Positions 1 through 54,033 of a stretch of DNA of 54,033 nt are shown here, piece by piece; position 1 is the stretch's first letter, and each line of letters starts with the position of its first letter. The translations under genes and the position numbers were made by a program. A model generated the notes under the pieces. That model was not told the origin of the DNA, made no database searches, and saw only the letters and a list, made by a program, of their open reading frames with translations. The stretch is taken from the NCBI GenBank assembly GCA_016217905.1, contig JACRFL010000006.1, forward strand, positions 1 through 54,033, in the 5' to 3' direction. This stretch comes from Candidatus Kaiserbacteria bacterium. GTDB taxonomy: Bacteria > Patescibacteriota > Minisyncoccia > Phycocordibacterales > Phycocordibacteraceae.

Positions 1-147
1 AAAGACGATGTGGTAGTGGGCATCGTATGCGCAGTGGTTGGAATGGACGATGCCCATGCAGGAAGCATACCTGAAAACCGAACGTTTTCAGACTTTCGGC
101 TGCGGAACCCGCCCCAAGGGGCGGGGTATGGCTTCGCTAATAAACTC
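1..147 (-). mobile_element. Left part of an IS200/IS605-like element, cut by the window edge; tnpA N-terminus at 1..57
   Basis: Minus strand from 57 reads MGIVHSNHCAYDAHYHIVF, the N-terminal pattern of Y1 transposases. Upstream are two perfect hairpins, 71-91 (ctgaaaac-cgaac-gttttcag) and 108-125 (cccgcccc-aa-ggggcggg). Right boundary approximate. Confidence 0.6.
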
Positions 148-272
148 GTATGCCGTGGAACAGATGTCTGAACGCCGGTGAGGAGATTGCGATAGATAGA
201 ATGTTTCGCTCCTTCTCGCAGGAGAACGCATCCATTACGTAAAAGGTGTGCGGCGAGTTTAGCACGCTTCAT
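148..272 (-). pseudogene. hicA: HicA-like mRNA interferase toxin, 3' end truncated
   Basis: From ATG at 272: MKRAKLAAHLLRNGCVLLREGAKHSIYRNLLTGVQTSVPRHT, a HicA pattern; then runs into the IS-like hairpins. Start overlaps the hicB stop (ATGA, 269-272). Confidence 0.65.
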
Positions 273-520
273 GCAACCGAATGTACCGGGAATGAAATCG
301 CCGAACGTTCGACATCTCCCACAACATCCTTGAAGGACATAATACGATTTGTTTCAAGCATTAGCTCAAGAGCATCTTTAAGATTTATTTTCGCCGCGGC
401 TTTCGTTTTACCTTCGGAGATAACATTTGGCATTTCCTCAATCCATGCTGTGTACCCACCGCGTACTTTCTGAAAAACCGCGGTAAAGGTGTTCACTTTT
501 TGTGACTTCTTCGTGTTCAT
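269..520 (-). CDS. hicB: HicB family antitoxin
   Basis: 83 aa from ATG 520: MNTKKSQKVNTFTAVFQKVRGGYTAWIEEMPNVISEGKTKAAAKINLKDALELMLETNR; coupled to hicA. Confidence 0.75.
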   Translation of the reverse strand: MNTKKSQKVNTFTAVFQKVRGGYTAWIEEMPNVISEGKTKAAAKINLKDALELMLETNRIMSFKDVVGDVERSAISFPVHSVA

Positions 521-530
521 GCCGTTGATT

Positions 531-1403
531 TTACGCGCTATTGGCAGCAGCGTCAATAAAGGCATCGAGGTCGCCTTCGAGGACCTTTTCCGGGTTGGAG
601 GATTCGTAGTCGGTACGGTGATCTTTGACCATTTTGTAGGGATGGAGGACATAGGAGCGGATCTGGCTCCCCCACTCATTCGCCGTCGTTGCCGCAATCG
701 AGCGGTCTTTTGTTACTGCCTCGCGTTCTGCCTCTTCCTTAGCAAATATTTTCGCTTTCAGGAGTTCGAGCGCCTTCTCGCGGTTCGCCAGCTGGCTGCG
801 CTCGCTTGAAATATGCACCGAAAGGTTGGTCGGCTTGTGGAGGATACGCACCGCGGTCTCGCGTTTGTTCACATTCTGTCCGCCCGCGCCTCCGGCGCGG
901 GCGAATTGTATCTCGAGATCGTCCGGTTTAAGCTCCACTTTGTCGGTCGGAACAAGCGTGGGCAACACTTCCACAAGCGCGAAGCTGGTCTGCCGCTTCG
1001 CGCTAGCGTTAAAGGGCGACTGACGCACGAGGCGATGCACACCCGCTTCGTGTTTAAGGCGGCCATACGCTCCGTTTCCGGCAATCTCAAGCGTCACATT
1101 GCGGTACCCGCCGTGGTCGTTTTCATTTGCATGCAGCTCGCGCACTCCCCAGCCCCTTTTCGCCGCGTACCCCTCGTACATGCGGCGGAGCATGCGCGCG
1201 AAGTCTTCGGCATCGTCGCCGCCCGCGCCCGCAAGTATCGCGAGTGTTGCATTGCCGGAATCGTGCGGGTCGCCTCCCCCGCCCTCTTTGAGCGACTGGT
1301 ACTCGCGCACGGTGCGTTGCGCAGCATTCACGTCAGCCCAAAAGTCGGGCGATGCCATCATCGCTTCGAGTTCTTGTAATCGCCGTTCCCCTTTCTCGTC
1401 CAT
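531..1403 (-). CDS. prfB: Peptide chain release factor 2 (short N-terminal domain)
   Basis: GGAGGQNVNKRETAVRI (GGQ) and HRLVRQSPFNASAKRQTSF (SPF) motifs; 290 aa. Confidence 0.93.
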   Translation of the reverse strand: MDEKGERRLQELEAMMASPDFWADVNAAQRTVREYQSLKEGGGGDPHDSGNATLAILAGAGGDDAEDFARMLRRMYEGYAAKRGWGVRELHANENDHGGYRNVTLEIAGNGAYGRLKHEAGVHRLVRQSPFNASAKRQTSFALVEVLPTLVPTDKVELKPDDLEIQFARAGGAGGQNVNKRETAVRILHKPTNLSVHISSERSQLANREKALELLKAKIFAKEEAEREAVTKDRSIAATTANEWGSQIRSYVLHPYKMVKDHRTDYESSNPEKVLEGDLDAFIDAAANSA

Positions 1404-1429
1404 AAAACGAGTATAGCAAGATATTTTTG

Positions 1430-1502
1430 AGCCGCCTCTCAGATTTGAACTGAGGACCTACCCCTTACGAAGGGGTTGCTCTACCAACTGAGCTAAGGCG
1501 GC
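1430..1502 (-). tRNA. tRNA-Thr(CGT)
   Basis: Cloverleaf GCCGCCT..AGGCGGC; anticodon loop TTCGTAA in an ACCCC/GGGGT stem; CCA not encoded. Confidence 0.92.
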
Positions 1503-1586
1503 ACCTCTTCCTTCTATCATGGAAACGCCGTCGGGAAAAGAAGAAGAGGCAGCCCGCGGGCCGCCTCTTTTGAAGAACTTGCTAAC

Positions 1587-2684
1587 TCACTTGATGGCCT
1601 CGAGCTTTTTGCCGTCGCCTTCAGAAGGCGGCATTGTGCTTTTCACCATCTCGGCGAAAAACGCTGCGAATTCCGCACTGCCAAAGGGCGTACCCACCGC
1701 CGGATTTTTCGGCTTCCCGAGAATCCAGTAGGTGGCGCCGATGCGGCCGTCCGGATGCGTCGATGCTTCCGTCTTAGAGAACGCTGCGGCCAGGCCGACC
1801 ACAGCTCCCAGCGCGGGATTGCTACTGCCGATGATGCCGGCTGCGGCGCCCCCGAGAGAAAAGCCATTTCCTATCGCGGCGGTGCCGAGCGCCGTCCCGA
1901 TCGACTGCTCCGGCGACACCACGTAGATCTCGGAATACCCGTCCAGATTTCTGAAAACGTACTTCACCACGTCGTCGCGGACGACGTTGATATCGACCTT
2001 GCTTTCAGAACCTTTCTTGGCGGTCACCATTGCGGTGCCGATGCAGACGTAGTTACCGGCTGAGGACGGAAAGCGCGGCAGCACTTTCTTGAGCGATTCG
2101 CCGGTGCGCTTCGCCTTGTAGTCCGGAAGGGACGCGAAGACGATACTCGTGTTCCCGGAGAACCCGCCGCTCGCGTCGGTGAACGACTCGTCGCTTCCGG
2201 TGTACTCCGGCTCACACTTCCTCTCGAAGTACAGGCTCGCGGCGACGCCGTTGATGTTGGCAGGGTTCGAGAGCGGGCCGAAGCTGAACACTTGCGGTGC
2301 AGCAACAGCGACGCCAGGCATTGCCGGCAATGCAACAGGGATCTTTGTTGATTCACTGTTGATCGTCAAGCTCGTCTGCTGACTCGGCGTTACCGTCGTC
2401 GTCACAGGTCCGGTTGCCGCTGACGACGGACCGGTAACTGACGTTGCACCGGAAGTGGACGGGCCCACGGTTGCCGTCGCGCTGGAAGGCCCGGTTACCG
2501 CCGATGCTCCGGAGTTTAGGTTCGCATTGAGCTGGTTCCCGTTTGCCGCCGCTCCCGCGGTAGCATTCGATCCCGCGGACGCATCCGCGTTCGCCGTATT
2601 GTCGGCGGAAGCAGGTTCGATCATTGCAAGCAGCACAGCAACGGCTGCCGCCTTTACTGCGACGTTTGTACGGTTTGTGCGCAT
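1587..2684 (-). CDS. Secreted hypothetical protein with Ala/Ser/Thr/Gly-rich low-complexity N-terminal region
   Basis: 365 aa; signal peptide; VTGPSSATATVGPSTSGATSVTGPSSAATGP repeats; SD GGAG upstream of ATG. Confidence 0.75.
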   Translation of the reverse strand: MRTNRTNVAVKAAAVAVLLAMIEPASADNTANADASAGSNATAGAAANGNQLNANLNSGASAVTGPSSATATVGPSTSGATSVTGPSSAATGPVTTTVTPSQQTSLTINSESTKIPVALPAMPGVAVAAPQVFSFGPLSNPANINGVAASLYFERKCEPEYTGSDESFTDASGGFSGNTSIVFASLPDYKAKRTGESLKKVLPRFPSSAGNYVCIGTAMVTAKKGSESKVDINVVRDDVVKYVFRNLDGYSEIYVVSPEQSIGTALGTAAIGNGFSLGGAAAGIIGSSNPALGAVVGLAAAFSKTEASTHPDGRIGATYWILGKPKNPAVGTPFGSAEFAAFFAEMVKSTMPPSEGDGKKLEAIK

Positions 2685-2767
2685 TCACTTCTCCTTCAAT
2701 TCAATTTGATGAAAAACCGGGACAGGGAATTGCTCCCCTGTCCCGGAGAATGGTCTTCCGCCGCGGC

Positions 2768-3163
2768 TTACCAGTGCCAGCTGGTTGCCGACACCATGCC
2801 GAATGTGCTGGTGGACGACGAGACGTTGCCGTAGGAGGCGCTGCTTGCCCCCGCCGAGACGCTCGACGCCGACAGCGTGAAGTACGGGCTTTGCGAAGCG
2901 AACCCGCCCCCTGCGATACTTGCAGAGATTACCCCAGATCCGTAGCCGGCAGTGGATCCCTGGACATCTCCAAAGGCCGCCAGATTTGCGCCGCGTGCAA
3001 CCGCGACCTGCTGGACGGACCCGAAGAGACTTGCGGAGCCGCTCCCGGCGAACGCGGAGCTGCCCGCAACCGAGACGTTCCCCCACACACTGTCGGCAAA
3101 TGCCGGAGTAGCGCCGAGGGATGCCGTGACGATGATGGCCGCAAGGGCTAAGAAACGTTTCAT
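2768..3163 (-). CDS. Small secreted Ser/Gly/Ala-rich protein
   Basis: 131 aa from ATG 3163: MKRFLALAAIIVTASLGATPAFADSVWGNVSVAG...SWHW; signal peptide; SD GGAAAGGAAC. Confidence 0.75.
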   Translation of the reverse strand: MKRFLALAAIIVTASLGATPAFADSVWGNVSVAGSSAFAGSGSASLFGSVQQVAVARGANLAAFGDVQGSTAGYGSGVISASIAGGGFASQSPYFTLSASSVSAGASSASYGNVSSSTSTFGMVSATSWHW

Positions 3164-3332
3164 GATGTTCCTTTCCAATCCAAGTTTAACTACACCATTT
3201 CCTTGCGATACTGACAAGGACCATAGAACGGGGCTTTGGGACTTTCCCATCGGCCTCGTATCCAGTCGGAAGACTACAGAATCACTGTATATTTGTCAAA
3301 TTCGTGTTGTATACTGTCGTTACCTTTGATTC

Positions 3333-3408
3333 TGGAGCCGAGAGTCGGGATTGAACCGACGACCTGCGCCTTACCATGGCGCTGCTCTACCAACTGAGCT
3401 ATCTCGGC
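3333..3408 (-). tRNA. tRNA-Thr(GGT)
   Basis: GCCGAGA..TCTCGGC-T-CCA; anticodon loop ATGGTAA in a GCGCC/GGCGC stem; CCA encoded. Confidence 0.93.
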
Positions 3409-3574
3409 GAGCGAGGGTGCGTGGAAATGCATGTCCCCATGCATTTCCACGCCGCCCGAGCGAGCCGAAAGAAAAGCGTGCAAGCAACGCTTATCGCGGC
3501 GAACTCTTATTTCTCGCACCAAGCCATACTAGCTGAGTTCCCAAACATTTTCAATTTTCGTATATACTGTCCCC

Positions 3575-3928
3575 ATGGAAGGACTCTCCCATTACGCGAA
3601 AGAAGAACGCCCCTGGGGCAATTTCGAGCGCTTCACGCTGAACGAAAAAACGACGGTGAAGATCGTTACGGTCAATGCTAGAGAATCCATTAGCCTACAG
3701 ACGCACGAGTATCGCGACGAATTCTGGCGTGTCATCAAGGGTACGGGCGTCATTCGCATCGGCGAGAAGGACAACGACGCCCATGAAGGTGACGCCTTCT
3801 TCAGTCCGCGCGAGAGCGAGCACCGCGTCACGGGCGGCCTCGAGGGACTCGTCTTTCTCGAGATAGCCTTCGGCGACTTCGACGAAAGCGATATCAAGCG
3901 CCTCGAAGACCGCTACGGTCGGGCGTAA
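3575..3928 (+). CDS. Cupin protein, mannose-6-phosphate isomerase type II C-terminal-like
   Basis: 117 aa; PWGNFERF...SLQTHEYRDEFWRVIKGTGVIRIGEKD; TATACT 6 nt before ATG. Confidence 0.85.
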   Translation: MEGLSHYAKEERPWGNFERFTLNEKTTVKIVTVNARESISLQTHEYRDEFWRVIKGTGVIRIGEKDNDAHEGDAFFSPRESEHRVTGGLEGLVFLEIAFGDFDESDIKRLEDRYGRA

Positions 3929-3929
3929 A
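3907..3929 (+). repeat. 23-bp direct repeat copy 1 (3' end of cupin gene)
   Basis: agaccgctacggtcgggcgtaaa, identical to 6039-6061; contains dyad GACCG-CTA-CGGTC. Confidence 0.93.
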
Positions 3930-4001
3930 GTCAAAAACTAATGTATGGTAGTCTTTAGTCAAAGGTGTTCTTTGACAATCTAAAATAGAAAGGAGATAAA
4001 C

Positions 4002-4430
4002 ATGGCGGATCAAAACACAACTCAACATTCTCTCAAAAAAGACAAGTATGTGAATACCCGCGGTGGTAATTCGCATTTTCTTGATCTTTTTTGCAGTAAG
4101 TGCAATCAATATTTTGCCCTCTATCAAAAAAACGGGCATGGTAGATTGCTCCGAATGTATCTCGATCGAATCTTTGCGCCGCAGGAGCTCGCGCTTTTGC
4201 AGTCAAAGATGAGCAACAAAACTGAAATGCCAAACTTGAAGTGCCCGAAGTGTAATGTACTCATTGGTACGCCAATGGTTTATGAGGCGGAGAGAAGGCT
4301 GGCGTTTCGGCTCATTCACGGCTCGTTTGTGAAAAAGAAAAGCGACGGAGTTTATCCGCCTTCGCACCAAAACCAATCCCATGAAAAAGGAGGAAATAAT
4401 GATTACGAAAAAATTAACTTTCGGCAATAA
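4002..4430 (+). CDS. Zinc-ribbon-like hypothetical protein
   Basis: 142 aa with CSKC...CPKC pairs; SD gaaaggagataaac. Confidence 0.65.
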   Translation: MADQNTTQHSLKKDKYVNTRGGNSHFLDLFCSKCNQYFALYQKNGHGRLLRMYLDRIFAPQELALLQSKMSNKTEMPNLKCPKCNVLIGTPMVYEAERRLAFRLIHGSFVKKKSDGVYPPSHQNQSHEKGGNNDYEKINFRQ

Positions 4431-5091
4431 AGTCCTTAAGTTCTACAAGACCCTTGCATTACCACATATTCCTTTGAAAGGGATAGAGGTTATCCAACCA
4501 TACCAGAATCAGGAAGTACGAGGATATATGGAAAAATTTTTCAACAAATTTTTCCGAGACACAAGAAAGCGTATTTTTGTACTTGGCATTAACCCGGGAC
4601 GATTTGGTTCCGGCACTACAGGCATCCCGTTTACCGACCCTGTTGCGCTTGAAAGCGCATGTGATATTGGCAATAAGTTGGTAAAACGCCGAGAAATCTC
4701 ATCTGAATTCATATACCAGTTTATTAAACACTGGGGTGGCCCTCGTGTCTTTTATCGCGATTTTTTTCTTACTGCGGTATCACCGATTGGCTTTGTGCAA
4801 GGTGGAGTAAATTGTAATTATTATAGTCATCCCACATTACTCAAAGCGGTAAGACCGTTTATCGTCGATACACTCACTGCGCAGTTTGCTTTTGGTGCTC
4901 GAAAAAATAAGGTCATCGTGCTTGGTAGTGGTAAAAACCAAAAAGTATTCAATGACTTAAATCTAGAATACGGCTGGTTCAAAGAGGTGTATGTTCTGGA
5001 ACACCCGCGATTCATCATGCAGTACCGCAGACGGGAGATGCAAGACTACCTTAATAAATACCAAGATATTTTTTCTCGTGCTCTCTTGTGA
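4399..5091 (+). CDS. SMUG2-like uracil-DNA glycosylase family protein
   Basis: VLGINPGRFGSGTTGIPFTDP, NYYSHP, LEHPRFIMQYRRREM; SD aaggagg before ATG 4399. Confidence 0.75.
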   Translation: MITKKLTFGNKVLKFYKTLALPHIPLKGIEVIQPYQNQEVRGYMEKFFNKFFRDTRKRIFVLGINPGRFGSGTTGIPFTDPVALESACDIGNKLVKRREISSEFIYQFIKHWGGPRVFYRDFFLTAVSPIGFVQGGVNCNYYSHPTLLKAVRPFIVDTLTAQFAFGARKNKVIVLGSGKNQKVFNDLNLEYGWFKEVYVLEHPRFIMQYRRREMQDYLNKYQDIFSRALL

Positions 5092-5170
5092 AAAAACTTG
5101 GTAATATTTGTCTTACATGATACACTCCACGCTGGTACATTAGTTCATCAACAACAGAAAGGAGAACGAG

Positions 5171-5983
5171 ATGCAAGAACAGGCTATCATCGAAACTCAA
5201 TTGGAGTTTTACAGAAAGGGTGGTGCGGGTTGCTTGTTCGCCGCCCACGCGGCAAGAGATCCTTCCAAATACGAGTGGAGACTCTCGGTCAGCAATGTCG
5301 ATAAAGTTCGAATCGAGGAGTTGATACAGTCGGCTATTTCTCTAGCCGGTGTGTCCACGCAGAGCATCATCTTTCCGTCAGTTATGGAGCAGGAGGATTT
5401 GAAAAATTTGCTCTTGACCTTGAAAGAAACGTCGTCCGTGTCCCTTGAACAGGAGGAAGAATTTGAGGGTGCGGTGTGTCTTGGCTACCGGGTCAATGTT
5501 GGCGACTTGAAATCGTGGATGACAGGGTTCGGGAGCTTTGATTTTTTCCCTAAGACGCGTCAAGCGGTTTTTGCGGAAATCGTATTTCGCACAAAACCGA
5601 GGCCTGACTATAACTGGGCAATGAAAGAAACGCCGCCTGGAATTATTCATCTCGCTGATATGGACATGAAAGGGATGAGAGAAAATCAGTTTAAGGCTCT
5701 CTGGTACGGCTCTTTCGACAACACCGAGAACATACTTGGACACAAACCGGACTTGAGAAGCGCAGCAAAAACAACCTTCGCTGTTCCACTAGAGTTATGG
5801 AAAGGATAACGGGGCGCGGACGGAAGCCGCTTGCGAAGCGCGCGTGAAGAGTTGGAAGCATACGAATCTTCTCGATATATCGGAATTTGTAATTTCGAGA
5901 TTGTCGCGGAAGAAAACCAGGTACCGAAAATCGCTCATGCGATCTACGCCAATTATCTCCGGCTCTTTCGTCAACAACCATAA
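5171..5983 (+). CDS. Hypothetical protein; in-frame TAA at 5807-5809, same frame open to 5983
   Basis: 212 aa to TAA; the next 57 codons are stop-free and protein-like (SRLRSAREELEAYESSRYIGICNFEIVAEENQVPKIAHAIYANYLRLFRQQP); SD aaaggag. Confidence 0.55.
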
Positions 5984-6035
5984 CCTCGCAGTTTCATTTC
6001 AGAGATTTCTGAATGGACTGCGAGGTTTTCTTTTT
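5983..6035 (+). terminator. Rho-independent terminator closing the cassette
   Basis: aacctcgcagt....actgcgaggtt stem followed by a T-rich tract. Confidence 0.75.
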
Positions 6036-6038
6036 TGT

Positions 6039-6061
6039 AGACCGCTACGGTCGGGCGTAAA
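6039..6061 (+). repeat. 23-bp direct repeat copy 2
   Basis: Identical to 3907-3929. Confidence 0.93.
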
Positions 6062-6098
6062 ACACAAAACACGCCTTCTCGGCGCGTTTTGTTGAATG

Positions 6099-6172
6099 CG
6101 CGAGGGACGGGACTTGAACCCGCAACCTTCCGCGTGACAGGCGGATGCTCTAACCAGTTGAGCTACCCCCGC
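6099..6172 (-). tRNA. tRNA-Asp(GTC)
   Basis: GCGGGGG..CCCTCGC-G; anticodon loop CTGTCAC in a TCCGC/GCGGA stem. Confidence 0.92.
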
Positions 6173-6295
6173 AAGCGAGGAACAAAGAGCAAACTAGTTC
6201 GCTCTTTTTCCGAGCGCCGCGGAGGAAAGCCTGAAAGGCTTACCACTGCAACGCATTCAGTCATCCTACCAAAAGCTCCAGAAAATGTCTCGTTG

Positions 6296-6367
6296 TGCCG
6301 GCGGGTGGAGTCGCGCCACCGTCTAGGGTTTATGAGTCCCTCGTTCTAACTCTTGAACTACACCGGC
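6296..6367 (-). tRNA. tRNA-Met(CAT), unusual D- and T-loops
   Basis: GCCGGTG TA GTTC AAGAGTTA GAAC G AGGGA CTCATAA ACCCT AGAC GGTGG CGCGACT CCACC CGCCGGC A. Confidence 0.75.
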
Positions 6368-6406
6368 AATAGAGAAACACTACCAAATGCGCTTCATCAA
6401 GACAAT

Positions 6407-8200
6407 TTAATCCTCCCGCAGGAATCCTCCTGCCTGGATCTCCCAGAATTTCTTATAGAGATTGCTTTCGTGCGCCAAGAGCTCCTTGTGCGTCCCCGAG
6501 AGGGCGACCGTACCCTTCTCCATCACGATGAGGCGGTCCATATGCATCACGGTGGAGAGCCGGTGCGCGATGGCGATGACCGTCTTCCCCTTCATCAGCC
6601 GTAGGAGCGCGTCCTGAATGAGCCGCTCGCTTTCGGAGTCGAGACTCGAGGTCGCCTCGTCGAGCACAAGGATGGGGGCGTCTTTAAGGATGGCGCGCGC
6701 AATGGCGACTCTCTGGCGTTCGCCGCCCGAGAGCTTCACGCCGCGCTCGCCGACGAGCGTGTTGAATCCGTCGGGATAGCGCGCGATGAATTCCTGACAG
6801 TGCGCCTGTCTTGCGGACTCAATGACCTCCTCGTCCGTTGCCTCCGGCCGGCCGTAGCGGATATTGTCCAGAAGCGAGCGGTGGAAGAGAAGCGGCTCCT
6901 GCGGAACGAGGGCGATAGCCCGCCGCAGGCTCTCCTGCGTCACCCGCGAGATATCCTGGCCGTCGATGCGAATCAATCCGCCGCTCACCTCGTAGAGACG
7001 CAGAAGAAGCTTGGCGATGGTCGACTTGCCCGCGCCCGAGGAGCCGACGAGCGCCACCTTCTCGCGCGGGGCGATTGCGAGATTGAAATCTTTGAGTACT
7101 TCCTGGCTGTCGTGGTACTCGAAGCGCACGCGGTCGAAATCGATCGCCCCCTCACGCACGGAAAGCGGTTTTGCCCCGGGCATATTCTGTATCCCGTGCG
7201 GCAGTTCCATGATATCGAGCATCTCGGTCGCATCGGCGAAGGCGTCATAGAGCTGGCGCATATTCTGCCCGATGTTCCAGATGCGGTTGAAGAGACCGAG
7301 AACATATACCTGGATGAGCACGAAGTCGCCAATCGTTATGAGTCCGCGCTGCCAGAGCAGCACGGCGCCGGCGAGAAGCGCGGACTCGATACCGACCGCG
7401 AGGAGCCCCTGGATGCCGTAGATCCACAGGTCGGCGTCCCACACGCGTCGCATCGCCAAGTACCAGCGATGCACCGTCTCCGCGAAGCGCGCGTTCTCGT
7501 AGCGCATTGCGGCAAAGGAAGTGATGGTCGAATGATTCGTCATCGCGTCGGAGAGGAAGCCGGTCACCTTACTGTCTTTCTCGGTGCGCGCGGCGCGCAA
7601 CGGCTGGCGCCGGCGCATCATCCTGAACTGTAGATAGACGAAGACGATCGTCCACGCGAGGAGCCCCGTGCCGAGCGTGAGGCTCTTGAGCGAGAGCACG
7701 CCGACGATGCCGATCGCGAATATGAACGCGGGAAAGAAATTGAAGAGGATGCTGTCGAACACCTGCTCGAAGGAGCGCGCGTAGCGTGTCACGCGCCGGG
7801 TCAGCGTGCCGGTGAAGTTCGAAATGAAAAATTCGTGCGCGTGCCCGAGAAGATAGCCGAAGGCCGCGCGATAGAGATCCACCATCACCCTCGACTCAAG
7901 CCTGTTCACGGCCCAGAGGCGCAGCCGCTGGCCAAGCCAGCTAACGAGATTGGTCGCGGTGAAAAAGATGAGGGCAACGAAGGCCGCGCGCGTGACCTCC
8001 CGCGTCGGCGTGTTTCCCGAGAGTACGTTGATAAATTGTCGTAAATATAATGGCGCGACGACGCCCGCCGCCTCGATAACTATAGCGGCAACGACGGCAA
8101 AGACGAGAGACCACGGATACGCGGAGGCCGCCTTGCTGTAGGCGTGGAGCACGGGCCACACTCGCGCGAGCTTTTTCTTCTCGGGAGGCGTCATAAACAA
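6407..8200 (-). CDS. ABC exporter, fused permease/ATPase
   Basis: Walker A GSSGAGKST, signature LSGGERQRVAIAR. Start may be ATG 8194. Confidence 0.92.
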   Translation of the reverse strand: MFMTPPEKKKLARVWPVLHAYSKAASAYPWSLVFAVVAAIVIEAAGVVAPLYLRQFINVLSGNTPTREVTRAAFVALIFFTATNLVSWLGQRLRLWAVNRLESRVMVDLYRAAFGYLLGHAHEFFISNFTGTLTRRVTRYARSFEQVFDSILFNFFPAFIFAIGIVGVLSLKSLTLGTGLLAWTIVFVYLQFRMMRRRQPLRAARTEKDSKVTGFLSDAMTNHSTITSFAAMRYENARFAETVHRWYLAMRRVWDADLWIYGIQGLLAVGIESALLAGAVLLWQRGLITIGDFVLIQVYVLGLFNRIWNIGQNMRQLYDAFADATEMLDIMELPHGIQNMPGAKPLSVREGAIDFDRVRFEYHDSQEVLKDFNLAIAPREKVALVGSSGAGKSTIAKLLLRLYEVSGGLIRIDGQDISRVTQESLRRAIALVPQEPLLFHRSLLDNIRYGRPEATDEEVIESARQAHCQEFIARYPDGFNTLVGERGVKLSGGERQRVAIARAILKDAPILVLDEATSSLDSESERLIQDALLRLMKGKTVIAIAHRLSTVMHMDRLIVMEKGTVALSGTHKELLAHESNLYKKFWEIQAGGFLRED

Positions 8201-8460
8201 TCATCTTATCACTCCTCTTCTGCGCGCGCTTCACTCCCGTTCCTGCAATTCGCACATGTTCTACAAACGTCGAGCCCTTCCCTTCTCCCTCGCTATAGGC
8301 AGCGAGCGAGACGCAGATGTTCTGTGTTCGTGCATGCTTCAATCAGGGGATAACGATACCTGATAAAACTAACTCTCACGTCTTCTTGTAGCAGTTTTAG
8401 AAGAAATTTTATCCGGTCGCAAGAATTAAACCTCGTTAAGAGTTTCAAACGGCATGTATT

Positions 8461-10104
8461 TTAATCAAAGGGAATTTGTGTCGCCGGAAACTCCACCACA
8501 AACGTCGAGCCCTTGCCCGCCCCTTCGCTCTCGGCATGGACGGTGCCGCCGTGCGCCTCGACGATGTTCTTTGCGATGAAAAGACCGTAGCCGGTGGAGT
8601 GTACATTCACCTTCTGTGAATCCTTGCCGTGGCCGCCTTCGGTGAAGAGGTGTTTCTCGTCCTCCTCGGTGATACCGATGCCGGTATCTTTCACCGAGAA
8701 AATAATCTTGCCTGCCCCGAGCGTAGTCGAGGGGTTATTCTCTTTTTTGAGAGAAACGGTGATAGAGCCCGAGGGCGTATAGTTGATTGCGTTATCTATC
8801 AAGTTGCGGAGCACATGATCGTTGATCTGTGCCCCGTCTCCGTTCATCTGGTATGACGCATCGTCAGAAATAAATGACAGAGTAAGCCCTTTCTGCTCTG
8901 CTGCGGGTTTCGCCCTTTCGACAGCCTCAAGGGCAAGCGCCTTCAGATCGAAAGGCGCCTTGGTGTACGTCACGGTCCCTTTCTTCAAGTTTGACGCCTT
9001 GAGAATACCTGATACCGAGTCGGCACCTTGGCGCGACTCGACGAGCGCCCGGTCGACAAATGTCTTCATCGACTCTGAAAGAGGGCCGAAATCGCCTTCA
9101 GAGAGCGAGGCAAACGCGCCTGCGTCCTTGGTCAAAGAGCCCTTCACCTCATGCCCGATGAAGTGAATAAGCGTCTCCTGCCGCTCGTCGGTCTTTTTAA
9201 GCTCTTCCGCGAGCTTCTGTATCTTCTCGCGTTGCTCGACCTCCCGCACGACACTCCTAATCAGGTTGATGCCAAAGATAAGTACAAATACAAACACCGT
9301 TGTTCTAAACATGATTGATGCGAAACTGTTTGAAACAACAATCTCCCCGAACGAGGCAATCGATAATAAGAATACCAGCAGTGCCGTTGAAAAAACTTTT
9401 ATGTTGAAGAGATGGTGCACGCGAATCGCATAGGCCGCACCAACCACGGTCGGGAGAATAAACAATGCGCTGTATAGAATGAATCGCGAATCATTAAAAA
9501 ATGCGGGGAGAATTAAATTAAAAGTAATGATTAAGACGAAGGTGATGAAAAGTCCCCATAGTATGGGTTTATATGCAGGTTGAGATTCGCGTGGTGCGCG
9601 CTGCACCTTGTGGATAAAAAGCAGGAGACCGCCGAAAATAAGCGCAGTGACCGTTGCAACGAATAGAAATATGCCCGGACCGTTTTCAATACCGACAATT
9701 GTCCCGTCAGGCGCAAGAGCGCTAATTCGCTGGAACACCAGAGGAGTAAGCGTGACTATGGAAACCGAAGCTGCCGCCGGAACCACTAGGAACCGATACC
9801 AGTTCGGATACGTGAATTCTGTTTTCGGAAACGCATAAAGAAATTGAAAGAGAAAAAGTACAAACCAGACTGCGACACAGATGACCGCGCGCATGATGAG
9901 GAGGGCTACGTTCGGATCGGCAATGTGATAAAAGGTGTAGTTTAATATGCTCCATATCGTTCCTGTCATGGTGAACAGGAAAAATGACCTCGTCGTCACA
10001 CTGCGCGAATCGCTCATAAGCGCCGTAAAGCCAAGTACGGCCATACCGGCCACTACGATACCCGTGATGATAAGATCCAGATTAAATGTGACGAGACTTC
10101 CCAT
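8461..10104 (-). CDS. Membrane sensor histidine kinase
   Basis: Multiple N-terminal TM helices; H-box FIGHEVKGSLTK; N/G boxes DNAINYTPSGS, KDTGIGI, GKGSTFVVEFP. Confidence 0.9.
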   Translation of the reverse strand: MGSLVTFNLDLIITGIVVAGMAVLGFTALMSDSRSVTTRSFFLFTMTGTIWSILNYTFYHIADPNVALLIMRAVICVAVWFVLFLFQFLYAFPKTEFTYPNWYRFLVVPAAASVSIVTLTPLVFQRISALAPDGTIVGIENGPGIFLFVATVTALIFGGLLLFIHKVQRAPRESQPAYKPILWGLFITFVLIITFNLILPAFFNDSRFILYSALFILPTVVGAAYAIRVHHLFNIKVFSTALLVFLLSIASFGEIVVSNSFASIMFRTTVFVFVLIFGINLIRSVVREVEQREKIQKLAEELKKTDERQETLIHFIGHEVKGSLTKDAGAFASLSEGDFGPLSESMKTFVDRALVESRQGADSVSGILKASNLKKGTVTYTKAPFDLKALALEAVERAKPAAEQKGLTLSFISDDASYQMNGDGAQINDHVLRNLIDNAINYTPSGSITVSLKKENNPSTTLGAGKIIFSVKDTGIGITEEDEKHLFTEGGHGKDSQKVNVHSTGYGLFIAKNIVEAHGGTVHAESEGAGKGSTFVVEFPATQIPFD

Positions 10105-10106
10105 GG

Positions 10107-11174
10107 TTATGCGGTACGTATATCCGGCACCCGTCTGTACGAACGAGCAGTTGGTGGTTCCGCGTAACCGGTGCGGAATAACATCGCGGGAGTGTTTTTT
10201 TTCCCTGCACCGAACTGCTTTTTGATCTCCGCGTTTGCCTCGAGGATTGATTTGAAATGCCGTGGGAGCAGTCCCCGTGTGGTCCCTTGTTGCACGCTGC
10301 GCGCCAAAAAGAGAACGCCCGTTACGGGATGGAAAGCGAGCTCACGACGTGTTGCCTCAAGCCACACACGTTCGAATGCCCTGCCCGCCGCGAGGTACGC
10401 AGCCGGACTTTCTTCAGGAATCGTAATGAGACCCATTGTTGGCGCGGATGCGTATAGCTTGGTGTTCGTGAGACGGGCGATTTTCGGAAAACCGATTGCA
10501 TTCACGAGATTTGCTATGGTCGGATTCGAAAGACGACGCATCAGAAACCGTGCCGGCGGAGGCAATTCCATCGTATCAATATGAAGACCTTGTTTGCCAG
10601 AACGGTTTTCCTCTGCAGTCCATAAAATGTCGCCGGTGAATAACTCGCGAAGTTTTGGTGTTTCAAGCGCCACTTGCTCCATGATCGCCGATGCGCCCGC
10701 GATTGCATGTATCGCCGCTCGATTTTTTACAAGAAATAACTGCGGATCCTTGATTGGTCGTACTGTTTCGGAAAAAGCGGAAAGAGTCTCGGGATCAAGC
10801 GGGCGGTTCTCGTAGACCTTGCGGTTCGTATGTCGGTTTCGAATAGAGGACGCGAGCGGGTCGATTGGTACTGATGTTTCTCTGAATGTGATTTCTGCCG
10901 TGCAATGAGGATTGGCGGGATCCGGTAAGAACTGCACGCTCGCTACGAGTCCTGATAGCGGAGCCGCCAACACAATGTTCTCAATGAGAGCCCCGTGCGC
11001 AATATAAGTGCCGCTCAATTTGAAGTTAAGTATCGGGTTATCGCGGTCCGGCTCGAGATGCACTCGAACAGTGTTGCCGCGCAACACGAAGAACCATGGC
11101 TGCGAATTGTCACCTGACGGAGCCCACACTGCAGTATCAAGAACACTTCGTATAGCAGTTTCAAGCGTGGTCAT
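10107..11174 (-). CDS. Nitroreductase-fold protein (MoeY/Rv1355c C-terminal-like)
   Basis: APSGDNSQPWFF, RHTNRKVYENRPL, SAPTMGLITIP; overlaps the ThiF gene by 4 nt. Confidence 0.75.
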   Translation of the reverse strand: MTTLETAIRSVLDTAVWAPSGDNSQPWFFVLRGNTVRVHLEPDRDNPILNFKLSGTYIAHGALIENIVLAAPLSGLVASVQFLPDPANPHCTAEITFRETSVPIDPLASSIRNRHTNRKVYENRPLDPETLSAFSETVRPIKDPQLFLVKNRAAIHAIAGASAIMEQVALETPKLRELFTGDILWTAEENRSGKQGLHIDTMELPPPARFLMRRLSNPTIANLVNAIGFPKIARLTNTKLYASAPTMGLITIPEESPAAYLAAGRAFERVWLEATRRELAFHPVTGVLFLARSVQQGTTRGLLPRHFKSILEANAEIKKQFGAGKKNTPAMLFRTGYAEPPTARSYRRVPDIRTA

Positions 11175-12295
11175 GGTAGTCCGATCGCTCGCTTGAACAT
11201 AGTACGAACATCTTCTCTAGATTGTGTTGCATCTGCGTAATTGTAGGTCGGATCGAAAATCGCATCCATATTAATTTCCAGTTTACCGTTCCCAAGCGGT
11301 TCTTGGAGAGCAATCTTCCGGAGGCAATACGCGATGGCGATGCCCGAGAGTGTTGCAGCGTCTCCAAGCTGCGGCCATGAATACAGCGTCGTGCCAACTT
11401 CTTTGAGAGAGAGCAACATGCGCGGGACAACGAGATCAGCTCCAGCAACTTTCGTCGCAAGCTTCGGTAGCTCATGGGGCGAGAAGGATTTGAATTCCTC
11501 AAGGGTGATGTCGCCAAGGGCCTCATTGAAAAGTTTTGTCGAAGGATCGAGATCAAAACGTTCTATTTCGACAATGACACCGTCGCCATTATCGGTCGCC
11601 ATGACGACCGGAATGCCCCGCTCACGCGCTGCGAGCCGCAACCGGATCTTAATCTCAAGATCATCGGTCTCCTCAACGAGCACATCCATATCCTTGAGAA
11701 ACTCGTTTATATTCTCTTCTGTCACGCCCGACTCAAATGTCTCAATTTCTGCATACGGATTCAGCTGATAGATGTATTCGCGTACGAGATCGGTCTTCTT
11801 GCGACCCACAGCGAGGAAATCGGACCGGATGCGATTGAGGTTTGAGGGAGATACTTCATCCGGGTCGGCGATCTTAATGCGCCGCGCGCCGCCCATAAGC
11901 GCAGCAGTCATGGCACCATGGCTGCCAACGCTAAGTCCCGCGTATGCGACGCGCAGTCCATAGAACTTTTCTTGTTCTTCTTTCGTAATGATGTTGCGAT
12001 TGCGCGCGGTGCGTATCTCCTGATGCTCGTCGTGCGGGAGATAGTGCGCAAGAGTGCTGTTCCACGGGAAGAAGAACCACTCCCCCACTTCTTCAGTCGG
12101 CTTTCCGGCTGCATATTCTTCTGAAAACGCTTTCACCTCGTTTGTATGATCCTTAATGAACTTGAATCGCGGATTACGGATGAGAAACAAATCCTCGAGG
12201 AGCAAATCATAGCGATCAATAGTCGCTGATGGCTGCAGGCGGTCGCGGAATGCAGAAAACGACTCCCTCGAACGATCTAATTGTTCCGGTTTCAT
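11171..12295 (-). CDS. ThiF/MoeB E1-like protein (MoeY/Rv1355c N-terminal-like)
   Basis: YAGLSVGSHGAMTAALMGGARRIKIADPDEVSPSNLNR. Confidence 0.82.
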   Translation of the reverse strand: MKPEQLDRSRESFSAFRDRLQPSATIDRYDLLLEDLFLIRNPRFKFIKDHTNEVKAFSEEYAAGKPTEEVGEWFFFPWNSTLAHYLPHDEHQEIRTARNRNIITKEEQEKFYGLRVAYAGLSVGSHGAMTAALMGGARRIKIADPDEVSPSNLNRIRSDFLAVGRKKTDLVREYIYQLNPYAEIETFESGVTEENINEFLKDMDVLVEETDDLEIKIRLRLAARERGIPVVMATDNGDGVIVEIERFDLDPSTKLFNEALGDITLEEFKSFSPHELPKLATKVAGADLVVPRMLLSLKEVGTTLYSWPQLGDAATLSGIAIAYCLRKIALQEPLGNGKLEINMDAIFDPTYNYADATQSREDVRTMFKRAIGLP

Positions 12296-12405
12296 ACCGG
12301 AATAGTACCACGCACGGCAGCCGTCAGTAAGAAACGAATCTGCTCGGGAACCTCCTTTTGGAACGAAAATCCCTTCTCGAAATCATCCGCCGACGAAAAC
12401 GTCAT
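12292..12405 (-). CDS. 37-aa ORF, first cistron of the ThiF operon
   Basis: MTFSSADDFEKGFSFQKEVPEQIRFLLTAAVRGTIPV*; TGA overlaps the ThiF ATG; TAAACT 6 nt before ATG. Confidence 0.5.
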   Translation of the reverse strand: MTFSSADDFEKGFSFQKEVPEQIRFLLTAAVRGTIPV

Positions 12406-12455
12406 GCTTTAAGTTTAACACGCGGTTATTCGTAATAGATACTCTAGGTAAAAAA

Positions 12456-12941
12456 TCACATCTCTTTTAAAACAGCTTGTTTATAGGCTTTCGTAAATTC
12501 GTGACCGGTATTTTTTACAATATTTACTTTACCAAGCTTAAATACTCGTTGTGTCATTTCCTTGTCACCACAAAATAGAACAAATTTCTTTGCTTTTGGT
12601 TTCCCATATCTCATCCTTCTCAATTCGTTCGTAGTTTCTTCTCCAAATAGTTTTATCATGTGATTGATGGCATGATTTACATCGCTTCCAAGTATCTCCG
12701 ACATGGAGCAATAGATTCCCTTCTTTACGGGGGCCTTCAGTTTATAGGCGATAAGAGCTCCCGTTGAAAATCCGAATACGATCGAATTTGAATCAATCTT
12801 AGTTTTTGAAAGTTGCGAAAGTGAATTCCCTTTTAGTTGCAAATCTAAAAATTCTACATTGTATTTATCTTTAGTTTTAGATATAAGCCATTGGTAATCA
12901 CGAATTGTTTCTTTGTATCCAGGAATTATATAAAGTTTCAT
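12456..12941 (-). CDS. Alpha/beta-hydrolase-like protein
   Basis: 161 aa; IIPGYKE, FGFSTGALIAY, NTGHEF; TATAAT 7 nt before ATG. Confidence 0.6.
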   Translation of the reverse strand: MKLYIIPGYKETIRDYQWLISKTKDKYNVEFLDLQLKGNSLSQLSKTKIDSNSIVFGFSTGALIAYKLKAPVKKGIYCSMSEILGSDVNHAINHMIKLFGEETTNELRRMRYGKPKAKKFVLFCGDKEMTQRVFKLGKVNIVKNTGHEFTKAYKQAVLKEM

Positions 12942-12953
12942 ATATGAAATTAT

Positions 12954-12981
12954 AAGGGGAACACCGGAAAGTGTTCCCCTT
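12954..12981. terminator. Bidirectional terminator hairpin
   Basis: aaggggaacac-cggaaa-gtgttcccctt, 11-bp perfect stem. Confidence 0.85.
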
Positions 12982-12987
12982 CTTGGT

Positions 12988-13196
12988 TCAGGCGTCGAAT
13001 TCGCCCTTCTTCACCCCTTGAACGAAGGCGTCCCACTCGGCGCGAGTGAACGAAAGGGTCGGGCTCGAAGCGTGCTTGGTGTCCGAACATCGATCGTCTC
13101 GCCGATACGGACTGCGACACAGGTCTTGATCGGAAGGAACCTGGTGATCGTCGACGTTTTGAAGCCATCGGCTTCGTGCGGATTGCGTGTGTTCAT
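12988..13196 (-). pseudogene. DUF397-like protein, single-base frameshift
   Basis: MNTRNPHEADGFKTSTITRFLPIKTCVAVRIGETIDVR in one frame, then DTKHASSPTLSFTRAEWDAFVQGVKKGEFDA* in another; shift near 13082-13086. Confidence 0.75.
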
Positions 13197-13330
13197 CTCA
13201 AAACTCCAGTAAAGGACATTGATGCTGCCAAGGGAATCTCGACAGAAACCATCAACACCTACGGATATCGTAGCATAGTGTGGTGGCACCCGCTACCATC
13301 CTCATCACTTTTTATAGATATACTAGATAC

Positions 13331-13852
13331 ATGAATACCAAACTAGCGACTGAGCTACAGAAGATGGTTGATAGTGATCAGAAAGCCATCCAGAAACGAC
13401 AGAAAAAGGGAGTGGTTAATGTACGCATTTTGAAACTCAATACAAAGAGACTTAAAGAAATAGTAGCTAGCTATGGGTGGCCTTCTGTCTCTCTTGTGGG
13501 TAAGGAGGGAAGTAAAAATGCATGGTTACTTGTGCAGCACGCCTATCATGATCTCCGTTTTCAGAAAAAATGTCTTGCGTTAATGTCACGAGCAGCAAAA
13601 AAGAACCCTGAAGATATTATTCCAATGCATATTGCGTTTCTGACTGATCGAATACGAGTAAACGAGGGGAAACCTCAGAAATTTGGCACGCAATTTTACA
13701 CAAATAAAAAAGAAGAATTTACCTACTGGCCTGTTCGAGATATAAAAAATGTCGACAAACGACGGGCAGCGTATGGTATTGAACCATTCGCAGAATATGT
13801 GGAGGCGGCAAAATCATTTCAGCTTGCACCGATAAAGACAATTCTTAAGTGA
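13331..13852 (+). CDS. DUF6624-like protein
   Basis: YGWPSVSLVGKEGSKNAWLLVQHAYHDLRFQ...FLTDRIRVNEGKPQKFGTQF; TATACT 6 nt before ATG. Confidence 0.75.
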   Translation: MNTKLATELQKMVDSDQKAIQKRQKKGVVNVRILKLNTKRLKEIVASYGWPSVSLVGKEGSKNAWLLVQHAYHDLRFQKKCLALMSRAAKKNPEDIIPMHIAFLTDRIRVNEGKPQKFGTQFYTNKKEEFTYWPVRDIKNVDKRRAAYGIEPFAEYVEAAKSFQLAPIKTILK

Positions 13853-13926
13853 TGAAACTCAACCTTGACGCACGACCCACGGCTGTTTGATGCCTGGCTT
13901 GGAATGGCTAAATTGCGTTGGAAGTA

Positions 13927-15465
13927 TCACTTTCTCACCCATTTCTGCTTTATACCCGAAGGAAAATATTCTGGATCGCCCAATGCGCGGAATACGAGCT
14001 TGAAAAGCGGGCGCCCATTGACGAATGTGGAGAGCTCACGGAATTCCGAACTTTTCTCTTTAAGCGCCGCCTTAATGGTCACTTCCATTTTTCTTATGAA
14101 GGTCTCCGAAACGGAATCGATGCCCCTCTTCTGCTCGATATTGATTTCGAGATATTGATTCTCCTTGTCATCGTACCTCGTCATAGTCTGGAATTTGCCG
14201 GTGCAATAGCGTTGTACGAAATCGCTCATCATGACATCGCGCAGGTATTCGGGATAGATCTGCAGACCATACAGTGTCGTTGCGAGATCGGAGCGCTCAT
14301 AGACATACACAAATGGAAGCTCGTAGAGCGGGACATCGAGCCGCTTCGTCTCTTTTTCAATATTGATGCCAAATTCGGCAAAGATGGCCTTCAACTCATC
14401 GTACGTGTGCACCCCGCCGCGGTCGCCGACCGCATACCGGACGAGCGGAACCGCGCTATAGCCGGTAAGTAGTATTTCCCCTTCCGGCGCTTCAAACGAA
14501 ACGAAGGCCGGATTGTACTGCGCCAGAGTCGGCGTTTTCTGTACGTCACCGAAGATGCGCGCAAAAATTTTCTTGTTCTTCATCGCGAGCCGGCGGATGA
14601 GGATCGCAGTGGGGGTCTCGAACGCCATAGCGCCGATATCGGCCGTGCCGTAGATATTGAGCGTGTCGCGATATACGTTCTTCATGTCAACCTTTTTGGC
14701 AAGATAGTCGCGGAAATGTTCGGAGAACGCTTCCGCGGCGAAGAGGAGGCGAATGTTGAGCGCTTTGAGATCGACGCCTTCGAACTCAGCCTCGTCGAGG
14801 ATGTCCTTCACGAACGGCGGATAGCCGATGATGATTGTCTGCTTGAAGGATGGCGCGAGGTCGTGAAGCGCTTTCAGGATTTCCGCCTTGTTGACTCCGG
14901 CGGGAAGTATCGACACCGGGTATGCGCGGCGGCTCGCGATATCGAACGCGCGGTACGTGAGCGTCCCGCCGATCCACACGCCCATGCCGAAACCGATAAT
15001 GACCAGCGTCGGACATGTGACTCCCGGAACATTCGCGCCATTCCCGAGGAAAAGCTCGGCGAGTATCGAATATTCTTCTTCAAGATTCGAAAGGCGCTGA
15101 AAATAGAACGGCTTCCCAGTCGAACCGGAGGTCGATGAAAAAACAGCGGGACGACCAAGTATGCCGTCCCAACAGAGGTCACTGAACTTATATTTCTTCA
15201 AATATGAGGCCTTACTGGTCACTGGAATTTTTTCAAAATCCTCACGAGAATGAATCTTTTCGGCATGTATACCGTGCTCTTTTAAGAAATTCCGATAGGC
15301 GGGAACGCGTTTCGCGACGTCATGGAAAAGGGCTAACGAATTCCGCGCGCGAAGACGCATCCATGTCGAAGATTCTGTCGTGCGGACTCGCTCCGCCATC
15401 CCGCGTGCTACCGGCTTTACAAGCACGGAAGGGGGAATGGCGGATTTTGTTTTACTCAAACTCAT
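13927..15465 (-). CDS. Phenylacetate-CoA ligase (PaaK)-like adenylate-forming enzyme
   Basis: 512 aa; FSSTSGSTGKPFYF; NIYGTADIGAMAFE; VRYAVGDRGGV. Confidence 0.85.
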   Translation of the reverse strand: MSLSKTKSAIPPSVLVKPVARGMAERVRTTESSTWMRLRARNSLALFHDVAKRVPAYRNFLKEHGIHAEKIHSREDFEKIPVTSKASYLKKYKFSDLCWDGILGRPAVFSSTSGSTGKPFYFQRLSNLEEEYSILAELFLGNGANVPGVTCPTLVIIGFGMGVWIGGTLTYRAFDIASRRAYPVSILPAGVNKAEILKALHDLAPSFKQTIIIGYPPFVKDILDEAEFEGVDLKALNIRLLFAAEAFSEHFRDYLAKKVDMKNVYRDTLNIYGTADIGAMAFETPTAILIRRLAMKNKKIFARIFGDVQKTPTLAQYNPAFVSFEAPEGEILLTGYSAVPLVRYAVGDRGGVHTYDELKAIFAEFGINIEKETKRLDVPLYELPFVYVYERSDLATTLYGLQIYPEYLRDVMMSDFVQRYCTGKFQTMTRYDDKENQYLEINIEQKRGIDSVSETFIRKMEVTIKAALKEKSSEFRELSTFVNGRPLFKLVFRALGDPEYFPSGIKQKWVRK

Positions 15466-15492
15466 AAAGTTTTATATAACACGAATTACGTA

Positions 15493-16518
15493 TTAATGCA
15501 AGATTCCTCGCAACGCTTCCATAAAGGACACCTCGGATTCTGGGGCTGGCACCGCGATGCGCAGCGTATCTTTCAGGAGTACCTTTGCCTCGGGAACATG
15601 GCTCATCGGCTCACCGAGAGCGACGCGGATGCCCTGTGCAAAAAGCCCATCTCGAACATGCGCAGCATTCGGCACGCGCAGGAGGACGAAATTCGTCTCG
15701 GATGGGTATGCGGCGGTGACACCGGGAAGCGCACGCAAAGTTTCTATGAAGTGCTCGCGCTCGGCGATGACCATCTCGCGACGCACCTTCACCTTGTCTG
15801 CGCGCGCAAGTAACGCGAGCGCCGCCGTGGCACTCTGGTACGCAACCGGCCAGGGCAGCATGAGCTTTTCTAATTTCTTTGTGATCTCCGACGCTGCTAT
15901 CGCATAGCCTATGCGCGCGCCCGAGAGCGCAAAGGCCTTTGAGAGCGTGCGGATGATGATGAGATTCGGCAATTCAGCGAGATACGGGAGAAAGGTCGTG
16001 CCTGAGGAGAATTCAAAATAAGCTTCATCAGAGACAAGCAGCGTCTCGCTCCCGCGAGCCGCAGCGACCAGTGCCGAGATTTCTTCGCCTGTCAGCGAAC
16101 AACCGAGTGGATTATTCGGGTGACAGAGAAAGAGTGCTTTTGCAGAACCGTTCTTGAGCGCCTCTATGGTCTTCGCAAGCGGGAATACGAAACGGCCATC
16201 CTGCTCTTCGTAAGCAATAGGCACTATCTTTGCACCGACACCATCAAGGATGGATTCATAGCAGTAGAAAGTAGGCGTCGGTAAAATCGCTTTTCCACCA
16301 CCTCCAGCATACGCACGCGCAATATATTCTATCGCCGTGACCGAGCCCGGGGTCACGAGAATTTGTTCAGGCGCGACACCCGCATACTTTGCTAACGCAC
16401 TTTTCAACTCACCATAATCCGGATACGTCGAGAGCGCTTCCCTCTTTGGAGCATGCACCGCAGCAACCAGCTCATCATCGAGGAGCCAGTAGCTCTCATT
16501 CCGGTCCAGTGACATCAC
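15493..16518 (-). CDS. Histidinol-phosphate aminotransferase-like PLP enzyme
   Basis: LCHPNNPLGCSLTGEEI, VSDEAYFEF, IIIRTLSKAFALSGARIGYAI. Confidence 0.88.
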   Translation of the reverse strand: MMSLDRNESYWLLDDELVAAVHAPKREALSTYPDYGELKSALAKYAGVAPEQILVTPGSVTAIEYIARAYAGGGGKAILPTPTFYCYESILDGVGAKIVPIAYEEQDGRFVFPLAKTIEALKNGSAKALFLCHPNNPLGCSLTGEEISALVAAARGSETLLVSDEAYFEFSSGTTFLPYLAELPNLIIIRTLSKAFALSGARIGYAIAASEITKKLEKLMLPWPVAYQSATAALALLARADKVKVRREMVIAEREHFIETLRALPGVTAAYPSETNFVLLRVPNAAHVRDGLFAQGIRVALGEPMSHVPEAKVLLKDTLRIAVPAPESEVSFMEALRGILH

Positions 16519-16532
16519 TAAGTAATGATATC

Positions 16533-16615
16533 ACGCAGTGTAGGCCCCCAAACCACTCGTCAGGGTGGCGATGTCTTCGGCGTCAATCACATAAGTAAAT
16601 GTTTTAGCTAATCGC
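16533..16615 (-). pseudogene. Relic of an ApbE C-terminus
   Basis: Minus strand reads ..AKTFTYVIDAEDIATLTSGLGAYTA*, matching the end of apbE at 19869 (GYSIDATGIATLTSGFGAYTHP*). Confidence 0.7.
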
Positions 16616-16664
16616 GATGATCTTTAATTCCCCTGGCCGAAGCATTTTTGCTATACTTGCAGTA

Positions 16665-17363
16665 ATGATGTCTGAAACGGAAGCTCGACAAAAAATGGAA
16701 GAAATCCTGCACGACCTCTGGGACAGAGGCCATGCAAATACGACTGGCGTTTCTGTCAGTATACGTCTTGATGATGGGAATATTCTTGTTGATCAGACAG
16801 GAGCGGGGTTTCGAAAATGTAGAGTAGCTGCGGGAGATTTTCTTATTATAGACCTTAATGGGAACCTCGTCCGTCCTGCACCACTTATACCCCAGAAACT
16901 CGCACCGGTTAATACAGGTGTTCATCTCGCCTATTATAAAAATCCCCTTGCACAAGCTTGCATCCACGCCCATGCACCTTATTCGCAAGTTTTTGCATGT
17001 CGTGGAGAGACAATTAACCCCTATACACTCCAATCACAAATATTGGGTGAAGTTTTATGCATCCATGCAGATGATGCAGATCTAAAAAAAGAATACCGGG
17101 AAAGGAAACCTTTTATAGAAGTGCCATCGGGATTGCATGCTCGACCGGACGTTTGGTATGTTATGCAAAAGGTTGCCGAACTCACTGCAAAAGCACTTGA
17201 ACCGCGCAACCACGAGATGGAAAAGCATGGATTGGCCATAACTCATTACCAACATGGCATATTCGTATTCGGTCGAAACCTTGATGAGGCATTTGATAAT
17301 CTTGAAAGGGTTGAGGCAAACGCGCGTACTATTATTTTTTCTCGAATGATGGGTCAAATATGA
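16665..17363 (+). CDS. Class II aldolase/adducin-like protein
   Basis: IHAHAPYSQVFACRGE, HGLAITHYQHGIFVFGRNLDEAF; TATACT 7 nt before ATG. Confidence 0.8.
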   Translation: MMSETEARQKMEEILHDLWDRGHANTTGVSVSIRLDDGNILVDQTGAGFRKCRVAAGDFLIIDLNGNLVRPAPLIPQKLAPVNTGVHLAYYKNPLAQACIHAHAPYSQVFACRGETINPYTLQSQILGEVLCIHADDADLKKEYRERKPFIEVPSGLHARPDVWYVMQKVAELTAKALEPRNHEMEKHGLAITHYQHGIFVFGRNLDEAFDNLERVEANARTIIFSRMMGQI

Positions 17364-17758
17364 CATTGGGAGCATTTTGCGTTATCCGCGACAATAACCA
17401 CCGAGTCCTTTTATGTCATCGCCGTGACAAAGACATGTGGAATTTGCCAGGCGGAAAAGTTGAAAAAGGTGAATCACCTTGGGATGCTGCGGTCCGTGAA
17501 GCACGTGAAGAGATTGGACTTTCTGTGACTATACACTCATTGATTGGTTGTTACTTCAAACCATCAGTAAATGACCTGGTTTTTATGTTTACGGCTATAC
17601 CATCTGATAACCAATTACCCCATATAAGTGATGAAGCGGATGAGGTACGATATTTTTCACTTGATGCCCTCCCAGATACTACTGCCCCGAAACAACGAGA
17701 GCGTCTATCTCAGTGCTTCCTTCCGGATGTTTCTTGGCCCATACTGCAGATACAATAA
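17360..17758 (+). CDS. NUDIX hydrolase
   Basis: GGKVEKGESPWDAAVREAREEIG; ATGA overlap with preceding gene. Confidence 0.92.
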   Translation: MTLGAFCVIRDNNHRVLLCHRRDKDMWNLPGGKVEKGESPWDAAVREAREEIGLSVTIHSLIGCYFKPSVNDLVFMFTAIPSDNQLPHISDEADEVRYFSLDALPDTTAPKQRERLSQCFLPDVSWPILQIQ

Positions 17759-17878
17759 GAGCTCGCGAAAATTTGCGAGCTCTTTAACAAGACGGATTTG
17801 TACAACGAAACGCACGTTCAAGTTGTTTAGGAGTGTTAATCTGGCACCATCGTTTGAATTGGCGAACTCGTACATTTT

Positions 17879-18392
17879 TCATGCGTGCAACGGTATGGGG
17901 TAAAGAATATTCCCCATTTCGCATTTGAACGAGATTTTGTTGGAAATAAGACATCCTCTTTTTGTAAACAGGACGGACTGATCAGTCGATTTATTCTTTA
18001 CAAGACGACAAATGCCATAGGCTGGGGCCGTTTGTATAAGACGGGTTAGATCTTTTTGGTCATATAGATCGTCCCCCATAACAACCAAAAAGCGCTGGCA
18101 CCCCACAAGAACAGGCTCTATTGAAGCAAGTGCTCCCCCCCGTACCTGTAAGATTTACCTTCTGGTATGCATACGTGATTCTTCGTCCACAAGACAATGT
18201 ACCTATTTTTTCTCGAATGGATTCTCCTTTGTATCCAAGAACAATTATACATTCAGTAACAGCTTGAGGTAAGCATGCGAGCGTTCGTTCAAGAATGCTT
18301 TTCCCATTTACTGTAACAAGTGCTTTCGGAATATCTTTCGTGAATCGATCCATCCGTAAACCACGACCTGCGGCTAATATTACTGCTTTCAT
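17879..18392 (-). pseudogene. Sugar-phosphate nucleotidyltransferase-like gene, frameshifted at a G7 tract
   Basis: MKAVILAAGRGLRMDRFTKDIPKALVTVNGKSILE... then frame change at C7 (plus strand 18135-18141) into ..GCQRFLVVMGDDLYDQKDL. Confidence 0.8.
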
Positions 18393-18424
18393 TTGAATCT
18401 CCTTTTACACGACCCATGCTCAGT

Positions 18425-18649
18425 CTACCGAATAGAGAAAATACGACAAGCTTGGGGTGAGAACTTTAGACTCTCATTGTAGTACCACCCACGGAGGTCG
18501 GAGAGGTCCGACATATACCGTAGGGCCGCCGAATTGATCTGCAATGTGTCTCCGATATCTGCATATCCTCGGTACAGCTCAATGAGTAATTCCTGATCGA
18601 TCGCACCTGTTTCAAAATCACTCCGAATCTTTTGTGCGATTTTTTGCAT
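18425..18649 (-). CDS. Hypothetical protein
   Basis: 74-aa ORF. Confidence 0.35.
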   Translation of the reverse strand: MQKIAQKIRSDFETGAIDQELLIELYRGYADIGDTLQINSAALRYMSDLSDLRGWYYNESLKFSPQACRIFSIR

Positions 18650-18702
18650 AGCAATGGTATTTACAACCGCTCTTTCAATTCTAAAGCGCGGACGAGGATA
18701 TA

Positions 18703-19286
18703 CTAATCCTTCGTCTCGAGGTATTCGGTAAATCCTCTTTCATCTTTCACATCTTGTCGCATAACCGCTTTATAGAAATCAGTGCTGAGGACACCGTCTC
18801 GATATCCCTTACCGTCTTTCCATAACTCTTTCAGCCGTAAGATGACAATACTCTGCTCCTGAGTAATTGTGTTGAGCTCGGTCGCATCATAGTCGCCGAC
18901 TTCTCCGCGCTTCCCGAACCACATATCAATCTTCCATTCGCCCGAGGGCTGTACCGTGCGCAAACCGACATAGTACGCACGCGGGAAATTGATACGATCT
19001 TTACGCGCGTCACGCCGCAATTCGCGATAATTATTGAATTGCACTTTCTGGATGGTCGGCATCTTGGCGAGTACTGAAAGAAGATCTCCCACTGCCCCCA
19101 GACTTGGTTCTCCCATCCACGCATGGATATCGATACGGGCATAATCATGAGACCATTCTCCACACTCCCCACGACCTCGGGCTCTGAAATCGTTCCGATG
19201 ACTGAAAGCAGGTCGAGCTCCTTCAGAATCCGCCGCGCTTCTTGCTGTAAAGACTTCGCTCGAGCTACTAGCTGTTCGTCCGTCAT
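18703..19286 (-). pseudogene. Nucleotidyltransferase-superfamily-like gene, frameshifted
   Basis: MTDEQLVARAKSLQQEARRILKELDLLSVIGTISEPEVVGSVENGLMIMP (one frame) + DIHAWMGEPSLGAVGDLLSVL...ETKD (another). Confidence 0.55.
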
Positions 19287-19376
19287 GCAATCACTCTAGC
19301 ATTTCATAGTGTTGATCGAGTTGATCTACGAGAACGAACATGATATGATGAAATCATATTTAATTATAGTACTTCT

Positions 19377-19586
19377 ATGTCCACACTCTCTGTCCCCCTC
19401 ACCCCGAAGCTTGAAGAATTCATAAACGACCAGGTGAAAAGCGGTCGTGCCGCCAATAAAGCCGATGTCGTCCGGCGCGCTCTCGTCGCCTTCTCTGAAG
19501 AAGGAGCTATTCAGGATGTTCTCAAAGCGATGCGAGAACCAGCCATACGGGGCGATGTTCGAGAATTGATGAAGAAATTCCAGTAA
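19377..19586 (+). CDS. parD: ParD-like ribbon-helix-helix antitoxin
   Basis: SVPLTPKLEEFINDQVKSGRAANKADVVRRAL; TATAGT 6 nt before ATG; followed by a RelE-like toxin. Confidence 0.78.
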   Translation: MSTLSVPLTPKLEEFINDQVKSGRAANKADVVRRALVAFSEEGAIQDVLKAMREPAIRGDVRELMKKFQ

Positions 19587-19602
19587 GCGATAATCGAACG
19601 TC

Positions 19603-19863
19603 ATGCTTACCATTTCTTTTAAGCCGTCCTTCCTTAGGAAGATGAATGGACTTGATGGAACACTTCGAGAAGAAGCCGTTGAGAAGATAGAACTTTTGAA
19701 AGATGTTCAGAACCACAAACTTCTTAAGGTGCACAAATTGCACGGACCGCTTTTAGGAGCCTATAGTTTCTCGGTTAACTATAAAACGCGAATTGTCTTC
19801 CACTACATTTCAAAAGATGAGGTTGCGCTTCTCACTATCGGCGACCACGCTATATACGATTAA
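19603..19863 (+). CDS. RelE/ParE superfamily toxin
   Basis: KLHGPLLGAYSFSVNYKTRIVFHYISKDEVALLTIGDHAIYD. Confidence 0.8.
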   Translation: MLTISFKPSFLRKMNGLDGTLREEAVEKIELLKDVQNHKLLKVHKLHGPLLGAYSFSVNYKTRIVFHYISKDEVALLTIGDHAIYD

Positions 19864-19868
19864 GAAAT

Positions 19869-20651
19869 TCAAGGGTGCGTGTACGCCCCGAAGCCGCTCG
19901 TCAGGGTCGCAATACCGGTGGCGTCGATAGAGTACCCCTCGAAGCCGGGGAGCTGCTCGATGAATTCGATACCCTTCTTCCCCATCGCGAAGGCAGCCGT
20001 GGCGAAGCGGTCGGCCTCGAGCACGTCGGGACCGATGACGGTGATGCTCACGATCTCGCGCAGCTCTTCCTCGGGCTTATGAGGATTGTAGATATGATTG
20101 CCGCGAATATAGGAGCCCGAGGTCGCGATACCTTTCCCGCGCGGATACACGACCTCCACAATCTCGTGGATGTTGAAAGGATTGCGGATACCGACGCTCC
20201 ACTCTTCGCCTTTCGCGTTCTTCCCGCCCATCGCGATATCGCCGCCGGCGTTTACGAAATAATTTTCGTACCCCGCATTGCGTACGAGCGCGGCAGTATT
20301 GCGGATCGCCCAGCCCTTCACGATACCGGAGGGGTCGAATCGGCCATCCGGACGGCAGACATCGAAGTAGCCTCTTGTCTCTTCCTTCGTCTTCTCGGCG
20401 ATTTGAAAAACCTCTTGCATTTCTTCGCTTGCCGCAGCGCTCGATAACTCGCCCCGATTGATGCGCGAGATCTCGCTTTCCTCCTTGTACGTGCTAAAAC
20501 GTTCGTCAACCGCGACCAGATATGCGAAGGCCGTTTCACGCGCCTTCTGCACACCCTCGCCGACGATCTCAATCTCAATCGGCATGCCCATGATAAGCCG
20601 CGTTTCCTTCATAACTATGCTCCTATAGTACTCCCCATGCGGCACTTCCAT
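19869..20651 (-). CDS. apbE: FAD:protein FMN transferase (ApbE)
   Basis: MGMPIEIEIVGE, FDPSGIVKGWAIRN, NAGGDIAMGG, DATGIATLTSGFG. Confidence 0.9.
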   Translation of the reverse strand: MEVPHGEYYRSIVMKETRLIMGMPIEIEIVGEGVQKARETAFAYLVAVDERFSTYKEESEISRINRGELSSAAASEEMQEVFQIAEKTKEETRGYFDVCRPDGRFDPSGIVKGWAIRNTAALVRNAGYENYFVNAGGDIAMGGKNAKGEEWSVGIRNPFNIHEIVEVVYPRGKGIATSGSYIRGNHIYNPHKPEEELREIVSITVIGPDVLEADRFATAAFAMGKKGIEFIEQLPGFEGYSIDATGIATLTSGFGAYTHP

Positions 20652-20679
20652 TTCATATCACCTGTTCTAGAATGTAGGC

Positions 20680-21217
20680 ATGAATACGTACACCATTCAG
20701 CAATCGTCGTTTACCCATTTCTTCACCCTCGGACACACGAAGCGCCCCTTTCTGGATCCTCGTCCGCCTGTATCTCGGCTACGAGTGGCTCATGGCCGGA
20801 TGGGACAAGGTGGTGAATCCCGTATGGTTCGGCAACGACGCGGGCGCCGCAGTGCAGGGATTCGTCCAGGGCGCGCTCTCTAAGACCGCCGGTGCGCATC
20901 CGGACGTGCAGATGTGGTACGCGTCGTTCCTCCAGAACGCGGTGCTCCCGAATGCCACCGTCTGGGCGAACGCCGTCGCGGTCGGCGAGGTACTCGTCGG
21001 ACTCGGGCTCATCGTCGGACTCTTCACCGGCGCCGCGGCATTCTTCGGATTCTTTATGAATATCAACTATCTGCTCGCAGGCACCGTGAGCGCGAACCCT
21101 GTCCTTCTTCTGCTCGCGCTCGGCCTCATGAGCGCGAGACGCGTCGCTGGTCATTGGGGCCTCGACCGCTATGCGCGGCCATTCCTCGAGCAGAAGTTTT
21201 ACTCGCGCAGACTCTGA
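20680..21217 (+). pseudogene. DoxX family protein, frameshifted near the start
   Basis: MNTYTIQQSSFTHFFT | (extra C in ccc 20726-20728) | SDTRSAPFWILVRLYLGYEWLMAGWDKV... continuing to 21217. Confidence 0.78.
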
Positions 21218-21229
21218 TATATTGAGCGA

Positions 21230-22522
21230 ATGCGGCGGACGATACAAAACTTTGACGCGCTTGCGACGAGTGCGCTCCGCCTCGACGCGCTCGAGATTGC
21301 GGAGGCCGGGTACGCGGCTATCGACATCGGAAACGCTCTTCCCCGCGCGCTGTGCGTCGAAGACGGCGCACTCCGCCTCGGCGGGCGAACCTTCCCGCTT
21401 GTCGGGCGGCGCGTCTTTTTCGTCGGCGTCGGCAAATGCGCCTTCGCGGCCGCGAAGGCGGTCAAGGCGATTCTCGGCAATGCGCTTGAAAGCGGCATCG
21501 CGTTTGACGTGTCGTCGGCGGACATTCCTGAACTGGCGAAAATCGAGGCCTATATCGGCACGCATCCGCTACCGAGCGAGGCGAACGAGCGTGCGACGAG
21601 GCGCGTCATAGAGTTCCTTTCCGGCCGCACCAAGGATGACCTCGTCATCGTGCTCATTTCAGGCGGCGGCTCGGCTCTTCTGTGCCTCCCTCCCGCAACC
21701 ATGACCTGTGTCGACGATGGCGCGCTTTGGAGCGCGCTTACCGCGCGCGGCGCCTCTATTCAAGACATCAACACGGTGCGCAAGCATACTTCCCGCGCGC
21801 GCGGCGGCGGCCTCGCCGCCGCTGCGTATCCCGCCGAAATCGTGTCATGCATCATTTCCGACGTACCCGGGGACGACATCGGATATATCGCCTCCGGCCC
21901 GACCGCGCTCGACACCTCGACTATTGCCGACGCACGAGCAATCCTCGCGCGCTACGGCGTCGCCTCCGCTTCAAATGTCGAATGCATTGAGACTCCGAAA
22001 GATCCGAAGTATTTTGAACGCGTGACCAACATCCTGCTCCTTTCGAGCCGCGACGCGCTCGCCGCGATGAAAGAAGAGGCCGAACGAAGGGGATACGCGG
22101 CCGTCGTCGAGAATGACCGCGTTACCGGAGAAGCGCGCGATATCGGACGTGCAATCGCGACGAAGATCCATGATTCCCCCGCGAAAACCGCGCTTCTCTA
22201 CGCCGGCGAGAGCACCGTTACGATAAGCGCTTCCGCCGGCAACGGCGGGCGCAACCAGGAGCTCGCGCTCGCGGCGCTTCCCGAGCTGCATACCGACGAG
22301 CTCGTACTTTCGTTTGCGTCTGACGGACACGACAACACCGACCACGCGGGAGCAATTGCGGATGTGAACTCGTTCGCTCATGCGCAAGAAAAAAATCTTT
22401 CACCGACGGAATTTCTCGACGAACATCGCTCATATGATTTCTTCTTGAAGACCGGCGACGCGCTTCTCACCGGGTATACTGGTTCCAATGTGTCCGACCT
22501 TATTATCGCAATGAAACAATGA
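21230..22522 (+). CDS. Glycerate 2-kinase (MOFRL family)
   Basis: LISGGGSALLCLPP, VRKHTSRARGGGLA, GNGGRNQELALAALPE, SDGHDNTDHAGA. Confidence 0.88.
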   Translation: MRRTIQNFDALATSALRLDALEIAEAGYAAIDIGNALPRALCVEDGALRLGGRTFPLVGRRVFFVGVGKCAFAAAKAVKAILGNALESGIAFDVSSADIPELAKIEAYIGTHPLPSEANERATRRVIEFLSGRTKDDLVIVLISGGGSALLCLPPATMTCVDDGALWSALTARGASIQDINTVRKHTSRARGGGLAAAAYPAEIVSCIISDVPGDDIGYIASGPTALDTSTIADARAILARYGVASASNVECIETPKDPKYFERVTNILLLSSRDALAAMKEEAERRGYAAVVENDRVTGEARDIGRAIATKIHDSPAKTALLYAGESTVTISASAGNGGRNQELALAALPELHTDELVLSFASDGHDNTDHAGAIADVNSFAHAQEKNLSPTEFLDEHRSYDFFLKTGDALLTGYTGSNVSDLIIAMKQ

Positions 22523-24945
22523 AAATGAACGATTCTTTTATTCTCTGGTTCGAGGACATCAGCATGGACAATGTTGCGCAGGTCGGCGGCAAGAATGCGT
22601 CCTTGGGAGAGCTTATCCGCGCGGTGGAGCCCAGGGGCGTGCGCATCCCGCACGGTTTTGCGGTCACCGCAGCCGCGTACTACCACTACCTCGAGGAGAC
22701 CGGCCTGGACGTTTTCATAGAACAGACGCTCGGCGGGCTCAATACGAAGAACCTGAAGGAGCTCGCCCGATGCGGAAAGCTCGTTCGCGAGAAGATGCGC
22801 GCCACAAAATTGCCGAAGAACCTCGAAGAGGCGATTGCCCAAGCCTACACCGAGATGGAGAAGCGGTACGGGAAAGGTACCGACGTCGCGGTACGAAGCT
22901 CCGCAACCGCCGAGGATCTGCCGGGCGCCTCCTTCGCAGGCGAACAGGAGACCTACCTTAATATCCGCGGTGCCAAGGATGTGGTGCGCGCCGCTGTCTG
23001 GACGATGGCTTCCCTCTTCACCGATCGTGCCATCTCGTACCGCGCCGACCGCGGCTTCGACCACATGAAAGTCGCGCTCTCGGTGGGTGTGCAGAAGATG
23101 GTCCGCTCCGACAAGGGCGCCTCGGGCGTGATGTTCACGGTGGACACTGAAAGCGGCTTCCGCGATGTTGTCATCGTGAACGCGACCTACGGCCTTGGCG
23201 AGATGATTGTCCAGGGCTTCGTCACGCCGGATGAATATCTCGTCGCGAAGTCGAAGATCGGCAACGTGAAGTCGCCCATCATCTGGAAGAAGATTGGCAC
23301 GAACGTCAAGAAGATGATCTACGCGACTGGCAAGTCTGCTGTGGAGCAGACGAGGATCGTGCCGACTCCGAAGGCCGACACCGAGCGTTTCGTCCTCACC
23401 GATGGGGAGATTGTCACGATGGCTACGTGGGGGAAAATCGTCGAGGAGCATTATAGCGAGCGCGCGAAGAAGTGGACGCCGATGGACATGGAGTGGGCGA
23501 AAGATGGCATCACCGGAGAACTCTTCCTCGTGCAGGCACGGCCCGAGACCGTCCAGGCCGCGCGCGACATCTCGAAGCTCGTCGAGTACACGGTGACTGG
23601 CCAGGGCAAAGAACTCGTGCGCGGCATCTCGGTCGGCTCGAAGGCCGCCACAGGAAAGACGCACCTTATCCTTAGTCCGAAGCAGATTCGCGAATTCAAA
23701 GAGGGCGAGATACTCGTGACCACGATGACCGACCCTGACTGGGAACCTATCATGAAGATGGCGAGCGCGATCGTGACCGACGAGGGCGGCCGCACGAGCC
23801 ATGCCGCAATCGTCTCCCGCGAACTCGGCCTTCCGGCCGTCGTTGGCGCGGGCAATGCCACCAAGGTCTTGAAGAAGCCCGCGCTCGTCACGGTCGACAC
23901 GACCGGCAGCGTCGGCATCATCACCGCCGGAAAAGCGAAGATCGCCGTGATAGAACACTCGCTCGGCGCGCTCCCCGAAACCACGACGAAAATCATGGTG
24001 AACATCGCCTCGCCCGAAATAGCGTTCGAAAATTCTTTTCTGCCAGTCTCGGGCGTCGGACTTGCGCGCGAAGAGTTCATCATCGCAAGCAACATCGGCA
24101 TGCACCCGCTCGCGATCCTTAATTTCAAGAAGCTCGCTCCGAAGCTGCGTGCCGCGATAGGAAAGAAGATTACCGGCTGGAAGGATCCGGTCGAGTTCTA
24201 CGTCGATAATCTCGCGTACGGCATCGCGAAGATCGGTGCGGCTTTCAGCCCGCGCCCCGTCATCGTGCGCTTCTCCGACTTCAAGACGAACGAATACGCA
24301 ACGCTGCTTGGAGGCGAGGCCTATGAGCCCGCGGAATCGAATCCGATGATCGGCTGGCGCGGCGCCAGCCGCTACTACGACCCGAAGTTCAAGGCGGCGT
24401 TCGCGCTCGAATGCCGCGCGCTCGTGAAGGTACGCGACGAGATGGGTCTCGCGAACGTGATCCCGATGATCCCCTTCTGCCGCACGATAAAAGAAGCGGA
24501 ACGGGTGCTCGGCATAATGGCGGAACACGGCCTCGTCGCACAATCGCTTGCGACGGGAGACGAGAAAACGACGCCGGTCTATATGATGTGCGAGATACCG
24601 AGTAACGTACTCCTTGCCGACGAGTTCCTCGACCTCTTCGACGGGATGTCGATCGGCTCTAACGACCTCACCCAGCTGACCCTCGGTCTCGATCGCGATT
24701 CCGGCATCGTGACGCATATTGCGGATGAGAACGACGAATCCGTGCGCGCGCTCATAAGCAAGGTCATCCGCACCTGTTCCGCGCGCAAGAAATACATCGG
24801 CATCTGCGGACAGGGGCCCTCCGACCTCCCCGACTTCGCCGAATTCCTCGTGAGAGAAGGCATCGAGAGCATGTCGCTCAACCCCGATTCGGTGGTGAAG
24901 ACCATTGAACACATCGCCGAGCTTGAGGAGCAACTCTCCCGCTAG
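22519..24945 (+). CDS. ppsA: Phosphoenolpyruvate synthase
   Basis: VRSSATAEDLPGASFAGEQET; DEGGRTSHAAIVSRELGLPAVVG; GICGQGPSDLPDFAEFLVREGIESMSLNPDSV. Confidence 0.95.
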   Translation: MKMNDSFILWFEDISMDNVAQVGGKNASLGELIRAVEPRGVRIPHGFAVTAAAYYHYLEETGLDVFIEQTLGGLNTKNLKELARCGKLVREKMRATKLPKNLEEAIAQAYTEMEKRYGKGTDVAVRSSATAEDLPGASFAGEQETYLNIRGAKDVVRAAVWTMASLFTDRAISYRADRGFDHMKVALSVGVQKMVRSDKGASGVMFTVDTESGFRDVVIVNATYGLGEMIVQGFVTPDEYLVAKSKIGNVKSPIIWKKIGTNVKKMIYATGKSAVEQTRIVPTPKADTERFVLTDGEIVTMATWGKIVEEHYSERAKKWTPMDMEWAKDGITGELFLVQARPETVQAARDISKLVEYTVTGQGKELVRGISVGSKAATGKTHLILSPKQIREFKEGEILVTTMTDPDWEPIMKMASAIVTDEGGRTSHAAIVSRELGLPAVVGAGNATKVLKKPALVTVDTTGSVGIITAGKAKIAVIEHSLGALPETTTKIMVNIASPEIAFENSFLPVSGVGLAREEFIIASNIGMHPLAILNFKKLAPKLRAAIGKKITGWKDPVEFYVDNLAYGIAKIGAAFSPRPVIVRFSDFKTNEYATLLGGEAYEPAESNPMIGWRGASRYYDPKFKAAFALECRALVKVRDEMGLANVIPMIPFCRTIKEAERVLGIMAEHGLVAQSLATGDEKTTPVYMMCEIPSNVLLADEFLDLFDGMSIGSNDLTQLTLGLDRDSGIVTHIADENDESVRALISKVIRTCSARKKYIGICGQGPSDLPDFAEFLVREGIESMSLNPDSVVKTIEHIAELEEQLSR

Positions 24946-24948
24946 CGT

Positions 24949-26139
24949 ATGCGCTTCACCGCCGTCACGGCTCGTCCGATTCTTGACACGCGCGGACGCC
25001 CGACCGTCGAGACGACCCTCGTTACCGGTACGCTCGCCGCGACCGCATCGGTTCCCTCAGGCAAGAGCACCGGATCGCACGAAGCGCTCGAACTGCGCAA
25101 CGCCGACGGAGACGTCACGGGCGCAATCGCGAATATCGAAGGCGAGATAGCGCGCGCGCTTATAGCACACGATTTCAATTTTCCCGATGAGCTCGACGCG
25201 TTTCTTATCGAGCTCGACGGCACGCCAGATAAGTCGCGCCTCGGCGCGAACGCGCTCCTCTCGGTCTCTATCGCCGCACAGAGGCTCTTCGCGCTTCAGG
25301 AGAACGTGCCGCTCTGGAGCGCGATCGCAAGACGCGCGGGAACGACGCCTTCCGCGCCGCGACTCTATGTGAACATCATGAACGGCGGCGTCCATGCGGA
25401 TTTTCGACTTCCCTTTCAGGAATATATGCTTGTGGTCGAAGGGAAAACGAGTGATGCATTCCCTACCGCGAAAGAAGCGTTCGCGAAGCTTGGAGAGAGA
25501 CTTGGTACAGGCACTCCGATGGGCGACGAGGGCGGCTATGCACCGACCTTTAACACACTTGAGCGTCCATTCGAGCTCCTTGCCGAACTGGCGGCGGAAT
25601 TTTCGAGCACTTCAATTGCCATCGATGTTGCCGCGAGCGAGCTCTACCGCGACGGCGCGTATCGCTTGCTCGACAAATCCTACTTACCGCAAGAACTTAC
25701 TACCATATATGGTAGTATCGCAGTCCGGTACCCTCTCCACAGCATCGAGGATCCTTTTCATGAAAACGCGGGGGATGATTTCGCCCGCCTGACCGCAATG
25801 CTCGGCGGCAAGGTGCTCGTCGTCGGCGATGATCTCACGGTCACGAACTCGGCGCGCATCAAAGAAGCTGCCGCACGTAAAGAGATAAACGCCGTTCTCA
25901 TTAAGCCGAACCAGATTGGCACGGTGCGGGAGGCGATACAGGCGGTGCAGGCAACCTATGCCGCCGGGTGGCAGGCGATCGCCTCGCATCGCTCGGGCGA
26001 AACACACGATACCTTCATCGCGGACTTCGCCTATGGCGTCGGCGCACACGGCATCAAGGCCGGTGGCTTGGGACAAAGAGAGCGGCTTGAGAAATACGAG
26101 CGTCTCCTCGCCATCGAACACGAAGCTGCGGTGGTATAA
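24949..26139 (+). CDS. eno: Enolase, divergent
   Basis: GDEGGYAP, HSIEDPFHEN, GDDLTVTN, KPNQIGTV, SHRSGET. Confidence 0.92.
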   Translation: MRFTAVTARPILDTRGRPTVETTLVTGTLAATASVPSGKSTGSHEALELRNADGDVTGAIANIEGEIARALIAHDFNFPDELDAFLIELDGTPDKSRLGANALLSVSIAAQRLFALQENVPLWSAIARRAGTTPSAPRLYVNIMNGGVHADFRLPFQEYMLVVEGKTSDAFPTAKEAFAKLGERLGTGTPMGDEGGYAPTFNTLERPFELLAELAAEFSSTSIAIDVAASELYRDGAYRLLDKSYLPQELTTIYGSIAVRYPLHSIEDPFHENAGDDFARLTAMLGGKVLVVGDDLTVTNSARIKEAAARKEINAVLIKPNQIGTVREAIQAVQATYAAGWQAIASHRSGETHDTFIADFAYGVGAHGIKAGGLGQRERLEKYERLLAIEHEAAVV

Positions 26140-26152
26140 TTCCAACATAAGT

Positions 26153-27160
26153 ATGAAAATCCATTACTTTTCGGGCGAGCCGTGGGAGGAAGCGTTTGTG
26201 CGCGCGAAGCTTCCCGATGCAGACATTACTTTCCATGAAGGACCTTTTTCGTCACACGCGGAGCTGACGGACCCCGATGCGGCGGTCCTCTGCATCTTTA
26301 TGGAATCCCGCATCGGGGAAGCCGAGATGAATCGCTTCCCCGCCTTGAAGCTCATCGCCACCCGCTCCACCGGCTTTGACCACGTCGACCTCGCCGAGGC
26401 GAAGAAGCGCAGCATCGCGGTGGCGACCGTGCCATTTTACGGAGAGAACACCGTCGCCGAATTCGCGTTCGCCCTGCTGCTCGCGCTCTCGCGGCGCATC
26501 ATCGACGCCGATGAGCGCGTGCGCGAGGGTACGTTCTCTCCCGCGGGACTGCGCGGTTTTGACCTCGCCGGGAAAACGCTCGGTGTCGTCGGCTGCGGCC
26601 ATATCGGCATGCACGCCATCAAAATGGCAAACGGCTTCGGCATGAAGGTTCTCGGGTTTGAAGTACACCCAGATGAAGCGCGTACTAAAGAATTCAACTT
26701 CACTTACGCTGGCCTCCCCGACCTGCTCGCGACCTCCGACATCGTCACGCTCCACGTCCCCTACAACGAGCACACCTACCACCTTATCAACAAAGAAAAC
26801 ATCGCCGGTATGAAAAAGGGTGCGTACCTGATCAACACGTCGCGCGGCGCGGTCGTCGAGACCGATGCGCTCGTCGAAGCGCTCAAGAGCGGCATTCTCG
26901 CCGGCGCTGCGCTCGATGTGCTCGAGGAGGAGGGCGAGCTGAACGAAGAGGCGGCGCTCCTCACCGCGCCGCACCCAAATGCTGACGTAATCAAGACCGC
27001 GCTTGAGAATCACTACCTCATCGATCACCCGCGCGTCATTGTGACTCCACACCTCGCCTTTAACACGACCGAGGCCATTGAGCGGATTCTGAACACCACG
27101 ATAGAAAACATACGGGGCTTCGCAGCTGGTATGCCGATCAACATCGTCAAAACGGACTGA
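26153..27160 (+). CDS. D-isomer specific 2-hydroxyacid dehydrogenase (D-lactate dehydrogenase-like)
   Basis: TLGVVGCGHIGMHAIKMA, KKGAYLINTSRGAVVET, TPHLAFNT; TATAAT at 26135-26140. Confidence 0.88.
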   Translation: MKIHYFSGEPWEEAFVRAKLPDADITFHEGPFSSHAELTDPDAAVLCIFMESRIGEAEMNRFPALKLIATRSTGFDHVDLAEAKKRSIAVATVPFYGENTVAEFAFALLLALSRRIIDADERVREGTFSPAGLRGFDLAGKTLGVVGCGHIGMHAIKMANGFGMKVLGFEVHPDEARTKEFNFTYAGLPDLLATSDIVTLHVPYNEHTYHLINKENIAGMKKGAYLINTSRGAVVETDALVEALKSGILAGAALDVLEEEGELNEEAALLTAPHPNADVIKTALENHYLIDHPRVIVTPHLAFNTTEAIERILNTTIENIRGFAAGMPINIVKTD

Positions 27161-27173
27161 CCCGGCCTGCGTA

Positions 27174-28433
27174 TCAGATCCGATCGCGCAGCCGCATCGC
27201 CTCTACGATCCTCGAGAGCGCAAGGGCATATGCAGCCTGACGGAGCGTAACTCCGCGGTCGGCCGCAAAATCGGCGACCTCGCGGTACGCTCCGCGCATC
27301 TTTTCCCGGAGCTTCGCCTCGACATCCGCGCGACTCCAGCGCTCTCCGATGCGGTTTTGTATCCATTCGAAATAGGAGACCGTAACGCCGCCGGCGTTCG
27401 CAAGCACGTCGGGAATAACCGCGACGCTCCGCGCCTTAAGCACGCTGTCCGCTTCCGGCGTGACCGGTCCGTTCGCAATTTCTAGTATGATGCCCGATTT
27501 TACCGAAGCGGCATTTTCCGAGGTAATCTGCTCCTCAAGCGCGGCGGGCACGAGGATGTCGGCCGCGGTGGCGAGAACGGCCGAGGCGTCCGCACGATGT
27601 CCCCCGCCGGAAGCAGCATCAAGTACAGAACCAGAAACTTCTTTTGCGGCGAGCACGGCCGCAACATCGAGCCCGCTCTCTTCTACGAGTGTGCCTTTCG
27701 AGTCGGCGAGCGCGACGACTTTCGTCTTCATCGCGTCGAGGAGCCGCGCCGCCTGCGCGCCGGCGTTCCCGAGTCCCTGCACGGCGGCCGAGAGGCGCGA
27801 CGCATCGAGCGATTGATCCTCCAGGAGCGCGGCGAGCACGGCAATCGCGCCGTCGGCGGTCGCCGTGTCCCGCCCGGCGCTGCCGCCAAGCGGAAGAGGC
27901 TTCCCCGTGATCATCGCCGGAAGGCTCTTCCCCATGATGCGCTCATATTCGTCGAGCATGACGGCCATGATTTCCGGCGTCGTGTAGACGTCCGGAGCGG
28001 GAATGTCCGTGTCGGGACCGAGCCTCTCCGAAAACGCGCGGATATACGCGCGCGCAAGTTCAAAAATCTCCTTCTGCGAGAGCTTCTTCGGATCGACAGT
28101 CACGCCACCCTTCGCTCCCCCGAAGGGGATGTCGACGACCGCGCACTTCACGGCCATCATGGCCGCCAAGGCCGACACCTCGTCCTCGTCCGCTCCCGGA
28201 TGAAAGCGGATGCCGCCCTTGTACGGGCCGCTGGCGTTGTTGTATTGCACGCGGTACGCCGGAAACGCTGCGGTGCCGCCGTCGTCAAGTGGGATGGTAA
28301 GCTCGGCGCGAAGAATCCGGTCCGGCGTCTGAAACGCTTCTCGTTCGACATCGGTGAGACCGATGAGTTGCGCCGATGCGTGTATATTTTGTTTGAAATA
28401 GTGGAATGCTGCCATACCGATACGGTGAGTCAC
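27174..28433 (-). CDS. gdhA: Glutamate dehydrogenase
   Basis: GPYKGGIRFHPGADEDEVSALAAMMAVKCAVVDIPFGGAKGGV; VQGLGNAGAQAARLL. Confidence 0.92.
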   Translation of the reverse strand: MTHRIGMAAFHYFKQNIHASAQLIGLTDVEREAFQTPDRILRAELTIPLDDGGTAAFPAYRVQYNNASGPYKGGIRFHPGADEDEVSALAAMMAVKCAVVDIPFGGAKGGVTVDPKKLSQKEIFELARAYIRAFSERLGPDTDIPAPDVYTTPEIMAVMLDEYERIMGKSLPAMITGKPLPLGGSAGRDTATADGAIAVLAALLEDQSLDASRLSAAVQGLGNAGAQAARLLDAMKTKVVALADSKGTLVEESGLDVAAVLAAKEVSGSVLDAASGGGHRADASAVLATAADILVPAALEEQITSENAASVKSGIILEIANGPVTPEADSVLKARSVAVIPDVLANAGGVTVSYFEWIQNRIGERWSRADVEAKLREKMRGAYREVADFAADRGVTLRQAAYALALSRIVEAMRLRDRI

Positions 28434-28484
28434 CGCTCCCGTACATATTACTACACGCGCTCACGTGGTATCCTGGCAAAGATC

Positions 28485-29114
28485 ATGCCCCCGCCCACTC
28501 CCGCGATCACAGCGGTCGCACAGCCCTCGTCCTTTCGCAGGAAACTCGCGTTATCTCTGGGTTTTATGTTCGTCTCTGTCGCGTATGTGGTGTGGCAAAA
28601 CACGAGCGGCGGACAATCGGCCGTTGCCAAAACTTCCGAAGAGGAAGTCACTCCGGGCCAGTCGTACCGGGCTGCAAATGAGGCATTCTTGCAGACGCTC
28701 GCCCAGGTGCGCGATTCAATGTCGTCAACCACACCCGCATCCGCATCCCCGTCAACGGGAAGCTCCCTCCCCGCTTCGCAGGTACCGCATCCGATGTCGA
28801 GGCCCGCGATGATGCCAAAATCAATGGGTCTCTATGCCGACGGCTCGTATACCGGCAGTCCCGCCGATGCGTACTACGGAACGGTACAGGTAGTAGCGAT
28901 CGTGCGAAACGGGAAGATGACCGATGTGCAGTTCCTGCAGCACCCGGACAACCAGCCGAACTCACGCTACATCAACGGACAAGCGATGCCGCTCCTCACC
29001 CAGGAAGCGATCCGGGCGCAGAGCGCACAGGTCGACGGTGTCTCGGGAGCGACCTTCACCAGCCAGGCGTTTGTGCAGTCGCTTTCTTCGGCTCTCGCGC
29101 AGGCGAAAGCGTAA
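28485..29114 (+). CDS. Membrane-anchored FMN-binding domain protein
   Basis: N-terminal TM, proline-rich linker, FMN-binding domain ending VDGVSGATFTSQAFVQSLSSAL. Confidence 0.85.
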   Translation: MPPPTPAITAVAQPSSFRRKLALSLGFMFVSVAYVVWQNTSGGQSAVAKTSEEEVTPGQSYRAANEAFLQTLAQVRDSMSSTTPASASPSTGSSLPASQVPHPMSRPAMMPKSMGLYADGSYTGSPADAYYGTVQVVAIVRNGKMTDVQFLQHPDNQPNSRYINGQAMPLLTQEAIRAQSAQVDGVSGATFTSQAFVQSLSSALAQAKA

Positions 29115-29115
29115 T

Positions 29116-30630
29116 ATGGCATTCATCGACAACTTTCTCAATAGGATCACGATGTACCGTCTCGTGCTGTACTACCTTGTCGCGCTTCTGGTCGCAGCCG
29201 CTCTCCTCGGCTTCTTCGGTGTCCTTCCCTACAGTCCGGGGGATCTCGCCTTCTCGACGCTTCTTATCCTCGCGACATGCGGGATCGCCAATATCGCTTT
29301 CGCAAGAACGTTCGGCGCATCGCCGAACGTCGAATCGGTCTATATTACCGCGCTCATTCTCGCTCTCATCATCACTCCTGTCGCACCGACCGATCATGCC
29401 GGCGTCGGCTTCCTCATTTTCGCGTCAGCATGGGCGATGGCATCAAAATATATCTTCGCCATCGGCAGGAAGCACCTCTTCAATCCGGCGGCATTCGGCG
29501 TCGCGCTCTCCGCACTTCTCATCGGCCACTCGGCTACCTGGTGGGCCGGCGGTAATCTGCCGCTTCTCCCGTTCGTCCTTCTCGGCGGTCTGCTTATCGT
29601 GCGCAAGATACGCCGAGCGGATCTTGTTCTCTCCTTTGGCGTCGCGGCGCTTCTCACGGCCGCTCTTACGGCAAGCGGCAGCACTTATTCGACTGCACTC
29701 ACGCAAACGCTTCTTCACTCCTCATTCTTCTTCCTCGCATTCGCGATGCTCACCGAGCCCCTGACCATGCCGCCCACCCGTCTGCTGCGCATTTTGTACG
29801 GGACGATCGTCGGCTTCCTGTTCGCGCCGAACGTGCATCTCGGTTCTCTCTACCTCTCGCCCGAGCTCGCGCTCCTTGTCGGCAACGTATTCGTCTATGT
29901 CGTCAGCCCCAAAGGACGTTTCCTTTTGATGCTGATGAAGAAAAACGAGCTCGCCGACGGCACCTACGAGTTCGCGTTTGCGCCGGACCGGCCCTTCGCG
30001 TGGCGTCCGGGACAATATCTCGAGTGGACGCTTTCGCACCGCTTCAATGACGACCGCGGCAATCGCCGTTACTTCACCATCGCCTCGTCACCTGCCGAAG
30101 ACATGGTGCGCCTCGGTGTGAAGTTCCACGAACCGAAGAGCAGCTTCAAGCGCGCGCTCGATGCGATGAAGACGGGTGATACGATATCCGCGTCGCATCT
30201 CGCCGGAGATTTCGTCCTGCCGAAGGACGCGACAAAAAAGCTTGTATTTATCGCCGGCGGCATCGGCGTCACTCCCTTCCGCAGCATGGTGCAGCATCTG
30301 GTAGACACGAAGGACCCGCGCGCCATCACGCTTCTCTACTCGAACAAGACCGCTTCCGAGATCGCGTACAAAGATGTCTTCGACAGCGCGGCGCAAGCGA
30401 TCGGAATGAAAACCGTCTACGCGCTCACCGACGAGCCGAGTCCAGTACCGGGCACGCATGCGGGAAAGATCGACGGCGCGCTCATAAAGCGAGAAGTGCC
30501 CGATTATGCGGAACGTACGTTCTACATTTCCGGCCCGCACGGCATGGTCGAGGCATTTAAAAAGACTCTGCGGGGAATGGGCGTGTCGCGCCTGCGCATC
30601 AAGACCGACTACTTCCCCGGATTTGCGTAA
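29116..30630 (+). CDS. RnfD/NqrB-like membrane domain fused to a ferredoxin reductase-type FAD/NAD domain
   Basis: HLFNPAAFGVAL, MLTEPLTMPPTR; RRYFTIASSP, FIAGGIGVTPFRSM, YISGPHGMVEAF. Confidence 0.85.
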   Translation: MAFIDNFLNRITMYRLVLYYLVALLVAAALLGFFGVLPYSPGDLAFSTLLILATCGIANIAFARTFGASPNVESVYITALILALIITPVAPTDHAGVGFLIFASAWAMASKYIFAIGRKHLFNPAAFGVALSALLIGHSATWWAGGNLPLLPFVLLGGLLIVRKIRRADLVLSFGVAALLTAALTASGSTYSTALTQTLLHSSFFFLAFAMLTEPLTMPPTRLLRILYGTIVGFLFAPNVHLGSLYLSPELALLVGNVFVYVVSPKGRFLLMLMKKNELADGTYEFAFAPDRPFAWRPGQYLEWTLSHRFNDDRGNRRYFTIASSPAEDMVRLGVKFHEPKSSFKRALDAMKTGDTISASHLAGDFVLPKDATKKLVFIAGGIGVTPFRSMVQHLVDTKDPRAITLLYSNKTASEIAYKDVFDSAAQAIGMKTVYALTDEPSPVPGTHAGKIDGALIKREVPDYAERTFYISGPHGMVEAFKKTLRGMGVSRLRIKTDYFPGFA

Positions 30631-30650
30631 TGCTAGATGATCACGATTGC

Positions 30651-31703
30651 TCACGCACTCTGCCTCCTGATGTTCTGATAAAGCGAGAGGAATGTGAACA
30701 ACGTGCTGGTGCAGAGCGGCCCGAGAAGCACACCCACGGGGCCGAAGAATATGAGACCGCCGAATACGGACAAGAACACAGGGAGCGGGTGCAACTGCAT
30801 CCCCCTCCCCATCAAGCGGGGACTGAGGAAATTATCTATCAAACCGACTGCAAGAACGCTCCAGATCAGGAGCCCTATCGCGGGAGTGGTCGCTCCGGCG
30901 ATGAATAAATATGCAATACCAGGTATAAGGATGAGCGAGGTACCGATGCCAGGCACAAGCGCTGAGAATGCGGCCACGACTCCCCACAAGACACTGTTCG
31001 GAACGCCGAATATCGCAAACCCGATGCCGGTCAGCACGCCCTGTATGAGCGCGACAACAAGACTTCCTCGCACGACCGACTGTACAGAGAGCCTGAGCTG
31101 CGAGAACACCATATTATCGTCAGCATCCACAAGAGGACTTACCCGAACGATCGTCTGCTTGAGACTGTCACCGTCACGAAACAGGTAGTAGAGCGCGATG
31201 AGAAAGAGGAAGAGCGTGGCGAGGAATCGAGCGGCACTGCCGAAGGCACCACCAAGATTCTGGATGAGCCATTGCAGACCGTCTTTCACGTATTGATCGA
31301 ATGATGTCGAGAGATCTGCCGCAGAGAGTGAGAGGTGCGGTGCGTACGTCGCAACTGCGCTGTTCACGAAACCGAATACTGTATCGAGATACGCTCTGCT
31401 CGTGCCGTCCGACAAGGAGACATAGAGATCCTGCGCATCATTCGCTATCTGTACGGCCACGAACGAAAGAGGACCAAGGATACATACGAGAGCAATCAGG
31501 ATCGTGACGAACGCAGCGAACCCCGGCGAGCGATGTGTCCAGCGGTATATACCCTCGTAGAGCGGGTGGAGTACGGTCGCAAATATCGCCGCAAGCACAA
31601 GCGCTATGAGGAACGGGCGGAAGATGAAAAAGACGAGCACAGACGAAGCGGCTATCAGGCCAAGGAGGAAATACGGCTGCAATATCTTTACGTTCATATC
31701 CAC
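30651..31703 (-). CDS. AI-2E family transporter (PerM)
   Basis: Polytopic; ALVPGIGTSLILIPG, DNFLSPRLMGRG. Start probably ATG 31697 (TATACT 7 nt upstream). Confidence 0.85.
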   Translation of the reverse strand: MDMNVKILQPYFLLGLIAASSVLVFFIFRPFLIALVLAAIFATVLHPLYEGIYRWTHRSPGFAAFVTILIALVCILGPLSFVAVQIANDAQDLYVSLSDGTSRAYLDTVFGFVNSAVATYAPHLSLSAADLSTSFDQYVKDGLQWLIQNLGGAFGSAARFLATLFLFLIALYYLFRDGDSLKQTIVRVSPLVDADDNMVFSQLRLSVQSVVRGSLVVALIQGVLTGIGFAIFGVPNSVLWGVVAAFSALVPGIGTSLILIPGIAYLFIAGATTPAIGLLIWSVLAVGLIDNFLSPRLMGRGMQLHPLPVFLSVFGGLIFFGPVGVLLGPLCTSTLFTFLSLYQNIRRQSA

Positions 31704-31715
31704 CAGTATATCCCA

Positions 31716-31877
31716 TTAAGGACAGCTCGATTCCTCGCCACGCTCTTCTTCTGTTTTCTCCTCTTCTCCCTCGATAGGTACGGCGGATTCTTCTGCCCAT
31801 TTTTTAAAAGACTTCTCCGCCTTGTCTAACTCTTCCTTGCCATATGCCCTCCCGATGAATTTTGGTCCTTTCTCCAT
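31716..31877 (-). CDS. Small acidic hypothetical protein
   Basis: 53 aa MEKGPKFIGRAYGKEELDKAEKSFKKWAEES...; TATACT 7 nt before ATG. Confidence 0.45.
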   Translation of the reverse strand: MEKGPKFIGRAYGKEELDKAEKSFKKWAEESAVPIEGEEEKTEEERGEESSCP

Positions 31878-31901
31878 TGAGAGAAGTATAGCTTGAATCC
31901 A

Positions 31902-31941
31902 CCAACACGAAGGGCACGATTTCTCGCGCCCTTCGTGTTGG
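31902..31941. terminator. Perfect 14-bp-stem hairpin
   Basis: ccaacacgaagggc....gcccttcgtgttgg. Confidence 0.8.
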
Positions 31942-32016
31942 TGATGCTGGACGGTACTGATTCCCTGCCTGCGCCGTACTCGTCGCGGCAGGCTGGCTGG
32001 CGTCACAACCGTGTTG
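31942..32016 (+). repeat. 42-nt-type intergenic repeat, copy 1 (expanded middle)
   Basis: tgatgctggacggtactgattcc....ctggcgtcacaaccgtgttg. Confidence 0.75.
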
Positions 32017-32055
32017 CCCGCGGGATACTCTGTACCCGGATTGTGCTTTTTGTCC

Positions 32056-34859
32056 CTATAACCCCAACACCGTTTGAATGGTGTGCCGCGTCTTGTAGCC
32101 GACATAGCCGGAGACGGGCGTGACGCCGAATTTCTTCTGGAAGTCAGCCACTGCTTTTTGCGTACGCGCACCGAAGTAGCCGGAGATTATCCCTTCGGGG
32201 TAACTGCCTTCATAGGCGAGGAACTTTTGGAGGCTCGCGACGCCCGCGCCGGTATCACCGCGCTTGAGGTCGGCTAGCAGATTCGCGATGTCGTTCGGCG
32301 TGCCCGTCACCATCCAGCCCTGTGACAGCGCATTGAGAACCATGCGGGTTGCCGCGTCGGCGGTGCCGGTTTGTGGCAGTTTGTACGCCGTCTGAAATTG
32401 CTTCAGTGCCGCTTGGGTGAGCGGTCCGAAATAGCCGGTAGTGAGTTCGCTCGGGTGTACGTTCACGGTATTGAGGACTTGCTGGAGGTGCACCACTTCA
32501 AGACTCTTGTCGCCGAGCCTCATGTCGGCGGTCAGATGTTCTATCGCGAGCGCCGGTTGGAGTACTGGATTCTCATTGAGCTGTACTTGATGGACGCCCG
32601 CTTTTGGCGCTTCGGATACCTGAAGTGCATTAGAGTACTGCCCTGCCGCGTTCTTTGAGTACAAGCTGTAGTAATAGGTGGTGCCGTTTGCGAGGTTCGT
32701 GTCCGTGAAGGTCCTTGAGTTGCCGCTATATATCACCTCCCCGTCGGCGAGAGAAGAGGGATACCCGCCCTCTTTGCGCACAATGGTCGTCCCCGCGAAG
32801 TTACTGGTCAGAGGATTTCTCCAGATAAAGATTATTTGCGAGTCTGCGGCGGCAGCGGCAATGAGCGCGGGTGTCGGCGCAGAAATCGTAGACCCGCTCG
32901 CACTGCCGCCGCTTGCACCGCCTGCTGTGCTACTCGTAGGCTCGGCAGTCGCCGTTGACGTCGGGGCCGTTCCAGAGGTCGTGAAGGTGTGGTCGTCGGA
33001 ATACGTGATGTTAGCCGCAGAGTCGACGGCCTTTATGCGGAAGTGATACGTCGTGCCCGAGAGAAGCGAGGAGAGTGTTATCGTGTGCGAGGTCGCGAGT
33101 GTCGTGTCGGAGAGTACGTTCGTTTCGTAGGCAGTTGTGAGGCCGTAGCGGACGCTGCCGTTTGTATTCTCATCGGTCGTAAAGGAAACGGACGCGCTCG
33201 TTGAGCCGACGGAGAAAGAGGACACGGAAAGAATATTTGCCGCCGGATCGACGACTATCGGAGTCGCGAGCGTCGTGAAGGAATGCCCGCAAGAGTCTGC
33301 GCGATTCCCCGCCACATCGGTCGCGCGGATGCAGTAGTAATACGTCGTGTTCGGCGTGAGGTTGAGCAGCGTAGTGGCATGCGAGAGGAGTGCGGTCGTA
33401 GGCGCGGAGGCCGACAACCCGTAGCTTGTCGTGGTGCCGTACTCGAGTGTTGCGGTAGCGAGCTCGCTGGTCGTCCAGTTTACTCCCGACTGCGTGCCGC
33501 CGATGGGCGCGGCAATTATACTCTCGATGGAAGGCGGCGTTGTGTCGGTCGCTGCCACGGCGACGACTGCAACGGGTGCATCAGTCGTGAATGTGTTGTC
33601 TGGCGACATTGCGGTATTGCCCGAGGCATCGCTCGAGACAACGCGATAGTGGTAGGTGGTGCCAGCGGTAAGACTGGCAAGAGACGTGCCGTGTGTGAGT
33701 GTGAAGGCGCCCTCAAGCGGCGTCTGCGATCCGTAACTCAATGTTACGCCGTACTGCAAGTAACCGGTTGCCACTTCGTCGGTTGTCCACGATACGCTCG
33801 CCGAAGTAGTGGCGACTGGCGCAACCGTAACGAGTGAGATGGTGGGCGGCATGGTGTCGATCGTCGTCTGCACGACGGCAGTCGTGACGGTGTTCGTGCT
33901 TGCGCAGGAGGAGGAAGAGTTCCCGAAGAGGTCGGTCGCGCGGATGCAGAAATAATAGGTGGTGCCGGCGGCAAGCCCAGTGAGGGTTGCCGTATGCGCA
34001 AGGAGCGCGCCCGCTGGGAGCGTTGCCGAGGACCCGTAACTCATTGATGTGCCGTACTCGAGTCTGGAGGTCGCAAGCTCATTGGTCGTCCAGAGAACAG
34101 TCGCAACGCTCGGCTCAAGAGAAACCGACGAGATGCCGGTTATGACGGGCGGGACAGTATCGCTCACCGTGACGAGCGCGCTCACCGGGAGCGCGCTCGT
34201 CGTGAAGGTCGCGTCCCCGTGCCGGTGACGAGGTTCCCCGCCGCGTCGCGGGAGAACACGCGGTAGTGGTACGTCGTGTCGGGCGAAAGGTCCGCGAGAG
34301 TCACCGAGTGCGTAAGCGCGAGCGTCGTGTCGGGAGAGGAGGAGAGACCGTAGCTCGATGTCGTGCCGTACTGCACCTGCGCATCTGCATTTTCGCTCGT
34401 GGTCCAGGTAATCGTCGCGGAAGAAGTCGCCACCGGAGCGGCCACAACCAGAAAGAGTATCGGCGCGGCAATGTCGGGAGCCGCTGCGGTTGTAAAGGTG
34501 CTGCACGAGCTTGCGGTGTTGCCCGCGAGATCCGTCGCATCAATGCAGTAATAATAGGTGGTTGAGGGCGAGAGGCCGGTGAGCGTAGCAGTGTGCACGA
34601 GGGCCACGCTCACGTCCACCGAGAGGGTTGAGCCGTAGCTCGCGGTCAGCCCGTAGCGCAATTGCGAGGTCGCAAGCTCATTGGTCGTCCACGCGAGCGT
34701 GATGCCGGTGGGCAGGAGCGAAGACTCCACGACGCCGGAAATAATGGGTGGGGTCGTGTCGGTCGGCGTCGTTACGACGCCGCCGAGCTGGGCGAATGCG
34801 GGCAGGGCAGGGAGCAAGAGGAACGAGAGTGCAGCGAGAAACGCTGCGAACCTCTTCAT
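32056..34859 (-). pseudogene. Secreted multi-Fn3 protein with two C-terminal peptidoglycan-binding domains, one frameshift
   Basis: Signal peptide MKRFAAFLAALSFLLLPALPAFA; about seven Fn3-like repeats; LQQVLNT..GYFGPLTQAALKQFQ and LQKFLAYEG..GYFGARTQKAVADFQ. Frame break near 34210 (ACGGGGACG). Confidence 0.85.
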
Positions 34860-34997
34860 GCGGTTTTACCAAATAGAGATGGATAAAAGGATGAGAGGAT
34901 GTTTTTCATATGTAGAGTATAGGCGGTAAAGGCGAAACGTGGTCCGCCCCTTCTCCCGCGCGAGGGGATAACTATTTTCACCAGGACGGTACTCGTT

Positions 34998-35228
34998 TTA
35001 TAAATCTTTAATGATGTCTGTGAACTGCTCCTTCGAAACGCCAAGGGTGCGCAAGTTGTTTGAAATGATGAATTGCGGCAGCTCGTCATCGCATGGGACA
35101 ATGATTGGACGAAGTAGACCGGACTTTTTGTATTCCCTATGACTTTCTTCTTGACTCTTAAACTCGCAGTCGATAGCAAGCAGGAATTTCTCAAATCGTT
35201 TCCAGCTTACTTTACCGACCTTATCCAT
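34998..35228 (-). CDS. HicA-like toxin
   Basis: KRFEKFLLAIDCEFKSQEESHREYKKSGLLRPIIVPCDDELPQFIISNNLRTLGVSKEQF. Confidence 0.72.
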   Translation of the reverse strand: MDKVGKVSWKRFEKFLLAIDCEFKSQEESHREYKKSGLLRPIIVPCDDELPQFIISNNLRTLGVSKEQFTDIIKDL

Positions 35229-35237
35229 GAGGGGTAG

Positions 35238-35531
35238 CTATGCAGTTACCGGGACACGCACATTCACAGACTGCTGAGAAATCATCGGAGGGTCCCATGC
35301 GATTTGTCCCTTGTGCCAACCGAGATCAGACAAAACGGCGTCGACCGTATTGTTTTCGATGATGTCCTTAAAGAAGATCGCGACAAGCTCGCCAAAACGT
35401 TGCTTAGCTTCCGCCTCATCCTTGCCTGTGGTGGGAATATCGAGTGCTGGAGTGTAGACAACGACCCTCTCACCCTCTTGTATAAAAGAGACCGGCAAAT
35501 TCAATTCAAGCTGGTGCGCAATTTGATCCAT
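35238..35531 (-). CDS. HicB-like antitoxin
   Basis: LNLPVSFIQEGERVVVYTPALDIPTTGKDEAEAKQRFGELVAIFFKDI; TACCAT 6 nt before ATG. Confidence 0.75.
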   Translation of the reverse strand: MDQIAHQLELNLPVSFIQEGERVVVYTPALDIPTTGKDEAEAKQRFGELVAIFFKDIIENNTVDAVLSDLGWHKGQIAWDPPMISQQSVNVRVPVTA

Positions 35532-35685
35532 GGGGACATGGTAGCGTGTTCAGCAATCCAAAGGTTCTTCCGCGACCCTTCTTCCCTCTTTAGCGACGGG
35601 GGCCGGTATGGGTCTGTTTGAGATGGTTGGGAGATTCCCAGCGAGTTCTGAGAGCCGAACAAGCGGGGCGGTACTGTATTGATAT

Positions 35686-36176
35686 TTATTTTCCTGATTT
35701 GGTCAAACTCAAATATACGGCTAGCTGTTCGGCTCTAGCAGGTATACCGCGTTCAGCGCGCATTGCGTCAGTGATGCCGGACTCCTCATCGCTAAGCATA
35801 GTGGCTTGTTCATACTCTCCATTCTCCGATTTCTTGAATTGCGTGCCCCATTTTTGTTTGATGAAAGCCATTTCGCACGCTCGTTGCCTTGCTCAGCGGA
35901 AATGGAAGCCAATCCTTCAGCTACCTTATAGTCTTCGGCATTCCGACTGTGCTGAAAAATCATCGCGAGATTGTATAAGTTATCGCCCGATAGAATTATC
36001 TTGCCTTCTTTATATTCGTTATAGATTTCTCGACCCCGTTGTAGTCGCAGCGAATCATTCGAGATCATGCGCTGAATACCACCCTCTTCAAAGGCACTTG
36101 CTCGGTCTGCTTGGTCACTTTGGAAAAGTCGCAAGGCCCTGTCGAGCGATTCTTTAAAAGGCAACTCTTCGTTCAT
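35686..36176 (-). pseudogene. Hypothetical TPR/Sel1-like protein, frameshifted
   Basis: MNEELPFKESLDRALRLF...SAEQGNERAK + MAFIKQKWGTQFKKSENGEYEQATMLSDEESG.. in another frame. Confidence 0.55.
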
Positions 36177-36203
36177 ATTTGTTAGTATAGCTTGAACTAA
36201 GAA

Positions 36204-36237
36204 ATGCAAAAGCCGCTCTTTCGAGCGGCTTTTGCAT
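36204..36237. terminator. Perfect 15-bp-stem hairpin
   Basis: atgcaaaagccgctc-tttc-gagcggcttttgcat. Confidence 0.85.
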
Positions 36238-36240
36238 ATG

Positions 36241-36282
36241 TGATGCCGAGCGGTACTGGTTCCTGGCGTCACAACCGTGTTG
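36241..36282 (+). repeat. 42-nt intergenic repeat, copy 2
   Basis: tgatgccgagcggtactggttcctggcgtcacaaccgtgttg. Confidence 0.8.
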
Positions 36283-36331
36283 GGGAACAGGAGTCTTCCT
36301 GGCTCACAACCCCTTATGTTTCCTCAAACTA

Positions 36332-36370
36332 TTGACGAATCGGATAGTATCGGATAGTATCGAATATATA
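36332..36370 (+). promoter_or_regulatory. fic promoter overlapped by tandem 10-bp repeats
   Basis: TTGACG-N17-TAGTAT; CGGATAGTAT CGGATAGTAT CGAATATATA. Confidence 0.5.
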
Positions 36371-36384
36371 AGCTATATCAGATT

Positions 36385-37449
36385 ATGAAAGACAGGTTCA
36401 ATAAGAGAATACACCTCTCGGGAGGAATCCTGAAGAAAATCGCACAAATCGATGAGTTTAAGGGGTTGTGGCGCGGAACAGGAGAGATGAATCCTCACAT
36501 CCTGAAGCAACTCCAAGCGTTAGTTATAATCACGTCGACTGGAGCATCAACTCGTATCGAGGGATCAGCAATGAGCGACGAGGAGGTCGCACGTCTTCTT
36601 CGCGGACTGAAAGCAAAACAACCAAAAGGGCGCGACGAGGAAGAAGTTGCCGGCTATGCCGATCTCCTCGGTCGTGTATTTGACCACTACCCTTCCTTGA
36701 AGCTAACCGAGGGGCAGATTCTGCAATTCCATGAGATTCTCTTACACTTCGCTGAAAAAGATGTATTGCACAAAGGGAAATACAAACCGACCGACAATGT
36801 CGTCGTGATACGTAATCCTGATGGCGAGGATGTTGTCCTCTTCCGTCCGACGCCTCCCTATCTCGTCAAAAAAGAAATGGGTGATGTTATTTCGTGGACG
36901 AATGAGAATATTGACGGACACGAATTTCATCCTCTTCTGGTCATCTCAAATTTCATATTTGAATTTCTTGCGATCCATCCATTCCATGACGGCAATGGGC
37001 GGCTATCGCGTGCACTCACGAACCTACTGCTCCTGCAATCGGGATATGCACATATCCCTTATATATCACTTGAAGAAATAATCGAGGAACGGAAGACCGA
37101 TTATTATCTCTCGCTCCGGCAAACGCAAAAGAATCACAAAACCGACAACGAAGACATTTCGGCATGGGTCAATTTTATGCTCGATGCACTTATCGAACAG
37201 ACGTTGCGAGCTCAAGTTCTGCTTGATGCCAAACAGCCGGAAAAGCTTCTCTCCGAAAAGCAAATCATCGTTTACGGACTTTTTGCCGCTGGAAACATTC
37301 TTGGCACCAAGGAAATTACCGAGCGACTTGCGGGGGAAGTGGCAGAATCGACTATCAAAAAAACCCTCTCGCGACTTGTTGAGTTGAAACTGCTTGAGCG
37401 ACTCGGCAGCGCGCGAAGTACGCGGTATCGAAAAAAATATGAATCTTAG
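36385..37449 (+). CDS. Fic/DOC family protein
   Basis: HPFHDGNGRLSRAL; N-terminal inhibitory motif STRIEGS. Confidence 0.92.
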   Translation: MKDRFNKRIHLSGGILKKIAQIDEFKGLWRGTGEMNPHILKQLQALVIITSTGASTRIEGSAMSDEEVARLLRGLKAKQPKGRDEEEVAGYADLLGRVFDHYPSLKLTEGQILQFHEILLHFAEKDVLHKGKYKPTDNVVVIRNPDGEDVVLFRPTPPYLVKKEMGDVISWTNENIDGHEFHPLLVISNFIFEFLAIHPFHDGNGRLSRALTNLLLLQSGYAHIPYISLEEIIEERKTDYYLSLRQTQKNHKTDNEDISAWVNFMLDALIEQTLRAQVLLDAKQPEKLLSEKQIIVYGLFAAGNILGTKEITERLAGEVAESTIKKTLSRLVELKLLERLGSARSTRYRKKYES

Positions 37450-37912
37450 CCTCACCAAAGAACAATTTAAGGAACTCTTGCAGTTGGTGCACCTGGGCGG
37501 GTATATGCGCAATGCCGTCCGTGAACAAGAGGGTGTCTACGAACCAAAGCACGACGAGGCATTCGAAAACATGCTTTACCGCGTCGGTCTTGGGCACGGA
37601 ATCACAGGAATGGAGAAAAGTGAGGACGGTTATATTGGCCCCTCGCCCGACACTGAGGAACAACGGCATACGATTATAGAGGCTTATGATGAAGACCAGT
37701 TCTGGTTCGAGCTTGAGCGGCTCCTTGGCCAGCGTGATCTTGAAAGGACAATGACGAAAGAAGAGAGACGAGAGATTGACAAACAGGGCTGGCTACCAAA
37801 ACGAGTTCACGAGTTGTATGAAAAATACAGCGACGAGTTCGAAGCTTTCGGTATTGAGCGGCTTGAAATAAATCCATCTGCGCCGATTCCTGATGTTAGA
37901 ACCCTCTTGTGA
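37439..37912 (+). CDS. Hypothetical acidic protein overlapping fic
   Basis: MNLSLTKEQFKELLQLVHLGGYMRNAVREQEG...; ATG 37439 overlaps the fic end by 11 nt. Confidence 0.7.
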   Translation: MNLSLTKEQFKELLQLVHLGGYMRNAVREQEGVYEPKHDEAFENMLYRVGLGHGITGMEKSEDGYIGPSPDTEEQRHTIIEAYDEDQFWFELERLLGQRDLERTMTKEERREIDKQGWLPKRVHELYEKYSDEFEAFGIERLEINPSAPIPDVRTLL

Positions 37913-37998
37913 ACAAAAAGCTGCGACGTACGTCGCGGCTTTTGTGTTCTTTTCGGAGCTTCATGCCTGTCGGTACTGTACCCTCTTTCAGAGATTCC

Positions 37999-38039
37999 TG
38001 ATGCGGGCCGGTACTTGACACTGACTCACAACCGTGTTG
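37999..38039 (+). repeat. 42-nt intergenic repeat, copy 3, running into tRNA-fMet 3' end
   Basis: tgatgcgggccggtacttgacactgactcacaaccgtgttg. Confidence 0.75.
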
Positions 38040-38319
38040 CGGGGGCCGGAATCGAACCGGCGTCTGGAGGTTATGCTTACCACTACAATTTTCATTGCCC
38101 GACTGGTTTGTGGTCTGGACTATGCCTTCACCCGCGAGGGGTGTCTACCGTCTAGTCTCTACACCTTCTCCGACACTTGTCGTTGGAGCTTGGCTCGATG
38201 TTGCCTTTCGCTTTACGCAAGAGGGGTTCGCCGAATTTGGCAGATAATCTTATGCGCGATTGCCCGCGCACACGCCCGAATTGTTCAAGCCTCCCGAGGT
38301 ACCTCTCCTCTACCCCGCT
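38037..38319 (-). tRNA. Initiator tRNA-fMet(CAT) with group I intron
   Basis: Exons 38319-38288 and 38075-38037: AGCGGGG TA GAGG AGAGGTA CCTC G GGAGG CT / CATAA CCTCC AGAC GCCGG TTCGATT CCGGC CCCCGCA A; 1-72 mismatch and A11-U24. Confidence 0.88.
38076..38287 (-). ncRNA. Group I self-splicing intron (~212 nt, no ORF)
   Basis: 5' splice after U33, last intron base G; core GTAGAGACTAGACGGTAGACACC..GGCATAGTCC (P7 GACTA/TAGTC); P1 GCTTGAA/TTCGGGC. Confidence 0.85.
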
Positions 38320-38365
38320 ATTTACCAGTATACATATAAAAACGGGTCGGGCAATAATCCTCTAG

Positions 38366-38890
38366 CGCGGCAAGCTTGACGAGAGACGCCGCGAGACAGG
38401 TGCGAAAGCTCTTGCTCCTTGGATACGCCGGAATCAGAAATTAAAACAGAGTGATATTAAGATACAGAACCAGCTAGGTCGCCAGGATGTTAACCGAGTA
38501 GCGAGACGCGACTTATTTATGCTCGGTCTTGGTCTCTATTGGAGGGAGGGTTACAAGCGCGGTACTCAAGAATGGGGATTCACGAATTCTGATTCCAAAA
38601 TAATACGGACTGCCCTTGCGTGGCTTAACAAGTGTTACGACGTACCGGTTAAAAACATTATAGCTCGACTCACGATAAACCTCCGGTACAAATCTCAAAC
38701 TGAACGGCTCACGAACATGTGGGCACGTAAGACAGGTATTCCCCACTCCCAATTCGGTAAGCCGACTTTTATACACGGCTATAATGGTTCAAAATTAAAT
38801 GAAGATACCTATCGATGAACTCTTCGTATTAAAGTGCGTCGCGGGACGTCACTCCGGCGGCGTATACTGGCGAGTATTACTGAAATTGAC
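38366..38890 (+). pseudogene. Remnant of LAGLIDADG-like/HTH family protein
   Basis: GKLDERRRETGAKALAPWIRRNQ...MLGLGLYWREGYKRGTQEWGFTNSDSKIIRTALAWL...EDTYR*TLRIKVRRGTSLRRRILASI; no start, in-frame TGA 38816-38818. Confidence 0.5.
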
Positions 38891-38892
38891 AA

Positions 38893-39456
38893 TCAAATCA
38901 CTTTGAACTCACGCAGGACGGTGCCGTAGTGCGCGACGGTGCGACGCGCGAGCGTCTCGGAAATGGGAAACGCGGCGCCCTCATGCGCTATCCGGTTGCG
39001 CACCCGATGCGCTTCCCAGGCGTTTTGCAGCGTCCGAATCTCGGTCGCATCGACGGAGCGCAACCGTTCGCCGATGTTGTCGCCCTGGTACCCGTGTCGC
39101 GCGAGCGCTTCGTCGAGCATGATGTCGGCTTCGATGATCGCTTCGCGCCACTCGCTCGGCTGCGCGCCGCTGGCAAGTGATTCGATGTGCTGCCAGCGCG
39201 ACCGGACTCCTTCGGCCGTCTCGGGCGCAACAAGGAGCGTGTTGTAGTATTTTTCTTCTCGCTCGCGCAGCTCGAAGAGGCGCACGGTCGCGTATATGAT
39301 GAGGAAGAGAGCAAGAGCAGAAAGTACGTACCCGATGACGATGAGGTACAGCCACAGGTGCGCGAGCCATGCGGCGAGTCCGGCGGCCGAGACGGGGCAC
39401 GCACCATGGAAGCATTCGTAGACGAGGCGGAAGAAGTACTCGACATTGACCTGCAT
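38893..39456 (-). CDS. Hypothetical membrane protein
   Basis: 187 aa with an N-terminal TM helix and conserved-looking helical domain. Confidence 0.65.
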   Translation of the reverse strand: MQVNVEYFFRLVYECFHGACPVSAAGLAAWLAHLWLYLIVIGYVLSALALFLIIYATVRLFELREREEKYYNTLLVAPETAEGVRSRWQHIESLASGAQPSEWREAIIEADIMLDEALARHGYQGDNIGERLRSVDATEIRTLQNAWEAHRVRNRIAHEGAAFPISETLARRTVAHYGTVLREFKVI

Positions 39457-39486
39457 ATGCGCCTAGTATACGCGGCGCACGCGGCC

Positions 39487-40908
39487 CTAGCGCACTTTCT
39501 CCACCGCGCCGCCAAGCGCAAAAAGAACGCCTTCCGCCTGATGCGGCGCGGTGAAGTGGATGCCGATCGGAAGCTGCTTCCCGTCGCGCAGGACTGTCTG
39601 CAGGGGAACGGAGATCGCCGGCATGCCGGTCAGGTTCGCGGTCACGGTGAAAATGTCTTCGAGATACATTGAGACTGGGTCACTTTTCTCGCCAAATCGA
39701 AACGCGGGAGAGGGCGTCGTCGGAAACGCGATGACGTCGGCCTTCGCAAACGCCGCGCCGTATTCGCGGCGCAAGACCGCGCGCGCGGCGTCTGCCTTGC
39801 GATAATACGCGTCGATGTAGCCCGAAGAGAGCACGAACGTACCCAAGAGAACGCGCCGACGGGCCTCTTCTCCGAATCCTTCCGTGCGCGAACGCACGTA
39901 ATCCTCGAGCAGCGTCTCCCCGCGCGCGGCGTGCCCGTAGCGGATCCCGTCGAGGCGCGCGAGATTCGTCGAGACTTCGGCCGGCATAATGACGTAATAT
40001 GCCGCGAGCGCGTACGCGCTCGTCGGCAGCTCGACATCGACAAGCGTGTGCCCAGCGCTCGCAAGCGCAGCAAGCGCTGCGTTAAACGCGATAAGTATAT
40101 CCGCATCGATGCCATCGTGAAGAAGGTGGCGCGGTACGCCGATGCGCACATTCTGTGAGACATCGCGCGGAGGATACAAGCCGTCGGGAATGGTCGTCGA
40201 ATCGAGCGGATCAATACCGCGCACCGCCTCATAGAGGAGATGCGCGTCCTCGACCGACTTTGTCAAAGGGCCGATCTGGTCGAGCGAGGAGCCCATGGCG
40301 ATGAGCCCCGAGCGCGAGACGGCGCCGTAGGTCGGCTTCAACCCCACGATGCCGGTATGAGCGGCGGGCTGGCGGACGGAGCCGCCGGTGTCGGAGCCGA
40401 GCGCGGCGATAGAGAGATTCGCGGCGACCGCCGCCGCAGAGCCGCCAGAAGAGCCGCCCGGCACGCGAGAGATATCGTGCGGGTTCTTCGCCGCGCCGAA
40501 CGCGGAATGCTCGGTGGAGGAGCCCATCGCGAACTCGTCCATGTTGGTCCTGCCGAGGAAGAGCGCCCCCGCGTTCCTCAATTTCTTCACGACCGTCGCG
40601 TCGTAGGTCGCGTGATAGTTCTCCAGCATCTTTGATCCGGCGCTCGCGGTCTTTCCTTCTGTCAGGATGTTGTCCTTCAACGCGAGCGGAATACCGCACA
40701 GGAGCGATGGGTCACCAGCGTCGATGCGCTTTTGCGCCGTAGTGATCGCCGCGTCGTCGGCGTCAAAAATCTCAAGAAACGCACGGAGCTCCGGATTCTT
40801 CGCGTGCGCGGCAGCCGCGCACGCGTCCCAGAGTTCGCGCACGGTCAGCGCGCGCGCGCGCAGCGCGCGCGCGGCTTCCACGATTGTCATCTCATTCGGT
40901 GTTTTCAT
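39487..40908 (-). CDS. gatA: Asp/Glu-tRNA amidotransferase subunit A
   Basis: GSSGGSAAAVAANLSIAALGSDTGGSVRQPAAHTGIVGLKPTYG. Confidence 0.95.
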   Translation of the reverse strand: MKTPNEMTIVEAARALRARALTVRELWDACAAAAHAKNPELRAFLEIFDADDAAITTAQKRIDAGDPSLLCGIPLALKDNILTEGKTASAGSKMLENYHATYDATVVKKLRNAGALFLGRTNMDEFAMGSSTEHSAFGAAKNPHDISRVPGGSSGGSAAAVAANLSIAALGSDTGGSVRQPAAHTGIVGLKPTYGAVSRSGLIAMGSSLDQIGPLTKSVEDAHLLYEAVRGIDPLDSTTIPDGLYPPRDVSQNVRIGVPRHLLHDGIDADILIAFNAALAALASAGHTLVDVELPTSAYALAAYYVIMPAEVSTNLARLDGIRYGHAARGETLLEDYVRSRTEGFGEEARRRVLLGTFVLSSGYIDAYYRKADAARAVLRREYGAAFAKADVIAFPTTPSPAFRFGEKSDPVSMYLEDIFTVTANLTGMPAISVPLQTVLRDGKQLPIGIHFTAPHQAEGVLFALGGAVEKVR

Positions 40909-40928
40909 ACCCTAGAGCCGGCAAGAGC

Positions 40929-40978
40929 AAAAAAGGCAGTAAGACTTGGCCGAGCGGCCCGGAGCGCTGCCTTTTTTG
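40929..40978. terminator. Terminator-like hairpin between gatC and gatA
   Basis: aaaaaaggcag....ctgcctttttt with internal ggccgagcggcc. Confidence 0.7.
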
Positions 40979-40995
40979 ATCTCGTCGGCGGAAGG

Positions 40996-41289
40996 TTAAT
41001 CATGTTGGATGATCTGCTTCACGGAAAGCGCGTCGCCCTCGCGCGCGGGGAATTGTTCCGCGAGTTTCTTCGTATACACTCCCGACGCGTGCGGCTCTCC
41101 GTCCGCACGCACGACGTTGCGCAGGGGCGGCTTCTCCTCTCCGGGCGACGACGGGATATCGAGCTTCTCAAGCTGGCCGACGTACGCGAGTATCGCGTCG
41201 AACTCGCGCGTGAACGCCGCAAGCTCCGCATCGGCGACCGTGATACGGGCGAGGGCCGCCAACTTTTGCACGTCTTCGGCCGTCGTCAT
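40996..41289 (-). CDS. gatC: Asp/Glu-tRNA amidotransferase subunit C
   Basis: MTTAEDVQKLAALARITVADAELAAFTREFDAILAYVGQL; TAGAGT 7 nt before ATG. Confidence 0.92.
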   Translation of the reverse strand: MTTAEDVQKLAALARITVADAELAAFTREFDAILAYVGQLEKLDIPSSPGEEKPPLRNVVRADGEPHASGVYTKKLAEQFPAREGDALSVKQIIQHD

Positions 41290-41302
41290 GATGAAAACTC
41301 TA

Positions 41303-43808
<2,506 letters not shown>

Positions 43809-43818
<10 letters not shown>

Positions 43819-44387
43819 GACGTAAAGTGGTCGGTGCTCGTTACCGCGTAGGTGATCCCGTGGAAGCTCCAGGTGACCGTCGCCACGATGCGCTCGTCGG
43901 TCGCCGACACGTCAATCGCTTGAATCGAGCGGACGAACGGCGTCTTCGTCGATCCTGGCAGGTTCTGCTGGCTGTAAATGCCGTTTGACAGCAGGTAGAG
44001 CGGATCCGTGCAGGAGTTGCCGGGACACGAAGTAAGCGGCGAAGCGCCCCCCTGCACCGAATCGAGCGTGCAGATTTTCGGCGCGCGGCACTGAAAGATT
44101 CCCGACTGCGACTCATTAATCAAGAAATTATTCCAGGCGAGACTGGAGGCGTTTGGCTGGTCATGTACGGCGAGATATGCATTATCGCGCATCGCGCGTG
44201 CGTACTCGAGACCCTCCTGCGCGAGATACGAGGCGATGAGCTGATCGCGCGCTATCTGCGCGGCGATGATGGCGCGACTCGCGGTGAACAGAGGCCCCGC
44301 GACTGCGAGCGTGAGGATGGTAACGGCGATCAGAGTCTCCACGAGCGTGAACGCCGCCCTTTTTGATGTGTGAAATGGAGCCGTCAT
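43809..44387 (-). CDS. Type IV prepilin-like protein
   Basis: RAAFTLVETLIAVTILTLAV. Confidence 0.82.
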
Positions 44388-44908
44388 AGGTCGCTGCCGC
44401 GCATCGTCGCCCCGGTCTCGACGACGAAGGACCGCGTCGCTCCCGGCCCGGTCGCGACCGTTCCGGAGACGATAAGGGTAACGCGAGATTGCCGAGTATC
44501 GCCCCCCGACGCCCGCGCGGTGCCGGAAGCGTAGAACTTAAGCGAGGAGACAGTTACCGACGGGTCGGTAAGAATGCTCCGCGTCGCGCCAACGGTTTTC
44601 CGCAATGCGGAATCAGAGAGGTCATACGTAACCTGCTCACCGGCTTGATTCCTGAACGAGAAGCTTCCCCCGCCGGAACAATCGCCCGCGTTGTCGCAGT
44701 TGTAGCCGGTCCCGGTACGGATGTCGCGCGTCATCGACTCGAGCGCGAACGAGAGATTGTCGATACCGGTTGCGATGCCCTGAGCTTGGCGATTGAGCCC
44801 GATCATCACCAGGTACGCGCCGGAGGTGAGCAGCATGACGAGCGCGAAGAGCCCAACCGCGACGATGAGCTCCACGAGCGTGTATCCTCGGCGAGTGTTC
44901 ATGGGCAT
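44384..44908 (-). CDS. Type IV prepilin-like protein (PilW-like)
   Basis: MPMNTRRGYTLVELIVAVGLFALVMLLTSG. Confidence 0.82.
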   Translation of the reverse strand: MPMNTRRGYTLVELIVAVGLFALVMLLTSGAYLVMIGLNRQAQGIATGIDNLSFALESMTRDIRTGTGYNCDNAGDCSGGGSFSFRNQAGEQVTYDLSDSALRKTVGATRSILTDPSVTVSSLKFYASGTARASGGDTRQSRVTLIVSGTVATGPGATRSFVVETGATMRGSDL

Positions 44909-45564
44909 GAGGAGGCGTTCGCGATAATTTGGCCGGATGCCGCGACCGAGACGTAGCGCGAGCCGCCCTGCGGCGAGAAGACCGTGAGGCACGCCTTCGA
45001 TATGGCCGCCGAATACAATCCGTTCGTGCTCATGAAGGTATCGGCGTTCGGCCGCGCGAACACGACGTCGAGCGAGGACAGGCTGCACGACCAACTGCCG
45101 TTGTAAGCGCAGAGGTTGTTTATGACGATGCCGTTCCCGAGCGTGTAGTCTTTTACCCGCTCATTCTGACTCGCGTCGTACACGCAGTTCCCGGGCCGAG
45201 CGTCAGGAGCGCTCGCACCGCCATCCGGCAGGCTGTGGCAGTTTGCGGCACTCGGCCCGGGGTAGCTGTCGGCAAAGAGCGTGAAGGTCGCCCCGTTTTG
45301 AAAGCGCAAGCCGTATCCCGCATTCGCGGTGCTTGCGATCGCGCGACTGCCGAGACCGTATGTCTGGGCGGACCGCAGAACAAGGGCGACGTCATAGGCG
45401 GTGTTCGCGAGCACGAGTGTTTTGTTGAAAGAACTCTGGCTCACCAGCGCGGTGAGCGTGATGATAGTGATGATCGCCAATACCACCATAAGCTCGACGA
45501 GCGTGAATCCCGCACCGCCTGTTAGGCGCCGGAGAGAGCCGCGACGAAAGCGAATGGATTCCAT
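44899..45564 (-). CDS. Pseudopilin (GspH-like)
   Basis: GAGFTLVELMVVLAIITIITLTAL. Confidence 0.8.
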   Translation of the reverse strand: MESIRFRRGSLRRLTGGAGFTLVELMVVLAIITIITLTALVSQSSFNKTLVLANTAYDVALVLRSAQTYGLGSRAIASTANAGYGLRFQNGATFTLFADSYPGPSAANCHSLPDGGASAPDARPGNCVYDASQNERVKDYTLGNGIVINNLCAYNGSWSCSLSSLDVVFARPNADTFMSTNGLYSAAISKACLTVFSPQGGSRYVSVAASGQIIANASSCP

Positions 45565-46286
45565 TGGGTGAAGTAGGCGAGGAGGAAGCCGGCGGCGAGG
45601 AAAGGGGCAAACGGCACCTCAACTCCCATTCTAGAGCCGACAGGCCGCTTCAACAATATCGCTATCCCGATAACGGCACCTATCCAGAATGAGAACATGA
45701 GTCCGGGAAGCGCGGCACGGCCGGCAAGAAGGGCGAGGCCGAACGCAAGCGGCGCATCCGAGAAGCCCATAGCGCGCCCGCGCGAGAGGAGGTGGACGAG
45801 CGCGAGACTCCCCGCGATAAGAAGCGCAGCCAGAAGCTCTTCGAGGAATACCGTCGGAGACGGAGCGGATAGGAAACCGGTCGCGGCGGCGGCTACGATA
45901 AACGCGGCGAGAAGCGTCGGCGGCAGTATCTGGTGCGAAAGGTCGTAGAGCACGAGTGCGAGTAGGATGGAAAGAGAAAGGAGCAGAAGCAGGAGCACGC
46001 TGGAAAATCTAACATGAAGGTACGCGAGGACAAAGAGCCCGCCAAGGAGGAGTTCGGTTAGGGGTGCCGCTAGCGAAATGCGCGCGCCGCAGCACTGGGC
46101 GCGCCCGCCCGAAGCGAGATAGGAGACGACCGGCACGAGGGCAAGAGGCGAAAGAGGCGCATTGCACGCGTCGCAACGGGAGCGGCCGGTGAAGAAGCTT
46201 GCTCCGGTGTGCAGGCGTGCGACAAGGACGCCGACGAAGCTCGCAACAATCGCCCCGAAGAAAAAGAAAGAAAGGAGGACTGTCAT
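45522..46286 (-). CDS. pilD: Prepilin peptidase (A24 family)
   Basis: CDACNAPLSPLALVPVVSYL, YDLSHQILP, GFSDAPLAFGLALLAG. Confidence 0.85.
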   Translation of the reverse strand: MTVLLSFFFFGAIVASFVGVLVARLHTGASFFTGRSRCDACNAPLSPLALVPVVSYLASGGRAQCCGARISLAAPLTELLLGGLFVLAYLHVRFSSVLLLLLLSLSILLALVLYDLSHQILPPTLLAAFIVAAAATGFLSAPSPTVFLEELLAALLIAGSLALVHLLSRGRAMGFSDAPLAFGLALLAGRAALPGLMFSFWIGAVIGIAILLKRPVGSRMGVEVPFAPFLAAGFLLAYFTQWNPFAFVAALSGA

Positions 46287-46349
46287 GCGCGCATCATAGC
46301 AGAAGCCGCGGCGCTGCCGCGGCTTCTGCTCTGCCGGCTAAAAACGCGG

Positions 46350-46805
46350 CTAGCAGCTCGTGTTGGTACCGAGCGCCGTTGCGGTGGTGGTCCCCGTACC
46401 AAGACTATCGACGCAATAATACTTCCCGGGCGTCGAGACGAGTTCCGCCGACGCCGCATAAGCCGCGCCGAGGGCGGCTACGTTGCAGACGATTGTGCCC
46501 GTCGGACCGTTCGCCGTGTCGGCCGCCGCCATCTGCTTCTGGACCGTCGGATCGCTGAAGAGATTGTCCGCGGTAACGCAGCCAGCCTCAAATGCCGCAT
46601 TCGTACCATAGTTGCCGTTGGTGTTGTAGTAAATCGCGGCCTGCGTCCGGACGCCGACAACGTCGGCCTGGACAGCCGCGTCGCTCCCCTTCGAGCGGGC
46701 GGTGTTAAGAGACGCGAGCACGACCGCCGAGAGGATGCCGATGATGGCGATCACGACGAGGAGCTCGATGAGGGTGAAGCCGCGGGTAATGTGTTTGTGT
46801 GACAT
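46350..46805 (-). CDS. pilA: Major-type type IV pilin, paralog 1
   Basis: RGFTLIELLVVIAIIGILSAVVLASLNTARSKG. Confidence 0.9.
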   Translation of the reverse strand: MSHKHITRGFTLIELLVVIAIIGILSAVVLASLNTARSKGSDAAVQADVVGVRTQAAIYYNTNGNYGTNAAFEAGCVTADNLFSDPTVQKQMAAADTANGPTGTIVCNVAALGAAYAASAELVSTPGKYYCVDSLGTGTTTATALGTNTSC

Positions 46806-46819
46806 GTTGATTAATTAGG

Positions 46820-47317
46820 TTAATTGCAGGTAGTTTGTCCGGATGAGCTATGCGCCGGCGCAGCTCCGCTAAGCACCCCCGAGTAGGCGGTACCGACATT
46901 GTTCGCGCCACGCGCAATGCCCGATGAATCGATGCACCACGCGCCCGTTGTCAGAGGCGCGGCAAACGAATATGCCGAACCGGTGATGCCGCAGTCGCTG
47001 TCGCTGCCTATGGCATTCTTGGATGCCTTGAGTGCGTTTTGAATGGTCACGTCGGCCATAAGCGAGTTCGCTGTCGTGAGTGTCGAGCACACTGAGCTTG
47101 AGATGGTTCCGCCCGTATTGTAGGAGTTGCCGAGAAGGCCGTAGCGAATCTCTGCCTGGGTCCGTATGGTCGAGAGATTGGCTTTAACAGCCGCGTCATT
47201 GCCGCGCGAGCGGGCGGTGTTAAGAGACGCGAGCACGACCGCCGAGAGGATGCCGATGATGGCGATCACGACGAGGAGCTCGATGAGGGTAAAACCTCGG
47301 GAACGATTTTTGTACAT
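46820..47317 (-). CDS. pilA: Major-type type IV pilin, paralog 2
   Basis: MYKNRSRGFTLIELLVVIAIIGILSAVVLASLNTARSRG; start at 47317. Confidence 0.9.
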   Translation of the reverse strand: MYKNRSRGFTLIELLVVIAIIGILSAVVLASLNTARSRGNDAAVKANLSTIRTQAEIRYGLLGNSYNTGGTISSSVCSTLTTANSLMADVTIQNALKASKNAIGSDSDCGITGSAYSFAAPLTTGAWCIDSSGIARGANNVGTAYSGVLSGAAPAHSSSGQTTCN

Positions 47318-47395
47318 AATGTATTGTGCGCGGCTAATAGCTGGATTATACGCCCCCCGCGCCCTTATGGAAACAAGGGTGTGGATAGCCGTCTC

Positions 47396-47416
47396 TGCGG
47401 AAGACAGTCTTCCGCA
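47396..47416. repeat. 21-nt palindrome flanking RAYT, copy 1
   Basis: tgcggaagac-a-gtcttccgca. Confidence 0.92.
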
Positions 47417-47441
47417 AAAATCGTATGCTAGAATTAAGGGC

Positions 47442-48131
47442 ATGTATCGCGAGCCATACGGCGCAGGTTCGTTTGTACACGTGATACAACGTGGGACGCG
47501 TGGTTCGCCGATTGTTCGCGATGAGGCTGACCGAGAACGATTCCTATTTATGTTGGCGCATTTCAACGATGAGTTTGCGCCAGAGAATTGGTTTCGCGAT
47601 ATCAGCGCTAACGACCAGCCAAGATTTGAGCGACCGATCTTCTGGCCAGAACAAAAGAAGATAGTCCACATTCTGGGATTTTGCCTCCTCACGAATCACT
47701 TCCATCTTTTGCTTGAGGAAGTGACCGAGGGTGGCATTTCTAAATTTTTGCACCGAATAGGAACTGCCGTTTCAAAGCATTTTAACAAAAAATACGGGGA
47801 GAGCGGTTCATTGTTTCAGGGACCATATCGCTCTCGCACGATCGCCTCAGATACCCACCTGACCTATGCGAGCGCATATGTACAGGTCAAGAATGCTTTT
47901 GATATGTACCGATATGGCCTCGACGGCGCTATGAAAGCCTTTGATCAGGCGTACACATGGGCACTTAATTATCCATACTCAAGTCTCGGTGATTACGGTG
48001 GTGTGTATACTCGACCTATAGTGGACAAAATGTTGCTTTCCGAAAGGTTTACGCCAAAAGAGTATAAGACTTTTTGTCGCGATTTCTTCGGTAAGCCTGA
48101 CGTGGAAGCAGGGGCCTCGGTCTTTGAATAG
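47442..48131 (+). CDS. REP-associated tyrosine transposase (Y1 family)
   Basis: GSFVHVIQRGTRGSPIV...LGFCLLTNHFHLLLEEV...GSLFQGPYRSRTI; TAGAAT 7 nt before ATG. Confidence 0.88.
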   Translation: MYREPYGAGSFVHVIQRGTRGSPIVRDEADRERFLFMLAHFNDEFAPENWFRDISANDQPRFERPIFWPEQKKIVHILGFCLLTNHFHLLLEEVTEGGISKFLHRIGTAVSKHFNKKYGESGSLFQGPYRSRTIASDTHLTYASAYVQVKNAFDMYRYGLDGAMKAFDQAYTWALNYPYSSLGDYGGVYTRPIVDKMLLSERFTPKEYKTFCRDFFGKPDVEAGASVFE

Positions 48132-48143
48132 CTAACGCAAGCC

Positions 48144-48164
48144 TGCGGAAGACTGTCTTCCGCA
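48144..48164. repeat. 21-nt palindrome flanking RAYT, copy 2
   Basis: tgcggaagac-t-gtcttccgca. Confidence 0.92.
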
Positions 48165-48191
48165 AACGCGAAGAGCGCTTTTGCGGCTTTC

Positions 48192-49397
48192 CTAGATGGC
48201 GCCGGCGAGATTGTAGATCGGAAGCAGTATCGCCGCAAGAAGGGTGCCGACGCCAAGACCGAGCATCACGATCATGACCGGCTCGATGAGCCCGACGAGC
48301 GTATCGACGGCATTGCTCACTTCGCGGTTGTAAAACTTGGCGAGCGTGGTGAGGATCTTTCCGAGTTCGCCCGTTTCCTCGCCGACCTTTGTCATAGCGA
48401 CCATGATGCCCGGAATCTCCGGATGCCTGCTCATCGCGTCTGAAATGGAGGCGCCGCCCTTCACGTCCACCCCCACTTCCCCGACGACGACCGTGTAGGC
48501 GGCGTTGCCGACGACCGACGCGGTGATGTCGAGCGCCTCGACGACCGAGACACCCGAAAGGAGCATGGTGGCGAAGTTGTCTGCGATGCGCGAGAGGTAC
48601 AGCTTCTTGTAGAGGTCGCCGACATAGGGGACCCCGAGCTTCAGGCTGTCGAGGACGAGCTTGCCGGACTCCGTTTTCCCGAGCTGCCAGAGGTATGCGC
48701 CGAGCGCGATGAGCGCGATGAGCGCGAAGATGCCGTAATGGACGAGAAAATTAGAAATGCTGATGACGATTTTCGTATAGACTGGCACTGCTTGGCCGGA
48801 ATCGACGAGTACGGCGCTGATCTTTGGGATCACGAGCGTGAGCATGAGCGCCATCACCGCAAAGAAGACTCCGATGACGAATACCGGATAAATAAGCGCG
48901 TTCTCGGCCTTACTCAAGAGATCGTAGGAACGGTCCAGGTAATCGGCGAGGTAGCCGAACGTTTCTGAGAGGCGTCCGGACTCCTCTCCCGCGCGGACCA
49001 TGTTCACGTAGAACACCGAGAACACCTTCGGGTGGCGCGCAAGCGCCTTACTGATGGGGCTTCCGCCTTGGATGTCATCTCCGACCGTGGAGAGGATGAT
49101 CGCGAGCTGTTTGTTCTCGACTTCGGTGGCGAGTAGACGGAAAATACGGAGCGCCGACACCTGCGCTTCGAACAAGGTCGCTATCTGCCGCGAAAGGATA
49201 ACGATATCCTTGTTCGAGATGCGCCCGAAGAACGGCAGATCGAAGTCGAGCAGCGAATGCTTCTCGGAGGATGCGATCGACGAGATGATGAGGTTGCGCC
49301 GCTGAAGCGCCGATACGGCGATGTCTTGCGAGGGGGCCTCGATCGTCCCATCGCGCTCGTGCCCGTCCTGGTCGATGGCGTGGTACGTGAAGAGCAT
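48192..49397 (-). CDS. pilC: Type II secretion F family/PilC inner-membrane protein
   Basis: AGEESGRLSETFGYLADYLD; TKVGEETGELGKILTTLAKFYNREV. Confidence 0.92.
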   Translation of the reverse strand: MLFTYHAIDQDGHERDGTIEAPSQDIAVSALQRRNLIISSIASSEKHSLLDFDLPFFGRISNKDIVILSRQIATLFEAQVSALRIFRLLATEVENKQLAIILSTVGDDIQGGSPISKALARHPKVFSVFYVNMVRAGEESGRLSETFGYLADYLDRSYDLLSKAENALIYPVFVIGVFFAVMALMLTLVIPKISAVLVDSGQAVPVYTKIVISISNFLVHYGIFALIALIALGAYLWQLGKTESGKLVLDSLKLGVPYVGDLYKKLYLSRIADNFATMLLSGVSVVEALDITASVVGNAAYTVVVGEVGVDVKGGASISDAMSRHPEIPGIMVAMTKVGEETGELGKILTTLAKFYNREVSNAVDTLVGLIEPVMIVMLGLGVGTLLAAILLPIYNLAGAI

Positions 49398-49399
49398 GG

Positions 49400-50461
49400 C
49401 TACAAGTAGTGCTCGAAGGTCTTCGGATCCATCGCGTGCTCGTACGCGTGTTCGACCGTTACTTCTCCTCGACGGACGAGCTCCGCGAGCGCGCGATCCA
49501 TGTCGATCATGCCTTCCTGCGAGGAGGTCTGAATGACCGCGCTGATCTCGTGGGTGCGCGCGTCGCGGATCAGGGTCGAGACTGCGTTGTTGTTGATAAG
49601 GAGTTCGTATGCCGGAATGAGCCCGCCGGAGACGCGTGGGATGAGGCGCTGGGAGAAGATGCCGGCGAGGCTCCCCGCAAGCTGCACCCGCACTTGGGAC
49701 TGTTGCTCGGCCGGGAACATGTCGATGATGCGGTCGATGGTCTGCGCGGCGTTGTTGGTGTGGAGTGTGGATAAGACGAGGTGCCCGGTCTCGGCGGCGG
49801 TTACCGCCGAAGAGATGGTCTCGTAGTCGCGCATCTCGCCGACCATGATCACGTCGACGTCCTCGCGGAACGCGCTCTGGAGTGCGGAGTGAAAATCGGG
49901 CGCGTCAATATGGACTTCGCGCTGATGGATGAGCGATTTCTTCGGCATGAAGAGATACTCGACCGGGTCTTCGATCGTGAGGATGTGCTCCGCGCGCGAA
50001 TTATTGATGCGATCGATCATGGCGGCGAGCGTCGTCGACTTGCCCTGCCCCACCGGTCCCACGCAGAGGAAGAAGCCCTGTTCGCGCTGCGTGAATACCT
50101 CGAGTATCGAGGGGAGGTTGAGTTCGGCGAATGTGCGTATCGCGTGCGGTATGAGCCGGAGCGCGAGCGCGGTCGCCCCCTGTACGCGATAGCCGTTTAC
50201 GCGGAAGCGCCCGTCACCCTTGTGCGCGTAGGACAGGTCGATGGTCTGGGTCTCGAGAAAGACGTTCCACCGGTCGGCCGGCACGATGCTCTTGAGCATC
50301 GCTTCGGTCTCCTCGGGGGTGAACGCTGGATACTTCGCGAGCGAGATCAGCGCGCCCGCAATGCGAAGCATCGGGGGCCCGCCGGAAAAGATGTGGAGAT
50401 CTGAAGCGCCTTCTTTAACGACGAGATCGAGGAGCTCTGCGAGACGGTGGTCGATGGTCAT
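49400..50461 (-). CDS. pilT: Twitching ATPase PilT
   Basis: GPVGQGKSTTLAAMIDRIN; HQREVHIDAPDFHSALQSAFREDVDVIMVGEMRD. Confidence 0.93.
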   Translation of the reverse strand: MTIDHRLAELLDLVVKEGASDLHIFSGGPPMLRIAGALISLAKYPAFTPEETEAMLKSIVPADRWNVFLETQTIDLSYAHKGDGRFRVNGYRVQGATALALRLIPHAIRTFAELNLPSILEVFTQREQGFFLCVGPVGQGKSTTLAAMIDRINNSRAEHILTIEDPVEYLFMPKKSLIHQREVHIDAPDFHSALQSAFREDVDVIMVGEMRDYETISSAVTAAETGHLVLSTLHTNNAAQTIDRIIDMFPAEQQSQVRVQLAGSLAGIFSQRLIPRVSGGLIPAYELLINNNAVSTLIRDARTHEISAVIQTSSQEGMIDMDRALAELVRRGEVTVEHAYEHAMDPKTFEHYL

Positions 50462-50883
50462 GGCGGCGACGGGTGTTCGCTTGGATTGCCGGACGGGGAC
50501 GGGTCTCCTTCGATAATACGGATGGTCTCGGCGAACACCTCGGAGGGGATGGCGGATGCCTTGACGATGTAGCCGTCGACGGCAAGCTGTTTTGCCTTTT
50601 CAAAATCGGAATCCTGGCCCTGATTCGAAAGGATGATGATCTTCGATCCTTTCGCCAGGCGTTCCTTCCGTATCGTCTCAAGCGCCTCGAACCCGCCCAC
50701 GCCCGGCATGATGAGATCTATTAAAACGGCGTCCGGGCGGGCGACGCCCTCCTTCCGGAGAGCGGCGAGAAGATCTTCGCTGCTCCCAAACACGCTCACG
50801 TCGTGCCCGGCTCCCTTGAATTTAACCGCGTAGAGATCGAGCAGAAACCTGTCATCATCGACCAGATATATGCGGTAAGCCAT
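50458..50883 (-). CDS. Response-regulator receiver domain protein
   Basis: YLVDDDRFLLDLY, VLIDLIMPGVGGFEAL, IIILSNQG, GYIVKAS. Confidence 0.9.
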   Translation of the reverse strand: MAYRIYLVDDDRFLLDLYAVKFKGAGHDVSVFGSSEDLLAALRKEGVARPDAVLIDLIMPGVGGFEALETIRKERLAKGSKIIILSNQGQDSDFEKAKQLAVDGYIVKASAIPSEVFAETIRIIEGDPSPSGNPSEHPSPP

Positions 50884-50895
50884 TGCGTCAGTATA

Positions 50896-52704
50896 CTACA
50901 CCTTCCCCGTCAACCCCGTTCCCACTTCGGGAAAAAGCTCTCCGCCGAGCGTGTTGATCTCCTCGAACGGAATTACGCCCGAGAGCGCTTTTACGATGGC
51001 GTCTTCGCGCATCGTGAGCATGCCGCTTTCGCGCGCGGCGGCATAGATTTTTTCTTCGACGGGCTCACGGAGCAGGGTCTCCTCGAGCTTTTTGTTCATG
51101 CGCAAGATCTCGAAGACAGCGGTGCGGCCGCGCGTGCCGTTCGGGCACTCGGCCGTCGGACTCGAGCGATAAAACTCCGTAAACGGCGGGAGCTTGCCGC
51201 GATACGCGGCGGGCAGGTCGGCGAACTGCCGATCAAGGAGCTCCTTGATACTGCTGTTGATCGGAAAGGGTTTACCGGCGCCTGGACAGAGTTTTCGGAC
51301 GAGGCGCTGTCCGATCACGGAGATGAGAGTCGGCGCGATGAGGAACGGATCGATGCCCATGTCGACCAGGCGCGGAATCGCGCCCGCGGCGGTGTTCGTG
51401 TGGATGGTCGAGAAGACGAGGTGGCCGGTCAAGGCCGCCTGCACCGCGAGCGCGGCGGTCTCCTTATCGCGGATCTCACCGACCATGATGATGTCCGGGT
51501 CCTGACGCAGGATGGAACGAAGTCCGTTCGCGAACGTGTAGCCGATCTCGGGCCGCACTTGGCTCTGCGCCACGCCGGTGATCTCGTATTCGACCGGGTC
51601 CTCAAGCGACACGACGTTCTCCGTCTCGCGGTCGAGCACGGAGAGCATCGCGAAGAGCGTCGTCGACTTGCCCGAGCCGGTCGGCCCCGCGATGAGAATG
51701 ATGCCGTACGGCGCCCTTATCATCTCGCGGATCTCGGCGAGGTGCTCTCCCGAGAATCCGACCGATTCGAGGGTCGCGGTCGCGTCCGACTGGTCGAGGA
51801 TGCGCATCACCACCTTCTCGCCGTACTCCGTCGGGAACGTGGAAACGCGGAAGTCGATCCGCCGCTTTTCGACCGTCGCCGAGAAACGCCCGTCCTGCGG
51901 CTTCCTTTTTTCATCGAGGCGCAGCTTCGCGAGGATCTTGACGCGCGCCACGACGGCGTCGTGCACTTTCGACGGCAATTCAAGCGAGGTGTGCAGGTCG
52001 CCGTCCACGCGAAAGCGGATCCTCGTCCGTGTCGGGCCCGGTTCGACATGGACGTCGGACGAGTGACCGTCGATCGCGTAACGCAATATCGTCGACACGA
52101 TTTTCGTGACCGGCGCGTCCTCCTTGAGCGTTTCGCGCGGACCGGCGAGATCGAGCTTCTCCTCCGCGAGCGCGGTCTGGCCCTCGGTTTGGGCTTGCGC
52201 GCCCGCGGACTGATTCGCTCCGGCGGGCGGCGGCTTCGCCGTCGTCTCGTACTCCGAAAGTGCCTTGCCGATCTCGCCGGAGAGGTTTTGGTATGCATCG
52301 ATCACGCGGTTGAAGTCCTGTTTGGTGATGAGGAAGATGACATACGGCATGCCGATCTTCCCCGAAATGAACTGCAGTGCGTCGAGCGCCTCTATATTGT
52401 CGGGATCGATGACGCCGACCTCAAGCGCGCCGTCAACGACATCGAGCGGCACGAACCCGTAATGACGCGCTGAATCGATCGGTATGTAATTCAGAACCTC
52501 CTGCGCTGCGGGGAGATCTCCCAGGATGCGGGTCGGCAGTCCATACGCCTTCCCCGCTTCCGCAAGTGCGCTCTCAAGCGAAATTCCGTAGTCGGCAAGG
52601 GCGTCGCGAAGCGATTTCTTCGCGGCAAGACCCGCCTCCACCGATTTCCGGTCGCTTGCGGAGAGGAGTCCCTTATCGACGAGTAATCCGAGAAAATTCA
52701 TCAC
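50896..52704 (-). CDS. pilB: Type IV pilus assembly ATPase PilB
   Basis: GPTGSGKSTTLFAML; SLEDPVEYEITGVAQSQVRPEIGYTFANGLRSILRQDPDIIMVGEIRD. Confidence 0.94.
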   Translation of the reverse strand: MMNFLGLLVDKGLLSASDRKSVEAGLAAKKSLRDALADYGISLESALAEAGKAYGLPTRILGDLPAAQEVLNYIPIDSARHYGFVPLDVVDGALEVGVIDPDNIEALDALQFISGKIGMPYVIFLITKQDFNRVIDAYQNLSGEIGKALSEYETTAKPPPAGANQSAGAQAQTEGQTALAEEKLDLAGPRETLKEDAPVTKIVSTILRYAIDGHSSDVHVEPGPTRTRIRFRVDGDLHTSLELPSKVHDAVVARVKILAKLRLDEKRKPQDGRFSATVEKRRIDFRVSTFPTEYGEKVVMRILDQSDATATLESVGFSGEHLAEIREMIRAPYGIILIAGPTGSGKSTTLFAMLSVLDRETENVVSLEDPVEYEITGVAQSQVRPEIGYTFANGLRSILRQDPDIIMVGEIRDKETAALAVQAALTGHLVFSTIHTNTAAGAIPRLVDMGIDPFLIAPTLISVIGQRLVRKLCPGAGKPFPINSSIKELLDRQFADLPAAYRGKLPPFTEFYRSSPTAECPNGTRGRTAVFEILRMNKKLEETLLREPVEEKIYAAARESGMLTMREDAIVKALSGVIPFEEINTLGGELFPEVGTGLTGKV

Positions 52705-53007
52705 TCATTTCCCGCTGATGCCGGAAACCGGCGCGAATGGATCGAGGCGACCGGACGTCTCGGGCGCGATCGGCGTCGCCAAGTCGACGAGCGCCATGAA
52801 GCGCGGGTCGGAGAAGATGCTCGTGTCGAACGAGATGGGCTGCAATTCGCCCACGAGAGTCTTGAACTGCAATTGGGCCTGGTTCTGTGAATCGGTCGTC
52901 GTGAGGGACGGCTCATTCCCGGTTCCGGTGAAGAAATACCAGTAGGCTCCCGCCATGACGATGAGCGCAGCGATCGTGAGGAGTATGGTTTTGGCGTCGA
53001 GTTTCAT
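52705..53007 (-). CDS. Single-TM pilus-locus protein
   Basis: 100 aa; MKLDAKTILLTIAALIVMAGAYWYFFTG; contiguous with pilB. Confidence 0.65.
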   Translation of the reverse strand: MKLDAKTILLTIAALIVMAGAYWYFFTGTGNEPSLTTTDSQNQAQLQFKTLVGELQPISFDTSIFSDPRFMALVDLATPIAPETSGRLDPFAPVSGISGK

Positions 53008-53022
53008 AAGAGCGGTCTGCCG

Positions 53023-53583
53023 TTAGCGAAGCCAGTAAAGACGCGTGGTTATCTGATAGGTATAAATCCCGGTATCGGAACCCTTTACGACGATTTCGCG
53101 GATGTCGAGAAGACGAGCGCTTTTCTCCACTCCGCCGAGAAATGCTTGAAGGGCGCTGAACGTCCCCACGGCGGAAAGAGCGAGGTCGATCGACCCCACG
53201 GGGTTCCGGCCAGCCGCCGACAGCGCATCGGACGCGCCGTCGCTTGCGGAGGGCGCGCTGCTCCCGATGACGTCGATGTTCGCGAGCGAGAGCCCCGAGC
53301 GCGCGGCAAGCGCGTTCAAATCCAGAATGAGTCCCACGTTATCGACCGAGTCGGGAAGGAGGGCGGAGAGCCGCACGAGACCTTGCGGATCGATCGCGGA
53401 GCGCGCCGCGGCGAGTTCGCTTTGCTTCGCCGCGTACTCGCGCGCCGCGGCGAGCGCTTCGTCGTCGGCCGCGATGGCCGCCTTGGTGGCGGCTATCGAG
53501 CCCGACCAGGTCGGGCTCGCGTAGCCGAAGAGTATGCCGATGGCGACGAAAAACGCGATGAGCGGGAGGATGCGGCTGTTCAT
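53023..53583 (-). CDS. PilO-like protein
   Basis: N-terminal TM, coiled coil, small alpha/beta domain; position in pilus locus. Confidence 0.65.
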   Translation of the reverse strand: MNSRILPLIAFFVAIGILFGYASPTWSGSIAATKAAIAADDEALAAAREYAAKQSELAAARSAIDPQGLVRLSALLPDSVDNVGLILDLNALAARSGLSLANIDVIGSSAPSASDGASDALSAAGRNPVGSIDLALSAVGTFSALQAFLGGVEKSARLLDIREIVVKGSDTGIYTYQITTRLYWLR

Positions 53584-54033
53584 GGTGAAGGCGTCGTCGG
53601 AGCGTCGGACGCGGCGGGAGGGGGCTGCGTCGCCGCTTCTGGCGAGAAGACGATGAGCTTCGGATCAAGCGTAGCCGAAAGGCCGAAGGAAACCGAATTG
53701 TCCTTGCCGATTGTCATTTTCGAGAACACGGCATCCTTGACGCGACCGTCGTCGGCGAAGGCGGTCGAGGCGGCCGCGAGTGCATTGAAATTCTTCGCAA
53801 CCCCCGATCCTTCTATCCGCGCCATGCCGGAGGAGTCGAGCGTGACATGGAACGAAGAGAAGCGGACCGTCGTAGGCAGGAGCGTTCCGAGTGAGGTGAA
53901 GAAGCCGGAAAATGCCGGGTGTTTCCCCAGAAGCGCGTTGCCGAGGCTCAAGCGATCGCGCAGCCGAAGGAAATTCGCGACCGATGCGGGGTCGATCGCC
54001 GCCTCGGCCTTCGTGAGCTCGGCGTCCTTCGCG
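53580..54033 (-). CDS. PilN-like protein, 5' end beyond window
   Basis: Open to the right edge (..AKDAELTKAEAAIDPASVANFLRLRDRLSLGNALLGKHPAFSGFF..). Confidence 0.5.
   Translation of the reverse strand, partial: AKDAELTKAEAAIDPASVANFLRLRDRLSLGNALLGKHPAFSGFFTSLGTLLPTTVRFSSFHVTLDSSGMARIEGSGVAKNFNALAAASTAFADDGRVKDAVFSKMTIGKDNSVSFGLSATLDPKLIVFSPEAATQPPPAASDAPTTPSP

Follow-up and report, generated by a model that had tools for sequence, protein, structure and literature searches.

The window, meaning the whole 54,033-nucleotide stretch of DNA analysed here, comes from a Kaiserbacteria-like patescibacterium with a tiny genome (about 610 kb, GC 0.57), and many of its start codons are preceded at short distance by a hexamer of the form TANNNT. 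All 17 combinations of motif, gap and ATG that an earlier note had read from this DNA are present where it placed them. Some of the names it attached to the genes do not hold, as NTase, DoxX, HicB and hydrolase have no Pfam match at E 0.001, and the parD name rests on a borderline match (0.00069). The features are as follows, with predicted -10 boxes given with their gap in nucleotides to the start codon, TGn noted where it precedes the box, and "additional" marking cases absent from the earlier list.

1403-1415 (-): -10 box TATACT (1410-1415, TGn), gap 6, ATG of release factor gene prfB (531-1403)
3563-3577 (+): -10 box TATACT, gap 6, cupin ATG (gene 3575-3928); box conserved in congener
3989-4004 (+): Shine-Dalgarno-type start AAAGGAG, gap 6, at 4002, first cassette gene
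5158-5173 (+): Shine-Dalgarno-type start AAAGGAG, gap 6, at 5171, cassette gene
12295 (start) (-): box TACTAT, gap 6; additional
12403-12417 (-): -10 box TAAACT (TGn), gap 6, ATG of a 37-aa ORF, itself unsupported
12939-12954 (-): -10 box TATAAT, gap 7, ATG of a 161-aa gene (12456-12941); no Pfam match
13319-13333 (+): -10 box TATACT, gap 6, DUF6624 ATG (gene 13331-13852)
16652-16667 (+): -10 box TATACT (TGn), gap 7, class II aldolase ATG (gene 16665-17363)
19284-19298 (-): -10 box TAGAGT (TGn), gap 6, ATG of a 151-aa gene (18831-19286); no Pfam match
19365-19379 (+): -10 box TATAGT, gap 6, ParD-like antitoxin ATG (gene 19377-19586)
20668-20682 (+): -10 box TAGAAT, gap 6, ATG of a 67-aa ORF (20680-20883); no Pfam match
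21218-21232 (+): -10 box TATATT (TGn), gap 6, glycerate kinase ATG (gene 21230-22522)
31695-31710 (-): -10 box TATACT, gap 7, AI-2E transporter ATG (gene 30651-31697); an alternative GTG at 31703 falls within the discriminator
31875-31890 (-): -10 box TATACT, gap 7, ATG of a 53-aa ORF, unsupported
35529-35543 (-): -10 box TACCAT, gap 6, ATG of a 97-aa gene (35238-35531); HicB name unconfirmed
36174-36189 (-): -10 box TATACT, gap 7, ATG of a 151-aa gene (35721-36176)
39454-39470 (-): -10 box TATACT, gap 8, ATG of a 187-aa gene (38893-39456); additional
41287-41302 (-): -10 box TAGAGT (TGn), gap 7, gatC ATG at 41289 (gene 40996-41289); conserved in congener
43298-43312 (-): -10 box TATACT, gap 6, ligA ATG (gene 41303-43300)
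47429-47444 (+): -10 box TAGAAT (TGn), gap 7, Y1 transposase (RAYT) ATG (gene 47442-48131)
50881-50895 (-): -10 box TATACT, gap 6, response regulator ATG (gene 50458-50883); conserved in congener; additional

Position of the box across the genome

The gene set comprised 541 genes over 609 kb, with starts called by coding potential alone and without use of the motif; these calls are our own and simple, and some starts may be misplaced. Before the 412 ATG starts of the whole genome, TANNNT occurs 21, 4, 4, 11, 11, 7, 66, 34, 28, 23 and 10 times at gaps 0 to 10, respectively. In the dinucleotide shuffles used as the null model for box counts, a gap has 7.3 matches on average and 22 at most. The count leaps from 7 at gap 5 to 66 at gap 6 and then tails off through 34, 28 and 23 at gaps 7-9, and the smaller peak at gap 0 consists in part of upstream stop codons, 14 of the 21 matches beginning TAA or TAG. 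In the whole-genome chance test, TATA(A/C)T was found 19, 14, 10 and 6 times at gaps 6-9, compared with 0.34 expected, and TATACTN6ATG occurs 30 times, whereas the reversed pattern, an imperfectly matched control that sets ATG against GTA, does not occur at all. The comparison of TAnnnT offsets with shuffled controls that the earlier note had proposed thus yields a sharp peak, and the genome carries TANNNT about 12 bp before its starts above the shuffled level, as expected of leaderless (TA-led) genes. The offset had been described as fixed at 6-7 nt; its onset at 6 is indeed abrupt, but it is not fixed and tails to 9. The positional pattern is real and stronger than had been claimed.

It is hardly conceivable that AT-rich intergenic sequence, or starts picked to fit, produced this pattern. 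Although intergenic sequence is AT-richer than coding sequence and the starts in the earlier note were picked by eye, the shuffles fail to recreate the peak, the same motif gives 15 matches at gaps 1-4 but 90 at gaps 6-9, and the genome-wide starts were blind to the motif while those of orthologues came from protein alignment, all of which refutes such an origin.

Boxed genes start with ATG in 146 cases, with GTG in 9 and with TTG in none, compared with 266, 89 and 31 among the other genes (p = 1.5e-11), a difference that could partly reflect misplaced starts in the simple gene calls. With respect to gene context, boxed starts make up 48% of ATG genes located after a divergent neighbour, the highest share, and 9% of overlapping genes, the lowest; for genes more than 100 nt from a same-strand neighbour the share is 22%. 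The box is also found in about 29% of ATG genes lying 0-30 nt from a same-strand upstream gene, which leaves two readings: the division between operon-first and operon-internal genes is not as clear-cut as in classical leaderless genomes, or promoters of their own serve many of these genes. Leaderless or near-leaderless starts would serve about half of the ATG genes whose upstream neighbour is divergent, and about 30% of ATG genes overall, both figures being lower bounds.

Scarcity of Shine-Dalgarno sites

No Shine-Dalgarno peak was found 5-10 nt before starts genome-wide, either by motif (5 of 541 genes) or by duplex energy, whereas a clostridial control peaks at 0.40, and the genome is accordingly not Shine-Dalgarno-led; the excess of AAGGAG amounts to roughly 10 genes genome-wide. 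A check of the anti-Shine-Dalgarno tail found no 16S match in the genome sequence, whose 2,701 N bases equal the length of one contig, C2, probably a withheld rRNA stretch. Boxed genes as a class are devoid of such sites, only 5 of 152 also having a 4-nt Shine-Dalgarno match, and their duplex profile is flat and low. The earlier note had contrasted the boxed genes with others bearing clear Shine-Dalgarno sites, which is correct for the genes at 2684 (-) and at 4002, 4399 and 5171 (+), but such sites are rare genome-wide, and the implied use of them by the other genes extends to a few genes only. Most unboxed genes have none; the majority of them lie inside operons and have a G-poor stretch ahead of the start. 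Notable among the few genes with such sites are those of a cassette that is probably an insertion.

Promoter character of the box

The extended -10 motif TGn precedes the box in 61 of 146 boxed starts, the counts at shifted positions being 1-18. Further upstream of boxed starts, a TTG-like -35 signal peaks at a spacer of 17. The same box is found at gap 8-9 before 13 of 39 tRNAs, a number reached in 0 of 2000 shuffles, and TGGTATAAT lies 5 nt (about 5-6) upstream of the Rfam-predicted 5' end of RNase P RNA. The latter offers an independent ruler for the distance from box to +1; the SRP RNA family, considered as a second 5'-end ruler, gave no match at threshold. Since it also stands ahead of genes for tRNAs and RNase P RNA, the box is a signal for transcription and, together with its extended -10 and -35 companions, behaves as a real promoter element, identified on these features as a sigma-70 extended -10 element. 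Its spacing very probably places +1 at the AUG or no more than about 3 nt from it. The leaderless reading advanced in the earlier note is in this way supported by the promoter companions, the RNA-gene calibration and the conservation described below, with 5' ends deduced from spacing.

A translational role for the box, as an A/U-rich or unstructured stretch or an S1-binding site close to the start, instead of a promoter, is very improbable. An S1-repeat protein is present, albeit below the rpsA cut-off, and A/T enrichment at -13 to -5 also occurs before operon-internal genes; on the other hand, A/U-richness would not yield a motif as asymmetric as TANNNT that sets in abruptly at a single offset, and we reject this explanation on the promoter companions and on the RNA genes, which have no start codon.

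Conservation and spread

Orthologue start positions were read from protein alignment. In a congener, the box is found at the same offset in 30 of 35 orthologues of boxed genes, compared with 11 of 76 for unboxed genes (14%; p = 4e-13), with little box signal at control gaps. Over a wider range, a box at gap 6-9 precedes ligA in 56 of 74 lineages and the release factor gene in 20 of 29 orthologues. In all three comparisons, the flanks have diverged while box and offset are retained. In a survey of 145 sampled Patescibacteria genomes, with the motif's own counts at gaps 1-4 serving as control in place of the poorly matched backwards pattern, 84 show enrichment of the box at the leaderless offset, suggesting that a leaderless-type pattern recurs in many, although not all, related lineages.

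Discussion

Taken together, these data make it highly probable that the boxes belong to ordinary sigma-70 promoters set at the leaderless offset, giving mRNAs that would be leaderless or nearly so, with almost no use of Shine-Dalgarno sites. In the mechanism that we propose, the -10 elements, often extended (TGnTATACT) and accompanied by a weak TTG at a 17-nt spacer, would direct RNA polymerase to start at the A of AUG or up to about 3 nt upstream, and the ribosome would recognise the resulting 5'-terminal AUG without a Shine-Dalgarno helix, probably as a 70S particle, as for leaderless mRNAs elsewhere. Gaps of 7-9 permit leaders of 1-3 nt. A variant, to which we give a small probability, is that the promoters are real but the leaders 1-5 nt long, so that initiation is Shine-Dalgarno-independent but not strictly leaderless; gaps 8-9 contribute 51 of the 151 counts at gaps 6-9, a faint tail continues at gaps 10-13, and the tRNA boxes lie at gap 8-9, but the counts are highest at gap 6 and fall away abruptly just below it, in agreement with the RNase P RNA spacing. 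In either case, the transcript has no space for a ribosome-binding site.

Returning to leaderless or near-leaderless starts, a broader proposal, for and against which we see an equal case, is that some Patescibacteria lineages have nearly given up Shine-Dalgarno pairing, operon-first genes being leaderless and internal genes Shine-Dalgarno-free, perhaps via coupling and a pyrimidine context at -1; leaderless initiation would then be the main mode of ribosome entry in a large bacterial group. Translation initiation has hardly been described in the Patescibacteria, a very large and mostly uncultured group of bacteria, and full-text searches of the literature collection used turned up no paper devoted to leaderless initiation there. 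If such starts are common in many lineages, gene starts called with a Shine-Dalgarno model will often be wrong, as will N-termini, including those of signal peptides and regulators, and the box provides an independent predictor of both starts and promoters. It also points to a group with small genomes for studying how ribosomes initiate once Shine-Dalgarno pairing is almost lost.

Leaderless transcription with this box signature is already known in other phyla. TANNNT about 12 bp before the start, enriched over dinucleotide shuffles, has been assigned to the sigma-70 -10 box, with TA-led genes averaging 19% in Actinobacteria and 39% in Deinococcus-Thermus, in a table of bacterial groups that does not include Patescibacteria (Zheng et al. 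2011, PMC3160421). The Kaiserbacteria genome resembles these two groups in the position of the motif and its excess over shuffles but differs in two respects: Shine-Dalgarno sites are nearly absent, even within operons, and the box has clear extended -10 character. In Mycobacterium tuberculosis, many mRNAs reportedly begin at the start codon from nearby -10 boxes, as mapped experimentally by Cortes and co-workers in 2013; the boxes near start codons are alike, whereas the 5' ends here are deduced rather than mapped. Mycobacteria commonly use GTG for leaderless starts and retain Shine-Dalgarno sites in their leadered genes, in contrast to the predominance of ATG over GTG among boxed starts and the near loss of such sites in the present genome. 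Shine-Dalgarno sites are also scarce genome-wide in Bacteroidetes (PMC3155529, PMC5397173). The remaining genes of the Kaiserbacteria genome share with that phylum this scarcity and A-rich, G-poor upstream regions. Bacteroidetes transcripts, however, are mostly leadered, whereas the Kaiserbacteria genome has its promoter at the leaderless offset.

Position of the box and its reading as a promoter

All 17 of the boxes listed in the earlier note, which had proposed leaderless transcription from a TANNNT hexamer (the box) 6-7 nt before many start codons, were found in the window at the gap given (the nucleotides between box and start codon) before the ATG given. The source genome (610 kb in 15 contigs, 95% complete, GC 0.57, the window being its contig C15) encodes a LigA that shares 81% identity with its counterpart in Candidatus Kaiserbacteria nzgw458, and the closest LigA matches are from Kaiserbacteria and related Patescibacteria; therefore, the organism is read as a Kaiserbacteria-like patescibacterium. 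The chance test was based on 541 genes called genome-wide from coding potential only, blind to upstream motifs. Before the 412 ATG starts, TANNNT occurred 4-11 times at gaps 1-5, then 66, 34, 28, and 23 times at gaps 6, 7, 8, and 9, and about 10 times beyond, against 7.3 per gap expected from dinucleotide shuffles, so that the genome-wide offset count named as a check in that note gave a positional peak. The stricter TATA(A/C)T was found 19, 14, 10, and 6 times at gaps 6-9 (0.34 expected), and TATACTN6ATG had 30 matches in the genome, the reversed pattern none. In protein genes, the box was not enriched nearer than 6 nt, except at gap 0 (a stop-codon effect), as expected if the AUG has to stand at the transcript start or just within it.

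When the 146 boxed ATG starts (box at gap 6-9) were aligned on the box, the pattern was that of an extended -10 sigma-70 promoter: TGn lay directly 5' of it in 61 starts (1-18 at shifted positions), TATACT was the commonest hexamer (38 starts), and a TTG-like -35 peak occurred at spacer 17. A ruler independent of start codons would place +1 about 6-9 nt past the box, because the same box precedes RNA genes, in which no start codon exists: it stands at gap 8-9 before 13 of 39 tRNA genes, a number reached by 0 of 2000 shuffles, and for RNase P RNA, TGGTATAAT lies 5 nt before the Rfam-predicted 5' end.

Boxed genes and their start codons

After subtraction of the background at other offsets, the boxed share of ATG genes was 48% after a divergent neighbor, 31% overall, and 9% for overlapping genes, all lower bounds because TANNNT misses variant -10 boxes. 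Boxed genes start with 146 ATG, 9 GTG, and 0 TTG, the others with 266, 89, and 31 (p = 1.5e-11), a contrast in which misplaced starts inflate the GTG and TTG counts among unboxed genes. In the window, the longest-ORF starts GTG 13280, GTG 31703, and GTG 43306 would put the start either 5' of the -10 box or immediately past it, and the ATG past the discriminator is the better start in each case. Across the genome, 77% of unboxed starts have a pyrimidine immediately 5' of the ATG (T 0.44, G 0.10; internal Met codons, T 0.14, G 0.41), with T commonest where a same-strand neighbor lies within 0-30 nt; this pyrimidine may serve as a start-context signal where a gene has no Shine-Dalgarno site. A tRNA-Thr(CGT) gene adjoins the release factor gene on its upstream side in the window (1403-1502) and in four loci of related lineages (L122, L138, L141, and L143); in L122, the release factor ATG abuts the tRNA 3' end with neither spacer nor box, and tRNA processing itself could there yield a nearly leaderless release factor mRNA.

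Shine-Dalgarno sites and the cassette

Leaderless transcription by this signature is already known, because exactly this TANNNT pattern served Zheng et al. 2011 (PMC3160421) to define the leaderless genes of Actinobacteria, Deinococcus-Thermus, and others, and a figure cited in StartLink (PMC9581028) has 21.6% of representative bacterial genomes predicted to use leaderless transcription. Full-text searches, with most subscription papers outside their scope, returned nothing on-topic linking leaderless initiation with Patescibacteria, Candidate Phyla Radiation, Parcubacteria, or Saccharibacteria. The unusual side of this genome is the near absence of Shine-Dalgarno sites. No genome-wide Shine-Dalgarno peak was seen by motif or by pairing energy with an anti-Shine-Dalgarno 8-mer (a clostridial control for the energy profile peaked at 0.40), and only 5 of the 541 called genes have a 5-nt match at gap 4-10. 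Counted independently of gene calls, AAGGAG occurred 25 times at gap 4-8 versus counts of 11-18 elsewhere, which amounts to about 10 genes in excess; six of the 25 fall in the window, among them 2684(-), 18392(-), 4002, 4399, and 5171. The genome encodes IF3 and an S1-repeat protein scoring under the rpsA cut-off.

Features of the cassette (window 3907-6070)
Starts 4002, 4399 (UDG-superfamily), and 5171: Shine-Dalgarno-led genes
3907-3938 and 6039-6070: flanking 32-nt imperfect direct repeat, 88% alike, first 23 nt identical

The Shine-Dalgarno contrast that the earlier note drew is right, as the cassette genes at 4002, 4399, and 5171 show, but it describes an exception in the genome. The direct repeats take in the end of the cupin gene. 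The cassette is probably acquired DNA, an insertion, because it is flanked by these repeats and a codon model trained on the source genome failed to call any of its genes.

Conservation and spread of the box

The ligA starts compared across lineages were set by protein match, independently of the box. Of 74 lineages, 56 have TANNNT at gap 6-9 before ligA, although the hexamer varies (TATAGT, TACACT, TATCAT) and the sequence on either side has diverged; the box is absent from matches labeled Clostridia or Syntrophomonadaceae, and one locus (L076) has a Shine-Dalgarno site in its place. For the release factor gene, 20 of 29 orthologues have the box at gap 6-9. Among 111 orthologues with a conserved ATG in a congener genome, the box was found there in 30 of the 35 genes boxed here versus 11 of the 76 unboxed (p = 4e-13), and at control offsets the two genomes agreed only weakly at gaps 12-15 and hardly at all at larger gaps.

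Across 145 Patescibacteria genomes, TATA(A/C)T before any ATG was more frequent at gaps 6-9 than at gaps 1-4 in 84 (p < 0.01), with a ratio of at least 2 in 44 and below 1.2 in 36; the source genome has 90 versus 15. Most sampled lineages show the same box excess in ligA-flanking loci. Shine-Dalgarno use across the phylum is a mosaic, because AGGAGG is in excess before ATG in many Patescibacteria families. Families f33 and f57 show both box and AGGAGG excess, f2 and f25 the box with little AGGAGG excess, and f32, f84, and f43 no box excess.
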